A stretch of DNA of 64,000 nt. Source: Craterostigma plantagineum. Lineage: Eukaryota; Streptophyta; Magnoliopsida; Lamiales; Linderniaceae. The notes under the pieces are model-generated. The model saw only the letters and a program-made list of their open reading frames with translations. It was not told where the DNA came from and searched no databases. The first letter of the stretch is position 1; the number at the start of each line of letters is the position of its first letter. Location: contig JAPQWV010000017.1 in NCBI GenBank assembly GCA_027422505.1, positions 14,757,501-14,821,500 of the forward strand. Reading direction: 5' to 3'. A program made the position numbers and the translations under genes. This document shows, piece by piece, positions 1 to 64,000 of this stretch.

Positions 1-1606
1 TTTCGTTCCAAAATTCCATCAAATACAACGTCCGCCTATACCGAAAACTGACCCCGAAAACACCGATAGGCAAATTATGATCGGGAGTTGAAAGAGCCTA
101 TGCTCATTGGAATTATATTTTCTGATTAAATGGTGCGAATCGTGTGTGTGGCCCGTGAAATGCTCCTAATTCGCAAAATATATGGATTCGCCAAACTCCA
201 TTTCGCGGCTTGTATGGATTCGCCAGATGGTTCGCGAACTAGTCTATTGGGATTTGCGAACTCCTTAGTTCGCGAAGTTATCTTTAGTGAAGTCTAACGT
301 TTCGAGTTCGCAATTCTAACCTTCTGCCGAGTTACGAAGCTTTGCATGGATTCGCCAACCCTTGGATTCGCAAATGCCGGGCTCGCCATCTTCACTTGAT
401 TCGCGAACTACCCTGTTTTGCGAATCCATGCAAATGGGAACACCGAGTTCGCGAAATTCACTCCACCGTTAATTCGCGAATCGAATTCGCAGTCCTCCCA
501 GTTCGCAGTTCGTTTGGAGTTCACGAAATTCATGGGTTCGCGAAGTGCTTTGTTTGATTTTTGTTTCGCGAATCACTGTACCCGCGAAACTCGCATTCTG
601 CGAATCCATACGCGTGAAATCATTTGGATTCGCGAACCTTGCGTCTCCTATGGTTCGCGATCCTGAGTTCGCGAACCTTTCCAATTCGCAAAACGCTAGC
701 TACACAGATCAAGAAGGTTACTTTCTCAAGAACATGTTGAATTTCATATGACCCCCGAAACCCCGGAAATCGACCTAAATCTTGAATACAGGTCTACGCA
801 TCTTTTTCGTGCCTAATAATTTCTCGACATAATGGCGTAGGCTTAAAAATACTAATTCGAAACTTAAAACTTAAGAACCATAACAACAATTAAACCCTTA
901 AGATTAAAATAATTGCGCAGGCCCTAACATCCGTTATTTTCATGCTTCTAGTCCCTAAAGTAGGCTAATCGTTGGATAAAATGTAAACATCATGGTTAGA
1001 GATGTATACCTAGTCCGAACTTGCGTGATTTTCGACTCGGCTCCCCCTTCCTTTTTTCGTTTATGTTCTCGTTAGTTCCTTATCAATGGGGTTTGTGGAG
1101 TTGAAATGGCTCTTAGATAATTATTACTTATCTAGTTAGCGTGATGGGATTTGAGTGACGGAAATATCCCATAAATAAGGAGCTTGTTGCTAAAAATCAT
1201 TTCTAAGGATTTGGGCCAAATATCTAATCCTAGCCCATTTATAATTTATAGTCTATCCTTAGCTTATTGCCCAAATTTTCCTTTGGGTAATTTTTCGAAA
1301 ATTGCTACATGGGTTAGGTGTCACATAGTACGAATTAAATGTACCAATTTCACAAAATTACTTAAGCACAAAATTAGCAACATGAAATGATTAAAATCAC
1401 GTAAAGCACATATTTTCAGGTGATTTGCTTAGGCACATAATAACTGCACAGAATTCATAAAATCACGTAAGCACATAATTAATTTCAAGGACTTCATGTA
1501 GTCACATAGATGAAAAATGCATTATGAAATTTCATGAAATCAAATAAGCATAAAACGATCATGCCAATTTGTTTGGCTCCTCGGTCTACGGGGCTCGGGT
1601 GCTACA
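1..1606 (-). repeat. Gypsy (Tekay-like chromovirus) LTR, partial
   Basis: Read on the minus strand, this LTR starts at 1606 with TGTAGCACCCGAGCC, a start typical of chromovirus gypsy LTRs, and runs off the left edge of the window. The part from about 900 to 1606 aligns by eye with 47088-47661: both contain similar text around 'tgcgtgattttc', 'ttagataattatta' and a shared end 'gggtgctaca'. It holds the TTCGCGAA-rich block at 160-715. No coding capacity is expected. The next 5 bases (1607-1611, ttagg) would be one target-site copy; the partner lies outside the window. Whether this is a 5' LTR or a solo LTR cannot be decided. Confidence 0.7.
160..715. repeat. TTCGCGAA palindrome-rich block within the LTR
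   Basis: About nine perfect TTCGCGAA octamers occur here (near 231, 270, 401, 449, 472, 538, 565, 629 and 669), with many one-base variants such as TTCGCCAA, TTCGCAAA and TTTGCGAA. Spacing is irregular. Short ORFs in several frames on both strands arise because the motif contains no stop codon in any frame. A diverged version is in the sister LTR at 31946-32350. Function is unknown. Confidence 0.8.
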
Positions 1607-1763
1607 TTAGGGGCCCAATGGGCTTAAACACCTTGCAAGGTATTTAAGCTTAAACCCTAACAACGTTCTATCTAAGTATTCCATTTGTAAAATCACTTCA
1701 CGTACGCAAACTCTCTAAACCACAAAACATTGTTCAAGTATTCAACAAATGTTTTAATCTTTA

Positions 1764-2760
1764 TCAAAGTGTTATTGGATAATCTGGATTTATACTTAGG
1801 AATATCATGCTCATGTAACATTGATCTAGCCATTTCCTGTAACACTCTGTTTTCCATTCAACAACGCCGTTCTGCTGGGGTGTTATGGGAGCTGAGAAGT
1901 TATAACTATATCCATATTGATCACAGAATGATGCAAATGACTTACTATCAAACTCTAATCTGTTACCACTAAGTATCCTGCATAAGTTCATTTCTTTTCC
2001 GTTTTCAAGTCTCTTTACTATCGATGCATAGTTATCTAATGCCTCATTCTTATGTGCAAGCAATATCACCCATGTGTACCTAGAATAGTCATAAGCAATA
2101 ACAAATGCATATCTTTTACCTCGCAGAGATTGTCTGAACAGGACCAAAAGGTCGAGATGAAGTAGTTCCAGAGGTCTGGATGTGGATATCACATGCTTTA
2201 CCTTAAAGGACGTCTTGCTCTGTTTACCCATTTGGCATACCCTGCTCGTTCTGTCCTTGATGAATTTCATATCAGGAATACCTTGTACCAGTGCATTGTT
2301 TGTAATGTGAGACAGTAGTTCCATATTAGTATGTCCCAATCGTCTGTGCCCTAACCAGGTTGTATCCTATGTAACTGCTAAACACTTGACATTCTGGTCC
2401 GCTATATCATCAAGTGTGAAGCAGTTAGATATTTCTATCACTACATGCGCTAAGTATAACCTTATTATCATTCTAACAACACATTTATCATTTTCAAAGG
2501 TTATAGTATGACCTTAATCGCATAGCTGACTAATGCTAATTAGGTTATGTTCTAAATTCTTAACTAACCATACGTCATCTATAGTAGTATGTAAAGTGTT
2601 ACCGGCAGTTCCAACTCCAATAATTTTAGCTTTTGTGTTGTCGGCGTATGAGACATATCCTCCATCATACACTTTCACTGACACAAACTTACTGATATCA
2701 CCTCTCATATGGTGGGAACACCCACTGTCGAGATACCACTTGTTTTTCTTGCTGGATTTT
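1764..2760 (-). pseudogene. Copia pol fragment: protease and integrase
   Basis: The protease active site is visible as [13 protein letters not shown] near 2745-2700 (D-S-G is the catalytic triplet of this family), followed by a stretch ending NLISISQLCD. After a few disruptions come the zinc-binding start of integrase (a LGH...H stretch near 2370-2340) and the integrase core, with DYSRYTWV and TPQQNGVVE near the third catalytic acid. The first catalytic region reads LDLL instead of the usual MDLxGP, and later text has decayed. RT and RNase H, expected next, are absent. Stops and frameshifts make this a dead copy. It would have cut the polyprotein and inserted the cDNA. Confidence 0.8.
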
Positions 2761-2764
2761 CTCC

Positions 2765-3800
2765 TTTGTACCTGGATGAACAGTTCTTTTCTAAGGTGCC
2801 CAATGTTGGTTGGGTCCTAATAGGTTAGTAGCAAAGTAACTCCTGTTAACACGTGATATATCATGTGTCACAGACTGTGATCTCTCAAACTTAGGTAGAT
2901 CAGTACTAGAAACATGGTTATCGGGGAACTTCTTTGGCCTCCAAACATACCTAGACTTATCAGCTCTTTTCAAAAAGCGATCGTTAGAATAATGACCATG
3001 ACGGCTGCATGAGAAATATTTTGGCTTCTTAATAGTTGGTGCAGCATGTTCGTATCATGGAAGTACCCGATTTCCCAATATTCCTAGAAATGCTATGTAA
3101 CGTATCAAGATTTTGTTTTCCCTCAAGAAGTTTATCAACAGTATGTGTTTTTTCTTCTAAGGAGTTTTTAAGAACAGAGATGTCCCTAGATATATCACTA
3201 TTTTGCTTTCTAAGCTCTTCACAATTACACGACGTTTCCTCTTCCTTAAAGGTTTCTAGTTCGGCATGCATTATCTCAGGATTTTTCGAACATTCTCAGC
3301 ATCTGGAATGTTCTTACCAAGAGAGAACATCTGATTGATGATGGTCATGAATCTTGCATACATATGACTTATTTTCTCGTCGTCTTCCATTTGAACAGCT
3401 TGTATTGGTGGGTTAGAAACGCAATTCTTTCTTGTACGACTCGAGCGGTTCCTTCATGTGTGACTTGTAGCATCTCCCACATATTTTTGGCGGATTTGCA
3501 TGATCTTACACGATTGTATTCTTCTGTTGTTAGCGCACAAGCAATCATGTTTTTTGCCTTGGCATTCGCTGAGATTCCACGCTTGTCTGTTGCATCGTAT
3601 TCAGGAATTTCCTTTGGAGTTCCATCTGCCTTTTTGGGTTCGTATGGTCCAGTCGTAGTGACATTCCATAGGTCGCAGTCGATCGCCAGAAGGAATTTCT
3701 TCATGCGATTCTTCCATATGGCGTAGTTGGTTCCATCGAAGAGTGATGGCCTAGAATGGGATTGTCCCTTTCCAAAAACATCAAAACTCGAAGAAGCCAT
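2765..3800 (-). pseudogene. Copia gag fragment
   Basis: A 143-aa reading frame (3800-3369) starts MASSSFDVFGKGQ and contains LFDGTNYAIWKNRMKKFL, the usual N-terminal signature of copia Gag. After a break, 3271-3029 encodes a probable coiled coil rich in E, K and L. Near 3030-2975 a CSRHGHY stretch looks like half of a zinc knuckle. A normal Gag of this type continues through a full CCHC knuckle, so an internal deletion or frameshift is likely. Gag forms the particle that packages element RNA. The primer-binding site lies 46 bp upstream of this start, which supports the choice of start. Confidence 0.75.
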
Positions 3801-3845
3801 TAGATCTTTAACTCAGGCTTGTTAAGCCCATCGTTTGAGTAACCC

Positions 3846-3857
3846 GCTCTGATACCA
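3846..3857 (-). promoter_or_regulatory. Primer-binding site (initiator Met tRNA)
   Basis: On the minus strand this reads TGGTATCAGAGC, complementary to the 3' end of plant initiator Met tRNA. It lies two bases inside the LTR edge at 3860, the expected place for minus-strand cDNA priming. It fixes element orientation. Confidence 0.9.
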
Positions 3858-3859
3858 AA

Positions 3860-5009
3860 TGAAGATAAAAGTGTGCCTAAGAGGGGGGAGGGTGAATTAG
3901 GCTTATAAAAAATTATGCTTCTTGTTTACAAGAATCCTACGATGTAGTGACCTAGAGATGTCTACTTATGCAGGTGATGAAGATGCCTTATATATCCTAG
4001 TTACGTCAAGTGTGTATTGGTTCTGTCTCACAGTAAAAAGAAAATAACTGAAAAGTAAATGCGAGATAGGATTTTTATAGTGGTTATATCCCCAACTGGG
4101 GTTTACTCATCTCCTTGAGATTTGCTCCTCAAGAGTTTAATCAATCACTACAATGTCACCTTAGCTGGTTACAAACTGATTGATTGGCCCAATACTCAAC
4201 CGAAACAAGTAGCACAGTAGGTTACCGCACGCCGAGTTTCGCTCCTTGGAATCTCCTATTCCTTACAGGAAACAGCTCGATACCAAAGGGCCCCTGGAAC
4301 TCGTCTTTCCTTTCACGTGCGCGTAAACGTCGACCTTGCCTCCTTGCGTATTGCTCACGTCCGAACTACACGTCCGAAGAATATATGGATGGAGGATGGT
4401 GATAATAAGGATGAATCATTCGAGCAGTGACTGAATCGCAAGTTAACGTTCAGGTCAGCAGAAGGTGATCACAGGTGTACGCTAAAACAGCCACAGATAT
4501 ATCGCAAGTGTGAAGTGGCTCTAAATAATAATCTTCTGCTAAAAGACTCTCGTGTTCGTATACTCCCAAGTTCTTAGTCCGACAATCTGAGGTGTTTCTC
4601 ATATATATAGACCTTTTCAATCAACACTCATATATAATCCATGTAATTTTCGAGTAATAAATATGTCATGTAAATCATGCTAATCATAAATAGTCACAAC
4701 GGTCATAAGCTCATAATAGTATGATCATTATCCATATAAAAACTCAGATTCGTCTTCAAGGCATATTCAACTAATTCGGATGATATATTCCATAACAGCA
4801 CTTTCCATATGTGATATCCAACTATCATCTTATAAAATAAATTAATCAGGATTTACTTTCCATATTTAGCATACGAGATAGCATCGGATCAGTATATTTT
4901 CCATATTCAGCACAGAGATAAGATCAAATCACATATTTCACGAATTCATATATTCTGGCATGTCTTTCCATATATCAGAGATCTCATCCGTTTCAGCACA
5001 TACCATATT
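3860..5009 (-). repeat. 5' LTR of the degenerate Sirevirus (truncated)
   Basis: The LTR end next to the primer site reads, on the plus strand, TGAAGATAAAAGTGTGCC followed by a G-rich tract before 'gaattaggc', a pattern I associate with Sirevirus LTRs. About 1.15 kb remains. It stops where the SIRE-A LTR begins at 5010, so its outer end is missing. No coding sequence is evident; the short ORF at 4184-4402 looks incidental. Confidence 0.65.
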
Positions 5010-5361
5010 TGTTAGGTCATCGATAATCAACACATATGATCCTAGACTTCATCCTAAGTAATTCGATTAGAATTATATGAAATCTAAGTTCGATCAAAAA
5101 AACTCAATTTGAAACCTCGAGAGAGAATTCGTTTAGTGAGAGAATGACTATGCTGTTTCTCTCTCTAGAATTGGAATGTGAAACCTTTCGGATCAATTCA
5201 ACTATTTTCTGTTTTAAGCACAATGATTACAATTGTATTTATACCAAACAAGCTTGGTATAAATAACAATTTAGTCCTAATATAAGGAAAAATATAATAA
5301 AAGCCCCTAATTACAAGGACATCTAATAAAATCATAGCACAACTCTAACGTATATTCTACA
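5010..5361 (-). repeat. SIRE-A 3' LTR (minus-strand copy 1)
   Basis: On the minus strand it runs from TGTAGAATATACG at 5361 to GACCTAACA at 5010, giving TG...CA ends. It matches the LTR at 31159-31508 over its length (shared 'gtccttgtaattaggggc', 'ttggtataaataca', 'ctagagagagaaacag'). It has a TATA-like 'ggtataaata'. It is directly preceded in element order by a polypurine tract and the env-like ORF, so it is the 3' LTR of a minus-strand element. Its 5' LTR, gag and pol are not in the window. Confidence 0.85.
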
Positions 5362-5376
5362 TTCTCCCCCTTTGTG
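5362..5376 (-). promoter_or_regulatory. Polypurine tract of SIRE-A copy 1
   Basis: On the minus strand it reads CACAAAGGGGGAGAA and abuts the LTR. This is the expected RNase H-resistant primer for plus-strand DNA synthesis and is nearly the same as the tracts at 31147-31157 and 32878-32892. Confidence 0.85.
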
Positions 5377-6401
5377 CTTGATTGCTCTTCTGCACTATCT
5401 GTCCTCGTTGGGCGTAGAATGACTTGCGCAAGCCCAGCGCATGCACGTAGTTCCTTATGGTGTTCCTCGGCTCTGATCGCTCGTCGATAGCTTCAAGTAG
5501 CTCAAGCCGAAGCGGTTTCTCTCTCACGAACTGATGTTGGAGAAGCATGGTGTCTTCATTGATTTCTTCCAACCTTTTCTCGATATTCTTCCTGATTGCC
5601 TTGAGCGTCCCATCACAATTTGTGGACCTTAGTCTTCAGCATCAACCTATTCTTCTTAGCGATTGGATTGTGCTAGGTGATTGCTAAGACTGAGCTCACG
5701 TGGATGTAATTGTTGGGAAGCCCGTCGACCTCAGGTCCGTCATTATGTGGAGATGTCATGTTGACATTCTTCATGTTGCTCTCCAGAGCCATCTGAAGGT
5801 CGTGTGCGTCATGGTACTTGACCTGACGCCTCATGAATCTATACATTCCCTCGAGCCCTTCCTTCTTGATAAAGCCTTGAGAATCCTTGTTCTTCTCTGC
5901 ATACAGTTGGTAGAGATAGTAGACCTCATTGGCAGGAAGGTACGGTAGATCACTTTCATTAAGCTCTTCTCGAGTTCTGTCTCTCCGCTCTATAATGTAG
6001 ATTGGAGTTGGAAGACCGTCTTTTGCGTAGTAGACTCCTATCAGCTGACATATCGAAGATAAATTCTTGAAATGACTCTTCAGCTGATTTTTAGGAATCT
6101 TCAGTCTCCGATTAGGTCCGTTTTGGGTTAGCATCCAAAGATAGGACATCATTTTCTGCTGTTCCTAGTATGAGATACCTCTTAGCTAAAACTCGTTCAA
6201 CTTTTTAACCTTGTCCGGTGACCTCTAGATTCACTGACGAACTTCTTCTAGGTAAGGAATCTCTATTCTTATGTTCTCCCATGGCGTGTCAACTCGAACG
6301 GTCCCTGGAGTTAGTCTCGGAGGGGTGTCCGCTCGTTGAGCAATTAATTTTGGAAGCCTTGGGGGAATCTGATCATGATCTTCACATTTCTGAAGTTCTT
6401 C
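5377..6401 (-). pseudogene. SIRE-A env-like ORF, C-terminal part (copy 1)
   Basis: Reading down from 6401, the translation follows the plus-strand copy at about 30110-31114: LPKLIAQRA, TPGTVRVDT, SPDKVKKLNEF, YLWMLT, ESDLPYLPANEVY, YHDAHDLQMALESN and NYVHALGLRKS are all recognisable. Stops interrupt it near 6190 and 6165, and a frameshift lies between 5673 and 5572. The frame runs past its likely normal stop into the polypurine tract. The rest of the same ORF resumes at 10927, beyond the solo LTR. Function of this ORF family is unknown; 'env-like' only reflects its place downstream of pol. Confidence 0.8.
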
Positions 6402-6529
6402 TGTCAGGAACCGAAAATCTCATGTCATAACATTTGTACGAGTTCATGCATTTACACAAATTCTTACATTTGCATGATTAATTTTCTCATATGTATATGG
6501 ATGGAATATTTGATTAAGGTATTGAAGTT

Positions 6530-8720
6530 TTAGCTTTTTGAAAGATAGAAGCCTTCAAAAAGTAGATTATTGAAGGTAGAGAATTTCAAAAGGTAGAATT
6601 CTCGAATAGGACAATTGTAAGAATTATGATTCTTGATAGATAGTATTATAAAATATAGAAGTATGAATTGAAATGATTTTCGAAAGAAGGGAATTGTCAA
6701 ATGAAAGAATTTCGAAACAGTAGGTGAGATAGGATTTCGAAACTCTAAGAAAATGAAATTCGAAACTTAGTTAATGTATGAATTTGAAATGGAGAATTCC
6801 AACTTCAAGAGAATTGCGAAAGATCTTTGTGGAGAATATAGAAACTCGATTGGGAGGATTTCGAAAATTATGTGAATGGTTAATACAAGGTTTATGTAAA
6901 TGTTCTTATGATGATATTTTTGAAAGAAAAGATTGGAAATTGAGTAGAAGTTCGAAACTAGGCAAGGTGGAGTTCGAAACATGTTTGCGAAAGGTCTAGG
7001 ATAGGTTTCGAAATTTGTTTGGAAATCCTAAAAGAGGCCCTTCGAAATGCTATAATTAAAGAATTAACAATTAAATAATGTTAAAGTAAGGCTAAGACCT
7101 AGTTTAGACTAAACTATTGGTTAATACCTAGCATAAGATCAATATTTGGTAAGTGTCATTTTCGAAAGCTAGGAAGTTTGAACTAGTTTTGCGAAAGGAC
7201 TCAGATGAATTTCGAAACTTGAAGTTCGAAACTTAAGAGAAGTTCGAACTAGTTTTGCGAAAGGATTTCGAACATTTTAATGACAAGTTGCGAAAACTCT
7301 TAATTACATTACAAAATATTGAAAATGATAATAACATTAGGACAAAAACAAATTTGATGGGGTATTAAGAAGTGGTTAGAATAAAGTTATTCTCATAAAC
7401 ACATACATACACGGGTGATTTCTAATAGAGCTAAAGAATTAGGTGAACGCATTAACGTTTTCATAAGTATAGTCAAAAAGGAGAAAACAACTATAATATT
7501 AAAGAAATGATCATTATTAACTAAGGATAAGTATAATGCTTATATCATTTATTTCTCCTTACCCGCAAAACGTAGAATCAGAGATAAGAGTAACGTTTCA
7601 TTTTCATTAGAGCAACTTTCGTGAAACATAAGAATAGAGAGGAAATAAGGAGCTCAAACTGTGAATTGCTAATTTCGGGAAGGGGTATGAATCTTTATTC
7701 TAAGTTCATGTTTTTAGTTATCGTTTATCATGTTTTGAGGTATTTAACGAAGTTCCTCGTATTCTTGACAGCTCAGGTTTGTGATTGAGTTTTATAGGAT
7801 TTGCCTATCGAAATAGTGGTTTTTTTTTATTTGGTTTCGAAAGTAGTGATTTTATAAAGATGATTTTTGGAAGGTTAGGTTTTCTTAAGGTTAATTTTCG
7901 AAAATTATTAATCATGAGGAGTATTCGGTTCTTGATTCTTTTGCTATGAGTGATTTTCGAATATAGGGTTAAACAAGGGTTTCAAAACTTAGATCTAAGT
8001 GTATTTTTTTAAAGGATTGAATTAGGTTTGATTTTCATGTTATAAGGTTGATTATTGAAAGTGAGAGGAAATTCGAAAGGAATTGGTTTCGAAATTCTTA
8101 ATGTTAAGTTTCGGAAATTAAAATTAAAGATTAATGAATTGTTAAATAAGGATTAGCATATGATGTTGGTAAATGTCATTATCATGTAACTATTTCACGT
8201 TGAAAATTGAATTCGAACAAGAAGTTCGAAACAAGTTTCGAACTCAAAGTACGAAATTGGTTTCGAACAATTTTAATGAAGGGTTAAAGAAGTATTAGAA
8301 AATGATTAACATAATATTAATGTTAGGAAAAGGTCATAATCATAATAGAACTATTACAAGTTTAAATGGAAATGAGAACTTCGAATTACATAGACAAGTT
8401 TCGAACTCAAAGTTCGAAACAAGTTTCGAACATCAAGTTCAAAATTTGTTTCGAGCAACTTTAATTAAGACTAAGAAATTGTTAGACTAAGATTAAGACT
8501 TAGACAAAGTTAACGTATGATATTAGTACTAGGTAAAGGTCATAATCATGGCTAATTATTGTATGTTGAATTAGAATGATAAATTCGAACAGAAAGTTCG
8601 AAACAAGTTTGGAACATGAAGTTCGAAATTCATTTTGAATAGGTTTTAAAAGTTAATTTCGACAAAGGTCTGAATTAAATAAAAACAATTTAGAATGGAA
8701 GATAGGAGACTTTCGAAAGG
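6530..8720. repeat. TTCGAAA-rich block in the solo LTR
   Basis: Dozens of TTCGAAA, TTCGAAC and TTTCGAAA words are scattered through AT-rich DNA, densest at 6690-7280 and 8040-8720. Some stand in short direct series, for example around 8220-8270 and 8400-8460 ('agttcgaaacaagtttcgaac'-like text repeats). TTCGAA is a palindrome. No coding potential. Confidence 0.75.
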
Positions 8721-9483
8721 AGATTTTCGAAACTATTATCTTGTAAGTTATATGATGTTACAGCTCAAATAACGGATTGTTGTAATCATATGATAGCGCG
8801 TAACTCATTTTAGGGTTTTATATTTACGAAAAATAAATACCCTATAGGTCGGGACTCCAAAATAGGCAAGGACAAAGTCAAATGACGAACGTGGTTTTAA
8901 ATTATTCTGTGAGTATGATATGCAACATGTGTTCCATGTTTATAGGTCTTTTATGCGTTTATATACTTTATATGAATTTATTGATTTATAATTTTATGAT
9001 ATAAGTGTTATATGAAGTTGGATTTATGTGGCTATAGTGTTTGGATATGTGATATATGTGAATGGTTTGTATAGAATATATGTTGGACAAGATTAGAGGC
9101 ATAGTGTTTGCAGATATGTGATAAGGAACGGAGTAGTTGTTATGATCGATTGGAAGTTCTTGATTGACGTGTTATATGAAATTTACGTGATCTATGAGAA
9201 TAGAAGGTTAAAGGTTCTTCTATGTGTGAATTGAATGATCGATGACTTTGAACTTTACGTTCTATATGGAGTTGACTGGAATGGTATGGCTACAAAGTGT
9301 TGTTATGTGATATACGTGACTTGAATCATATGGCTACAACGTATCTCTATGTGATATATGTGACTCAATGGATTTATGATATATGTTTCTTACAAGGCTG
9401 CATGTAAAGTATTGCATTTATACATGAAACAAAAGGAGAAACCGTTATGACTGCTACGGCTTCGGACTACATTCTACGGTTAT

Positions 9484-9830
9484 ATCCCTACAAATCGGGG
9501 GATACTATGGTTACGTCCCTACAAATCGGGGGACGTACATAGTCCTGTACAGGCACATAAAAATATTTACAGTTACAGAGTCACATGCATGGGCCCCTAC
9601 GGGGTCAGTAGTACGAGTCTAGCTGGTTCATAACGGGAGTATCAAGTGTACACGAGCATATAGTATTGCATACGATCTACGGATCTGATTGAAAAGGAAT
9701 AATTTATGTTATTTGCATACTATCTACAGATCTGATTGAAAGGAATAATATGTTGCTTGCATTTGATCTACGGATCTAATTTAAAGAAAATGATTATGCT
9801 ATTTGCATACGATCTACGGATCTTACGGAC
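9484..9830. repeat. Short tandem repeats in the solo LTR
   Basis: Two arrays. First, 'tccctacaaatcggggga' occurs twice at about 9486-9533. Second, a unit starting 'gcatacgatctacggatct' occurs at about 9667, 9715, 9759 and 9805, giving a 44-48 bp period with small differences between copies. Arrays like these are common inside long gypsy LTRs. Confidence 0.7.
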
Positions 9831-10926
9831 AATGGTCATTTAATTGGATGAGCAATGGCTACGTGATTCTGTGATTGGAATTAAAGTTGAAAGTGAAAAG
9901 TTTATATGATCTTCGATGGAAAGGAATGTTTATGCGATTGGAATGTTACGACATTCTTGAAAATGTATTGATTGATTATTATAGTTTATGAAACTGTTTA
10001 TGTGAACTTGAATGAAAAGAATTTGTTAGTTGTTACAATAGTTACGAAGGAATATGCGATAAAGATTGTCTATGTGCATATTAATGGAAAAGAATTGTTT
10101 ATTTGTTACCGTTTTTATTTGTGGTGACTGATCTACTGATTTTAAAGATGGTTACGTGATGATAATTACAGGAATTTGTGGATAATGATTGAATGATTTT
10201 ATGGGTGATGGCCATATGATGGAATAATTTATTTGAATTATTTATGTGGATGTTCATGGAAAGGAAATGAATTTTCGTTATGGTTTTATGTATCTTATTT
10301 AATTTACTGATTCTACAAATGACGCTTACATGATGGGATTGATTTTAATTGATTAATTATTACGATGATTATAAATGATTATATAATGGAAACGTTTACG
10401 TGAATATTGATAGAAAGAAATTTGTTATTTGTTGTGATAATTATTATGATGGATTATCTGATGAAATTGTTTACGTGGATATTGGAGACAATTACTTATT
10501 ACAGTTTTATTGCGAAAATAAATGGAATTTAATTACTACTAGTTACAGTTTTTATCTATTATTGTGATACCATGGAATAACATGTTGCGATCATACTTAG
10601 TGAAGTTAGTTCCACAGTTTTGTAGATAATTAACAGGCACCGTAGAGGGCTTCTCTCGTAGCGCATGGATTTCGGATCGGCCGGTGACGCGCTCATCCTA
10701 CTCCCCAGAGTTCATCGTATGCATATAGTTTAATGAACATGAGTAATTTTATATGTTGATAAATTAATTATGTGTGATAGTATGTACATTAAGTGTGAAA
10801 AGATATAGATCAGATCTACGCCCTCGTTTATGTTTTATGGAAAGGAAAGAAAAGCGAAAATTTTTATGTGAAAACTGTTATAGCTGCGCAAATACGGAAA
10901 TAAAAAAAATCGGGAGTTACATCTTC

Positions 10927-12914
10927 TTCTTCTATTAAGACTAGATTGACAGACTAGATTGACCGAAGCTAGGCGTAGATAATGTCGAACGTCCTTAACT
11001 CTTCTTCGAGCCATGTCGGAGGGCAAGGTGTGGGTCAACCACAAGTCGTCGAAGATGTATCGATCCGGAACTTCATGTGGGTCGACTCCACTTCTTGATG
11101 TTTCAGCATTTGAGCTTGAAGGTCCTTGCGTTTCTGCTAATGCTACGAGCATTTCGACACTTGCTTCTTCTTCCGGAAGCAAGGGGCTTGTGTCAGTCGT
11201 TGGTGGTGTGGACGGAGGCATCCGTAGGTTGAATGTGGGTGGTTTGATTGATTCGAGAGTGTGGGTATGGTGCGGGTGCGTGGTGGTTATATCGGTGGTT
11301 TGGGTTTGTGTAGTTGTAGTGGGTTGTGAGGTTTCAGCTGCTCCATCGCTTGTTTGTGCCGCGCCCGAGCCTTGTCCTTGACCTCTTGAAGATACTCGAG
11401 TCGGTTGTGATGTTTCAACTGCTCAAGCGCTTGTCTGTGCCGCGCCTGAGCCTTGTCCTTGACCTCTTGAAGATACTCGCAGCCTCTTCTCCCCCTCATG
11501 ACGATCCTGATCGTCAGGGTCGTCATGTCGCGTTTGGAGTGGGAGCTTTGGCCGCGGCATGACTGCTTAGGCGGGTCAGGACGATCCACCAGACGGTTGT
11601 AAAGAGTTTCCTCTTGAGGCATCCGATTGGTAAGGCCGATTAGTCGGGCTAACATAATGTCGTCGAGCTTGCTGAGAGGTACATTGTATGGGTTTATGAG
11701 GTTATGTGATTGGATGGTTGGGGCGGTGAGTAAAGGTTGTGAGGGTGTGAGGGTAGGTTGTGAGGTTTGTTCGGACGGCTGTGCCTCAGAGATTGGTGCC
11801 TTCCCGGTATCTCGTCGGGAAATCTCTATGGCAGCATGGACTCTCTCCATAAAGCGTTCCTCGAATTGTGACGGTGTAGAGGAGAGAGCAGTCTGTAAGC
11901 GAACTTCCGTCACGAACAGGGTAGGAGCCTCCGATGATGACCCAGGACGACTGATGTCGCCTGTTAACAACCCTTGAGTGAACACCGTCTCAACGGGCTG
12001 GCTCGTCGTCGCTTGAGGATGCAACGATTCAAGACTTCCATCCAATCCTCGAGATAACTCCAAAGGAATCGTCTCTATGGATGTTGTTGCAGTCTCAGAT
12101 TTAACCTGCGAGTCAAACACTTGGGCTTCGGGGCCGGTAGTGGTTGGAACTTGAATTTCGGCCTCGATGGACGCTTCTAAGTTGTGCTGCGGCTCAAGAT
12201 TGAGCTAAGATAGGTCCTCAGCACTTGGAGTTATAAGCGGCGTCGTGTCTGACGTGGTGGTGAAGACAGCTGTATCGACGGGTGGACTGGGTTGGAGTTG
12301 AAGTCGTGGAACCCAACTGATCAATTGAACCTCCTCGTCTGAATCCGTGGCCTCGGACGAGGTAGCCGTGTGAGGAGTTAGTCTATGTTCAATGTCTATG
12401 AGACTCTAGAAGTGGGCTTGGCCCCGTGTCCGCTCCGAGCGGTTCTTCGTGGGTAGGAACTTCCTCAATAGGCTCATGAAGGACTTCGACAATGACCTGG
12501 CCTTCTTCTTCGAGTTGTTGTTATGGAGCCTCGAGGCTTGGTTGTTTCTGAGGGCTCACATTAAAATCTACCGGGGGCCTTTGTATCATCACTTCCGTTA
12601 GATGATTTTCCTGACAGTATAGTCTATATACGTTTCCCGTGGGGTCGGCGAGACGTAGCAGCTCGAATGAGATCGGCATCGATGGCTGATCCAGGTCCGT
12701 GAGCTTGGGATTTTGGAAGAACTTGAGTCGTGGTGGTTGATAGTTTCCTCTTGGAGGCAGGCGAGGGATATTCTCGTGAAGCTCCATGAGGTGGGCAATG
12801 ATCACATTAAACCACCGTGCATACGGTACATTCTTCGATCAGTTGTTCTCCTTCTGTTTGATCTGTTCTGCAAGGTTATTCCAAATCAACTGTGCGAAAT
12901 TGTAATTTGGGAGA
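10927..12914 (-). pseudogene. SIRE-A env-like ORF, N-terminal and middle part (copy 1)
   Basis: Reading down from 12914: NYNFAQLIWNNLAEQIKQ, SKNVPYARWF, MELHENIPRLPP, LTDLDQPSMPISFELL, then a Ser/Thr/Pro-rich middle with GDISRPG, SRRDTGKAP and MLARLIGL, and finally LLPEEEAS and DVRHYLRLASVNLV just before the solo LTR. The order is the same as in 28100-30110. The protein start (about 180 residues) is missing because the match stops at 12914, where GC-rich DNA begins. A 19-aa segment (EYLQEVKDKA...) is duplicated near 11390-11480. Stops and shifts mark it as dead. Confidence 0.8.
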
Positions 12915-13345
12915 ATGCGATGCCGCATGGTGCACACGGCGCCCAGGCAGCCTGCGCGCGCGACGCGCGGGGCTGCGTCTAGTCGCATGCGATGCGCGAC
13001 TCAGGGCGGGCTACGTGCAGCGCGCGGCCTGCTCCTATCCGTGCACATGGTACGCACGGCGCACGGGAAGCCGGCGCGGGCGGTCCGCGACTCAAGACGG
13101 CTGGCCACGCGCTGCGCATGGTGCATAGGGCTGACTACACGCGGCATGCGGCATGAGAGGCATGAGCCGCGAGCGTGGGTGCATGCGACGCTCTGGAAAG
13201 CGGCGCATGGATGCGCGGAAAGTAGGTATGACCGCGCGCATGGGTGCGGGCAGCGCTAGGCTAAGCGCGTGCACGGATCCCGGCTGGCCGCATGGTCCGC
13301 GCGGCACGGGGCTGGCATCGCGCATGGCGCGAGCATCCCCGACAC
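12915..13345. repeat. GC-rich block with GCGCATGG-type words
   Basis: Base composition changes abruptly to very GC-rich for about 430 bp in otherwise AT-rich surroundings. The words GCGCATGG, CGCGCGAC, CATGCGCG and GCGGCATG recur irregularly. Overlapping ORFs exist in several frames on both strands, but none resembles a known protein and they follow from the low stop frequency in GC-rich DNA. It interrupts the env-like ORF. It could be part of another retroelement LTR, since 13346-13760 looks LTR-like. Confidence 0.55.
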
Positions 13346-14485
13346 AGGCTCGAAAGTCCTGGTCCAGCCCATCCTACGGCCCAATATACATAGTGATAGG
13401 CCCGGCCCATTTAAAAGCCAAAATTCGATATCGGCTCGGAAATGTGTTAAATTTATCGTGAGCATGTTATTTGAATACCGTGTTGATTGATTGGGGATTA
13501 TTCTGGTTTTCGCCGGATGATATGTTAAGGGTGACAAGGTCCCCCTCGGGTTGTACTTTACAGTTTTTTATTAGATAAGACGGGCGGTTATATTAGGGAT
13601 AGATTTCCCGTCATTGTATATTGTAGTTTTATTAAGACGGCCGTACGTGTGTCGATGGAGAGGAACCCGAATGAACGAGCTGGTAGCTGAGGCGTCCGTT
13701 CGTGCAAAGCCCGAAGACGTAGAGTCTTATTGTTTTGTACAATTAGGATAGAACTAGAAATATCCCCGATCTTTCACATTTACTTTGATAGGTTGAAACT
13801 AGGTTTACTATTAAAGTCCATTATGTGCGTGTTGGTTTCAAACGTGATAATGTGCAAAATGTGCTCGTGTTAGAACTATGACGATTCTCCCGAGGTTAGA
13901 CCTTTAATATCAAGTGAGTAAAGGGGCTAGGCTCCTGTCTTTTATCAAGTCCAATAATGTTGCGACTTTGGGGTACGGCTGCGGTTGACCGAGTTACGGC
14001 GCCAAAACTCTCGCCTTTGCGCGAACGGGCTTGGATGCAATTATGAATTGCCGCTCACCGACCACTCTTCACCCTCTACAAGGAGTTACCGTACGAGGGG
14101 GATGAAGTTCACGGAGAAGTGGAGGTAGCAGGACGTTGATAGGTTGCACTTGGACAGTCATTCCCAATATGTTCCGAGTTATGGCCGAGGAACCCTGGCT
14201 GAGATGAAGATGTTGAATCTTCTGTGTGAGAGAAACGTGTGGGACACGACCTCGGCTAACCAAACGAGCCAATAAGCTGTTAAGTTGAGGCTAGTTTGTT
14301 GTGGCGCGGGGAACTCAACGCCACTATGAAACCACTCAACAAGGTTTTCGAAATGCCTAACGGGAGAAAGGGTTTCAGGAAAAATAGTGGGAGTCAGATG
14401 AAAATTTTAAGTCCTTTCTGATTAAACACTACAAACCCCAACTATCTGTTTATTTTCTGCACTTTATTTTCTTCTCTATTAGTTA
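13346..14485. other. Unassigned region, probably LTR-derived
   Basis: No convincing coding sequence. Text such as 'gtgacaaggtccccctcgggttg' (13530-13552) and 'gtgcaaagcccgaagacg' (13703-13720) is the kind seen near the 3' ends of gypsy LTRs, but I found no second copy in the window to prove it. A 67-aa minus-strand ORF at 14069-14272 is not recognised. The region ends where a copia gag starts at about 14486. Confidence 0.35.
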
Positions 14486-16138
14486 CGATGACAAACCCAT
14501 TAATTACACTCTTGGAGAAACATTGTTTGGTGGGACCGAACTATGTAGACTAGCTCAGAAATTTGAGGATCGTCCACAAATTAGTGAAACTGGATTATGT
14601 CTTGGACATTAAGGAGCCATAATCGCCCACAGCTGAATCCATTGATGAGGAGAGTACTCCAGGATAAGTGGATTGAAGATTCAGCGAAGGTGTACGCCTA
14701 CATGCTTGTTGCGACTTCTAGGTCCAAGGGATCGAAGAAGTCGAACAAGACAGGCGTGGATAAGGGTAGTCGCCAAGAAGGCGAAGACCAAGAAGGTCGA
14801 GAGGTCGGGCGCAATGCCCACGTATAAGGGTCTCAATTGCCAGCAGCTGGGCCATTGGAAGCGTAACTATCCAAAGCTGGAGGCGTCTGATGCCTCAGGA
14901 AAGCAATTAGTTTTTGAATCTAATTGTTCTGTGTGTTCTACTTCGTGGATACTTGACTGAGGGGCTAGTTACCACATTTGTGTTTTGAACCAAGGTCTAG
15001 AACGAAGTAGGAAGCTTCGAGCTGGCGAGGTCTCGATCAACGTAGGTTGTGGACATAGTGTACCAGCTACACACGTGGGATTGAAGACCTTAGTCTTATC
15101 GTCATTACGTTGTTTAGAACTTTCTGACGTTTTGGTTTTGCCCAAGGGGCTTAAAAACATTACGATTCCTGCTTTGAGTAGACTGGGTATGAGTTTCGAT
15201 AATGTTTGCCATAGTTATTTTAGAAATAAAAATATTGGAAGTGCGACGTTAATAAATGGGTTATATTACGTCAACTTAAAGAACAATGTAAAAACTGTAA
15301 ATGCAATCACCAAATCGTCGACTGGGTCGAACGATTGATACATCTGGCACCACGGTTTATTGAAAATGGTAAAATTAGTGGGAGTTTTGAACCACGTAAA
15401 GTGGATATTCAAGATGTTAGGGTGGAGATCCCCATACCTTTAACTTCTACTCATGTTGTCGTTCCAGCAATTATACAAAATGCCGCACAGGAACAACAAA
15501 TAAATGTTGAAACACCCCATAATGAAATTACACCTGAAGAACATGTCGTTAATGAACAACAACAATTAAGAAGATCAGAAAAGCAAAGACGATCTGGTAT
15601 ATCTAATGATTATGTGGTATATCTACAAGAGTCAGAAGTTGACTTAGGAATAAATGTTGATCCAGTTTCGTTTTCACAGGCCATGGAAAGTAATATTCTT
15701 TTACATGGTTCACGCCATGAAAGACGAACTAAAATTAATTAGCATAATGGCGTCTGGGATCTCGTTGAATTGCCTGAAGGTTGTAAAAGAGTTGGGTGTA
15801 AATGGGTCTTTAAGACCAAACTTGACTCTAATGGCAAATAGAACGACATAAAGCTAGATTTCTTGCAAACGAATTTACACAGAAAGACGGCGTTGATTAT
15901 AAAGCGACATTCTCACCGTTTCAAAGGACTCGTTTAGAATTATCATGGCTTTGGTAGCTCATTATGATTTAGAGCTTCATGAAATGGATGTGAAAACCGC
16001 ATTCCTTAATGGCATCGTTATGATTTAAAGAAAACATCGTTGATCGATGTATATATCTGAGGATCAGTGGGAGCAAGTATATAATTTATATTCTGTATGT
16101 TGATGAAATTTTGCTCGCTACGAATGACATATGCTTAC
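14486..16138 (+). pseudogene. Decayed copia gag-pol fragment
   Basis: Starts ATGACAAACCCATTAATT, the MTNP...L.E opening of a copia Gag. It passes through a deletion to a poor zinc knuckle (CQQLGHWKRNYP), then SWILD at the protease start, where an in-frame stop follows the catalytic Asp codon. Next come GLYYVNLKNN at the integrase boundary, the pre-RT linker (LRRSEKQRRSGIS) and RT text ([23 protein letters not shown]) up to a YVDE version of the YVDD box near 16100. Most of integrase and half of RT are deleted. The sequence ends at the LTR at 16139. It belongs to a copia lineage different from the Sireviruses around it. Confidence 0.75.
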
Positions 16139-16622
16139 TGTTGGAACTATTAATTGTATTCAAATAATATAGTTGTTTTAGTCTTGTTATGCAAATTAGT
16201 AGTCTTGGGCTAAATTGTAATTAGTCATTGTATAGGACTACTTGTGTAAATATACCACGAGGTGTTATATATAAGTGAACTCCTAAGAAAATTAGGAGTG
16301 CGTTTTCTAGGTTTTACAGATTGAAAATTAGAATCGAAAATTTTGGAGAGAAAAATTCGCCAACCCTTACATGTGCTACAAGTTTTCTCTCCCAATCTTC
16401 AACGAAGGTAAATCTCATACGTAAGCTTCGAACTTTCTTAGATTTACGATTCGATTCTTCTAAATTCGATCTAGGTTGGTTCCGACCTCGACTTATTTAC
16501 AAGCTTCCACCCACCACAAACCGATGGAAACACGGAGTTACAACTCTCCTCGAGCTGTACTTGAAGCACTTTTTTGAGTGCCAACCGGCTAGGGCTAAGT
16601 TGCTATATTAGGGGTCCTAACA
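16139..16622 (+). repeat. 5' LTR of the plus-strand Sirevirus (family differs from its 3' LTR)
   Basis: Begins TGTTGGAACTATT and ends GGGTCCTAACA, immediately followed by a primer-binding site, so it acts as a 5' LTR. A TATA-like 'tatatataag' lies at about 16266. Its 484 bp do not match the 350-bp LTR at 31159-31508 that closes the same gag-pol-env series. The 5 bases before it (cttac) do not match the 5 after the other LTR (gaggt). Confidence 0.75.
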
Positions 16623-16624
16623 AT

Positions 16625-16636
16625 TGGTATCAGAGC
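16625..16636 (+). promoter_or_regulatory. Primer-binding site (initiator Met tRNA)
   Basis: TGGTATCAGAGC, two bases after the LTR end. It is complementary to the 3' end of plant initiator Met tRNA. Confidence 0.9.
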
Positions 16637-17697
16637 AGATTCGTTCTGTTTTGAATCGTAAATTGTTAGAATTGGATCGAAAATCATTTTCTGGATACTG
16701 TTCATCGAACAACAGTTTGGCGCGAAAACCTTTTTCGATCCAATAGCTTAAATCTGTGTTAATTGACTTGAATTTGGTGTTTCTGTGCTTGTTTAAGTGT
16801 TAGATCATCATTGCGATCAGTTCTGTAGCAGTTTAAACTTCAATTTTTAGGATTGAATCGCTTCTGCGTCTTACTGTTTGCGAAGAACATGAAGAACACG
16901 TTCTGATTTTGATCAAATTCGATATATTTTGCTTCATAACGTGTTTAATTGCTTGTTCGTGCGTGATTAGTACTTGATTGCGAGCAATTACCTTAAACTT
17001 CACTATCCGACTCTTTGTTTTTGCTCGAATTTGTGTTAATCGTATTCTGTTAATTTTTCTCGATTGCTCAAATTTTTCTCGCTAAGTTTTGCGATCGGAT
17101 TAGTTTCTCGATCGATAAACTTAGCGCGAGAATTTTTCTCGGTCAGAATACGAAGTCAGTACTAGAATCGTCATCAGCAGAAACGATTTTAGTTAAAAAT
17201 ATTTCTCGAGCATTATACAGCGAAACTTTTTCTAGAGAGACTTATTTTGACTTTGCATGCGTAAAAACTTTCACTCGAAAAACGTTTTTGGCCAAACCTT
17301 TTGACGTTTGACCAGGCGAAAATCATTTACACGCGAGAAATCCTTCTAGTAAATAGATTTATTTTGACTTGTCGAGAAACTTACTAACGTACTGTTACTT
17401 TACGATCGAAATAAATTCACGATAAGAAATTTTTCTCGACCGAATTATTTTGAGCAATTTATCTCGCTCGTAAAATATCACGCTGACAAAATTTCTCGCA
17501 CGCGAACAGTACCCAGTACATTCTATCTCGACAGAATTAATTTCGATCAAACTTTAAAGATTGAATCGAAAATAATTCTCGATCTAATTTTCGAATCAAA
17601 CGCTACTAACGAATTTCTTCACTGAAGCACATTACATCATCTTCAACCTTCAAAACAATTAACGAAGATCCTTCAACAACTCGACTACAATACAAAC
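16637..17697 (+). other. Untranslated leader with TTTCTCG-type motifs
   Basis: About 1.06 kb between the primer site and gag without coding signs. From about 17040 it is rich in TTTCTCG, TTCTCGATCG and CGAGAAA words. The same words fill the pol-env spacer of this element (25970-27330) and of the third copy (57065-58300). Confidence 0.7.
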
Positions 17698-18859
17698 ATG
17701 GATGCATATTCACACGAAAATGACAACCGTCCGCCGATCTTGCAAAGAGGCGAATACATAGTGTGGAGAAGCCGCTTTCTGAATTTCATCGCTCTAAAGG
17801 ATCAAGCCGAAAATCTACTGAAGTCCCTTGAAGAGGAACAGGCACAGTTCTGGGTTCATGTACCCAGGGACGAAACCGCTACTCCAGCAATTCCAGTTTC
17901 TAGGCGACTAAAGGAGCCTGGAGAATACTCTCTGGAGGAAAGAGCTCGAGCTAAGGCTAATCTAGTAGCCATGAATACCCTTATGCAGGGCATCCCCAAC
18001 GATATATGCAGACAAATCGACAGCCTTACATCGGCCAAAGGGATGGGATGAGCTGCATAGGATGATGCAAAGGACGAAAGTTGGTATAAAGGCCAAGAAG
18101 ACGAACATTCTCACCGCTTGCGACTCATTCAAAGCAAAGCCGGAGGAGAGTCTAAACGAGATCTACCAACGATACCTCACTCTTCTCAATGAGATGAGGA
18201 AGATAGAAATAACGAAGACAAACATGGAGACAAACATAAGATATCTATCTTCTCTGTCCACGGAATGGAAGAAAATATCCACTCAAATACGACAAAACAA
18301 AGATCTAGAGGAGTTGGATGTCCATGCCGTGTTCGACAATCTCGCCCAGCATGAGGAGGATATCCGCGAGATCATCAAAGAGCAGAAAGGCAAACAAACA
18401 GATGACACGGTTGCCTTAGTCTCGGAGAAGAGGAGCACAAGATCAAGAAAGGATAAGATCGTTAGGCCACCTTCATCATCGGAGTCGGAAGAGGAATCGG
18501 ACTCCGACATCGAGCCGAACATGAAAGCCCTTGGAAAACAGCTACCTCTCATTGGACAAATGATGAGCAAGAAGTACTTCAAGAAGAAGTCTTCAACCTC
18601 AGCCAATAGACTTCGGACTACAAGCTCCAAGAACAAAGAACGTTCTCCGGAGAGTTCCGAGGTCAAGAATCCCAAAGAGACTAATAAATGTTTTAACTGT
18701 GGCAAAGTAGGTCACTTCGCTAGAGAGTGCACTCTCCCGAAGAAAAGAGATGCAAACTACTACTCCAGGAAGCTTCAATTGACAAAACAAAAAGAAGCTG
18801 GAGTAGCTCTCATGGCCGAACAGGACCAATGGAACGAGGACACGTCGAGCTCCGAATAA
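17698..18859 (+). pseudogene. Sirevirus gag (frameshifted)
   Basis: The ATG at 17698 opens MDAYSHENDNRPPILQRGEY, matching in layout the start of the intact SIRE-B Gag (RPPMLRQGDYSIW). The first 117 codons run to a stop near 18050, and a shifted frame resumes at 18062 for 265 codons. The second part contains an acidic Ser-rich linker and a complete CCHC zinc knuckle (CFNCGKVGHFAREC) at about 18686-18730, followed by YYSRKLQLTK as in SIRE-B. Gag packages element RNA. One frameshift separates the two halves. An in-frame stop at 18857 is followed by a decayed extension. Confidence 0.85.
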
Positions 18860-20760
18860 GAGAACTAAGCCCTTATCGCCCGTCTCGACAACGAATTGGA
18901 CGCCGAAACATCCACTCGTACGGACGATGACAACGCATGCACGTCTTCAAATGAGGTAGTCACTCCTTCCACATTATTGACCATGTTAGAATCATATCAA
19001 AAGCAATATGCTAACATGAAACGTGAGCAGAAAAGTATAAAGGAGTAGAGAACGAACTTGAGAGAGCTCAGGAGAAGATAGATAGTCTCGAACAATAACT
19101 TAGGAGCTCTAGTGCAAAAATAGATGAACTTACTAAGAGCATACAGTCTAGAGAGACTAGTCAACCTCAACCAGGACAACAGAGCGGAAAGATTAAGGAA
19201 TTAGAAGATAGGCTAGCAAATAACTACAATTGCTTGGTTAGAAATCTCAACGAGAAAGCCATTTTAAATTGTAGGATAACCGAAGCTACCTCTAAGATCA
19301 CTAACTTAAAAGCTCAATTAGAAACATCGAATGCTAGATTAGTGATCTTAGTAAGGATTTCGATGCCTGTCAAGCCGCGAAACTAACCGTGGAAAATAAT
19401 TATGGTCTCCTAGGTGAGGAAGGCAAGAAACTATATGCCAAAGTAAAGAAATTAGATGACATAGTTACGCGTAGGGGACAATCCGAACAGACGATATTTT
19501 TGAACAAGCCCAAGGATATAGAGTTCTATAATCCTATAGAAGGCATAGGTTTCACTAACCCATGTGTTTTACAGAAGAAAGAAATATATGATGTTAAACA
19601 CATGCGCTAAGGAATAACCTCTCTCAGAAATTTTACTGAATCGTCTTATGAAAATACTTTTGATTCATCCATTAGACAAGGTCCACATGGTCCAGAAATC
19701 CCCTTTGACTACACAGAACTAAATGAAAGGGACATAGGAAAGAAACTCTAACACCTGTCTGCAATTAAGTTCAAATTCTACCTCCTGATTCTCGAACACA
19801 CCACGAGGAAGTTAAAACCATTAATTATAAAAATCCTCTCTACAAACCCCCTATCATAAAACAGACAGAGGAGTCACAGGCAAAGCTAGAAAAAGAACGA
19901 GAGAATTTCGAAGCTGAGAAGAAAAAATTCTTTAAGGAGATGGAAAATCTCAAGGCTTCCTCGTCCTCCCAAGCTACCACTCACGCTATTACAAAAAGCG
20001 TGAAAAATGAAAAATCGCCTTTGAAAGATAAACATTGTAAAAATAATTTTGTAAAAGGCTATGACTAATTTCACTTTACATACGTCTACATGGAGCGTAG
20101 CGTCAGCACTAAAAACAAAGGCGAGAGTGTCTAGCACTAAGATAAAGAAGGAGCCATTAGATTTAAATGTTTCTGAGCATGCTACTCCTTCTGTTACAAT
20201 AAAAGACATTCGTAGAAATAAAAGAGCTATTTCCACTTTTAAGATAGTTGCTTCTACTTATTCACTTCAGCCGATCACTTTTAGAAGCACCAACTTCGAA
20301 ATAGGCTCTACGTAAAAAATTAATCATTCTGAAACAAATGCCACTAGGAAGACACGTAGGAAACAAGATCAATCCGTAAAGAAAGCTTATGGCGCCGTAC
20401 ATGAATGTACTCACCTAAGGTATCCCGTAGAAATTAAATCCCCCAAGCACCTTAGGAGACTATCACAAGAAAAGATCTTTTCCTCAGTCAAACCCTCCAA
20501 AGCATTTGTCGTGCTGAAATTAACCTTCCCTGTAATGTTCAACCCAAATGGGTTCCTAAATCTCCGCCTAGGACGACAAAAGCCAAAAGAGCCAAGTCTC
20601 CTATAGAGGCAAAACCCAAACACACTTTTCAAAAGTGCAATGGGTTATTAAGACTCTTCCAAAAATAGATTTAGGAGTCATATCTGAACCCAAAACTAAA
20701 TCTACTGATTCGAGAGGACCCATGTTTAAGTGGGTACTAAAGCTCTCTAAATTGTTTTTG
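18860..20760 (+). pseudogene. Decayed Gag C-terminal extension (coiled coil)
   Basis: By position this corresponds to residues about 400-979 of the intact SIRE-B Gag. Fragments such as NNYGLLGEEGKKLYAKVKKL (19389 onward), EFYNPIEGIGFTNPC and the basic GPMFKWVLKL segment just before protease are recognisable against SIRE-B (EFYDARMGIGLATNC, KIWVRK). Many stops and shifts interrupt it. Heptad-like Leu/Lys/Glu text around 19000-19450 suggests a former coiled coil, a known feature of Sirevirus Gag. Confidence 0.65.
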
Positions 20761-23700
20761 CAGATCCATCATGTATGGTACCTCGACTCTGGTTGCTCCA
20801 CACACATGACTGGTAGTCAAGAGCTGCTGAGCAACTACAAAGACCGACCAAACGGCAAAGTCAGATTTGGGAACAACGATTCAGCCCCGATTCTAGGACT
20901 TGGGATATCACTCTGAAAAATCTTACCATCAAAGATGTCTCGTACGTCGAAGGCCTCCGCCATAACTTGTTCAGCATAGGCCAATTCTGTTACAAAGGCT
21001 TCCAGGTGGTCTTCCATGCTGACCGGTGCAGAATTTTGGATAGTCAGGACACAGAACTCCTTCAAGGACTTCGGAGATCCAATCTTTACACGATCAACCT
21101 GACATCTGTGCGGCCCTCGACAGCTGTATGCCTCATTTCTCATACTGATTTACAGAGGAACAGCTTATGGCATCAGCGACTGTCTCATCTGAATATGAAA
21201 GCTCTACAACGTCTTTCTACGAAAAAGTTGGTTCACGGTCTTCCAACTATACAACTACAAAGGGAGCATCACTGTTCGGCATGTCAATTAGGAAAAATGA
21301 AGCGAGCATCTCATCACGTCAAGCAAATTGCGTCTACTTCTCGACCATTGGAACTAATTCACATGGATCTCTGTGGTCCGATGCAGACTCAGAGTATCAA
21401 TGGAAGAAAGTATGTCCTAGTGATTCTGGATGACTATTCTCGCTACACGTGGACTAAGTTCCTCCGAACGAAAGATGAGACTGGTGACTTGATCATCAAT
21501 TTTGTGAACACATCTCAAAATCTGCTGCAACAGACTATTCAAGTTGTTCGAACAGACAATGGCACTGAGTTCAAGAACAATCACCTCAGTGAGTTTTATC
21601 AGAAACTTGGAATAAGTCAACAATTTTCAGCCGCCAAATCACCTCAACAAAACGGGGTCGTTGAAAGGAAAAATCGAACACTAGTGGAAGCCGTTCGTAC
21701 AATGCTGATCCAATCGGGACTTCCACACTTTCTATGGGCTGAAGCAGTTAATACCGCTTGTTTTACTCAAAACATGACGGTGGTTCACAAATGGTTCAAC
21801 AAGACTCCGTATGAGATTGTGAAAAATAGAGTGCCCAACATCTCTTTCCTTAAAGTTTCGGGTGCAAGTACTTTGTGGCGAACGACCGAGAGCAACGTGC
21901 AAAGTTCGACCCTAAAGCATTCGAAGCTACATTTGTCGGGTATTCTTCAACATCAAAAGCATACCGAGTATACATCAAGTCCAACCGAACTATTATAAGG
22001 AAAGCTATAATGTCACTTTCCACGAAGTGGCAGAAATGGCTTCTGGACAATTCAGTCCAGGACCCGTGCCTAACCCGTTGGCTTCTGAAGACAACATTTC
22101 AGAACCCGTAATCACTGGTGTGTTGGCACAAAACCAACAGAAGATGGCAACAACTTCAGGATCAGTGTCAGACGAAGCAACGAGACTTGCAATAGACGAC
22201 TTGGATTCTCTCTTCGAACCGGTATATCGGTCATACACGCCTACACCAACAATGAATTATCTACCAAACGAGACCGACAACCAAGTTCATCTCACACCTC
22301 TACCCCACTCGATTTAGAATTGCCACAGAACACCGAAGAACCTACAGTGGTCATCGAGGAAGTATCATCTGAGACGATCAATCCAAGTGCAGTATTGGAA
22401 CTTCCTCAGACAAATGATCAATCTGAGACTATAGGCAATCTAGATCCACAGATGGCTGATGCATCGACTTCAGCCTTGCCTCATGAGCGCAAGAGGACGA
22501 GCGGCCACTCGGTTGATCAGATAATTGGCGATCCCTCGGTTGGTGTGAGGACACGTCGTCAACACAGTCTTTTCAGTTGCTTCCTGAGCCAAAACGAGCC
22601 TACCAAAGTAGCAGACGCACTTCGAGACCCGGATTGGACAATTGCAATGCTAGAGGAGATCAATCAATTCGAACGTCTTCAAGTGTGGACCTTGGACAAT
22701 TGCAAGGCTAGTTGCTAAGGGATACAATCAACAGGAAGGCATCGACTACGACGAGACTTATGCTCCTGTTGCTCGTATCGAAGCTATCCGCCTCCTGCTC
22801 GCTTATGCGGCTTACAAAGACTTCAAAGTCTATCAGATGGATGTTAAAACCGCCTTTCTCAACGGCGTGTTAAAAGAAGAAGTCTACGATGCTCAGCCGG
22901 AAGGTTTCGTTGATCAAGAACATCCCGATCATGTGTATCACTTGGACAAAGCTCTTTATGGACTAAAGCAAGCCCCACGTGCGTGGTACGATGTCCTGAG
23001 TGATTTCCTCGTGAAGTCTGGATTCATACGAGGAACGATAGACACAACCCTCTTCATTAATGGCACGACAGAGATCTGATGGTCGTCCAAGTATACGTCG
23101 ACGACATCATCTTCGGATCAACAAATCCTCGGCTCTGCAAGAAGTTTGGAGATCTCATGAAGAGCAAATTCGAGATGAGTCACATGGGAGAGATGCAATT
23201 CTTCTTAGGAATCCAAGTCAGGCAGCTCAATGATGGAATTTTCATCAGTCAGACAAAATACATCAAGGATATTCTGAAGAAATTTCATCAAGACCAGAGC
23301 AAGATTCTCAGCACTCCTATGACCAAGCTACAAGTTGGATGTCGATCCCTCTGGCAAGTCGGTCGACGTCACACTGTATCGTAGTATCATTGGATCTCTT
23401 CTCTACCTTACTTCGAGCCGGCCGCACATCATGTTCGCCACGTGCTTGTGTGCCGGTTTTCAAGCCGATCCCAAAGAATCCCATATGCTAGCGATTAAAA
23501 GAATTCTACGCTACCTTAAGGGCACCTCTACCCTTGGCCTATGGTATCCAAAGGGTACGAATTTTAAACTCATCGGCTACACTGACGCTGACTATGCAGG
23601 TTGCCGAATGGACAGGAAAAACACGTCCGGTGGCGCTCAATTTTTAGGCGAAAAGCTGGTTTGCTGGTCATCAAAAAAGCAGAACTGTGTGTCAACTTCG

Positions 23701-24104
23701 ACGGCCGAAGTAGAATACGTAGCTACCGCCAGCTGTTGCTCACAGATGTGTGGATACGGACACAGCTTCGCGACTATGTGTACAATCTAAATAATATACC
23801 CATATATAGTGATAGTCAGAGTGCAATCGCCATTACTTGCAATCATGTTCATCATTCACGCACAAAACACATAGACATTAGATATCATTTTATCAAAGAT
23901 CACGTAGAAAAAGGCACGATAGAGATGTACTTTGTAAACACGGAGTTTCAACTAGCCGACATTTTCACCAAGGGATTGGATGAGAAACGATCAGTTCCTT
24001 GTCGGAAAATTAGGCATGTTGAATCTTCCGTAATATGTGCAATACCTGATCTTCTGTGCTATCACATGCTATATTCTATGTGTTTTCCCTTTAGGATGCT
24101 TTGA
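20761..24104 (+). pseudogene. Sirevirus pol: protease, integrase, RT, RNase H (broken)
   Basis: Order is PR-INT-RT-RH as in copia. [16 protein letters not shown] at about 20770. INT: LWHQRLSHLN, HCSACQLGKM, then catalytic D in HMDLCGP, D in RTDNGTEF and E in [10 protein letters not shown], all intact within the frame 20967-21998. RT: a deletion of about 35 codons joins VWTL to [12 protein letters not shown] near 22700; [10 protein letters not shown] and the catalytic YVDD (about 23096) remain. RNase H: DADYAG, AEVEYVA, DSQSAIA and LADIFTKGLD. At least five frameshifts or stops split it (about 20920, 22000, 22720, 23080, 23330, 23780). It is closely related to SIRE-B Pol. Confidence 0.9.
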
Positions 24105-24652
24105 TCTAAAGTCACTTAGAATTTTACCTCGACGTGCGATTGATTTAATTGCTTAATTTTGTCAGTCTAAGTCGCATTCTTGTGTCTAAAGGTCACTAGG
24201 TTGCTCCACTAGACACAAAGCCACTATAAATGTGAGGATTCAAGCCTTGTTCTATTTTTCTTTCTTCGGATCTTTTTCTCGAGTGAGTCACACATCATTT
24301 GCTTGTCTTAACTAGTGACACTTGGCGTCATACTCATCTTGCGTTAGATCGTTAGGAAAATGATAAGGGAGTTTAGGATATTCCTCATTCGGCCTTATAT
24401 TAATTTCCCCACGTTAGCCCTTAGTCATCCACTTTGAGCCTTCTCCGATGTCCTTTTCTTCATTTGAAACCCATTCTCAGCCTTCAACCGAACTATATAC
24501 TCTTCGAATGGTTGTTCAAACGAGAAAAGGAGGGGGAGATAACGAAAGAAAAAATAAGATGATGACAAAAGAAGGCATTGCTCAACGCGCAACAAACAGA
24601 CCAAAGGAACCGGCCTTCCGACTACCTTGTAGAAAGTGGCATGGATCCTGCT

Positions 24653-24945
24653 GTGAACTTCTCCAACGATAATCTCGTACGCTCGTCAGAACGGCTGGAA
24701 GAGGAGCACCACGAAGTGAACTTCTCCAACGATAATCCGGTCTTATATTGGGAAACGAGAAGAGGAGTGCAGCCTCGGGTACGAATTCCATAACCGTGAA
24801 CTTTTCCAAATAGATAATCTCTGAAACCTCTCTAGGGATTAAGAGAAGAGGAGTACGGTATCGGCCCGAGAACCAACAAGACGAACTTCGCCTACGATAA
24901 TCTCCTAGACCCTCATGGAGAAGCGGAGCTTCAGCTTGAGCATAA
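24653..24945 (+). repeat. Degenerate tandem repeat in the pol-env spacer
   Basis: Four copies of a unit opening 'gtgaacttctccaacgataat' start at about 24653, 24716, 24796 and 24881. Spacing grows from 63 to 85 bp. Most copies are followed by 'agaagaggag'-like purine text. Confidence 0.7.
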
Positions 24946-25430
24946 CATAATAAGGGATAGTTCTTAAAAGAAAAAGTGGGAGAAAAGATTGAAAACAAGA
25001 AAGACGCCGAAAAAAAAAGGAGACGGACGTAGGATTGGAAGACGGTGAAGAGATAAGCTCATTTTCCTTTTAACTCCTTCCATTCTAAGTCCTAGCCAAA
25101 TTATAACCCTTACAACCCTTTAATTCCACATAGACGGTCTCTCGCTTAGGTGAAATGATTAAAAATGCATCGATCACATGTAAATTGACATAAAATTGCT
25201 TGTGTTGACTTGAGTGATAAAAATATAAAAATCCCAAGATAGCTAATTGAGAGCAAGAGCGAACCTGGTGAGAGTTGTCGACATGGACCAGTCTATGAAC
25301 TTAGGACTTTAGTTTGATGACATGACTTGACGTTATTTTCTTCTTTCAAATGTCTCGTAAAATTTTAGGCGTGACGATTGATCGAAGCAAAATAATCTGA
25401 CCCCATACCATAAAAAAAAATAGTAATAAA

Positions 25431-25480
25431 ATGTATATATATATATATATATATATACATACATATATGTATATTAAGAA
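25431..25480. repeat. (TA)n microsatellite
   Basis: An uninterrupted TA run followed by 'tacatacatatatgtatat'. Confidence 0.9.
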
Positions 25481-25969
25481 ATAAATAATAAATAAAAATT
25501 TCGGACATTTTGACATGAAATATTATATTTCATATGCGTTGAATTGAATAAATGCGAATTTCTTTAGTGTATCGCACATTCTAAATGCAATTTTAGATTG
25601 CTTTGGTGCTGAATTGTTTAAATGCGATAAATTTTTCATTGCTTCTCTGAGAATTTCAGATCTTTCAAAATTAAGGAGCGAGACGTCGACACTACAAAGA
25701 GAGGAGCTAGACACAAGACCAAATATTTCAAAGATAAAATTGCCAAAAAAAAATGTTGATTAACTCCACTATTACTAACGCTTATCTCTGAGTGGTACAG
25801 ATTTTTAAATTTCTGCCAGGGAAGCTAGACGTTATTACACAGAAAATTCAGGGAGTTTATTGCATTTATTTTAATTACTAAGGGGGAGTCTTACAAAAGG
25901 TTTTATTTTGAAATAGGGGTCAATCTGAAAATTTTAGAAGTACTTACTATTGAGAAACTAGATAGAAGA

Positions 25970-27330
25970 CTTAATTCACGATCATAAGTTTCTCGATCGT
26001 AAACAGTGTTGGAAACAATTTTGATTGGCCGCGATAATTTGCGATCGGAAAATTTTAATTGAGAGGAAATTTTCAAATCAAAAATTTCTCGAGTGCAAAT
26101 AGTAATGGGCCGGATCCATTTAATCGCAAAACGTCCAATCGCAAACCCAACATTGACTTAACGATAGTTAATAAAAGTTTAACTTTAGTCAGTCGAAAAA
26201 CTTTTTCTCACTCAACCCTAATCGCAAAACTCTCTCTAGCGAAAAACTTTCACAGACAGTTCAAAACTGCTCAAAAATCTTTCGATTTTCAACACGAAAT
26301 TGTCTGTGTAAGGTAGAAGAGAATCTGTTGCCATTTGCGTGTGATTTAACTTCGTTAGCATCTGCATTTTGTTGTTTTTCGCATGATTTATATTAGTTTC
26401 TCGACTGTTCTTCAAAACTGAGAAAATCGTATACTATTTCATAGTGTTTTAGGCTTGATTATGAGTGTTTTCTGAGTTTAATGCCTGCACTTAAGATAGT
26501 TTCGATATTCACTATGAATCTGATAGAATGGATCATCGGAAAATCTGCATCTTCGACTGTAATCTGAGTTTTTGATGAAACTGGGTATTTGAATGTTTAA
26601 AGCCATCGAAGAACTTTGTCGATCGCAAACAGTCTTAATTGAATTCTGATTTAATTGAGATACTGTTTATGTCGAATTAGTTTCTCGATCCGTAAAATTC
26701 TGATTTAGTCGCTAAGATAGAAGATTTTGACCGGAAATTTTTTTACATCGAGAAATCTAATTAGAATTTTTGTGAGCGAAAAACTTACGCACTGATTAGA
26801 CAATTTAGATACAAATTTTATCGAGCGTAAAACTTACTATCGCAAAATAGAAATTTTCGATTCAATTTCAATTTGGTCGCAAAAAATTAGCAGCGACAAA
26901 TTAACTTTTCAACACGTAATTTTTCGATCGCAAAATTCGCCGCTTGGGATCTAATTGATTGGAAAATTTCTCGACGATTGACTTAGTCTTTCGTTGATTA
27001 ATTTCTCGATAAAATTATATCGCAGCGAAAATTATTTTACTTACAATCGAAAATCATATTCCGCTCGACAAATTTCAAATCAAAAAATTTTATTCAATCG
27101 AGGAAAATTTCTCGATAGTAAATTTACCTGAGAAATAATTTCTCGATCGTAAATTTACACGGAATTTTTCTCGACCGTAAAATAGACCGACTACAGTCTC
27201 GATTTCAACTTCAATACTTAGAAAATTTTACTAAGCCTTTTACTCTGTAGCGGACCTTTGCGAATAAAATTTTCTCGATCGAAATATCGAACTGAGTCAT
27301 GACAATTGAAATTAATGCATAGGAAATCAT
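25970..27330 (+). repeat. TCTCGATCG-rich block before the env-like ORF
   Basis: Repeated words TTTCTCGATCGTAAA, CGATCGCAAA and AATTTCTCGA with irregular spacing. CGATCG is palindromic. Homologous blocks are at 57065-58300 and, more diverged, in the gag leader at 17040-17600. Confidence 0.75.
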
Positions 27331-27584
27331 TTTCAAAATCAATTTTATCGAGCGAACTAATAAAATTGAGCATATTTAAGCACGGAAAAATTACATTCGA
27401 AATTACATTCATGCCATTACGATTTTTCAAAATTGAGCATATACTATGGATTCGATATGATTTCAATTCAAAATTCATCGAACATGCTATTACTTGCGAT
27501 ATTACTATAGTTTGATGAAATTTATTCATACTTCGACTGAAAATAAAATTGAACTAATAAACTTTTATATATCTTATTTTTCAG

Positions 27585-30500
27585 ATGGATCGCTATCCAA
27601 GATATAATCATATATACGACCACAACTTGTATCTGAAGGTCCAGGTTACAAATTTTCAGCTCGATCTGAGCACCTTTCGATGCCCGGACGAGATTATTGT
27701 CTCTATCCTGAGAGGTCACCCCATCTGGCATGCGTTAACGGCCACCGCATCAGTGCCGATGGTATATCTCCAGTAGTTCTGGGGCTGCATACAAGGAGTA
27801 GACAATGGAGCTTTCAGATTCTCAACAAGGATCGGGACGCGGCATATTAGCATCGACAAGAACCAGTTCGACATGTTACTGGACTTGCCTCACAGCAATA
27901 ATTACGACCCGCTCCCATCCGATGCTGAGATAATTCAAGATTATTTGCACATGGGATACCAACCGCCGCTCACAAGATTAGCTCAGGTCCAGAGCAGCGG
28001 AATCCCACACCCGTGGAAGACACTATTCGAAATAGTGAATAGTGTCTGTCGCCCAAGCACGCAGGATTTGATAAGGGCAACAGCAACATTTTGAGGGTCT
28101 TCCATGGCACGCCTTTGCAAGAAATTACGACTACACTCAGCTGATCTGGAACGACCTCGCGGACCAAATTCGGCAAAAGGAGAACCGGCGATCGAAGAAC
28201 GTGCCTTATGCTCGGTGGTTCAGCTTCATCATCAGGGAGATCATGGCGCTGCACCAGACCATCCCTACTCTGCCTCTTGGCAGAAATTACCAACCACCAA
28301 GGCTCAAGTTCTTTCACAACCCACGGCTCACGGACCTGGACCAACCGTCGATGCCGATCTCATTCGACCTGGACCTGGACCAACCGTCGATGCCGATCTC
28401 TTTCACAACCCACGGCTCACGGACCTATACTGTCGGGACAGGAATCTCACCGAGGAAATGATTCGAGGGCCCCGACAGTGCTTGGAGCTAGCCCTCACCA
28501 ACAACTACAACAGCTAAGCCCTGAGGACGCTATGATTGATGATGTTGCTCAGGAGCTAGCTTAGGAGCCCCCATTGGTCGAAGAGCCAATGCCCGACGTC
28601 GATGATACGCTGATAGACGTCGTGGCTACGGAGATGGAACTCGAGGCTCCTGACCTCGAATTACAAGTGGAAGAGCCCTTACATGTAGGCGTGCTCGAAG
28701 AAACCATTGAGGAGGTTCTTCTACAAGAAGCACAACCCGAGACAGAAATTGGGCAGAGCTCGCTTCCACTGGTAACGGATCAGGCTCCAGGGGATGTTGA
28801 ACGTGATCCCACTCCTCACACAGCTACACCATCCGACACGGAGTCAGATGAGGAGATTAGCCTGATAAGACGGACTCCCAGACGACTTAGTATTCAACTG
28901 GAGTCCCTCTTCCCGGCCGTCACCGACGCACCAGATATCACGCTGACCACAACGACAAGTGTTGCTTGCACTTCTTCGCTCAATCTTGAGCCGCAACCAA
29001 CTCACGTGATGTCTGGTTCGCAGGCGCAACCTGAGCCTGCCTTAACACCCATAGAGACGAATCCTCAAGATTCGACTCGAGGATTGGGTGGAAGTCTCAT
29101 ACAGTCACAACCTCAAGTGACTGAGAGCCAACCCACAGAGTCGGTGTCTACTCAAGGGTTGATAACAGGCGACATCAGTCGTCCTGGTCCATCTCAGGAG
29201 GCGTCCGCACCCTTCGTGACGATCGAACAGTTCAAGGCCGCTCTCTCTGCCGCTGTACAGTCAATGGAAGAAAAGATCACAGATAGAGTACTCCAAGCAC
29301 TCGAGGCATCCCGAAGAGATACCGGGAAAGCACCTGCCTCTGAAGGCCCATCGTCACGAATCAACCCCACACCTCCACAACCCACACCCACCGACCCTCT
29401 AGCCACTTCCTCCATCCTCATCAACCCATACACAATCCCTATCACCGAGCCCCATGACATTCTCCTCGCCCGTCTGATAGGCCTTTCCATCCGATCGCCG
29501 CAAGAAGAATCCCTCTATAGGTGATTGGTGGACCATCCTGAGCCACCGACTGACACCTGCCGAGGCCAAAGCTCCCACTCACGGCGCAGACATGACGATC
29601 CTGACGATCAGGACCCTCATGAGGGGGAGAAGAGGCCAAGGACATCAACAAGTGGCCAACGACAAGGCTCAGGCGCTACGCAGACAAGCGCTGGAGCTGG
29701 TGAAATCCAAACAACCCAAACACAAACCCACCATACCCAAACACAAACCCACCGAACCCAAACACAAACCACCCACCAAGCCCAAACTACCCACACCACG
29801 CGCCGCACCGCCCACATCGACCCACCAACCTTTCACCTGAGGACGCCTCCGTCCACCCCACCGATCTACTCAAGCCCTTGCTTCCGGAAGAAGAAGCAAG
29901 TGCTGCGATGCTTGTAGCTCTAGCAGCTACCCAAGCCACTCCCTCAGTCGCTCCAGACCAACCGGGACCCTCTGGACATGGCGTCATCCACACGAGGCCC
30001 TAGACAAGTACATCTTAGAAGGACAGTGGATGACCCACACCATGCCCGAGGAGCATCAAAGACAACGGCTTCACGACGTTCGGCGCTTTCTACAACAAGC
30101 GTCTATTGATCTCGTAATCATAGAAGACGACGAGCTTCAGGAAGGTGAAGACTACGGGCGAGTTATCCCAAGGCTACCAGAGTTAATCGCTCAACAGGCG
30201 GTTCCATCTCCAAGGCTAACGCCAGGGACCGTCCGGATCGACACGTAATGGGAAAACATTCAAATAGAAATTCCCTTCCTCGAAAAAGTTCGTGAGAATA
30301 TTTGGAGGTCTCCGGACAGAGTGAAGAAGCCGAACGAGTTCGAGCTTAGAGGGATCTCTCATTGGGATCAGCAGAAGAGGATGACCTACCTCTGGATGCT
30401 GACCAAACTAGGACCTGATGTTAGGCTGGGGATGACTAAGACACAAGCCAAGAGCCATATAAGAGTCTCTCCCTAATAAGCCAACTACTCAGCGTATATT

Positions 30501-31114
30501 GTGCTAAAGGAGGACTTCCAACACCTCACTACATTATCGAACGAGTGGACAGGACCCGAGAGGAACTGAGCGACAGCGACCTGCCGTACCTCCCCGCCGA
30601 TGAAGTGTACCGTCTTTATCAGCTATACGTGGAGAAGTACAAAGGTCCTCAAGGCTTCATCAAGAAAGAAGGCCTCGAAGGGCTCTACCGGTTCATGATG
30701 CGCCAGGTCAAGTACTATGCCGCACACGACCTTCAGATGGCTCTGGAGAGCAATATGAAGAAGGTCAACATGACCGCTCCACTCAACAAAGGACCTGAGA
30801 TCGAAGGGCTTCCCAACAATCACGTGCACATCAGCTCAGTCCTAGGCGTCACCTACCACAATCCAATAACAAAGAAGAATAGGTTGATGCTGAAGACTGA
30901 GATTCATAAGTCTTGTGATGGGACGCTCAAGGTCGTCAGGAAAAACATCGAGCAGAGGTTGGAAGAAATCAACAGAGACACTATACTGAGGATCCACAGG
31001 TTCTTGAGAGAACAGCCGCTCCTAATGGAATTGCTTGAAGATATCGAGGAGCGACTGGAGTTTAGGATCACGCTGAGGAACTACGAGCATGCGCTGGGCT
31101 TACGCAGATCGTAG
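27585..31114 (+). pseudogene. SIRE-A env-like ORF, copy 2 (broken)
   Basis: The ATG at 27585 opens MDRYPRYNHIYDHNLYLKVQ. The N-terminal domain has FRCPDEIIVSILRGHPIWHA, also seen in SIRE-B as FRCDAPVIVEILKGHPLRHA. Then come IPHPWKTLF, SKNVPYARWF and LTDLDQPSMPISF, a Ser/Thr/Pro-rich middle (316-codon open stretch 28574-29524), and a C-terminal domain (189 codons, 30545-31114) with ESDLPY-like and DLQMALESN segments ending ALGLRRS. Stops and shifts occur near 27774, 28095, 28560, 29522, 30001, 30246 and 30476. No signal peptide or membrane segment stands out. Function unknown; it ends 32 bp before the polypurine tract. Confidence 0.85.
28312..28440 (+). repeat. Local duplication inside env-like copy 2
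   Basis: 'tttcacaacccacggctcac' and 'ggaccaaccgtcgatgccga' each occur twice within 130 bp, in the order A-B-B-A and the same orientation. Other copies of the ORF have a single A-B, so this is a lineage-specific rearrangement in a dead copy. Confidence 0.8.
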
Positions 31115-31146
31115 AGGACAAACGGCGCAGAGACGCAATCAAGCAC

Positions 31147-31157
31147 AAAGGGGGAGA
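31147..31157 (+). promoter_or_regulatory. Polypurine tract of the plus-strand SIRE-A end
   Basis: AAAGGGGGAGA directly before the LTR at 31159, as expected for plus-strand primer. Confidence 0.9.
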
Positions 31158-31158
31158 T

Positions 31159-31508
31159 TGTAGAATACTATTTGTAATTGTGCTTCATTTTATTAGTTGT
31201 CCTTGTAATTAGGGGCGTTTTGTATTGTAGTCCTTAGATTAGGACTAGTTTGATATTTATCCCAAGTTTATTTGGTATAAATACATGTAAATCAATTGAG
31301 CTGAATAGAGAAAGTTTTTGAATTGATCTGAAAGGCTTGCAATTCGATTTCTAGAGAGAGAAACAACAGTAACTTTCTCACTCTACTCGAATTCTCTCTC
31401 TTGTTCTTCATTTGAGTTTTTCGATCGAATTTAATTGCTTATCTAAACGATCGAATTACTATGAATTCTAGCCTACGATCGTAGAGTTATTAATCGTAGG
31501 ACTTAACA
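31159..31508 (+). repeat. SIRE-A 3' LTR (copy 2)
   Basis: Begins TGTAGAATACTATT and ends GGACTTAACA. It matches the LTR at 5010-5361. A TATA-like GGTATAAATA lies at about 31274. The flank from 31509 is gypsy RT, so this LTR sits inside a gypsy pol; the first five flank bases are gaggt. Confidence 0.85.
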
Positions 31509-31945
31509 GAGGTAATGAATATTTATTTTCCACCGTCATTTTATTCAACTGCCTGTAGTCAATACACAACCTAAGCGTTCCATCCTTCTTTTTAACGAAG
31601 AGTACAGGCACTCCCCATGGTGATACGCTTGGTCGTATATATCCCTTGTCTAATAATTCCCTCAACTGTACTTTTAACTCATTCAACTCTATTGGTGCCA
31701 TACGATACGATGGAATAGATATTGGTGCCGTGCTTGGTTGAAGCTCAATCGTAAATTCTGTATCGCGATCTGGCGGTAATCCAGACAAATCCTCAGGAAA
31801 AACATCAGGATATTCACTAACCACTGGGATATCCTCCACCTTCAACCCACATAATAGTGTATCTATAACATAAGCTAAATAACACTCACATCCTTTATTT
31901 ATCATTTTAGATGCTTCTAAGCTGGATATCTGATATGCTGTCCAT
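31509..31945 (-). pseudogene. Gypsy (chromovirus-type) RT N-terminal fragment
   Basis: On the minus strand: [67 protein letters not shown], then [20 protein letters not shown] and [15 protein letters not shown]. This is the protease-RT junction and first fingers of a chromovirus RT. It stops at 31509 where the SIRE-A LTR begins, before the catalytic YxDD box. Upstream it joins directly to LTR sequence at about 31946, so gag and protease are deleted. A 310-codon open frame (31468-32400) runs through the LTR block into this RT; its first half is not real protein. Confidence 0.85.
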
Positions 31946-32581
31946 ACACTATTGGATTTGCGAAGTACTCCCAATCCGCAAAGTAGTCGATCTTCAATTT
32001 GCGAAGTTGATTTGCGAAGTGTTTGAGTTTGCAAACTGTTGGATTCGTAAAACTCGATTAGCCAAACTTCCACGAGCTCGCAAACCTCGACTCGCCAAAT
32101 GGATTCGCAGAACTGATACGGGTTCGCCAAGTGACCAATTCGCCAACCGAGTGCGTAAAACCTTGCATGGATTCGTGAAATGGAGTTCGCAAGACTCCTT
32201 TGATCTGCGGCATGCTGATTTCGCCAATTGTGTTTGCAGACTGCCTTGAGTTCGTCATCCAGGCTGGGTTCGCGAAAGGCTTGAGTTCGCAAACTTCTTA
32301 CTGAGATTCGCGGCTTTTGGGTTCGTGAAACTCTTGTTTTGCGAATCCGATCCCACCAAAAACAACTTTCAGTTTGTGACGCCTTATGCTTTGAGATCAA
32401 AATCTCAACAACACTTTAAAGGTTGGTATAAACTCCTTAAACCCTAAATTCGAACTTGGCTAATAACGTACGCCTCACCTTCCCTTTTGTGCTTAAAATC
32501 TCTAAAACATGTTAATATAGGATTTTAAAGGTTCTAAACTAAGGTTAGAACATACTTTTCGAGAATTACAGTTGCACAACC
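31946..32581 (-). repeat. Tekay-like LTR, left part (interrupted by SIRE-B)
   Basis: Contains a diverged TTCGCGAA/TTCGCCAA block (to about 32350) like that at 160-715 and continues, across the SIRE-B insertion, at 47088. The last five bases (32577-32581, caacc) are the target-site copy. Its junction with RT at about 31946 shows that the end of the LTR has been lost. Confidence 0.7.
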
Positions 32582-32877
32582 TGTTGGTCCCGAAATGCAC
32601 CAAACAAGGAATCAAAGAAGCTAGATGGAATGAAAAGGGAGAATTTCTCACCTTGTAGTGTGTGTAGTGTGTGAAAACGAATTTTAGCTTTTTGATCTTT
32701 GATTGCCTTTCAAAGTGAGTTGGTAAAACCTTATATACCACATTAACCCTAGGTATATTAAGGCCCAATCACTAATAATAAAATAATTACAATCTTGTCC
32801 AAAGCCCAAGCTAAAGATAATTACATAATAAGTCTCAAGACTTAAACTATTGACACAACAAATTAAATATCCTAACA
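32582..32877 (-). repeat. SIRE-B 3' LTR
   Basis: On the minus strand it begins TGTTAGGATATT and ends GGGACCAACA. By eye it shows no difference from 46787-47082. A TATA box (GGTATATAAGG) lies at about 32730-32740. 296 bp is short for a Sirevirus LTR. Confidence 0.95.
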
Positions 32878-32892
32878 ATCTCCCCCTTTGTG
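32878..32892 (-). promoter_or_regulatory. SIRE-B polypurine tract
   Basis: On the minus strand it reads CACAAAGGGGGAGAT, directly against the 3' LTR. Confidence 0.92.
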
Positions 32893-32935
32893 TCAATTGT
32901 TGGGAGTCTTGAATCTTGGGCGTTGGGATGGTGGA

Positions 32936-35900
32936 TTAGCGTGTGAGTGTTTCGCGAAGCCCTAGCTTGAACTCGAAGGCGCGGAGATTCCTTCGAAGAA
33001 CCATTCTGTCAGGAATAGCGTCAATGAGCTTCGCGAACTTGGATCGGCAGAGGGGATCTTCTTCCGAAAGGATGCGGCAAATTCTCATGAGTTTGTCTTG
33101 GATGATTGTGAGCGTCCCATCTGAGAATTTTGCCACCTCGGAGCAGCGCAGGAGCCTCATCTTTCCTTTGTAGTTCGAGTAGGCGACCGCCGGATCATCT
33201 CCGTCGATCACATCGCCCTCTCGATAGTCGTCTGCATTCTTGAAAGATGGGCGCGTCAAGTTCACCTTCTTGAGATTATGTTCCACCGCCATCTGCAGAT
33301 CGTGGGTGGCGTAGAATCTGACCTGTCGGAGCATGTGGTGCTTGATGGCCACATATCCCATGGTGACCGGTTCAGCACGTACGAGATGTCCAGAGCTTCT
33401 GGGGACGAGTCTGAACTGCTTCAGGGATTCCAGCATGCTGTATAGGTCACCCAGGCGCAGAAATTTGAAGTCCGCCTCACTGACTTCACTGTAGCTCTCA
33501 TCCTGCCTCATTACTGTGAAGACTGGGTAGTGGACAGGTCCTTTCGACTCGTGGCGGAGGTCAGTGACTTTGCAGATGGGGGCCCGATTCATTTCCTGAG
33601 TGATGTTTTCCTCGTCGGACAGCGTCCTATCTGTGCATTTGTGGCACAGAAGGCTCCATCGATAGAGTTGCTTCTTTCTCTCGCTCCAACTTTGGATGTT
33701 CATCAGCTCATACTCGTCGAAGGTGGTAACGATCTTTTCCTTGCGCCGCCAGATCCTCTTCCTGATCTCTTCCTGAAATGGCGCGGTGATCTTTTTATTT
33801 TCCCACGGTGCTTCCGGTATATCCACCGTGGGCACATCTGTTTGAGCAGCAGGAGCCTCAGTTTGCTGCGCTTGGAACTGAAGGATGTTCTCGAGCTCGG
33901 CCGGTTCCGCGTCGTACTCCTCTCCGTTCTCGTCGTCTGCGGTGTTGATCAGCGTGAGCGAGGCTTCCTTTAGCAGACGTCGAGCGTTTTCCACCAACTT
34001 CCTGGCTGCTACTGCGTCGGCGGGTGTGTACAGCCATTCATCGTTGAAGATGTAGGCCTCAATCTCATTTTGTGCGCAGTAGACGTCCTCGACAGCCAGG
34101 TTGGGGTCGATGTCGAGAGGGGTGTGGCTATGTGATGGCGAGGGTGTTGCTTCGAAGGAGTTTGTGGATTGTGGGGATGGTTGTGGTGGAGATTCAGGTG
34201 GTTCGGTTGTGGTGATGGTTTTGGCAAGGATGATTTGGGTGACGGGTGGCGTAGATGTGGTGGTGGCCTCTAGCGTCGATGTGACAGCTAGAGGCTCCGA
34301 GGTGGTGGATGGAGATGATGTTGAGGTGGTCTCTAACGTCGATGTGACGATTAGAGCTTCGGAGACGGTAGTGGGTGGTGGTGAGGGTGATTTGGCTAGT
34401 GACTCAGGGTGAACAGGGTGGGATTTTTGGCTAGTGGGTTGTGAGGTTTCTGGTGCAGACGTCGTTTCAGGTCCAGAGGAGGAGGGCGGCGTCGATTGCA
34501 TGAATCCTTGTGAGCTCAGCTGCCTATTCTCCCCCTCGCGGCGATCTTGATCATCATCTTGATCGTCGCGTCTGGTCCTGCTAGTCTCGCCTTGAGTGCG
34601 GCAAGACAGTGGTTGTGTCATGATCTTCTTCATCTGCTGTTCCTCCTCGTCGAGTTCTGTCATGGACTCGAATCTTGCTCTGAGGATGTAGAATAGTTCC
34701 TTGGCAGAGATGGAGGAGAGAAGATCATCGGCGTCCGTGTGTTGCATGGGTGGTGGCGTCTCCGGGGCCACACCTTTGCCTTTGTCGACGGTGGACGCTT
34801 CGAGACGCGCGTAGACTTTATCTAAAATTGACGCCTCAAGAGTCTTTGCAAACTCTTGAAGACGCGTCTCTAGCGCGGTCTCGGTGACGAAGTGGGGTAA
34901 ATCTAACAAGTTGGAGTCACGAAGAGCTCCAACTGACACCGACTCGGTGAATATCGCCGATCGGCCGCCCGTTTGCACGGGACTGGAAAAGACGGGGTCA
35001 CTCAGACTTCCCGTTAGCATCATCGATGAGACAGACTCAATCGAATGATGGCCTAGACTCACGGTTGTTGTGATGTTGGCCGTGCTAGGTCTTCCGCTCT
35101 CAGTCACAGAGACATCACCGAGCGTTCTGACAGAGTCACGAAGACTCTGTGGTGCGGTAAGAGGTGTATGTGTCCTAGAAACGGAAGGAATTATGGGGAG
35201 TGAGGGCACTAGACTCGATGTGTATGAAAAGGATGCAGTCTGAGGCGAGGGACTGCTTGTTTCAACATCGATCATCTCCAAGTGGGATGTCGATGGTATA
35301 CGTGGCTCCTCGTGGAATGAAATACCTTCCTGTAGCGAGGAAGATAAGTGGGTTGGTGGGGTTGTTTGCGTGGTTGAGCCAGATGCCACGACTTCTACTC
35401 GGGAGGTGAACACATCACCTCCTGTACCTATTGGTTCGGCTCGGCTTATTTGTGGCGGAGGAGGTCGATCGTGTTTTTGTTTCGATCGACGCTCCGTGGG
35501 GCGGCTTACGTCATCCTCACGCGACCGTTTTTTCGGAACGCGGGTGGAGGAGGATGCGGCGCGACCAGAAGACTTTTTGGAGGTGGTGGGAGGGGTGTGG
35601 CTGGTCCCGGGGATAGGAGCAGTGGGGTTGATCTGCGCCATAGGGACAATGGAGAGGGGTCGGGGGCTCTCGCGGAACGCGGCGGTTGTGGCCCGGTATT
35701 CTTGGACGTGTGGGTTGGTTGGGTCGGCGTAGGCGAGCACGTCGTCCGGGATCACCATTGCGTGTCGATCCTTCGCCGGTGTGTTCTTCTTGGCGAACTT
35801 CTCGACAGTTGGTATCTGAAAATGTTCTGCTGCCGGACGGATGCGGATGTTGGTTGAGTGTAGGCGGAAGTGCTTTATTAGAGCTGGGAGCCATCGCATG

Positions 35901-36676
35901 TACGGGACGAACCGGTTCGTGACTCCCTTGGCGATTTCCCGGTCACGTCTCTGGATCATTGAGACTAGGTCCACCCAGATGATGTCGGCGTAGTTGTACT
36001 TGCGGTTGTGAGCGATGCCGGTCATGATTGTGAGGATTTGAATGTTGCCGCGATCCTGACCAGCATGCTTTCCAGACATGCACTTGTTCACCAGCAGGTA
36101 CAGTGTCCGCCAGGGTTGTGGTAGGTTGCGGGTTGTGACTTCACTGAGGACAAGTGGGCCTTTCTTCTTCTTGGCATCTGGTTGATAGCCCAGTCTGTCG
36201 ATGTCTTCAATGAGTTGGTCGTGAGTGGGTGGTGGATCGTATGGTGAGTAGACCGGGAGTTGAAGAACTTCTTGGAGTATTCTGGGAGTGAGGACGACGG
36301 TTTCTTGATCGATTTGAGCGGATAGGATCTTGGCAAGACGTAGTGGTCCAGCTATTTGTAGCGTATGCCAGAATTGTTGAAGGTACACCTGAGCTTCTGG
36401 TTCGCCATGAGTGAGGGCGTGGCGAAGTGGGTGTCCTTTGAGAATCTCTACAATAACAGGGGCATCGCACCGAAAACTGTCCAAGTCCACCTTGTAGTTG
36501 TTGGGTACCAGGGCCGCCCATTGACTTAGTGAAAAAATCTCCTCCGGTGGTGGGACATAGGTACGCGCATGGAGTTCGATGCGAGTGACCTCTCTTTGGA
36601 TTGCAGCCTGCTCAAGTGCCTCGAGTGTACTTTGGTCTTTGTCCGTCATTTCTGTGCTTAACAGAAATTGGAGCAC
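32936..36676 (-). CDS. SIRE-B env-like protein, 1246 aa
   Basis: Uninterrupted ORF between pol and the polypurine tract, the place where some Sireviruses carry an 'env-like' ORF. Start options are Met1 or Met10 (MTDKDQSTLEALEQ). Residues about 40-330 form a conserved domain shared with the SIRE-A copies (VDLDSFRCDAPVIVEILKGH, VYLQQFW, RNLPQPWRTLYLL, YNYADIIWVDL). Residues about 350-900 are Ser/Thr/Pro-rich with basic clusters PKKRSRE (381) and RRSKQK. Residues about 930-1246 form a second conserved domain (FYATHDLQMAVEHNLKKVNL, then FEFKLGLRETLTR). I see no clear signal peptide, membrane segment or glycoprotein layout, so an envelope role is doubtful; the basic clusters could be nuclear signals. 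It is the only intact copy of four in the window. Confidence 0.9.
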   Translation of the reverse strand: MLQFLLSTEMTDKDQSTLEALEQAAIQREVTRIELHARTYVPPPEEIFSLSQWAALVPNNYKVDLDSFRCDAPVIVEILKGHPLRHALTHGEPEAQVYLQQFWHTLQIAGPLRLAKILSAQIDQETVVLTPRILQEVLQLPVYSPYDPPPTHDQLIEDIDRLGYQPDAKKKKGPLVLSEVTTRNLPQPWRTLYLLVNKCMSGKHAGQDRGNIQILTIMTGIAHNRKYNYADIIWVDLVSMIQRRDREIAKGVTNRFVPYMRWLPALIKHFRLHSTNIRIRPAAEHFQIPTVEKFAKKNTPAKDRHAMVIPDDVLAYADPTNPHVQEYRATTAAFRESPRPLSIVPMAQINPTAPIPGTSHTPPTTSKKSSGRAASSSTRVPKKRSREDDVSRPTERRSKQKHDRPPPPQISRAEPIGTGGDVFTSRVEVVASGSTTQTTPPTHLSSSLQEGISFHEEPRIPSTSHLEMIDVETSSPSPQTASFSYTSSLVPSLPIIPSVSRTHTPLTAPQSLRDSVRTLGDVSVTESGRPSTANITTTVSLGHHSIESVSSMMLTGSLSDPVFSSPVQTGGRSAIFTESVSVGALRDSNLLDLPHFVTETALETRLQEFAKTLEASILDKVYARLEASTVDKGKGVAPETPPPMQHTDADDLLSSISAKELFYILRARFESMTELDEEEQQMKKIMTQPLSCRTQGETSRTRRDDQDDDQDRREGENRQLSSQGFMQSTPPSSSGPETTSAPETSQPTSQKSHPVHPESLAKSPSPPPTTVSEALIVTSTLETTSTSSPSTTSEPLAVTSTLEATTTSTPPVTQIILAKTITTTEPPESPPQPSPQSTNSFEATPSPSHSHTPLDIDPNLAVEDVYCAQNEIEAYIFNDEWLYTPADAVAARKLVENARRLLKEASLTLINTADDENGEEYDAEPAELENILQFQAQQTEAPAAQTDVPTVDIPEAPWENKKITAPFQEEIRKRIWRRKEKIVTTFDEYELMNIQSWSERKKQLYRWSLLCHKCTDRTLSDEENITQEMNRAPICKVTDLRHESKGPVHYPVFTVMRQDESYSEVSEADFKFLRLGDLYSMLESLKQFRLVPRSSGHLVRAEPVTMGYVAIKHHMLRQVRFYATHDLQMAVEHNLKKVNLTRPSFKNADDYREGDVIDGDDPAVAYSNYKGKMRLLRCSEVAKFSDGTLTIIQDKLMRICRILSEEDPLCRSKFAKLIDAIPDRMVLRRNLRAFEFKLGLRETLTR

Positions 36677-37575
36677 GGTTAGTACAGGTTAGTTCGCGAA
36701 AATGATGCAGTAGCGAGTTTCGACAATTTTAGGCATTTAAACGAAATTTTTCAACACTTAGGAAATTTTCAGATATGAAGATGTGTATGGGACATGGAAA
36801 AATTTGCTAAGTATAACACATAGTCATATCGAGAAAAAAAATTCACACGACATGTAAAATTGCTCATGTAATGGAAGAATTTTCGCAGATTATGTCACGT
36901 AGAAATGTCGAGGATATTTTCGCATGTTGTATAAAATATCTGATGCATGGAACATTTTCGCATATAGCATAGAAATTTCGTATTCAGTACTTAGAGAAAT
37001 TTTGCCGAGAAAATTGTCGCATAAAGAGAAAATTTTCGCATTTAATGAGATTTTTCGCAAGTATGGAAGGATTTTCGCAAGTGGTGGAATCTCGCAAGTT
37101 GTGCAAATTTTCGCATATAATGAGAAAAAAAAATCGCAACTTATCAGGTATAGAAATTTTCTCAAGGTTGAAGAAATTTTGCACTTAGTCACAAAAATCT
37201 CACACGTTAAAAAAAAATTTCTCAAGTTTCAACATTTCGCACTTAGCCATAATTTCAGAATTTCAAAATCTCGCACGTAATGATAGTTTTCTCATGTTTC
37301 AAAATTTCGCACTCAGCATATAATGAAAATTTCGCGGATTGAAAAGTCTTTGTGGATTTGATAAATTTTTGTTCACTGTAGATGCGAGTTTATGAAAATT
37401 TCGCGGGTTGAAACATCTTTGCGGATTGAGAAAATTTCCAGTGCATTGTAGATGCGAGAAAAAAAAAGACGATGCGAAAATCTGGATAATGGAGTGAAGT
37501 ATACGAAAGTTTCGTGGGACTTCACGATGCGAAATTTTAAGATATGTAAATTCTCATACGAAAGTTTCTCAGATA

Positions 37576-37720
37576 AAATTTCGCGGGGCTACACTCACTG
37601 TAGTGCAGAATTTTTCTCAGGTATATTAAAAATTTCGCGGGCTACACTCACTGTAGTGTAAGAATTTTAAAAATTTCGCGGGGCAACACTTACAGTAGTG
37701 CAAGTATTTTCTCGGGTAAG
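37576..37720. repeat. Short tandem repeat with CACT...AGTG inverted arms
   Basis: Three neighbouring copies combine TTTCGCGGG with 'ctacactcactgtagtg' or a variant ('caacacttacagtagtg'). CACT and AGTG can pair. Related 'cactgtag' words recur at about 37376 and 37810. Confidence 0.65.
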
Positions 37721-38587
37721 TTGAAAATTTAAAGCAGCGAATTTTATCATTTAAAGCAATTTTTCTGAGAAAGTTTCTCGGTGAGAAAAAAAATTCGCGG
37801 GGCTTATGGTACTGTAGCTGCGAAAATTTAACAATTTAAAGCACTTTATCTGAGAAAATTTCGCGGTGAAGAACATAGTTGAAAACAGCGAAGCGACGTA
37901 ATAAATTTTACCCCTAGACCTACTCAAATCTTAACCAAAATGCTGTAATCTGGGCTCAATCGATTCGTAATTGAATGGGTAATGCATATTTGGGGATATT
38001 AAACAAAGAGAACCTAGCATACATGCGATTCAGAGCCGAGAAAAATATAAACCCTAACTTAGCAGTTTTAATAATATGGGTAAAACACGGTAAAATCGAA
38101 CAGAAATTGGGTTATTTAAGACGCAATCATACCGAAAAACTGATTTGCGATGATGGAGTTAGCAGGAAATGAAATTTGAATGCAGATTTGACGAAGACGA
38201 GGATGTGAGGTGTTGCGAATTTTTGACAGAGGGGTTGCGAATTTTTTTTTTTTTTTTTTTTTTTGAGAGAGAGGTTGCGAAATTTTTAAATTTTCTCGGG
38301 ATCTTTTGGATAATGAGAAAAAATGTTAAGGTTTTTAGGGTTTTACGATTGGAGAGACTGTATATGCGAATTTTTGAGTAAATGGGCCGAAAATTCGCGG
38401 GCTTGGTCAAAACCTTAAGTTAGCTGAATTTCGCGGTCTTGTACCCAATTTTGACCCTTTTTGACCAGAAATTAGAAATTCAACCCAAAATATTTTAATT
38501 GGTTTGATTTTGACACAGTTTGACCAAACTTTTAAAATTTCAACCCCCTTTTTTTTTTTTTTTTTTTTTAAATAATATAAATAAGAA

Positions 38588-38780
38588 GCTCCCCCTTAAT
38601 CGCAAAACTCCCCGTTTTAAATAATGAAATATCAGACGCTCCCCCTTAATTGTAAAATTCCCGTTTTAAATAATGAAATATCAGACGCTCCCCCTTAATT
38701 GAAAAATTCCCGTTTTAAATAACGAAATATCAAAGACTCCCCTTAATCGAAAAAAAAAAAAAAAAACTCCCCCTCAAAAG
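38588..38780 (-). repeat. 49-50 bp tandem repeat carrying polypurine-like cores
   Basis: Copies start at about 38588, 38638, 38687 and 38735, with a fifth C-rich core near 38766. On the minus (element) strand each core reads ATTAAGGGGGAGC, close to the real tract (AAAGGGGGAGA). The array lies 85-280 bp after the pol stop, where the 3' end of an element lacking the extra ORF would be. Confidence 0.8.
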
Positions 38781-38865
38781 ACATAATCCAGACGACACAT
38801 AGAAAATGTAGTGAAGTGGAAAGGAAATATGTACACTTAATCAAAGTTCAAGTAGAGACGATTGA

Positions 38866-41800
38866 TCACAACTGAATATTCAACATGCCCAACATAGTCA
38901 CTAGGTGTTGGAATCGTTTGACATCCAACGGTTTTGTGAAAATGTCGGCCAATTGATCTTCGGTTGTGACGTAGTGCAATTCAATTGTCCCTTGTTCTAC
39001 ATGTTCTTTGATGAAGTGGTGACGAATATCTATGTGTTTTGTTCTAGAGTGATGTACCGGATTACTCGTCATCGCAATAGCACTTTTTGAGTCACAATAA
39101 ATGGGAATTTTATCAACGTGTATATTAAAATCTCGTAGTTGGGTTCTCATCCACAAAAGCTGTGAACAGCAACTAGCGGCGGCGACATATTCTGCCTCCG
39201 TCGACGAAGTTGAGACACAGTTTTGTTTTCGAGACGACCAACTTACGAGTTTACCGCCCAAGAAGTGTGCAGCTCCAGAGGTGCTTTTTCTGTCCATCTT
39301 GCATCCTGCATAATCCGAGTCAGAGAATCCAGCCAGTTTGAAATCCGATAGAGTGGGGTACCACAAGCCCAGATTGGGTGTTCCTTTGAGATAGCGGAGA
39401 ATCCTTTTGACAGCAGTGAGGTGGGATTCCTTTGGTGTTGCCTGAAAACGAGCGCAAATTCCTGTCGAGAGAACGATATCCGGTCGACTAGCAGTGAGGT
39501 ACAGAAGAGAGCCTATTATCCCTCGATAGACGGTTTGGTCAACGGGAACACCAGATGGGTCTGCGTCGGGTCGGCCAGAGGGTGACATAGGTGTAGCAGC
39601 AGTCTTAGCATCCTTCATTCCATACTTCTCGAGGATGTCATGGATGTATTTGGACTGATTGATGAAGATTCCGTTGGGGAGTTGCTTTACTTGAAGACCA
39701 AGAAAGAAATTTAGTTCACCCATCATACTCATTTCAAATTTCTCTTTCATCAATTCTGCGAACTCTTCGCACAGTTGAGGTTCAGTCGATCCAAAAATGA
39801 TGTCATCGACATAAATTTGTACAATCATGATGTCCGGGCCACTCCGCTTAGTGAAGAGAGTTGTATCCAGAGATCCTTTCTTGAATCCAGACTGAACAAG
39901 GAAATCTGAAAGGACGTCATACCAAGCTCGGGGAGCCTGTTTTAGTCCGTAGAGGGCCTTGTAGAGTCGATAAACGTGATGGGGAAACTCTTCGCTCAAG
40001 AACCCTTCAGGTTGATCAACGTACACTTCTTCTTTGAGAAATCCATTCAGAAATGCAGTCTTCACGTCCATTTGGTAGACTTTGAAGTTCTTGTGAGCAG
40101 CAAAAGCAAGGAACATTCGTATGGCTTCAATCCTGGCAACTGGGGCGAAAGTTTCATCGTAGTCGATGCCTTCTTGTTGATTGTACCCCTTAGCCACAAG
40201 TCTTGCTTTATTGCGAATAACAACACCATCTTCATCCTTTTTGTTCTTAAAGATCCATTTCGTGCCGATAATGGATCTATTGTGAGGTCGTGGTACGAGT
40301 TCCCAAACCTGCAAACGTTCAAACTGATTTATTTCCTCCTGCATTGCAATCAGCCAATCAGGATCGTTGAGTGCTTCAGCTACTCGTGATGGTTCGACTT
40401 GACTGAGATAGCAAGCAAACAAGCTTTCATTCATCGTAGCCGAACGTGTTGAAACACCGGATGAGGGATCCCCAATAATCTGATCGGTAGGGTGAGAGCG
40501 AGCCCAAAGTGGCACGTTGGTTTGTGAGGAGCTGGCCGCATTAGTGTCTACTTGAAGCTCATTAGATTGGGGCCCGGTGTCTGAAGAAGAGATCTCAATC
40601 GTATTGAATTGAGAGGGTTCTGCATCAGAATCAGCAATATTCCCCGGGTTGGGTAATGTGTCGTCTTCATTGAGATTGAGAGCATCCAGGTTTGGAGGGA
40701 CGACGTTATTGCCGGTAGCTGGTGGTGTATGTGGAGTGGGTGCAGCGGTAGGTTGAGTGGTGGCGACGGGAGTCTTGTGAACTGGGTAGAAGTACTCGAA
40801 GAGCAGATCGAGATCCAGTTCGCCATAATTGCCCTCAGATGAGGACGTTCCCGCCGTTGAAGATTGACCTTTTGTCAACGTCTGTAGAAGACCTGGTTCT
40901 GGACTGATATGCCCAGAAGCTATGAGATCGCCTTCGCTTTCGTCAAAAGAGACATTCGTGCTTTCTATTACTGACCGTTTCTCCTTGAGATAGACTCTGT
41001 ATGCCTTTGAATTTAGTGAATATCCAACAAAGATGCCTTCAAGTGCTTTTGGATCAAGCTTCCCAAGATGTTGGCGATCATTGGCCACAAAACATCGGCA
41101 ACCGAAGACCCTTAGATAAGATATATCGGGGATACGACGGTTATTCAGCATCTCGTATGGGGTGCGGTTGAATCTCTTGTGGATGGAAGCCCGGTTCTGT
41201 GTGTAGCAAGCCGTTTGAATAGCTTCGCCCCAAAGAGAATGAGGAAGTCCGGATTGGATGAGAAGAGTCCTGGCAGCTTCAACTAGTGTCCTGTTCTTGC
41301 GCTCAACGACACCATTCTGTTCCGGTGTCTTCACAGCTGAGAACTGCTGAGTGATGCCCTGAGTGGCATAGAAATCACTGAGCTTCTTGTTCTTAAACTC
41401 AGTTCCGTTGTCTGTTCTGATAATCCGAACCTTCTGTTGATAAAGAGTTTGGGACGCAACAACAAACTCGATGATTATATCAGGAACTTCATCCTTTGTA
41501 CGTATGAGTTTCGTCCACGTGTAGCGTGAAAAATCGTCTACAATTACAAGAATATACCGTCTTCCTCCGAGTGTGGCCGTAGGCATTGGTCCACATAGAT
41601 CCATGTGTATGAGCTCGAGGATGAGCTTAGAGGACGGTGTTTCCTTAGAGACATGAGACGATCGCTTCATCTTCCCCAATTCGCATGCAGTGCAGAGGTG
41701 TTCCTTATGATATGTCAGTTGGGGTAGACCGTTGACGAGTTTATTCTGACGCAGTTTGTTGATGGTCTTGAAGTTGAGATGTGAAAGACGACGGTGCCAT

Positions 41801-42204
41801 AAATCATTCAACTTGGGTGCGGCTCGAGAGAGAAGACATATTGGTCGTGAGGTCGTAAGGTTGAGTACATAAAGGTGGGACGTGCGCGTTCCAGAAAGAA
41901 GAGATTGTCCTGAGGCATCCATAATGCTGCAGATGTCAGATTCGAAGAGAACCTTGTACCCTTTGTCGCAGAATCGACCAATGCTGAAGAGATTGTAGCT
42001 CAAACCCTCGACATAGGAGATGCCCTTGATTGTCAGTTTATCGTGCACGAGATCTCCAGTTCCTAGAATTGGCGCCATTTGACCGTTTCCGAAGGAGACC
42101 CTTCCGAGATAGCGCTCGGAGAAGTTGCTCAACAGCTCCTTATTTCCTGTCATGTGTGTGGAGCAACCCGAGTCTAGATACCACACATGACAGACCTGCA
42201 AATA
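38866..42204 (-). CDS. pol: SIRE-B Pol: protease, integrase, RT, RNase H
   Basis: 1111-codon frame, in the same frame as Gag and separated from it by one UGA (42207-42205). Numbering from 42201: protease DSG at 10-12; integrase zinc site [10 protein letters not shown] (136-141) with C170 and C173; catalytic D201 (HMDLCG), D264 (RTDNGTEF) and E300 (VVERKN), the D,D35E pattern; RT palm [10 protein letters not shown] (711-720) and catalytic YVDD (797-800); RNase H acids in DSDYAG (961-966), TEAEYVA (1001) and CDSKSA, ending [10 protein letters not shown]. All key residues are present and the length is normal for copia Pol without Gag. No ATG is used at the start; translation must come from Gag by readthrough or another bypass of the UGA. 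It matures the polyprotein, copies the RNA and integrates the cDNA. Confidence 0.95.
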
Positions 42205-42207
42205 TCA
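42205..42207 (-). promoter_or_regulatory. Single in-frame UGA between Gag and Pol
   Basis: The element strand reads ...GTT TGC TGA TAT TTG CAG GTC..., with both ORFs in one frame. Soybean SIRE1 is known to separate gag and pol by one stop codon with readthrough. The bases around it (CTGAT then TTTGCAG) also resemble a plant branch point and 3' splice site. Confidence 0.8.
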
Positions 42208-45144
42208 GCAAACGTTGGATCCCCGTATTTGGACGGGGCTATCTTGTGATATAAGTATAGTTTTCATGCGCTTAAAGGGAAATGTGGTTTCTAAATCAGA
42301 TTGCGTCGATTCTAATTTAGCTTTCCCTTTGTCCTTTGTTTGATTAGGCGGGATTATGGTTTTTCTAACCCATATTTTCCTAACTTGTGCTTGCATGTAT
42401 GGTGCCTTATACATGAAATGGTGTGTGGAATGTGGTTGTTGTTTTCGCGCTTCGGTTTTGGTCGCCTTTGGTTTGCGAGTAGTAGGTGAGTTTGCGTTTG
42501 ACGGCGAGAGGCGTTTTCGCTTAACCTTAGGTTTAGGCGAGATGGGCGAATTCAAGGACGTAGTAGATGAACTTCGCTTGCGTGGTCGGAGTGTTGCGTG
42601 TTCATGTGTTTCGTATTCATGGAAGCGTGGAAGAACAAATTCATTGCAGCAGCACATAGACATAAGCTTGGCAAAAGAAAGATGAGTTTTGGCAACATAA
42701 TTGTCTATGACCTTAGGACATTGGGATTCAGTACATAGAGAGGAAGAACGAAAATAGGATGGTCTTTTCTTCTTGTCATCGAAGAGCGGATTCCCCTTTA
42801 TCTGGTACGAACTCCCTTCCAGAGACGTCGAACTCACATTCCCTGTATCCATAAGAATACTAGAGTTAGTGTTAGAACATATGTCGGCTTCAGGAGTCAT
42901 CTTCGCCGTCCTCTTACATTTACATGTTTGAGAATCGGGTACTTGACTTGACGTAGAAGGTTCGTTCGTATTACGAGATTGTTCTAGGGTAAAGATTTTA
43001 TAAAGTAGATCTTCTCGCTCTTTTGCAAAGGCTTTTCGCTCTACTTCTATGGTTCGTTCTAGTTCTGCTATGACCAGAAGTTTCTCTGGGACATAGATGC
43101 GAGAAAGTGCTTCTCGGAGAGCGATTTCCTGTTCTTCGGTTGGGAGCTGAGATTTGATGTCTTCAGATAGTGAGGACTTTCTAGTCTTATCACTAGCATT
43201 TAGTTCGGTGTAGTCGTATGCGATCTCTGCCCAAAGTATGTTCTGTTTCCTCTTTTCTTCTGACAGCACAGAGGAGGAGGATCTTACAAAAGGCATGAGC
43301 TGTGAGGGAGTCCCTGTCCTTGTTTTTAGGAATGCTGTACTGTACATGTTATACCTTTTGACAATTAGCGACGTTGGATCGCAGTTGGTGGCCAGTCCGA
43401 TTCCCATCCGGGCGTCGTAGAATTCTGTTTCAGCTGGTTGGTTTAATAGACATAAGATGTTTGCTGCCTTTTTCCTAAGGTGAAGTTGCTCTTCAAGTTC
43501 TTTCACCTTGCGGTATAGCCTAACTCTTTCCTTTGTGAGCAGTTCGTATTGGGCGGCCGTCAGGAGGCGAGAAGTTTCACATGAACTAATGGCTAGTGTA
43601 GTTTCCTTAAGCTTAGTCTCACTTTGTTTGTTCTTACTTTGCAGACGTTTGACTAACGCTTCAGAGGCTTTTAGACGTTCGTTTGCGCAGGCAAGTTCTT
43701 CTACTTTTAGACTAAGTAGGGCATAATTGTTTTCAAATTTTAGCCTAAGTTCATCATAATCCCTAGCGTCTACTGTGGGTTTCTTAATGGCGTGTCGGTG
43801 ATTAAACACATCATCAAGTTGTGAGATTCGTACCTCAGACTCAGCGCTGGTAGGAGTCTTAGCTGTGTTTTCACCGGTGTGACCCATCTCCTCGTCCTCG
43901 TCATGTTCGACCAGCCTTGCCATGCAGCAATCTTCATCCTTAGGCTCCTCGTCTTCTGAGGTGTCATTCACCCATTCAGCTTCTTCAGTGAGTAGGGCTT
44001 TCCCACTTTCCATCTTGCGGGTCATTCTGGCCTTTCGGTCATAGTACCCGGAGTCCTTCACGCGTGGGGCGTGGCATTCTTTGGCAAAGTGGCCTGGCTT
44101 TCCACACCGAAAGCACTTCACAGACTTTTGAGGTGCGGAGTCCTCTGCTTTCTTTGTTGGCTTAGTGTCCTCCGTGGGAGTCGTCCTTTTGGTGCCGCTA
44201 TAGGTTCTTTGGCGATTGGAGGAGGATGAGGATTTTTTTCCGATCTTCTTTGAGACCAACTTGGTGAGCATTGCCAGTTGCTTGCGTATATCACGAACAT
44301 CTTCATCTGATTCTGTATCGGCTTCGGATTCTGAAGAGTTGTCAGATACAACAGCTGGTAGCTTCCCTTTGTTCTGTTTGGTCTTAATGGTGAAAGATCG
44401 TTCATTGGTTTTGTTCGAGAGGAGTGCCAGTGGGTCGACTCGAGTGTTGGTGGACTGAGGTTGCACGTAAGGAGCATAGGCAGACAGACTGTCATAAAGA
44501 GCATGGATGGAAGTGTTGGAGAGGTCCTTACTTTGAATCATCATCACGATTGCATTGCCCCAATGTGGTTTGAGGCTACCAAGGAAGCGGTTGTTGATAT
44601 CGAATTTGTCCCTCGAGATCCTGGCTTTCTTGAGTTCATTGATGACCTTCAAGTATCGGAGGTATGTGTCACGCAGTTCCTCCCCTTCATAGGCCTGAAA
44701 GTGTTCGTACTGTGAGAGACATGCTGATTTCCTCCCCTGAGCACTTTCAGTTGTGCCTGCCATAATTTCTGCAAGTTCATCCCATATTTCCTTAGCAGTT
44801 GTGCAACACTCAACGTGACCATAGACCTCGTTTCCTAAAGCCTGGAAGAGGTATCCTTTGGCAGTCTCGTCGGCCTGTTCGCGAGCCAGTTCATCCTCAT
44901 TGATGGGACCTCTAGGAGTGCGGCGTTCATCCATGGGAGGATTTGCATTTGGCTGTGCAGGGACGATTGTCCAGAACTGTGCTGGGCCATTGAAGATGGA
45001 GTCCAAAAGGTATTGAGAGAGTGGTGCGCCTTTGTTCCTGATGAACGTGAGGAAGCGGTTTGTCCATATGCTGTAGTCGCCTTGTCGCAGCATCGGAGGC
45101 CTGGTGTCGGAGCCCACTATGGAGATGTCATTCGTGGTAGACAT
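42205..45144 (-). CDS. gag: SIRE-B Gag, 979 aa
   Basis: Start ATG at 45144 opens MSTTNDISIVGSDTRPPML. Residues about 20-230 hold the copia Gag core (RQGDYSIWTNRFLTFIRNK, WDELAEIMAGTTESAQGRK). A CCHC zinc knuckle (CFRCGKPGHFAKEC) sits at about 342-355, after an acidic Ser-rich linker. A long extension follows, with probable coiled coil at about 460-560 (FENNYALLSLKVEELACANE, then heptad-like L/K/E text) and a very basic region near 880-930. The extension gives Sireviruses their unusually long Gag. The ORF ends in UGA and Pol continues in frame. Gag packages the RNA; in related elements the coiled coil is thought to mediate protein contacts. Confidence 0.94.
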   Translation of the reverse strand: MSTTNDISIVGSDTRPPMLRQGDYSIWTNRFLTFIRNKGAPLSQYLLDSIFNGPAQFWTIVPAQPNANPPMDERRTPRGPINEDELAREQADETAKGYLFQALGNEVYGHVECCTTAKEIWDELAEIMAGTTESAQGRKSACLSQYEHFQAYEGEELRDTYLRYLKVINELKKARISRDKFDINNRFLGSLKPHWGNAIVMMIQSKDLSNTSIHALYDSLSAYAPYVQPQSTNTRVDPLALLSNKTNERSFTIKTKQNKGKLPAVVSDNSSESEADTESDEDVRDIRKQLAMLTKLVSKKIGKKSSSSSNRQRTYSGTKRTTPTEDTKPTKKAEDSAPQKSVKCFRCGKPGHFAKECHAPRVKDSGYYDRKARMTRKMESGKALLTEEAEWVNDTSEDEEPKDEDCCMARLVEHDEDEEMGHTGENTAKTPTSAESEVRISQLDDVFNHRHAIKKPTVDARDYDELRLKFENNYALLSLKVEELACANERLKASEALVKRLQSKNKQSETKLKETTLAISSCETSRLLTAAQYELLTKERVRLYRKVKELEEQLHLRKKAANILCLLNQPAETEFYDARMGIGLATNCDPTSLIVKRYNMYSTAFLKTRTGTPSQLMPFVRSSSSVLSEEKRKQNILWAEIAYDYTELNASDKTRKSSLSEDIKSQLPTEEQEIALREALSRIYVPEKLLVIAELERTIEVERKAFAKEREDLLYKIFTLEQSRNTNEPSTSSQVPDSQTCKCKRTAKMTPEADICSNTNSSILMDTGNVSSTSLEGSSYQIKGNPLFDDKKKRPSYFRSSSLCTESQCPKVIDNYVAKTHLSFAKLMSMCCCNEFVLPRFHEYETHEHATLRPRKRSSSTTSLNSPISPKPKVKRKRLSPSNANSPTTRKPKATKTEARKQQPHSTHHFMYKAPYMQAQVRKIWVRKTIIPPNQTKDKGKAKLESTQSDLETTFPFKRMKTILISQDSPVQIRGSNVC

Positions 45145-46772
45145 GGTTGGTGCAGTCGAATCGTCCGTGGTTTTGATCCTTTTAGATAAGAAAGTTAGTA
45201 ACGAACGAGATGAGAAAGATGAGTTTAACGAGCAGAGTTTGTGAAAAATTGTTCAAAGAATTTCTTAGAACTACGTGAGCGTGTGTGATGGTCGATAATG
45301 TATGAACGAGAAATATATCTTGAAGTTAGGGGAAGTCTTAGAAATTTTAAATCGAGACTTGTGGGGCGAATTTCAACACGAGAAATTTTTGGACATGAGA
45401 GTAAAATTTTGGACCCGAGAACTTTTGATGATGAGAAAAATTTGGTATATGCGAAAAAAATTTTGTACCCGAGAAATAAAGCTGACTCTAAAATTTAACA
45501 CATCAGAAAACTTCGTATATTGTGTAGGTGCGAAATTTTCAGCTAAACATGTGATCGTATGAGGAATTACCCAAGAAATTACGTTTTGAGAAATTTCGGT
45601 GTTTGAGAGTTTTAAAGACTTCTCGGATTTGAAAGAGACGTGGATAAATTTTCTCGACTTTGAAAATTTCTCGGATTGAAAACTTTCGTGAATTTCAAAA
45701 CTTTCTCAGTCAAAGAAAAAGAATTCTCAGGTGTAAGGTTTCAAAAATTCTCGGCTTTGAAAAACTTTCTCGGGTGTAAAGATTTTCGTGACTTTCAAAA
45801 AATTTCTCGGCCTTAAAAATTTCTCGGATGTAAAAATTTGTCAGAAAGTTCTCGGCTGGAAAAAAAAATTCGCGGCTTTGAAAGATTCGCGGGATAAGCT
45901 TTCTAGGATATGGATTTTCTGAAAATTCTCGGCTTAGTAAAATTTCTCAGATTTTTGAAAATTTCGCGGCTCGGAAAAAAAATTCTTGGAAAAAAAAAAC
46001 TTTCTCGTGTATAAAGTTTCTCTGATTTTAAAGAGTATGGACTTGAGAAAGATTTGATCTTAGAGAAATTTTCGCGGTTTTTTTTGGAAATTCCCGGATT
46101 TTATAGAGTATGAAGTTGAGAACAGATAACTTGGCCTAAGGAAAAAAAATTTCGCGGAGTTAAACTTTCTCGGATTTTGGGCATAGGTCATTGAGAAAAA
46201 AAAACACAGTGAAAGTGAGTTTTTCGCGGTTTGAAAATTCGCGGATTTTGAAGATTCTCGGGATCGACTTTCTCGGACGTGGAAAATTCGCGGACTTGAA
46301 CGATCAAGCTCAAAGTTTCGCGGTCAAGAACACGTTAGTACTGTTCCATTGCTTTTCACGCGATTTCCCAGAAAAACGTCCCGTTCTTGCTCAAATCTCA
46401 ACCAAAATCGCTGAAACTTGTTCCTAAACTTCAGAAATTCTTCCCTAAACACATAATCGACCGATTTGTGAGCTAAAAACAACAAAAAAAGGGTCAAATC
46501 GACCAAAAACAGAGAATGGCCGAAATGTCTTTTTCTGAAAAATTTCTGCTTAAATCTCGCTCAAAACTCGTTAAAACTGATCCAAAAGTGTTCTAAAAAC
46601 ATTTTTAGACATATACTTGATCTGGGGGAGGGTTTTAAACACAAAAACGAAGCATCAAAAGCCCCAAACCAAGCTCAAAGTGCCGAAATCTATTTTTTGC
46701 TCAAAAACACCTTTGATCTTGCTTGGAATCGAACGAAACTGGATTCAAATCAATGAAGATCGATCCACGTTT
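45145..46772 (-). other. SIRE-B 5' leader with TTCGCGG/TCTCGG motifs
   Basis: 1.6 kb between the primer site and gag. On the plus strand it is full of TTTCTCGG, AATTCGCGG and TTCGCGGG words (about 45360-46330), matching the pol-env spacer of this element. No ORF of note. Confidence 0.8.
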
Positions 46773-46784
46773 GCTCTGATACCA
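46773..46784 (-). promoter_or_regulatory. SIRE-B primer-binding site (initiator Met tRNA)
   Basis: On the minus strand it reads TGGTATCAGAGC, two bases inside the 5' LTR. Confidence 0.95.
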
Positions 46785-46786
46785 CT

Positions 46787-47082
46787 TGTTGGTCCCGAAA
46801 TGCACCAAACAAGGAATCAAAGAAGCTAGATGGAATGAAAAGGGAGAATTTCTCACCTTGTAGTGTGTGTAGTGTGTGAAAACGAATTTTAGCTTTTTGA
46901 TCTTTGATTGCCTTTCAAAGTGAGTTGGTAAAACCTTATATACCACATTAACCCTAGGTATATTAAGGCCCAATCACTAATAATAAAATAATTACAATCT
47001 TGTCCAAAGCCCAAGCTAAAGATAATTACATAATAAGTCTCAAGACTTAAACTATTGACACAACAAATTAAATATCCTAACA
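46787..47082 (-). repeat. SIRE-B 5' LTR
   Basis: Looks identical to the 3' LTR by eye over 296 bp. The TATA box (GGTATATAAGG on the minus strand) at about 46935-46945 would drive the genomic RNA. CAACC follows at 47083-47087. Confidence 0.95.
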
Positions 47083-47087
47083 CAACC

Positions 47088-47661
47088 CCTAATATGAAAT
47101 ATGTATTTGACGTTTATAATCCCTAAGGTATGCTATTACTTAAGTGAGGGCACGAAAATTAGGGTGAGGATTCATTACGTTTTCCACTATGCGTGATTTT
47201 CAATTCGGGTTCTCCTTCTTCTTTTGGCTCGAGCTTAAGTTGGTTTCTATGGAGTTTTGTGGACTTAAAAGGGCTTTAGATAATTATTAAGTTGCGGGGA
47301 TGGTGATAGGACATATGGGACGAAAATATCCCTTAAAATCAGTGAAGGTTTGTCCTAAAAATCATTTTTATGTCTATTGGGCCTAGTATCTTAATCTAGC
47401 CCACTTGAGATTTTAAATTATATTCACTCATGGCCTAATTTCCTCTTAGGCCTATTTTTTGAAATCCCCAATTAAATTTAGAAGTCACCTAGCGCAATTT
47501 AAATGCACCAATTTCCACCAAATAAATTAAGCACGCATTTTAACATGCAATTTCACATAATTCACACGAGCACAGAATAATTGCACGAAATGCACATAAT
47601 TGTATTCAATATTTATGCAAATTTGTTGGCCTCTAATACTTACGAGGACCCGGGTGCTACA
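47088..47661 (-). repeat. Tekay-like LTR, right part (continues 31946-32581)
   Basis: On the minus strand it starts TGTAGCACCCGGGTCC at 47661. It aligns by eye with 900-1606. The neighbouring bases from 47662 are Athila RT, so the LTR was inserted in, or recombined with, an Athila pol. Confidence 0.75.
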
Positions 47662-48500
47662 GTAATGGAGGTGTTTATGGATGATTTTTCTGTGTTTGGG
47701 TCGTCATTTGATGTTTGTCTTGCTAATCTGAAGCTCGTACTCGCACATTGCGAGGATACGAACTTGGCACTTAATTGGGAAAAACATCACTTCAAGGTTC
47801 GAGAGGGGATAGTTTTGGGACACGAGATTTCCTATAAAGGAATCGAAGTGGACCGAGCTAAGTTAGAGACTATAGAAAAATTACCCGTACCAACGAACGT
47901 GAGGTCAATTAGGAGTTTTCTAGGACTTGCTGGATTTTACCGTAGGTTTATTAAGGACTTCTCTAAGATTGCACGACCCATGTCTAGATTACTTGAAAAA
48001 GACGCCCCGTTTGAGTTTAATGATGAATGCTTGCATGCATTTAATTTACTTAAGGAGCGACTTATCGCAACACCTATTATGGTCGCCCCCGACTGGGGGT
48101 TACCCTTTGAACTAATGTGCGATGCTAGTGATTACGCAGTGGGAGTCGTGCTAGGGCAGCGCATAGACAACCATTTCAGGCCGATTTACTACGCCAGCAA
48201 GACGTTAGACGCAGCCCAAGCCAACTACGCGACCACGGAAAAGGAGCTTTTAGCTGTCTTGTTTGCCTTTGATAAATTCAGGTCATACCTTATTTTATCG
48301 AAAGTTATTGCTGACCACTCTGCCCTTAAGTATCTACTAGCGAAGTCGGGCGCCAAGCATCGACTAATAAGATGGTACTCCTTCAAGAACTCGATATTGA
48401 GATCCGAGACAAGAAAGGCGCAGAGAATCTGGCGGCGGATCACCTCTCTCGACTGGAGGAGTTCGAATTTATAACAAGGACGGCAAAGAGATCCAGGACA
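47662..48500 (+). pseudogene. Athila-type gypsy RT (C-terminal part) and RNase H
   Basis: Begins inside RT with VEVFMDDFSVFGSSFDVCLA; FMDD is the catalytic box of this lineage. Then LNWEKHHFKVREGIVLGHEI, GFYRRFIKDFSKIARPM and, for RNase H, FELMCDASDYAVGVVLGQR and ANYATTEKELLAVLFAF. The usual VxYTDHxALK is shortened to VIADHSALK by a small in-frame deletion that removes residues before the catalytic region. A frameshift near 48375 moves the end (EIRDKKGAENLAADHLSRLE) to another frame. Gag, protease and the first half of RT are missing, replaced by the Tekay-like LTR at 47661. Confidence 0.9.
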
Positions 48501-49800
48501 CGTTTCCAGACGTGCACTTGTACTCAATACAAGTGGTAAGCGAAGATACTCCTTGGTTTGCAGAATTTGCTAATTATCTTGTTGCAAGGGTTCTTCCAAA
48601 GGGGTACACAAGTCAGCAGAAGAAATTATTTTCTGACCTGAAGTACTACTTTTTGGAAGATCCCTATCTTTTCAGGCGATGTGCAGAACAAGTGATTCGG
48701 CGATGTGTTTCTTCACCTGAGAAAACAAGGATTCTCAGTCATTGCCATAGCGGACCAACTGGAGGGCATTACGCAGCAAACCGAACCGCTCAGAAGGTAC
48801 TGGAAATCGGTTTCTACTGGCCTAGGATTTTCAGAAATGCCCAACGATATGTTGACATTTGTGATCAGTGTCAACGTGCAGGTAATATCTCGCGACGCGA
48901 TGAAATGCCTCAAAACTTTATTTTAGTCTGTGAGATTTTTGACGTTTGGGGTATAGATTCATGGGTCCGTTTCCTAGCTCATACAATAATAAGTACATTT
49001 TGGTCGCGGTAGACTATGTATCCAAGTGAGCCGAGGCGCAAGCTCTGCCCACGAATGATGCTGGGGTGGTGGTTAGATTTTTGCGAACATTATTTTCACG
49101 ATTTGGGGCACCTAGATGCATAATTAGCGACAGGGGCACACATTTCTGCAACACCCAATTTGCACGTACATTATAGCGTTATGGTGGTAGACACAGCTTA
49201 TCTACCCAGTATCACCCTCAGGCTAGCGGTCACGTAGAAGTAGTGAACCGCGAGTTAAAACGTATACTAGAGAAAACATTGGATGGGAACCGTAAGGAGT
49301 GGGCGAACAAGCTTAATGATGCACTATGGGCTTATAGGACTGCATACAAGACACCAGTAGGCACTACACCGTATAGATTGGTCTACGGAAGGCATGTCAC
49401 CTCCCCGTAGAAATCGAGCATAAAGACTATTGGGCAATTAAGTCATTGAACATGGATTTGGGGGAAGCCGGCGGAAAGCGGAAACTTCTAATTAATGAGC
49501 TAGACGAGTGGCATTTATCAGCTTATGATAATGCTAGAATGTATAAGGAGTGCTCGAAAGCCTACCATGACAGCAAAATTAGGCACAAGCTAGAATTTCA
49601 GGAAGGGGACCAAGTCCTCCTCTTTAATTCTCGACTTAGGCTTTTTCCCGGCAAACTTAGATCACGTTGGTCGGGACCGTTCACTCACTCGTGTTTTCCC
49701 ATATGGTACTGTCGAGATTTCAGGTATGGGGCAGGATACTTTCAAAGTGAACGGACATCGGTTGAAGCATTACCATGGAGGCGATGAAGACTTGAGCGAT
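48501..49800 (+). pseudogene. Athila-type gypsy integrase (broken)
   Basis: The zinc-binding domain (about 48740-48880) has HCHSGPTGGHYAANRTAQKV and CDQCQRAGNIS. The core has VWGIDSW instead of the usual catalytic DFMGPF context, then DRGTHFCN and [15 protein letters not shown], carrying the later D and E. The C-terminal part reads [35 protein letters not shown] and LRSRWSGPF. Frameshifts and stops near 49010, 49028, 49174 and 49410 kill it. After pol comes 'gcgcttcttgggaggcaacc', the post-pol text usual in Athila elements. Confidence 0.88.
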
Positions 49801-51650
49801 AAGGAGATATTATACCTCGACTTCCAGCCAGCATAAGAGCCCAAGAGGTACGTCCGGTTAAGATGTTAAAAGAAGCGCTTCTTGGGAGGCAACCAGGAAT
49901 TTTCGTTTATGTTTTAGGCATAACAAAAAAAAGGTTCACGGCCACGCCCTTAAGGACTCACGGCCGTGATACCTGTCGTTTTTGTTCACTGTCGTGAGTC
50001 ACGGACTTATGCTTAAGAATTCACGACCGTGACGTAGAAAAATATAAATATATATATATATAATAAATAATAAATAAATAAATAAATAAAACTGAAATTA
50101 TGTATAATTAAATTAATAATAATAATGAGCAAAACAAATTATACATATTTATATATAAATAAATAAAACTAAATAAATAAGTAAATAAAATTTTGCGAAT
50201 ATTGCGGGAGAATTTTTGCTTTCGCCAACTAATCGTATTTCGCGGTGTTTGCTTAGGATTTTCACAGGTTTTCGTCGCTAATCTATTAAAGTGCAAAATT
50301 CACAACGCAGATTCAAGAGACGGTATAGGAACGATAGTTTTACTTCATATAAGATGGTTACATACTAGTACAACTCGTGAGAACCCAACACCAATTAAGA
50401 CTGTGAATAACACAAAAGACGGAACAATAGTTTTGCTTCATAAGGGGAGTTACTCACAAGTACACCTTGTGAGAACCCAACACACGAAAGCCAGTAAAAC
50501 TGCAAACAAACCCACAAGAAGAGCAAAGTTGAGTGATAGCATATAATTACGTCGAAACCTCGCATATTCCTCAGTCTCATTCTCACGACCTTGCTGCTGT
50601 CCCTAATTCATAGTGGTTGGCTAATCCAGAATGTCGAAAATGAGATTGCTGAAGATGTGTGATTATGGTAAATGGTGTTGTGTGTTGTTCGAGCAATGTC
50701 TATTTATAGGCATGAAGGGAACAAGAAAATCATTATCATACCCGGCAAATCAAATAAATGATACAGACGAATTTTTTACTTGAGTGGCACCGCGAGAGAA
50801 AGTGATATTTTCTTTGTCGATTATCAGATTTTTTCTCGCGCAAATCATTCTCGAAAAACTCGTCGATTAGGTGTTAATTTTAGTAACAATATATATATAT
50901 ATATATATAATAGTAAAAAAATAATAAAATTAAAAATAAAAATAATGGGAAAAGAAAAGTCACGGCCTAAAGAAATGTACTCACGGCCGTGACGTATACT
51001 AATTAAGTACACTAACCCGTTTCACGGCCCAAGGGTACACCTTCATGGCCGTGACCCATGCGGGCCACACAAAAAAAATAAAATAAAATAAAACAAAAAA
51101 TAATAATAATAATAAAAATATATACATATAATAAAAACAAATATACAAAAAAATAATTAAAAAAATATATATATTTATAAAATTAGATTGTCATGGTTCG
51201 TGGCTCAGGAATCACGGTCGTGACGTTGAAGGGACTAAACTCAATGTCCCTTGTCACGGTTTGTGTCCTACAATGTCACGGCCGGGATGTGTACCGAAGA
51301 AGCCCACTGCCTCATTTCGCGGCCCAATGTGTACACCGTCATGGCCGTAGCATGTGCGGGTTTAATAATAATAAAAAAAACACTTCGAACATGTCACGGC
51401 CTACGACTCTTACATCACGGCTGTGACCTTACAAATTCACCCATCCTGCCGCTTGTCACGGCCTGGGGCACATGTGTCACTGCCGTGACTACTGCGAAAA
51501 CACAAATAAAAACCATTCCTTCATTCGCAACCCTCAACCCCAAATCATTTTCGTTAGTCACCACAACCGACGAACCTCCGCCACACTACCGTCGTCCGGC
51601 AACACAAAACATCCATTTTCCCTCCTTTTCAACGTGATTAAATCAACGAG
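49801..51650 (+). other. Athila pol-env spacer with TCACGGCCGTGA composite motifs
   Basis: No gene seen. Nine composite units (half-site, 13-14 nt, palindrome) lie at about 49936, 49999, 50961, 51022, 51191, 51252, 51313, 51395 and 51454. AT-rich simple sequence occurs at 50040-50180 and 50890-50945. A tandem pair of about 99 bp lies at 50319-50512. A TATA-like 'tatttatagg' is near 50700. Confidence 0.7.
50319..50512 (+). repeat. Tandem duplication of about 99 bp
   Basis: Copy 1 starts 'gacggtataggaacgatagt' at 50319 and copy 2 'gacggaacaatagttttgct' at 50418. Both contain 'gtgagaacccaacac' late in the unit. Copies are diverged. Confidence 0.75.
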
Positions 51651-52101
51651 GTATGCCATTTTCTCCCAAAGCTAATACTAGTCGAATTAAAGGCGATTTT
51701 CGAGATTGGGACCGATTTTTGTGTTTACATTGCTTTCCCATGGATAGATTTATGCTATAAACGCTTTGGGATTGCCAGATTGTTGCTTTCGTGCATTAAT
51801 TTAGATCTTGGGATGATGAACCCTAATTTCCAAATGGGGATTTTTGGAATTATTGACAACATTGATTGCGTTTAATGGTTTATTTGCCGTTGATTCATTG
51901 TATGAAGTCCAAGAATGTGCTTGGTTAATCGATTATTGAACTTAGAATGCATATTTTAGCTTGTCTATTATGTGTTCGACAAAATGCCACACTGAACTTT
52001 TCATATGATTCTTGTTTAGCAAATGTCTGTTTTGTCGCTATGTTGGTCGAGTCAAGCTGTGTTGATTATCATCTTCTCACAACTCACATTTGGACTCCTA
52101 G
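51651..52101 (+). other. Candidate intron upstream of the Athila env-like ORF
   Basis: A donor-like CGAG|GTATGCC at 51650/51651 and an acceptor-like pyrimidine-rich 'ttggactcctag' ending at 52101, with 'ttgattatc' as a possible branch point, lie just before the ATG at 52107. The interval is T-rich and lacks coding. A spliced subgenomic RNA for env-like ORFs has been proposed in this lineage. Prediction by eye only. Confidence 0.4.
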
Positions 52102-52106
52102 GTACC

Positions 52107-53378
52107 ATGGGTCGAAGCCGCTCAGCTACATTACGTAATCAAGCTTCGGGGTCGCCGGTACATCAACGGCGACGCCCGGGCGCAACGTCACTGCTAGCCT
52201 CTGTGAAGCAGTTTGACTGAGACGCAGCAGGCCAGATATAATCGGCTAAAGGAAATGCAGTTCATCCCAACGGATAAGATTGACCACGACACGTTGGCGA
52301 AACATCACATCGATTAGCAAGTGACCGGGTACGTATCACTCAGTGGATGGCTCGAATTCTTCCATATTGGCGAGCCAGCGTACGCGGAGTTGACCCTGGA
52401 GTTCCTATCCACCTTCTCCCTCGAGGAATACGGGCTGAACGAGTCAAGTTCCGGGAATTTAATGAGGAGAGAACGGTGGATGTTGACGATATTTGCCGGG
52501 CACTGGGAGTGCCCGCACCATATTTTGGGTGCGAGTGGCCATTTCCAGACAAGCATTATAAGGACTACATTCGAAATCCGACGGAGCGCCAGGCCTGTTG
52601 GGCTGAACGCGCAAGGCCCGTCGAACCTAAATTTAGCGTAAAGACCTTGAAGGGGCGACTCGCACGGCGCGATTGGCCTTCGCGATTTGTTCTACTTAGT
52701 CAAGATGCAGCGCGGTCAACAGGTACATTTAGGGATCGCCTTGGCCCACGCCTTTAGTGCACAGGCAGATGTTCGTAGTCACGGGAAACTTGCAGTTGGG
52801 CCATTTGTTACGAAGGTTGTCAATTGGCTCAACATGTAGCCAGCAAATCCACCAGAGATGGATATCGTGGGTGGACGAAATTTGGTGAACGAGGAGACGA
52901 TGCTAAAGATGAAGATGCTGATCAAAGCTCCCACCTGGTCCCGGTCGAACAAGGTCTACATTTGGCACGAAATCTACCGTGGACAAACGGACCTCGGAGC
53001 CGCATTCCCCGAGCCACTAGCTATCGAGACTCCGGGACCATTTCCGGTGGACCCAACACTACCGGCCCTTCCTAATCCTCCGGCTATCACGAGGGCGAAT
53101 CGTCAGGCGCAGAGCTTAACGCCTTGCGCCAGGAGATGATGCGCTTCAACAGCGCCACGCTGCGCCGCGACGAAGAATCACGGCTCTTCAACGAAGAAAC
53201 TCGGCGCCGACAGGAAGAGTATGTGCGCCGGAAGGAAGAGGCTCACCTCAGGTACCGTGAAGAACATCAGCACTACGAACGGGCCCTTCAAGCCATTGAC
53301 GCCGCGGTCAAACTTACGCAAGAGTCGCTGTCCTTCCTTCGCCCGAGGCCACCCTCCCCGCCACCACTGCCACCTTAG
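52107..53378 (+). pseudogene. Athila env-like ORF (broken)
   Basis: ATG at 52107 (MGRSRSATLRNQASGS). Later segments lie in several frames: GYVSLSGWLEFFHIGEPAYA and ELTLEFLSTFSL, then VKFREFNEERTVDVDDICRA and FGCEWPFPDKHYKDYIRNP, then TMLKMKMLIKAPTWSRSNKV, and a C-terminal Glu/Arg-rich coiled coil (EETRRRQEEYVRRKEEAHLR) with a Pro tail ending at 53378. This layout is what I recall for the ORF downstream of pol in Athila elements. Stops and shifts near 52217, 52317, 52430, 52755, 52838 and 53137 make it non-functional. I see no clear membrane segment. Function is unproven in the family. Confidence 0.7.
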
Positions 53379-55059
53379 CGTCGGTGTTTTGTGATGTTTA
53401 TCAAGTAGTACTCTTTTGTATTTGGTCTAGTAATCATGATACATATGATAACATGACTCTTTTTATTATCTTTTATTGTTTCCTCCGTGCGGTTAATTTT
53501 CTTTTTTGTGTTTTCAGGAAACGTGTCACTAATTCCTTCACTATGACTCAAAATATCAAAATCAGTAGAACCGACCATATTCAACTACATCAAATGCTCG
53601 AGTCAGGAGCACGACACTTTTCGTCAGGGGAGTCACGTTCTTTTTCACTTTTTTTACCTTCCTTTTATTTATTTTACACGTTGAGGACAACGTGCATCTT
53701 AAGTGTGGGGAGGGGGAATTTTGTTGGGGAATTTTGTTGGAAATTTACGTGAAATTTGTTTTATGACGAGCAATGGATATTAAATCTACGAAAATCTGGC
53801 ATGATTGTTTGTGTACATCTCGAAGTTGGATTGCATTTTAGGGAGTCTTAAAGCAATAAAGACATGCATCCGTGATTTAATCTTGTCAGCATGAATAGAC
53901 ATAGTGTTACTTTGAGAGATTCACACACATAACCCATGTTCTGTTGTAGTTTGAGCTGACGAGCTTTTGCTCATTTTTCTTGGTTGTGTGAGTAGTGTAT
54001 AATTTACGTCTCTCTAGAACTTGCTTGTTTGATCCGCATTGAAATTGCTTGTAGTGGGTTTTGCATGAATATGACGAAGGCATTAGAAAATAAGTCCATG
54101 GCCAAAGTTCCCGACCACGACTGATCACCAACCACTTTGAGCCTAAACCTTTTTATTTCCTAAACCTCATATTATCATAACCCGCTAACCTAAATAAGCC
54201 TCCAGAGATCATCTGAACCCGAGCTAGGCAGAAGTGAAGGTCAAATGTCAAAGTCGAAAAGCATAGTCGGACGACGCCTCCAGGACAACACCGAAAATAG
54301 TCAAGAACTTCCTCTTCAATAGGGAGAAAAGGCAGCGCACCACCGCAATACAAATAGTGATTTGAAAAGAAAAACAAAACAAAACAAAACAAAACAAAAT
54401 GAGTGAAAGAAAGAGAAATGGCGCTGGAAGGAGGAAAAGTGAAGCAGAAAGTGGATAAGCTGTTGCGAAAAGATTGAAAAGAACCTTTCCTTCGATAATC
54501 TTCCAGTCGTGAATTCCACATCATTCTCTCATTGAGACTTGGAAGAAGAAAGGCTTAGTGGAACGCAGCAGAAATAAGGTAAATATGAAGACTAACAAAA
54601 AGAGTTGATCCTAGCACGCTTTAGACAATGACATGAAGGCCGACACGACTGCTACTCATATATGATTCCACTACCACCTCATTACTATCGGACCCATCTA
54701 ACCCGAAAAAGACCTTCTGATTCATGCTTACTTCTTAATTAGTAGATGTGCGATTGACTTGCAAGCATATGGTTTAGACTAAATTATTGCATGAATTGAG
54801 CGATTCACCGATTTATTAGCCTATACACTGAGTGATTTGAGTGAATCCATGCGAGGTGTGGATCTCGATTAGTAGTGCTAAGAAAATTCGTGTTGATAAG
54901 TGCTGATTATTGTTGCCGTGTCCATAACTGCTTGCTTGATTCCATTTTGTGCTTTCCATCTGCGTTGGTGAATTGTGAATGGTCGTGGCGCTATCTTGAT
55001 ACCCTTTTCTTGTTTTTAATTTTCTCGAGGACAAACAAAAGCTTAAGTATGTGGAGCTT
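53379..55059 (+). other. Athila 3' UTR
   Basis: Contains 'gaggacaacgtgcatcttaa' followed by a G-rich tract at about 53690-53720. Around 53740-54060 it aligns by eye with the reverse complement of 63700-63990. It ends with a second 'cgaggacaaacaaaagcttaag' and a weak purine tract before the LTR. An (AAAAC)n run sits at 54368-54399. ORFs here are incidental. Confidence 0.7.
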
Positions 55060-56529
55060 TGATAAACGTATTTTACTACGTTTATTGTTGTATTTACTTG
55101 GGTTATAATAGGGTGTTTGTGGACATTTTATGCATTTCTCAGCTCTATTTACACTCATTTAAATATTGTAGGACCTTCGAATGGTTATCGGGCAAAGAGG
55201 AACGAACACGAGGCGAAAACGACGCGAAAAGGACCAAGTATGAAGCTGCCAGGCAACGGTCACGGCCGTGAATCACCTCGCAAGAGGCCGTGAACGTGGG
55301 CAGTAAGCTTAAGAAGACATAAACCTCAAGTGTCACGGCCGTGAATGTTGTGCACGTACCCGTGAATTGCGGCAGAAACATCACAATTAAGCACTGGTCA
55401 TATTCACGGCCGTGAAGCACATAGCTAGAGGCCGTGACTATTCACCTAAACGAAGATACGAAATTTATTTTATGTCACAACTGTGACCCCTCAAGTAAGA
55501 AGCCGTGACTCGTGGCAGAATGCCAAGTTTAGGATTTAAGCTAATGTCACAACCATGACTAGTCATGTAAGTGGCCGTGACATGTGGTAGAAAGTAGGTT
55601 TAAGCTTTGTCACGGCCGTGAATCGTTATGCAAGAGGCCGTGAAGGGTTTTAGAAAGTAGAGAAATCAGCGTAATTGCATTATTTACGGCAGTGAAGGCC
55701 CGTTAAGTGGCCGTGAACGTGCCAAAATTCACAGTTAAGGCCCAAATTCGAAGCAAAAAAAGGGGAGTTCTTCTCAGAACTCAACCCTAACTTTGGAGAG
55801 CCGAAAATCAATGAAAAGAAGAGGAAGAAGAACACTAGAGCCACTCCTTGATTCGGAGACGCTTAAGAGACGATCCAACAACGCAGTCACTCCCATTTGA
55901 TCGAGGAACGAGAGCTCTGCCTAAAAAAACGCCATGCTCACTTCTTACGGAAGATTTATGAGTTCTCTATCTTCGTTTCCCTTGAGTCTCGTTGTTGTTT
56001 TGTCTAATATGAGTAGCTAATCATCTTATGTGTTTGGGAGTAAATACTCGATCCTCGCCGTTTAGTAATTGCTAATCTCAGATCCCCACGAACATTTAGG
56101 GCAACAGTAAATCCGTGAGTGGGTAGGAAAATTACTGCGATTTAGTCGATATTCACGTAGGAGCGATATTCCGTAGCCTTAGCCAACATCACCTAGCGGG
56201 ATTCAAATCCCGAACACATTTTTGTCATCTTAACTCACTCGTATCATTTCTAGTTGTGCTTTTTTATTCTTCTATTCCATTAAGTTGCTCTGTAAAATTA
56301 GTTCATAGCAAAAACAAATCCCGTCATTTTCTTTAGGCTAGATATCGAGTCGATAGGTCAATACTAGTAATCAAGTTTATTCCTCGTGTTCGATACTTGT
56401 TTACTCACTTTACTACGCTACAAACGATAGGTTCACTACCTATCGCACGTCGGTAATAGTAAATACGTATTCGTTTTAATTATCACTTGTCACACCCGCA
56501 CTTCATATCAGTACACCGCGTGTCGATCA
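55060..56529 (+). repeat. Athila LTR, with internal sequence on both sides
   Basis: Begins TGATAAACGTATTTT and ends GTGTCGATCA. A purine tract and 3' UTR precede it, so it is a 3' LTR; a primer-binding site and gag follow, so it is also a 5' LTR. It is 1470 bp and is related to the minus-strand LTR at 61250-62625. It holds the 72-bp composite array (55260-55716), a terminal hairpin (55061-55087) and a tRNA T-arm-like palindrome near 56200. Confidence 0.85.
55260..55716 (+). repeat. Array of seven ~72-bp units with TCACGGCCGTGA core
   Basis: Units start at 55260, 55333, 55404, 55475, 55547, 55610 and 55684 (steps 73, 71, 71, 72, 63, 74). Each has the 12-bp palindrome TCACGGCCGTGA or a variant, then 14, 13, 14, 14, 14, 14 or 13 nt, then GGCCGTGA or a variant. 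Links between units have diverged, but 'gtggcagaa'-like text is often kept. Confidence 0.9.
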
Positions 56530-56535
56530 AGTTTT

Positions 56536-56551
56536 TGGCGCCGTTGCGGGA
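56536..56551 (+). promoter_or_regulatory. Athila primer-binding site (Asp tRNA)
   Basis: TGGCGCCGTTGCGGGA, matching the complement of plant tRNA-Asp(GUC) 3' end except for a missing C. It lies six bases after the LTR. Confidence 0.85.
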
Positions 56552-56721
56552 AATTAGTTTGATATTAGGAAAACCTGAGTTCGGTAATTTAGCCATTTAC
56601 TTATTTGTTACTTTACTCTAGCTTATCATAATTTCTTTGAATTGCGATTATTCTTACGGTTGTGACTTGTCAATTAACTAACTGAATTCGTTGATTTCTT
56701 CAAGGTGTACTTTTATGGTGA

Positions 56722-57064
56722 ATGACCCGAAATCATCCATCGTATCCACTCATTGACGCATCTCCGGATTTCGAGCGTACGTCGCGACGAAGACTAAGGC
56801 AGGAAGTAATTGGAAGTTCTTCGTCCAACGATTCATTTCAGCTAGTTGATTATTCTCAAGACACAACAGAAGGTTCTCAGGACACGGCGAGCACTTCTCA
56901 CGTCGATACATCAGTTGATAGTTCAGGGACGCCAAAGGAGATGGCAGATCAAGAAGTTAATAACGAGGAGCAATCACTGCAAGATTTGCTCAAGCACGAC
57001 ACACTTGGTGGTACGGAATCAGCAATCGTGATACCACCTTTCGAGAGCAACAACTTCGATCATA
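56722..57064 (+). pseudogene. Athila gag N-terminal fragment
   Basis: An open frame from ATG 56722 (MTRNHPSYPLIDASPDFERT) contains SPDFERTSRRRLRQE, reminiscent of the 'DPEFERTxRRR' start of Athila Gag. About 114 codons are open. At about 57064 the text changes to SIRE-A spacer sequence, so the rest of Gag is lost. A second ATG at 56715 is in another frame and soon meets a stop. Assignment rests on position after the Asp-tRNA primer site and a short similarity. Confidence 0.65.
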
Positions 57065-58558
57065 AGTTTCTCGATCGTAAACAGTAATGGGCTTAGAAAT
57101 TGCTAAATCCCGAAAACGTCTAATCAACCCACTTAAACAAAATTAATTATTGCAGTCAAAGATCCCTAAATACACGCAAAACCCTCTATCGCAAAATTCA
57201 ACAGTCAAATTTTTCTCTCGCGCAAAACTATTTTCACGGAGACGAACTTCAAAATCTTTTAAATCTTACATTTTCCTCTGATTTTCGTGTTTATAAGGTA
57301 GAATCGACAGTGTGTGGTTAAACTTCATTTGTATCTATATTCTGTGATCTTTCGCATGATTATGTGCTATTTTCTCTGTTCAGAATATGAAAATTCGAGT
57401 GCTATTTTCAGTGTTTACGATCATTTTATGTGTAAAATGTAGGCTATAATCTGCATTTAAAATAGTTTCGGTGTTTTTAATCATTCTAGGGTTATATTTC
57501 TTCGATTATCTGTGTTCTTAAAGTTCGATTGAGAGTTAGAATAAACAGGTTTTTAAATGCTTGAAGGCGTCGAACAACTCGATCGCAAACAGTGTCAATT
57601 GAATTTCACTTTGATTGAGTTACTTTTTGCATCGTAAAAGATATTCGATCGCTGAATTTTTTACTTAATGGTTAAGAAAGATAACGTAGATCGAAAATTA
57701 ATTACAATCGAGAAATAGAAGTTTGATTTTATGCAGCGAAAAGATTACTAAACGGAATAGTTTAAACAGATGTCATTAAGTTTCGAGCACAAAACTTACA
57801 ATCGAAAACAGTAATTTCGTTCTCGGTCGAAAATTTTAGCGGCGACAAAATTAATTTTTCGACGATAAAATTTCTCGATCGTAAAAATACGCAGCAATAA
57901 TTTTGATCGATCGAAAATTTTCTCGATGATTAACCTAGTTTCTCGTTGTTAATTTTCTCGATCGTAAAATTTCGCAACGAAAATCTATTTTAAAATCGAA
58001 ATACTTTCTCGCTCGATAACTTTCACGACGAAAATTTTATTAGCATGCGAAAAATTTCTCGATCGTAAATTTACACAGTAATAATTTTCTCGATTGTAAA
58101 TTTAAAGGGAAAATTTTTCTGGATCGTAAAATTTCTCGTCTACAGTACCACGCCTTACGTTTTAACACTTAGAAAAAATATCTCTAAGTTTTTCCACTGT
58201 AGCGGACCTTAGCGAATAAATTTTCGATCACAAAATTAAACGGAGACTTGAAATCAAAATTAGCACTTAAAATTGGTTTTGCATTTTTTCGATCGCAAAC
58301 TTTAGCAGAGTGAATAGTGGCTTTAACACTTAGCATATTTTTGACATAATTGTTATTTGCCTTATATGTGAATGTCGGAATTTCTTCATGATATCAATGC
58401 TCGCTTCGCATAACCTATGTGCAACATACTTATTTCCAATTTCAAATTTTATTAAACATGTAATAAATCACTAAACAAATTCTAGTATGACATTATACTC
58501 CATTTCGACTCAAATTCAATTTTTGAACTAATGATTTGTTTGACTAATTAAATTTCAG
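57065..58558 (+). other. SIRE-A pol-env spacer (copy 3)
   Basis: Starts 'cataagtttctcgatcgtaa', matching 25982 onward, and follows that spacer to the env-like ATG. Rich in TTTCTCGATCGTAAA and CGATCGCAAA. The word 'cactgtagcggacctt' near 58194 matches text at about 27245. No gene. Confidence 0.8.
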
Positions 58559-61249
58559 ATGGACCACTCCACAGCATATAACCACATCTACGACAAGACC
58601 TTGTATCTTAAGGTACAGGACACCAATTTTCAACTCGATCTGACCACTTTTTCGGTGTCCAGACGAAATCATAGTGTCCATTCTACAAGGTCATCCCCTC
58701 TGGCATGCACTCACGGTAACGGCATCAGTGCCAATGGTCTACCTACAACAATTTTAGGGACGCATCAAAAGTGTCGTAGTTGAAGGAGCTTATAGCTTCA
58801 CTACGGTGATCGGGGCGAGGCATATCAGTATGAACAAAAATGACCTTGGGCTCATCCTCGACCTCCCTTTCAGTCACAACCATTACCCCTTACCAACAGA
58901 TGCTGAGTTGGTGCAAGATTTCCTACAAATGGGATATCGTCCGCCGCTCATCAAACTCGCGCAAATGCAGAGCAACGAGATTCCTCATCCATGGAAGACA
59001 CACTTTGGAATTATTAACAAGTGTCTATCCCCGAAGCACGCGGGCTTCGACAAAAAATCAACGACCACATTCTCAGAATAATCCACGGAATAGTGTTTTC
59101 GCGGAATCACGATCGCCCAACTGATCTGGAACATTCTCGCAGAGCAGATCAGACAAAAAGAGAACAATCGCTCCAAGAACGTACCGTATGCGAGATGGTT
59201 CTCGGTTATCATCAGAACTCATGGAGATACACGAGAACATTCCTCGCCTGCCGCCTGGAGGAAACTACCAGACACCATGCCTCAAATTCTTCCATCACCC
59301 AAAGCTCACGGATTTAGATCAACCATCGATGGCCATTCCGTTCGAGCTGCTACGTCTCGCCGACCTCACGGGAGATGTTTATAAACTCTACTGCCGGGAG
59401 AATCATCTAACAAAACAGATGATTCGAGGGCCCCAGACAGATTTTCATGTGAGCCCTCCCCAACAACAACATCCAAGCCATGAGGCTACGATGATAGATG
59501 CAATGGCCCAGGAGCTTGAGCAGGAGTCTCCAATCCAAGAAGCTCAACTACCAGATATTGAAGCCACGATGATCGACGAAGTGGCCCACGAGCTGGAAGT
59601 TGAAGCTCAAGTCCAGGAGCTCCAAGCAGAAGTGCCCATTATTGTTGGCGTGCTCCAAGTAGAAGTGCTCAACTACCAGATATTTAAGCCACGATGATCG
59701 GCGGGCACGCCTCACCTCCACTGGCTACAACGCCAGAAACCGAGGCTCTGATCTCAACAATTCAGACCAACAAGCCTCTGGTGAGAGAACAAGCACGTGA
59801 GGATGTAGCACGCGGATTATCTCCTCACACGGCTACCCCGTCCGACACTGAGTCCGACGAGGAAATCCGACTGATAAGAAGGACTCCAAGGCGATTGAGC
59901 ATTCCATTTGAGTCCATCTTCACACATGTCACCACCATGTCAGACACAACACCAATTCTCACTTGAAGGGCTACGAACCCTACTTCGCTCAATCTTGAGC
60001 CGCAGTCTACTCTAACTGCATCTATCGAGGCTGAGACTCTAATTCCAGTCACTACCGGCCTTGACTCTCAAGTGTCTGCATCGCAGGTTCAATCGGAACC
60101 TGCCCTAACATCCATAGATGAGAATCTTCAAATTCTAATCGAGGATTGGATGGAAGTCTCGGACATTCACAACCTCAAGTGACTACGAGCCAACCTGAGG
60201 AGCCGGTGTTAGGTCAAGGGTTGTCAACAGACGAATCTGTCGTCCTGGTCCTTCCACGACGGAGGCGTCCATCCCATTTGTGACTGAAGACCATCTAAAG
60301 GCCGCTCACTCAGAAGCATGAGGTCTTTCGAAGACAAAATCATGGAAAGCGTGCGAAATGCCATCGAGACGTCCCGCCAAGATCGAGGAAAAGCACCAGT
60401 CTCGGAGCCATCTTCATCACAACTTATCCTCACACCCACTCAACCCGCACAACCCTTCCCAATCGCCAGACCATCCTCACTCACAACCTGCAACCCCGCA
60501 ACAGTACCTATCAGTGACCTATGATTCTTAGTCGCCCGCCTACTAGAGCTGACCACTCGAACGTCGGAAGAAGAAGACCTCTCCCGTCGTCTTGTCGATC
60601 GTCCTGACACGACCGCAACATGTCGAGGACAAGGGCCCCGCTCCAAACGTCGACATGACGACCCAGATGATCAAGGTCGTCATGAGGGGGAGAAGAGGCC
60701 TAGGATCATGACTATAAGTCAAGGATGAAGCTCGGCCGCGACGCAGACAAGTGCCAGAGCCGCTGAAACCTCACAACCCACTACCCAAACAACCACCACC
60801 ATGCACCGCACCACTCTAACCCAAATCGACCCACCGACCCTTCCATATAAGGACGCCTCCGCCCACACCAACGACCTTTACAAGCCCCTTGCTTCCGAAA
60901 GAAGAAGCAAGTGCTGCCATGCTCGTGGCCCTGGCATAGACCCAAGCAACTCCCTCAACTGCTCCAGACCAATCGGAACCGTCAGGACATGCCGTCAATC
61001 CACACGAGTTCCTCGACAAGTACATCTTCGAAGGACAGTGGATGACTCATTCCATGCCCGACGAGCATCAGAGACAACAGCTCAAGCACGTTCGACACTT
61101 TTTACAGCAAGCTTCGGTGGACCTCGTGCCAGAAGACGAAGAACTTCAGGAAGGTGAAGATCACGAACAAATTCCCTTAAGGCTTCCAGATTTGATTGCC
61201 AGGATTCGTTCGAATCGACACGCCGTAGGAAAACATCAGGATTGAGATC
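58559..61249 (+). pseudogene. SIRE-A env-like ORF, copy 3 (truncated)
   Basis: ATG at 58559 opens MDHSTAYNHIYDKTLYLKVQ, parallel to copy 2. The N-terminal domain breaks near 58655 by a frameshift. DLGLILDLPFSHNHYPLPTD, ELVQDFLQMGYRPP and IPHPWKTHF follow, then MELHE-type text and LTDLDQPSMAIPFELLRLAD (59188-59697 open), a Ser/Thr/Pro-rich middle, and WMTHSMPDEHQRQQLKHVRH up to IPLRLPDLIAR. It ends at 61249, where an Athila LTR begins, so the C-terminal domain is missing. Multiple stops. Together with 57065-58558 it is a fragment lacking gag, pol and both LTRs. Confidence 0.85.
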
Positions 61250-61639
61250 TGATCGACACGTGGTGTGTGAATGAAAATGTGCGACAAGTAATAAATAAAA
61301 CGTATACTAAATTACTATCACCGACGTGCGATAGGCAGTGAACCTATCGTTTGTAGTGCAGTAGAGTGAGTAGACGAGTATCGAACACGAGGAATAAATC
61401 AAGTACTAGTAATTACCTATCGACTCGATATTTAGCCTAAATAAAATACGCAGATTTTTGATGACTTAACCTAACACTTACCCCTAAATCGACTAGAAAT
61501 TCAAAGGACACGTTAAACTGGTACGAAGCTTTCAGATAATAAAAAGTGCTCGGGATTCGAATCCCGCTAGGTATTATTGGCTAAGACAATGAACTATCGC
61601 TCCTACGTGATTCTGACTAGATCGCAGTAATTTTCCTGC

Positions 61640-61800
61640 CCGCTCGCGAGTTTGCTGTCGCCCTAAACGCTCGCGGGGATCTAAAATTCATTAATTACTA
61701 ACGGCGAGGATCGAGTATTTGCTTTCGCCCTATACTCGAATCCTATCTTCTACGAATGGCCTAATCGTTATTTAGCTGTCGCCCTAAACGATTTTCCAAA
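61640..61800 (-). other. Three hairpins with a shared loop in the Athila LTR
   Basis: Plus-strand view: CGCGAGTTT / AAACGCTCGCG (about 61646-61675), TCGAGTAT / ATACTCGA (about 61711-61739) and AATCGTT / AACGATT (about 61763-61792) pair around the common text GCTGTCGCCCT or GCTTTCGCCCT. Stems differ and the loop is kept. They lie 400-550 bp before the LTR end in element order, so probably in the transcribed leader. Confidence 0.7.
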
Positions 61801-62194
61801 CAATTACTTTAACACATAGACATATTAAAGCAACGAAACAATTTCATAGAACGATAAATAGTCAAAACACATAGTCACGATAATTAAAAGTCTTAACTAC
61901 GAAATATCCTAGCGTTCATCTAATCCCAAACACAAAGGGAATTAGCTACGCATAATAGAAGGAAAAACAACTAAGGAAATAGAAATTAAGAGATAAGAAC
62001 TCATAATCGTTGAAAGCTCAGGTAGATCTTTGTTCTTCGTTCACGTTTGCGTAGAACTCCGTCTCTCGCGCTCCGGGGCGTGATTCTGCGTTCTTTCGTG
62101 CTATTTTTCGTCTCTAGAGGGTTTAGGATTTGTATCCGATCGAAGTCCCTCTTTCTGAGTCGAATTTGGGCTTTTATACTAAATTTCGCACGGG

Positions 62195-62436
62195 TCACGG
62201 CCTGGGACATGGGACGTCACGGCCGTGACCATCACCCACTCTACGCGAGAATATCGAAACCATGCGTCACGGCCAAGTGCATCGACGGTCACGGCCGTGA
62301 CCATCACCAGTGGGCTTCTCTGCCTAGCGTCACGGCCAGACGCATTAAGCGTCACGGCCGTGACCATCATCCGCGCCCCGCTCTCTCGCTCACTGTCCCT
62401 CGTCACGGCCGTGACGCGTAATGCGTCTGGCCGTGA
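62195..62436 (-). repeat. Four TCACGGCCGTGA composite units
   Basis: Plus-strand positions: half-sites at 62195, 62267 and 62330, each followed by exactly 14 nt and the palindrome at 62217, 62289 and 62352. The fourth unit is inverted (palindrome 62403, 14 nt, half-site 62429). Confidence 0.92.
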
Positions 62437-62625
62437 CCGAGGGCAGTTTCGCCCTTTTTCGCGCCGTTTTGCTCCGTTTTCGCTCCTTTTCGCCCGAAAC
62501 TCGTCCTAAGCTCCTTTAACATCAAAATAGGTGTAAATATGTTGAATAAATGCACAAAGTGATTGCTAAAACTATGTTATACCCTAATAAAGTACTACGA
62601 TAAACGCACTAAAATGCGTTTATCA

Positions 62626-64000
62626 AACCTCCCCACACTTAAGCATTTGCTTGTCCTCAAGTAAATTAGGAATTAGATAAGGCATAAATCAGGATAACGG
62701 CACGATCGTTCGCAATTTATCATCAAAACTAGAAGGCACGAAAAGAATCAAGCAAACAATCATGGACGTTACACTAATGACTTGCACTTGTCGACTTAAA
62801 CTTCCTTCGCACTGCTAATCGAGACTCATACTCTCACAAGGATTCGCTCAAGTCGCTCAGTGTATAGGCTAAATTTATGGTGAATCACTCAAATTCGTGC
62901 GCTAGTCCAACCCCTACCATAGGCTTGCAGGCTAATCGCATATCTACTACTTAAAGTGGCAAGCATAAATCTGAGGGTCTTTTTGGGAAAAACATGGATC
63001 AAATAGTCATGAAATGGTACGCATATATAATGAGCATGTAATCTTTAAACCAAGCGAAAAATTTCGAAGAACATAGCATGGTCGAACAGAAAATCACACG
63101 TCTCAGCACAGGATTCAACATTCTCGCCCCGAAATCCTAGACTTTTCTGCCCGACTCCTGTCAACTCAGTTCCCTTTCATTTTCTGCCCTTTCCCTTTAA
63201 TTACGCTCTAGTGCACTACCTTATTCCCTCAAAACATCAAGGTTCGGCTTTTGTCGCAAAGAATACATCGTCACAGCGAATGCCGTGTACCTAGGGATAC
63301 TTATTACCGAAACCTATATCTTGCCAAAAGGTTTATGGGCATGCTTATGAAAACGGGATCAGGTCATTTCAGAAAACGGTCAAATCAGGGCGAGTCATTT
63401 CACGAATAACAGAGAAGAAAATCGAACCATACACTGAAACTGTAACTCTCAAGTCCGACTTCTGCTCTATTCTACAAATTCGGGTTCATATAATTTCTGG
63501 AGGCTTATATGAGTCAGGGGCATTTCATATCATATGAGGTACGCAACGAATAGGCTTAAGCTCAAAGGGGCTAACTATTGGGCTAGTCATGGTGGGAAGT
63601 TTTGGCTCTGGACTTAGTTCCTAATGCCCTCATCATTTCTACACTAACACACCAAAAACAGTTTCAACACGCATTAGACAGGCAAGTTCTAGAGAGATAT
63701 AGACTAGGTACGTCACACAGCAAAAAAAATTGAGCATAAGCTCGTCAGGCTCAAACTCTCACAATGAAATGGGGATATGTGTACGAAACTCTCAAAATAG
63801 TGCTATATCTATTCAGGCAAACATGATTCAGTCAGTCATGCATATCCTAATTGCTCACAAAGATTCATAATAATGCAGACTAACTCGAGATAAACGCAAA
63901 AAAATCGTGCCTGAGTTCAATAATTCATGCCTTTCTAACGAAATTTATAGCTCATAGACACGTCATAAAAATTTAAAAATTTTCACGTAAGTTCTAAAAC
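62626..64000 (-). other. Athila 3' UTR of the minus-strand element (runs off the window)
   Basis: On the minus strand it ends in GAGGACAAGCAAATGCTTAA, a G-rich tract and the LTR, the expected polypurine region. Matches the 3' UTR at 53725-55059 by eye, for example 'ctagaacttgcctgt' against 'ctagaacttgcttgt'. No coding sequence in the visible part; the env-like ORF would lie to the right of the window. Confidence 0.75.

Follow-up and report, generated by a model that had tools for sequence, protein, structure and literature searches.

The window studied here, a stretch of 64,000 nucleotides of Craterostigma plantagineum DNA (genome 1.71 Gb), holds retrotransposons of three families, SIRE-A, SIRE-B and Athila, in which a family-specific CpG motif is arrayed near the 5′ end of the element and again in the spacer between pol and an env-like ORF. 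This raises the question of what such an array does at two places in one element. SIRE-A and SIRE-B were assigned to the Sireviruses by their Ty1/copia pol, their primer-binding sites (PBS; 16625 and 46773), which we take to be of the iMet type, and the polypurine tract AGGGGGAG adjoining the 3′ LTR (31149 and 32879). The third element has Ty3-type RT, RNase H and integrase domains and the PBS TGGCGCCGTTG, presumably Athila-type; the lineage name Athila is our assumption, in line with the first-pass annotation of this DNA.

Paired CpG motif arrays in three families

In SIRE-A, an array of TTTCTCG and TCGATCG occupies the leader (16637..17697, + strand, core 16960-17640), between the PBS and the gag ATG (17698), and recurs in the pol-env spacer (25960..27584, +) and in a second SIRE-A-type spacer, A2 (57061..58558, +). 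Counting sense and antisense together, as for all densities given here, the leader has 8.5 TTTCTCG per kb, and the spacer and A2 have 6.5 and 6.7. The flank at 24.1-25.9 kb has 1.1 per kb and gag-pol 0.16, and the motif is missing from env and from both LTR pieces. The first-pass annotation had named a second SIRE-A motif, TCTCGATCG, which occurs once in the leader; TCGATCG is also present three times in the 3′ LTR piece. All 28 leader stretches compared, which include the window copy and were retrieved using the window leader, contain four to eight TTTCTCG, and 14 of the 20 leader copies examined have a spacer as far away as expected. The window copy is a mosaic, with a 5′ LTR that finds no match in the 27 other stretches, 25 of which match the LTR of the 31160 type, most stretches including only part of the LTR.

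SIRE-B, on the − strand, has a 5′ LTR (46781..47082) that aligns at 99.3% with its 3′ LTR (32576-32877), flanked by the 5-bp repeat GGTTG. Its CCGCGAA/CCGAGAA array lies in the leader (45145..46772), where CCGCGAA (TTCGCGG on the other strand) reaches 5.5 per kb, and in the pol-env spacer (36650..38865; 4.1 per kb); the motif is absent from the LTR, gag, pol and env. SIRE-B and a rearranged relative, B′, have nine and eight copies in their leaders and again nine and eight in their spacers, with none in antisense. In Athila, on the + strand, GGCCGTGA reaches 8.5 per kb in the LTR array (55240..55730) and 6.7 in the pol-env spacer (49930..51500; arrays at 49936-50040 and 50950-51490), with none in RT-IN or exon1-env. 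A fourth array, of the TTCGCGAA type, lies at 1..720 and again at 31900-32400, with no strand assigned.

For TTTCTCG, CCGCGAA and GGCCGTGA, the counts in the array regions were reached by 0/200 dinucleotide shuffles, and the motifs are nearly absent from the coding DNA of the three families. Since these motifs were chosen from the same sequence in which they were counted, an unsupervised test of same-strand 7-mer sharing between regions (40 shuffles) weighs more. Leader and spacer shared 7-mers in SIRE-A (z 7.7-12.3; 14-20 between the two SIRE-A spacers) and in SIRE-B (z 13-14), as did LTR and spacer in Athila (z 11-19), while sharing between Athila and SIRE gave z −1.7 to 4.0. Unsupervised k-mers pair the two array sites inside each family, and density and pairing together confirm the double placement that the first-pass annotation had claimed. 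SIRE-A and SIRE-B are not independent: both have the core CGAGAAA/TTTCTCG (z 2.8-8.4), which sits on opposite strands in the two families. A recent leader-spacer duplication was rejected, the within-family matches being short (15-94 bp).

The SIRE arrays and the Athila spacer have an observed-to-expected CpG ratio of 1.4-2.3, against 0.79-0.94 for SIRE coding DNA and for Athila RT-IN and 1.10 for the env region of Athila; a non-coding control (6500-10700) reaches 1.30. A chromatin or methylation platform had been among the functions suggested for the arrays, and a self-maintained unmethylated CpG island would fit the high ratios of most arrays, the CpG islands that Bousios et al. 2010 predict at such motif clusters (PMC2829016), the strongly reduced CG methylation in the central part of sunflower SIRE elements (PMC12844716) and the lower frequency of CHH transitions in arrays (0.48%) than in coding DNA (0.82%). 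However, the Athila LTR array itself has a ratio of only 1.04, and CpGs are lost from arrays about as they are from coding DNA: private CpG transitions (TpG/CpA) number 55/4307 in arrays and 75/4794 in coding DNA (p 0.25), and in arrays they run at about four times the A/T transition rate, as methylated DNA would show. A standing platform of this kind is thus unsupported, and we consider it improbable. The CpGs of the leader array may be mildly protected (0.75% private transitions; gag has 1.15%; p 0.16). In a comparison of the two SIRE-A spacers, CpG retention is higher in the core (0.64 versus 0.49, the product of 70% identity), which is suggestive only, because the count took positions from either side and AA is retained too.

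Geometry and turnover of the arrays

In the Athila LTR array, TCACGGCCGTGA is followed by the half-site GGCCGTGA at 21-22 bp, and in the spacer the half-site TCACGGCC is followed by the palindrome at the same distance, so that the order of the unit is mostly inverted between the two places; a second LTR array (62180..62450, − strand), with a TATAAAAG box at 62178, has both orders. The exact 12-bp palindrome is present twice in the spacer, where nine sites have at most two mismatches. Of 31 spacings between successive dyads, 15 measure 21-22 bp, or about two turns of the helix (null mean 1.58, maximum 7 in 5000), and this spacing is found again in two Athila LTR copies outside the window (5/10 and 4/14 spacings), which share 70-81% identity with those of the window over the aligned parts. 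In the spacer and in two of four LTRs, the centre of the last dyad is followed 22-23 bp on by a TATA-like box (AATAAAAA at 51505 in the spacer); the other two LTRs have TTAAGG and TTAAAAA at that position, as judged by eye. No dyad pair at 21-22 bp was found in L056-L059, no helical spacing in the SIRE arrays and the fourth array, and no such arrays in L053, an Athila relative with no detectable env that gave the one further Athila spacer piece recovered. Viral contigs scanned with the paired Athila palindrome or with SIRE-B pol gave no match.

In leader and spacer together, TTTCTCG is found 17 times in sense and 3 times in antisense in SIRE-A, and CCGCGAA 18 times and 0 times in SIRE-B, a bias that weakens when one mismatch is allowed. 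Such a bias would suit RNA elements acting in packaging or dimerisation of the genomic RNA. In Athila LTRs, however, the TATA-like box comes after the array, and the 5′ copy would thus fall outside the RNA leader. The mostly inverted Athila unit and the opposite strands of the core common to SIRE-A and SIRE-B also argue against this reading, which we regard as highly improbable, and they disfavour packaging, one of the functions proposed earlier, as the common one.

Between SIRE-B and B′, identity is 73% in the leader and 70% in the spacer (63% in its putative intron, 84% in the upstream part and exon), compared with 88.6-94.4% in coding pieces; motif 7-mers are kept in place at 0.31-0.39, only moderately above the background of 0.13-0.24. 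Motif number and strand are maintained while the intervening sequence turns over. Fast turnover might also be expected of neutral tandem-repeat drift yielding similar short repeats at two non-coding places, yet the conserved number and strand, the recurrence of the 21-22 bp geometry in the diverged Athila LTRs and the pairing of k-mers within each family leave drift with very little probability. L051 and L052, taken at guessed places, had no match to the SIRE-B leader or spacer.

Candidate signals of a proposed second promoter in the spacers

On this evidence, each element probably has two promoters, and the arrays would be double-stranded cis-regulatory elements serving both. The LTR promoter would give the gag-pol RNA, and a second promoter in the pol-env spacer would give a separate mRNA for the env-like ORF, its 5′ leader being spliced in the SIRE elements, if not in Athila. 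Within a family the repeated motif would stand in the same relation to both promoters, and one factor could therefore drive both units. The first-pass annotation's claim of the same placement holds in this sense but fails between families: in Athila the array is just upstream of the TATA-like box at both promoters, whereas in SIRE-A and SIRE-B it would be mostly downstream of the start, in the leader and in a putative 5′-UTR intron.

The SIRE-A spacer has a TATA-like box, TTAATAAAAG (about 26168), AACCCTA (26214), a candidate donor AAG/GTAGAA (26313; slashes mark the junction) and a candidate acceptor TTTTTCAG/ATG (27585), followed by the env-like ORF (27585..31148, +), which is interrupted in the window copy. 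By approximate splice-site matrices, this donor and acceptor score highest in the spacer. In A2, the donor (57298) and CAG/ATG (58559) align with those of the first copy, the TATA-like box was not seen, and the acceptor is outside the top eight by the same approximate matrices; among aligned SIRE-A spacers the donor is kept in 14/15 and the acceptor in 11/15. In SIRE-B (− strand), the array lies mostly within a putative intron bounded by the candidate donor TTTCG/GTATGA (38132) and acceptor GCACAG/ (36651), with TACTAAC at 36678, ahead of an open env-like ORF of 1237 aa (32939..36649); with the approximate matrices, donor and acceptor rank fourth and seventh. Both are conserved in B′, as is TACTAAC/TACTAAT with AAGCACAG upstream of the env ATG. 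The ATG-free runs of 651 nt in SIRE-B, covering the putative promoter and exon 1, and 537 nt in B′ stop at the identical donor TTTTTCGGTATGA (0/500 shuffles for SIRE-B, the one run shuffled); in the SIRE-A, A2 and Athila spacers the longest such run is elsewhere than exon 1. Five of the eight TACTAAC in the window are in sense within SIRE leaders or spacers (0.41 expected), a pattern noticed first and tested after. The Athila spacer has a candidate donor GAG/GTATGC (51651, +). In summary, the spacers contain TATA-like boxes, candidate splice sites and stretches poor in ATG, several of them conserved between diverged copies. These signals support the earlier proposal of a shared function in which the second ORF would be expressed from an internal unit, the earlier interpretation as a whole being partly supported.

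Contrary to an internal promoter, a review has env-like genes transcribed from the 5′ LTR (PMC7264820). The low-ranking splice sites of SIRE-B and A2, the place of the ATG-free runs in SIRE-A, A2 and Athila, the box missing from A2, the lack of helical spacing in SIRE, the array-free L053 and the moderate retention of motif 7-mers in B′ also weigh against the two-promoter reading. The ORF could then be reached by splicing of LTR-initiated RNA, the spacer being an intron and the arrays splicing or export signals; acceptors do precede env in the SIRE elements, spliced expression is reported for Bagy-2 (PMC7264820) and acceptors are predicted for Athila (PMC2829016). Every spacer, however, also contains a candidate donor downstream of a stretch poor in ATG, and such a donor would be superfluous for an LTR-initiated intron; the array-TATA spacing of the Athila LTR is repeated in the spacer, and the Athila unit is mostly in opposite order at the two places. 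We therefore think this route unlikely.

The position of the SIRE-A arrays, downstream of the putative start, resembles that of intron-mediated enhancement motifs: 13 CG hexamers associated with expression when present in first introns of Arabidopsis (PMC8157754) are enriched 4.0-4.7-fold in the SIRE-A leader and putative introns (0/2000 random sets), which favours the two-promoter reading. The likeness is weak for the SIRE-B intron (1.7-fold, p 0.14, not significant) and does not fit Athila, where the hexamers are not significantly enriched in the spacer and absent from the LTR array. Coding parts are also enriched 1.1-2.2-fold, SIRE-B env reaching 2.2-fold (0/2000 random sets), and these results weigh against that reading.

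Known systems and the env-like protein

A precedent for arrays of a similar kind was described in Sireviruses by Bousios et al. 2010, whose RM elements likewise have multicopy, family-specific CpG motifs in the LTR and again before ENV (9/9 RM elements with ENV, 0/4 without) and, as here, multiple polypurine tracts AGGGGGAG (PMC2829016). The SIRE-A and SIRE-B spacers have such clusters upstream of env, but TTTCTCG and CCGCGAA number 0 in their LTR pieces, the other arrays being in the leader. The RMs are LTR palindromes with a CGG-CCG core in 12/13 (PMC2829016), a core lacking here, where CCGCGAA is non-palindromic and SIRE-A has CGATCG; the CGG-CCG palindrome is instead in the Ty3/gypsy element Athila (CGGCCG), with a partner half-site at 21-22 bp, unlike in the RMs. 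What is new here is this paired design in Athila, together with sequence signals that point to the spacer as a second promoter.

The proposed spacer promoter would work like that of foamy viruses, which have an internal sense promoter in the 3′ half besides the LTR, with cis-motifs at both (PMC3185757), and the arrays like the VANDAL targets of the VANC anti-silencing proteins, where family-specific short motifs are dense in non-coding parts, in one orientation and with fast turnover (PMC5735166, PMC10398659). The arrays here are likewise family-specific and non-coding, with turnover seen for SIRE-B only; they belong to retrotransposons, whereas VANDALs are DNA transposons. Maize Grande gene23 resembles the proposed env-like unit in being an additional gene that follows pol, has a promoter to itself and encodes a nuclear protein, but it is antisense to gag-pol, and a paired array goes unmentioned in the portion of that source concerned with it (PMC7264820).

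The function of plant env-like genes is unsettled, because the cell wall leaves an envelope without obvious use (PMC7264820, PMC2829016). Hydropathy of the one ORF analysed, that of SIRE-B, gave no membrane-span-like segment (maximum KD-19 0.95), and a basic NLS-like cluster was noted by eye. Its relatives, among the matches listed, are Tanacetum proteins throughout. The whole ORF had no Pfam match at E≤0.01, pieces and relatives giving weak matches below the cut-off only, and sequence profiles matched only at E 0.33-0.97. AlphaFold2 models of the N- and C-domains (mean pLDDT 67 and 73) had no PDB match at E≤0.001. A tentative possibility, which we think doubtful, is that in both Sireviruses and Athila the env-like proteins do not serve as envelopes but would act in the nucleus as sequence-specific self-activators or anti-silencers. 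Each would be expressed from an internal promoter of its own and bind its family's array there and at the LTR promoter. Plants would then have an equivalent of foamy-virus Tas and of VANC, arisen in two superfamilies of retrotransposons, and the motif would diverge, and vanish, along with the protein. Tas is a known DNA-binding activator (PMC3185757), but searches gave no link of the env-like ORF to it. Searches of the open-licence PMC literature turned up no proposal that arrays of this kind are bound by env-like proteins.

The sequence suggests a separate switch for the extra gene and a single factor to which both switches may respond. An array common to the LTR and the putative env promoter turns the function of the env-like gene into a simple question, whether its protein binds the array. 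If it does, abundant groups of plant retrotransposons would encode their own activators; even without such binding, a second promoter with a 5′-UTR intron would alter how env-like expression is measured and annotated.

Nested elements and their paired motif arrays

The window, positions 14757501-14821500 of its contig in a 1.71-Gb assembly, is made up of LTR retrotransposons nested within one another. SIRE-B is a full LTR-to-LTR element on the (-) strand (LTRs at 32576-32877 and 46781-47082, aligned at 99.3%), with a GGTTG repeat on both sides, a PBS that we take to be of the iMet type, a gag ORF, a pol ORF, a 2.2-kb pol-env spacer and an open env-like ORF. The SIRE-A copy is older and mosaic: its 31160-type LTR is matched by 25 of 27 other SIRE-A leader stretches and its 5′ LTR (16141-16624) by none of the 27, a sign of inter-element recombination. 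A second SIRE-A-type spacer and env without gag-pol (A2, about 57061-61240, or to 61245) is flanked by Athila pieces in opposite orientations. The Athila RT-IN (47581-49830) is followed by its spacer and env-like region, and Athila LTR parts lie at 55000-56530 (+) and 61250-63000 (-, hereafter LTR2).

The first-pass annotation had placed a motif block at two sites in each family, and the motifs are indeed dense in both places and close to zero in the coding parts. Because these motifs had been picked from the same sequence, we compared 7-mer content without any choice of motif, and the leader or LTR again paired with the spacer within each family. The claim that the motif differs by family holds for Athila, whose 7-mer content is unlike that of SIRE, but only in part for SIRE-A and SIRE-B, which share the core CGAGAAA and are partly alike. 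The SIRE arrays show a clear CpG excess (1.4-2.3). The excess is slight in Athila, with 1.37 in the spacer and 1.04 in the LTR array, and one plain non-coding control stretch attains 1.30. A fourth array, of the TTCGCGAA type with a CpG palindrome, lies at 1-720 (TTCGCGA ten times on one strand and nine on the other) and 31900-32400. Both sites are near a stretch common to 1022-1369 and 47190-47534, the latter on the far side of the SIRE-B insertion.

The Athila motif consists of a 12-bp palindrome and a half-site with dyads 21-22 bp apart. Of the 31 intervals between successive dyads in the window arrays, 15 have this length, against a mean of 1.58 and a maximum of 7 in 5000 random placements. 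The intervals are non-independent if the arrays expanded by duplication, but the rule recurs in two LTR copies outside the window (L054, 5/10; L055, 4/14). Judged by lone half-sites, the order is palindrome-half in the window LTR (5/5) and half-palindrome in the spacer (4/4); LTR2 has one unit of each order, and its third half-site is far from the array. The two-turn spacing in either orientation suggests that the motif is recognised by a protein acting on double-stranded DNA. In the spacer (51505), LTR2 (62178) and L055 (2454), a TATA-like box is found 22-23 bp beyond the last dyad; neither the window LTR nor L054 has a strict match at that spot, where they read TTAAGG and TTAAAAA, respectively. 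The shared distance therefore suggests that the Athila spacer reproduces the spacing of the LTR promoter.

Arrays in further copies

A search with the SIRE-A leader scored 40 full-length matches, window copy included, from 3070 candidates. From the other 39 leaders we took 20 in rank order, passing over two on short contigs, and examined the DNA some 8-13 kb downstream of each. The spacer was present in 14 of the 20; one stretch had env only (L027), one an inserted SIRE-B relative (L025), and the remaining four matched no SIRE-A probe. The figures for L010 and L011 coincide, and the two may be a single copy counted twice. TTTCTCG occurs 7-11 times in each of 13 aligned spacers (L020, partly cut, was omitted) and 4-8 times in each of 28 leaders, the latter as expected since the leader served as query. 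In the SIRE-A copies L016, L018, L021 and L026, the N-terminal part of env is 70-73% identical to that of the window (the L016 match is short), and the spacers are 82-97% identical; env modules may have been exchanged.

B′, a SIRE-B relative outside the window (L049/L050), is 88.6-94.4% identical in the coding pieces vs 73% in the leader and 70% in the spacer, with many gaps. It nevertheless has eight CCGCGAA in the leader and eight in the spacer (shuffle means 0.24 and 0.15) and none antisense: the surrounding sequence turns over and the number of motifs is kept. In the frame read, its env piece is interrupted by stops. As for pol, stops occur at one place in both SIRE-B and B′, with an acceptor-like TTTGCAG|G adjoining in SIRE-B; pol may be a readthrough product or come from spliced RNA.

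For Athila, the relative L053 matches the window spacer at 84.6% over 50072-50936, the segment between both window arrays, and by eye its upstream flank recognisably carries the pol-end text. In the stretch covered (860-3389), the first array is absent, only two stray half-sites at ≤2 mismatches lie past the match (flank read by eye), no DNA match to the Athila env-like region was found, and an LTR-like part has no dyad pairs. This single copy, whose pieces putatively form one element, limits the array claim for Athila, and fits the rule of Bousios et al. that spacer motifs accompany ENV.

Candidate promoter and splice signals in the spacers

The spacers look like a promoter and first exon, joined in SIRE by a putative 5′-UTR intron. 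In SIRE-A, the top-scoring donor is at 26313 and the top acceptor at 27585, a CAG abutting the env ATG; both align in A2, and they are conserved in 14 (donor) and 11 (acceptor) of 15 rows. In SIRE-B, an ATG-free run of 651 nt ends at the donor GTATGA (0/500 shuffles), where a 537-nt run also ends in B′, and TACTAAC (SIRE-B) or TACTAAT (B′) plus AAGCACAG lie upstream of the env ATG. However, the chosen SIRE-B donor ranked only fourth and the acceptor seventh, the A2 acceptor scores poorly, and the longest ATG-free runs in SIRE-A, A2 and Athila are elsewhere. The TATA-like box of SIRE-A was not seen in A2, and in the Athila spacer the best donor is at 51651 and no acceptor stands out. TACTAAC also lies 50-94 nt upstream of the gag ATG in SIRE-A (17604), SIRE-B (45194) and B′ (L049:5312). 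The SIRE leader may also be an intron.

The protein relatives listed for the SIRE-B env-like ORF were from Tanacetum (three of three), as were the best 120 listed in searches begun from two of these relatives, which would suggest a plant, perhaps one of the daisy family. Hydropathy gives no membrane-span-like stretch in the SIRE-B ORF, and a basic PKKRSRE-type cluster is seen in it by eye, so its product may be nuclear; its domains, modelled with modest confidence, had no match among solved folds.

Possible array function and relation to known systems

Thirteen CG hexamers in Arabidopsis first introns have been linked to expression (PMC8157754). They are enriched 4.0-4.7-fold in the SIRE-A leader and putative introns, 3.2-fold in the SIRE-B leader (p 0.001), 1.7-fold in its putative intron (p 0.14) and 1.3-fold in the Athila spacer (p 0.25); the Athila LTR array has none of them, and coding parts reach 1.1-2.2-fold, SIRE-B env being highest. 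A downstream-enhancer role would therefore suit SIRE-A best.

The arrays had also been proposed as a chromatin or methylation platform. Private mutations at CpG amount to 1.28% in arrays vs 1.56% in coding parts, about four times the A/T rate, and private CHH changes to 0.48% vs 0.82% (the window copy is present twice in the leader set, so that its own private changes are uncounted). Decay at this rate suggests that resting copies probably have methylated arrays, with a CpG excess that selection in active elements would then have to restore. It speaks against a standing CpG island, though not against demethylation upon activation. Reduced CG methylation over the central part of SIRE elements has been described in sunflower (PMC12844716).

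The nearest working models are foamy virus (PMC3185757) and VANC (PMC5735166, PMC10398659), and Grande gene23 is reported as a case in which a plant element expresses an additional gene from a separate promoter (PMC7264820). For Sireviruses, Bousios et al. 2010 (PMC2829016) describe motif clusters in LTRs and pre-ENV sites that go with the presence of ENV, and they consider an internal promoter; unlike those LTR clusters, the SIRE-A and SIRE-B arrays are in the leader and putative intron. To what is described there, the present elements add that Athila is organised likewise, its composite site having a fixed spacing, that the motif persists through the turnover of the SIRE-B arrays, and that the spacers carry conserved candidate splice signals and, in Athila, a putative LTR-like promoter spacing.
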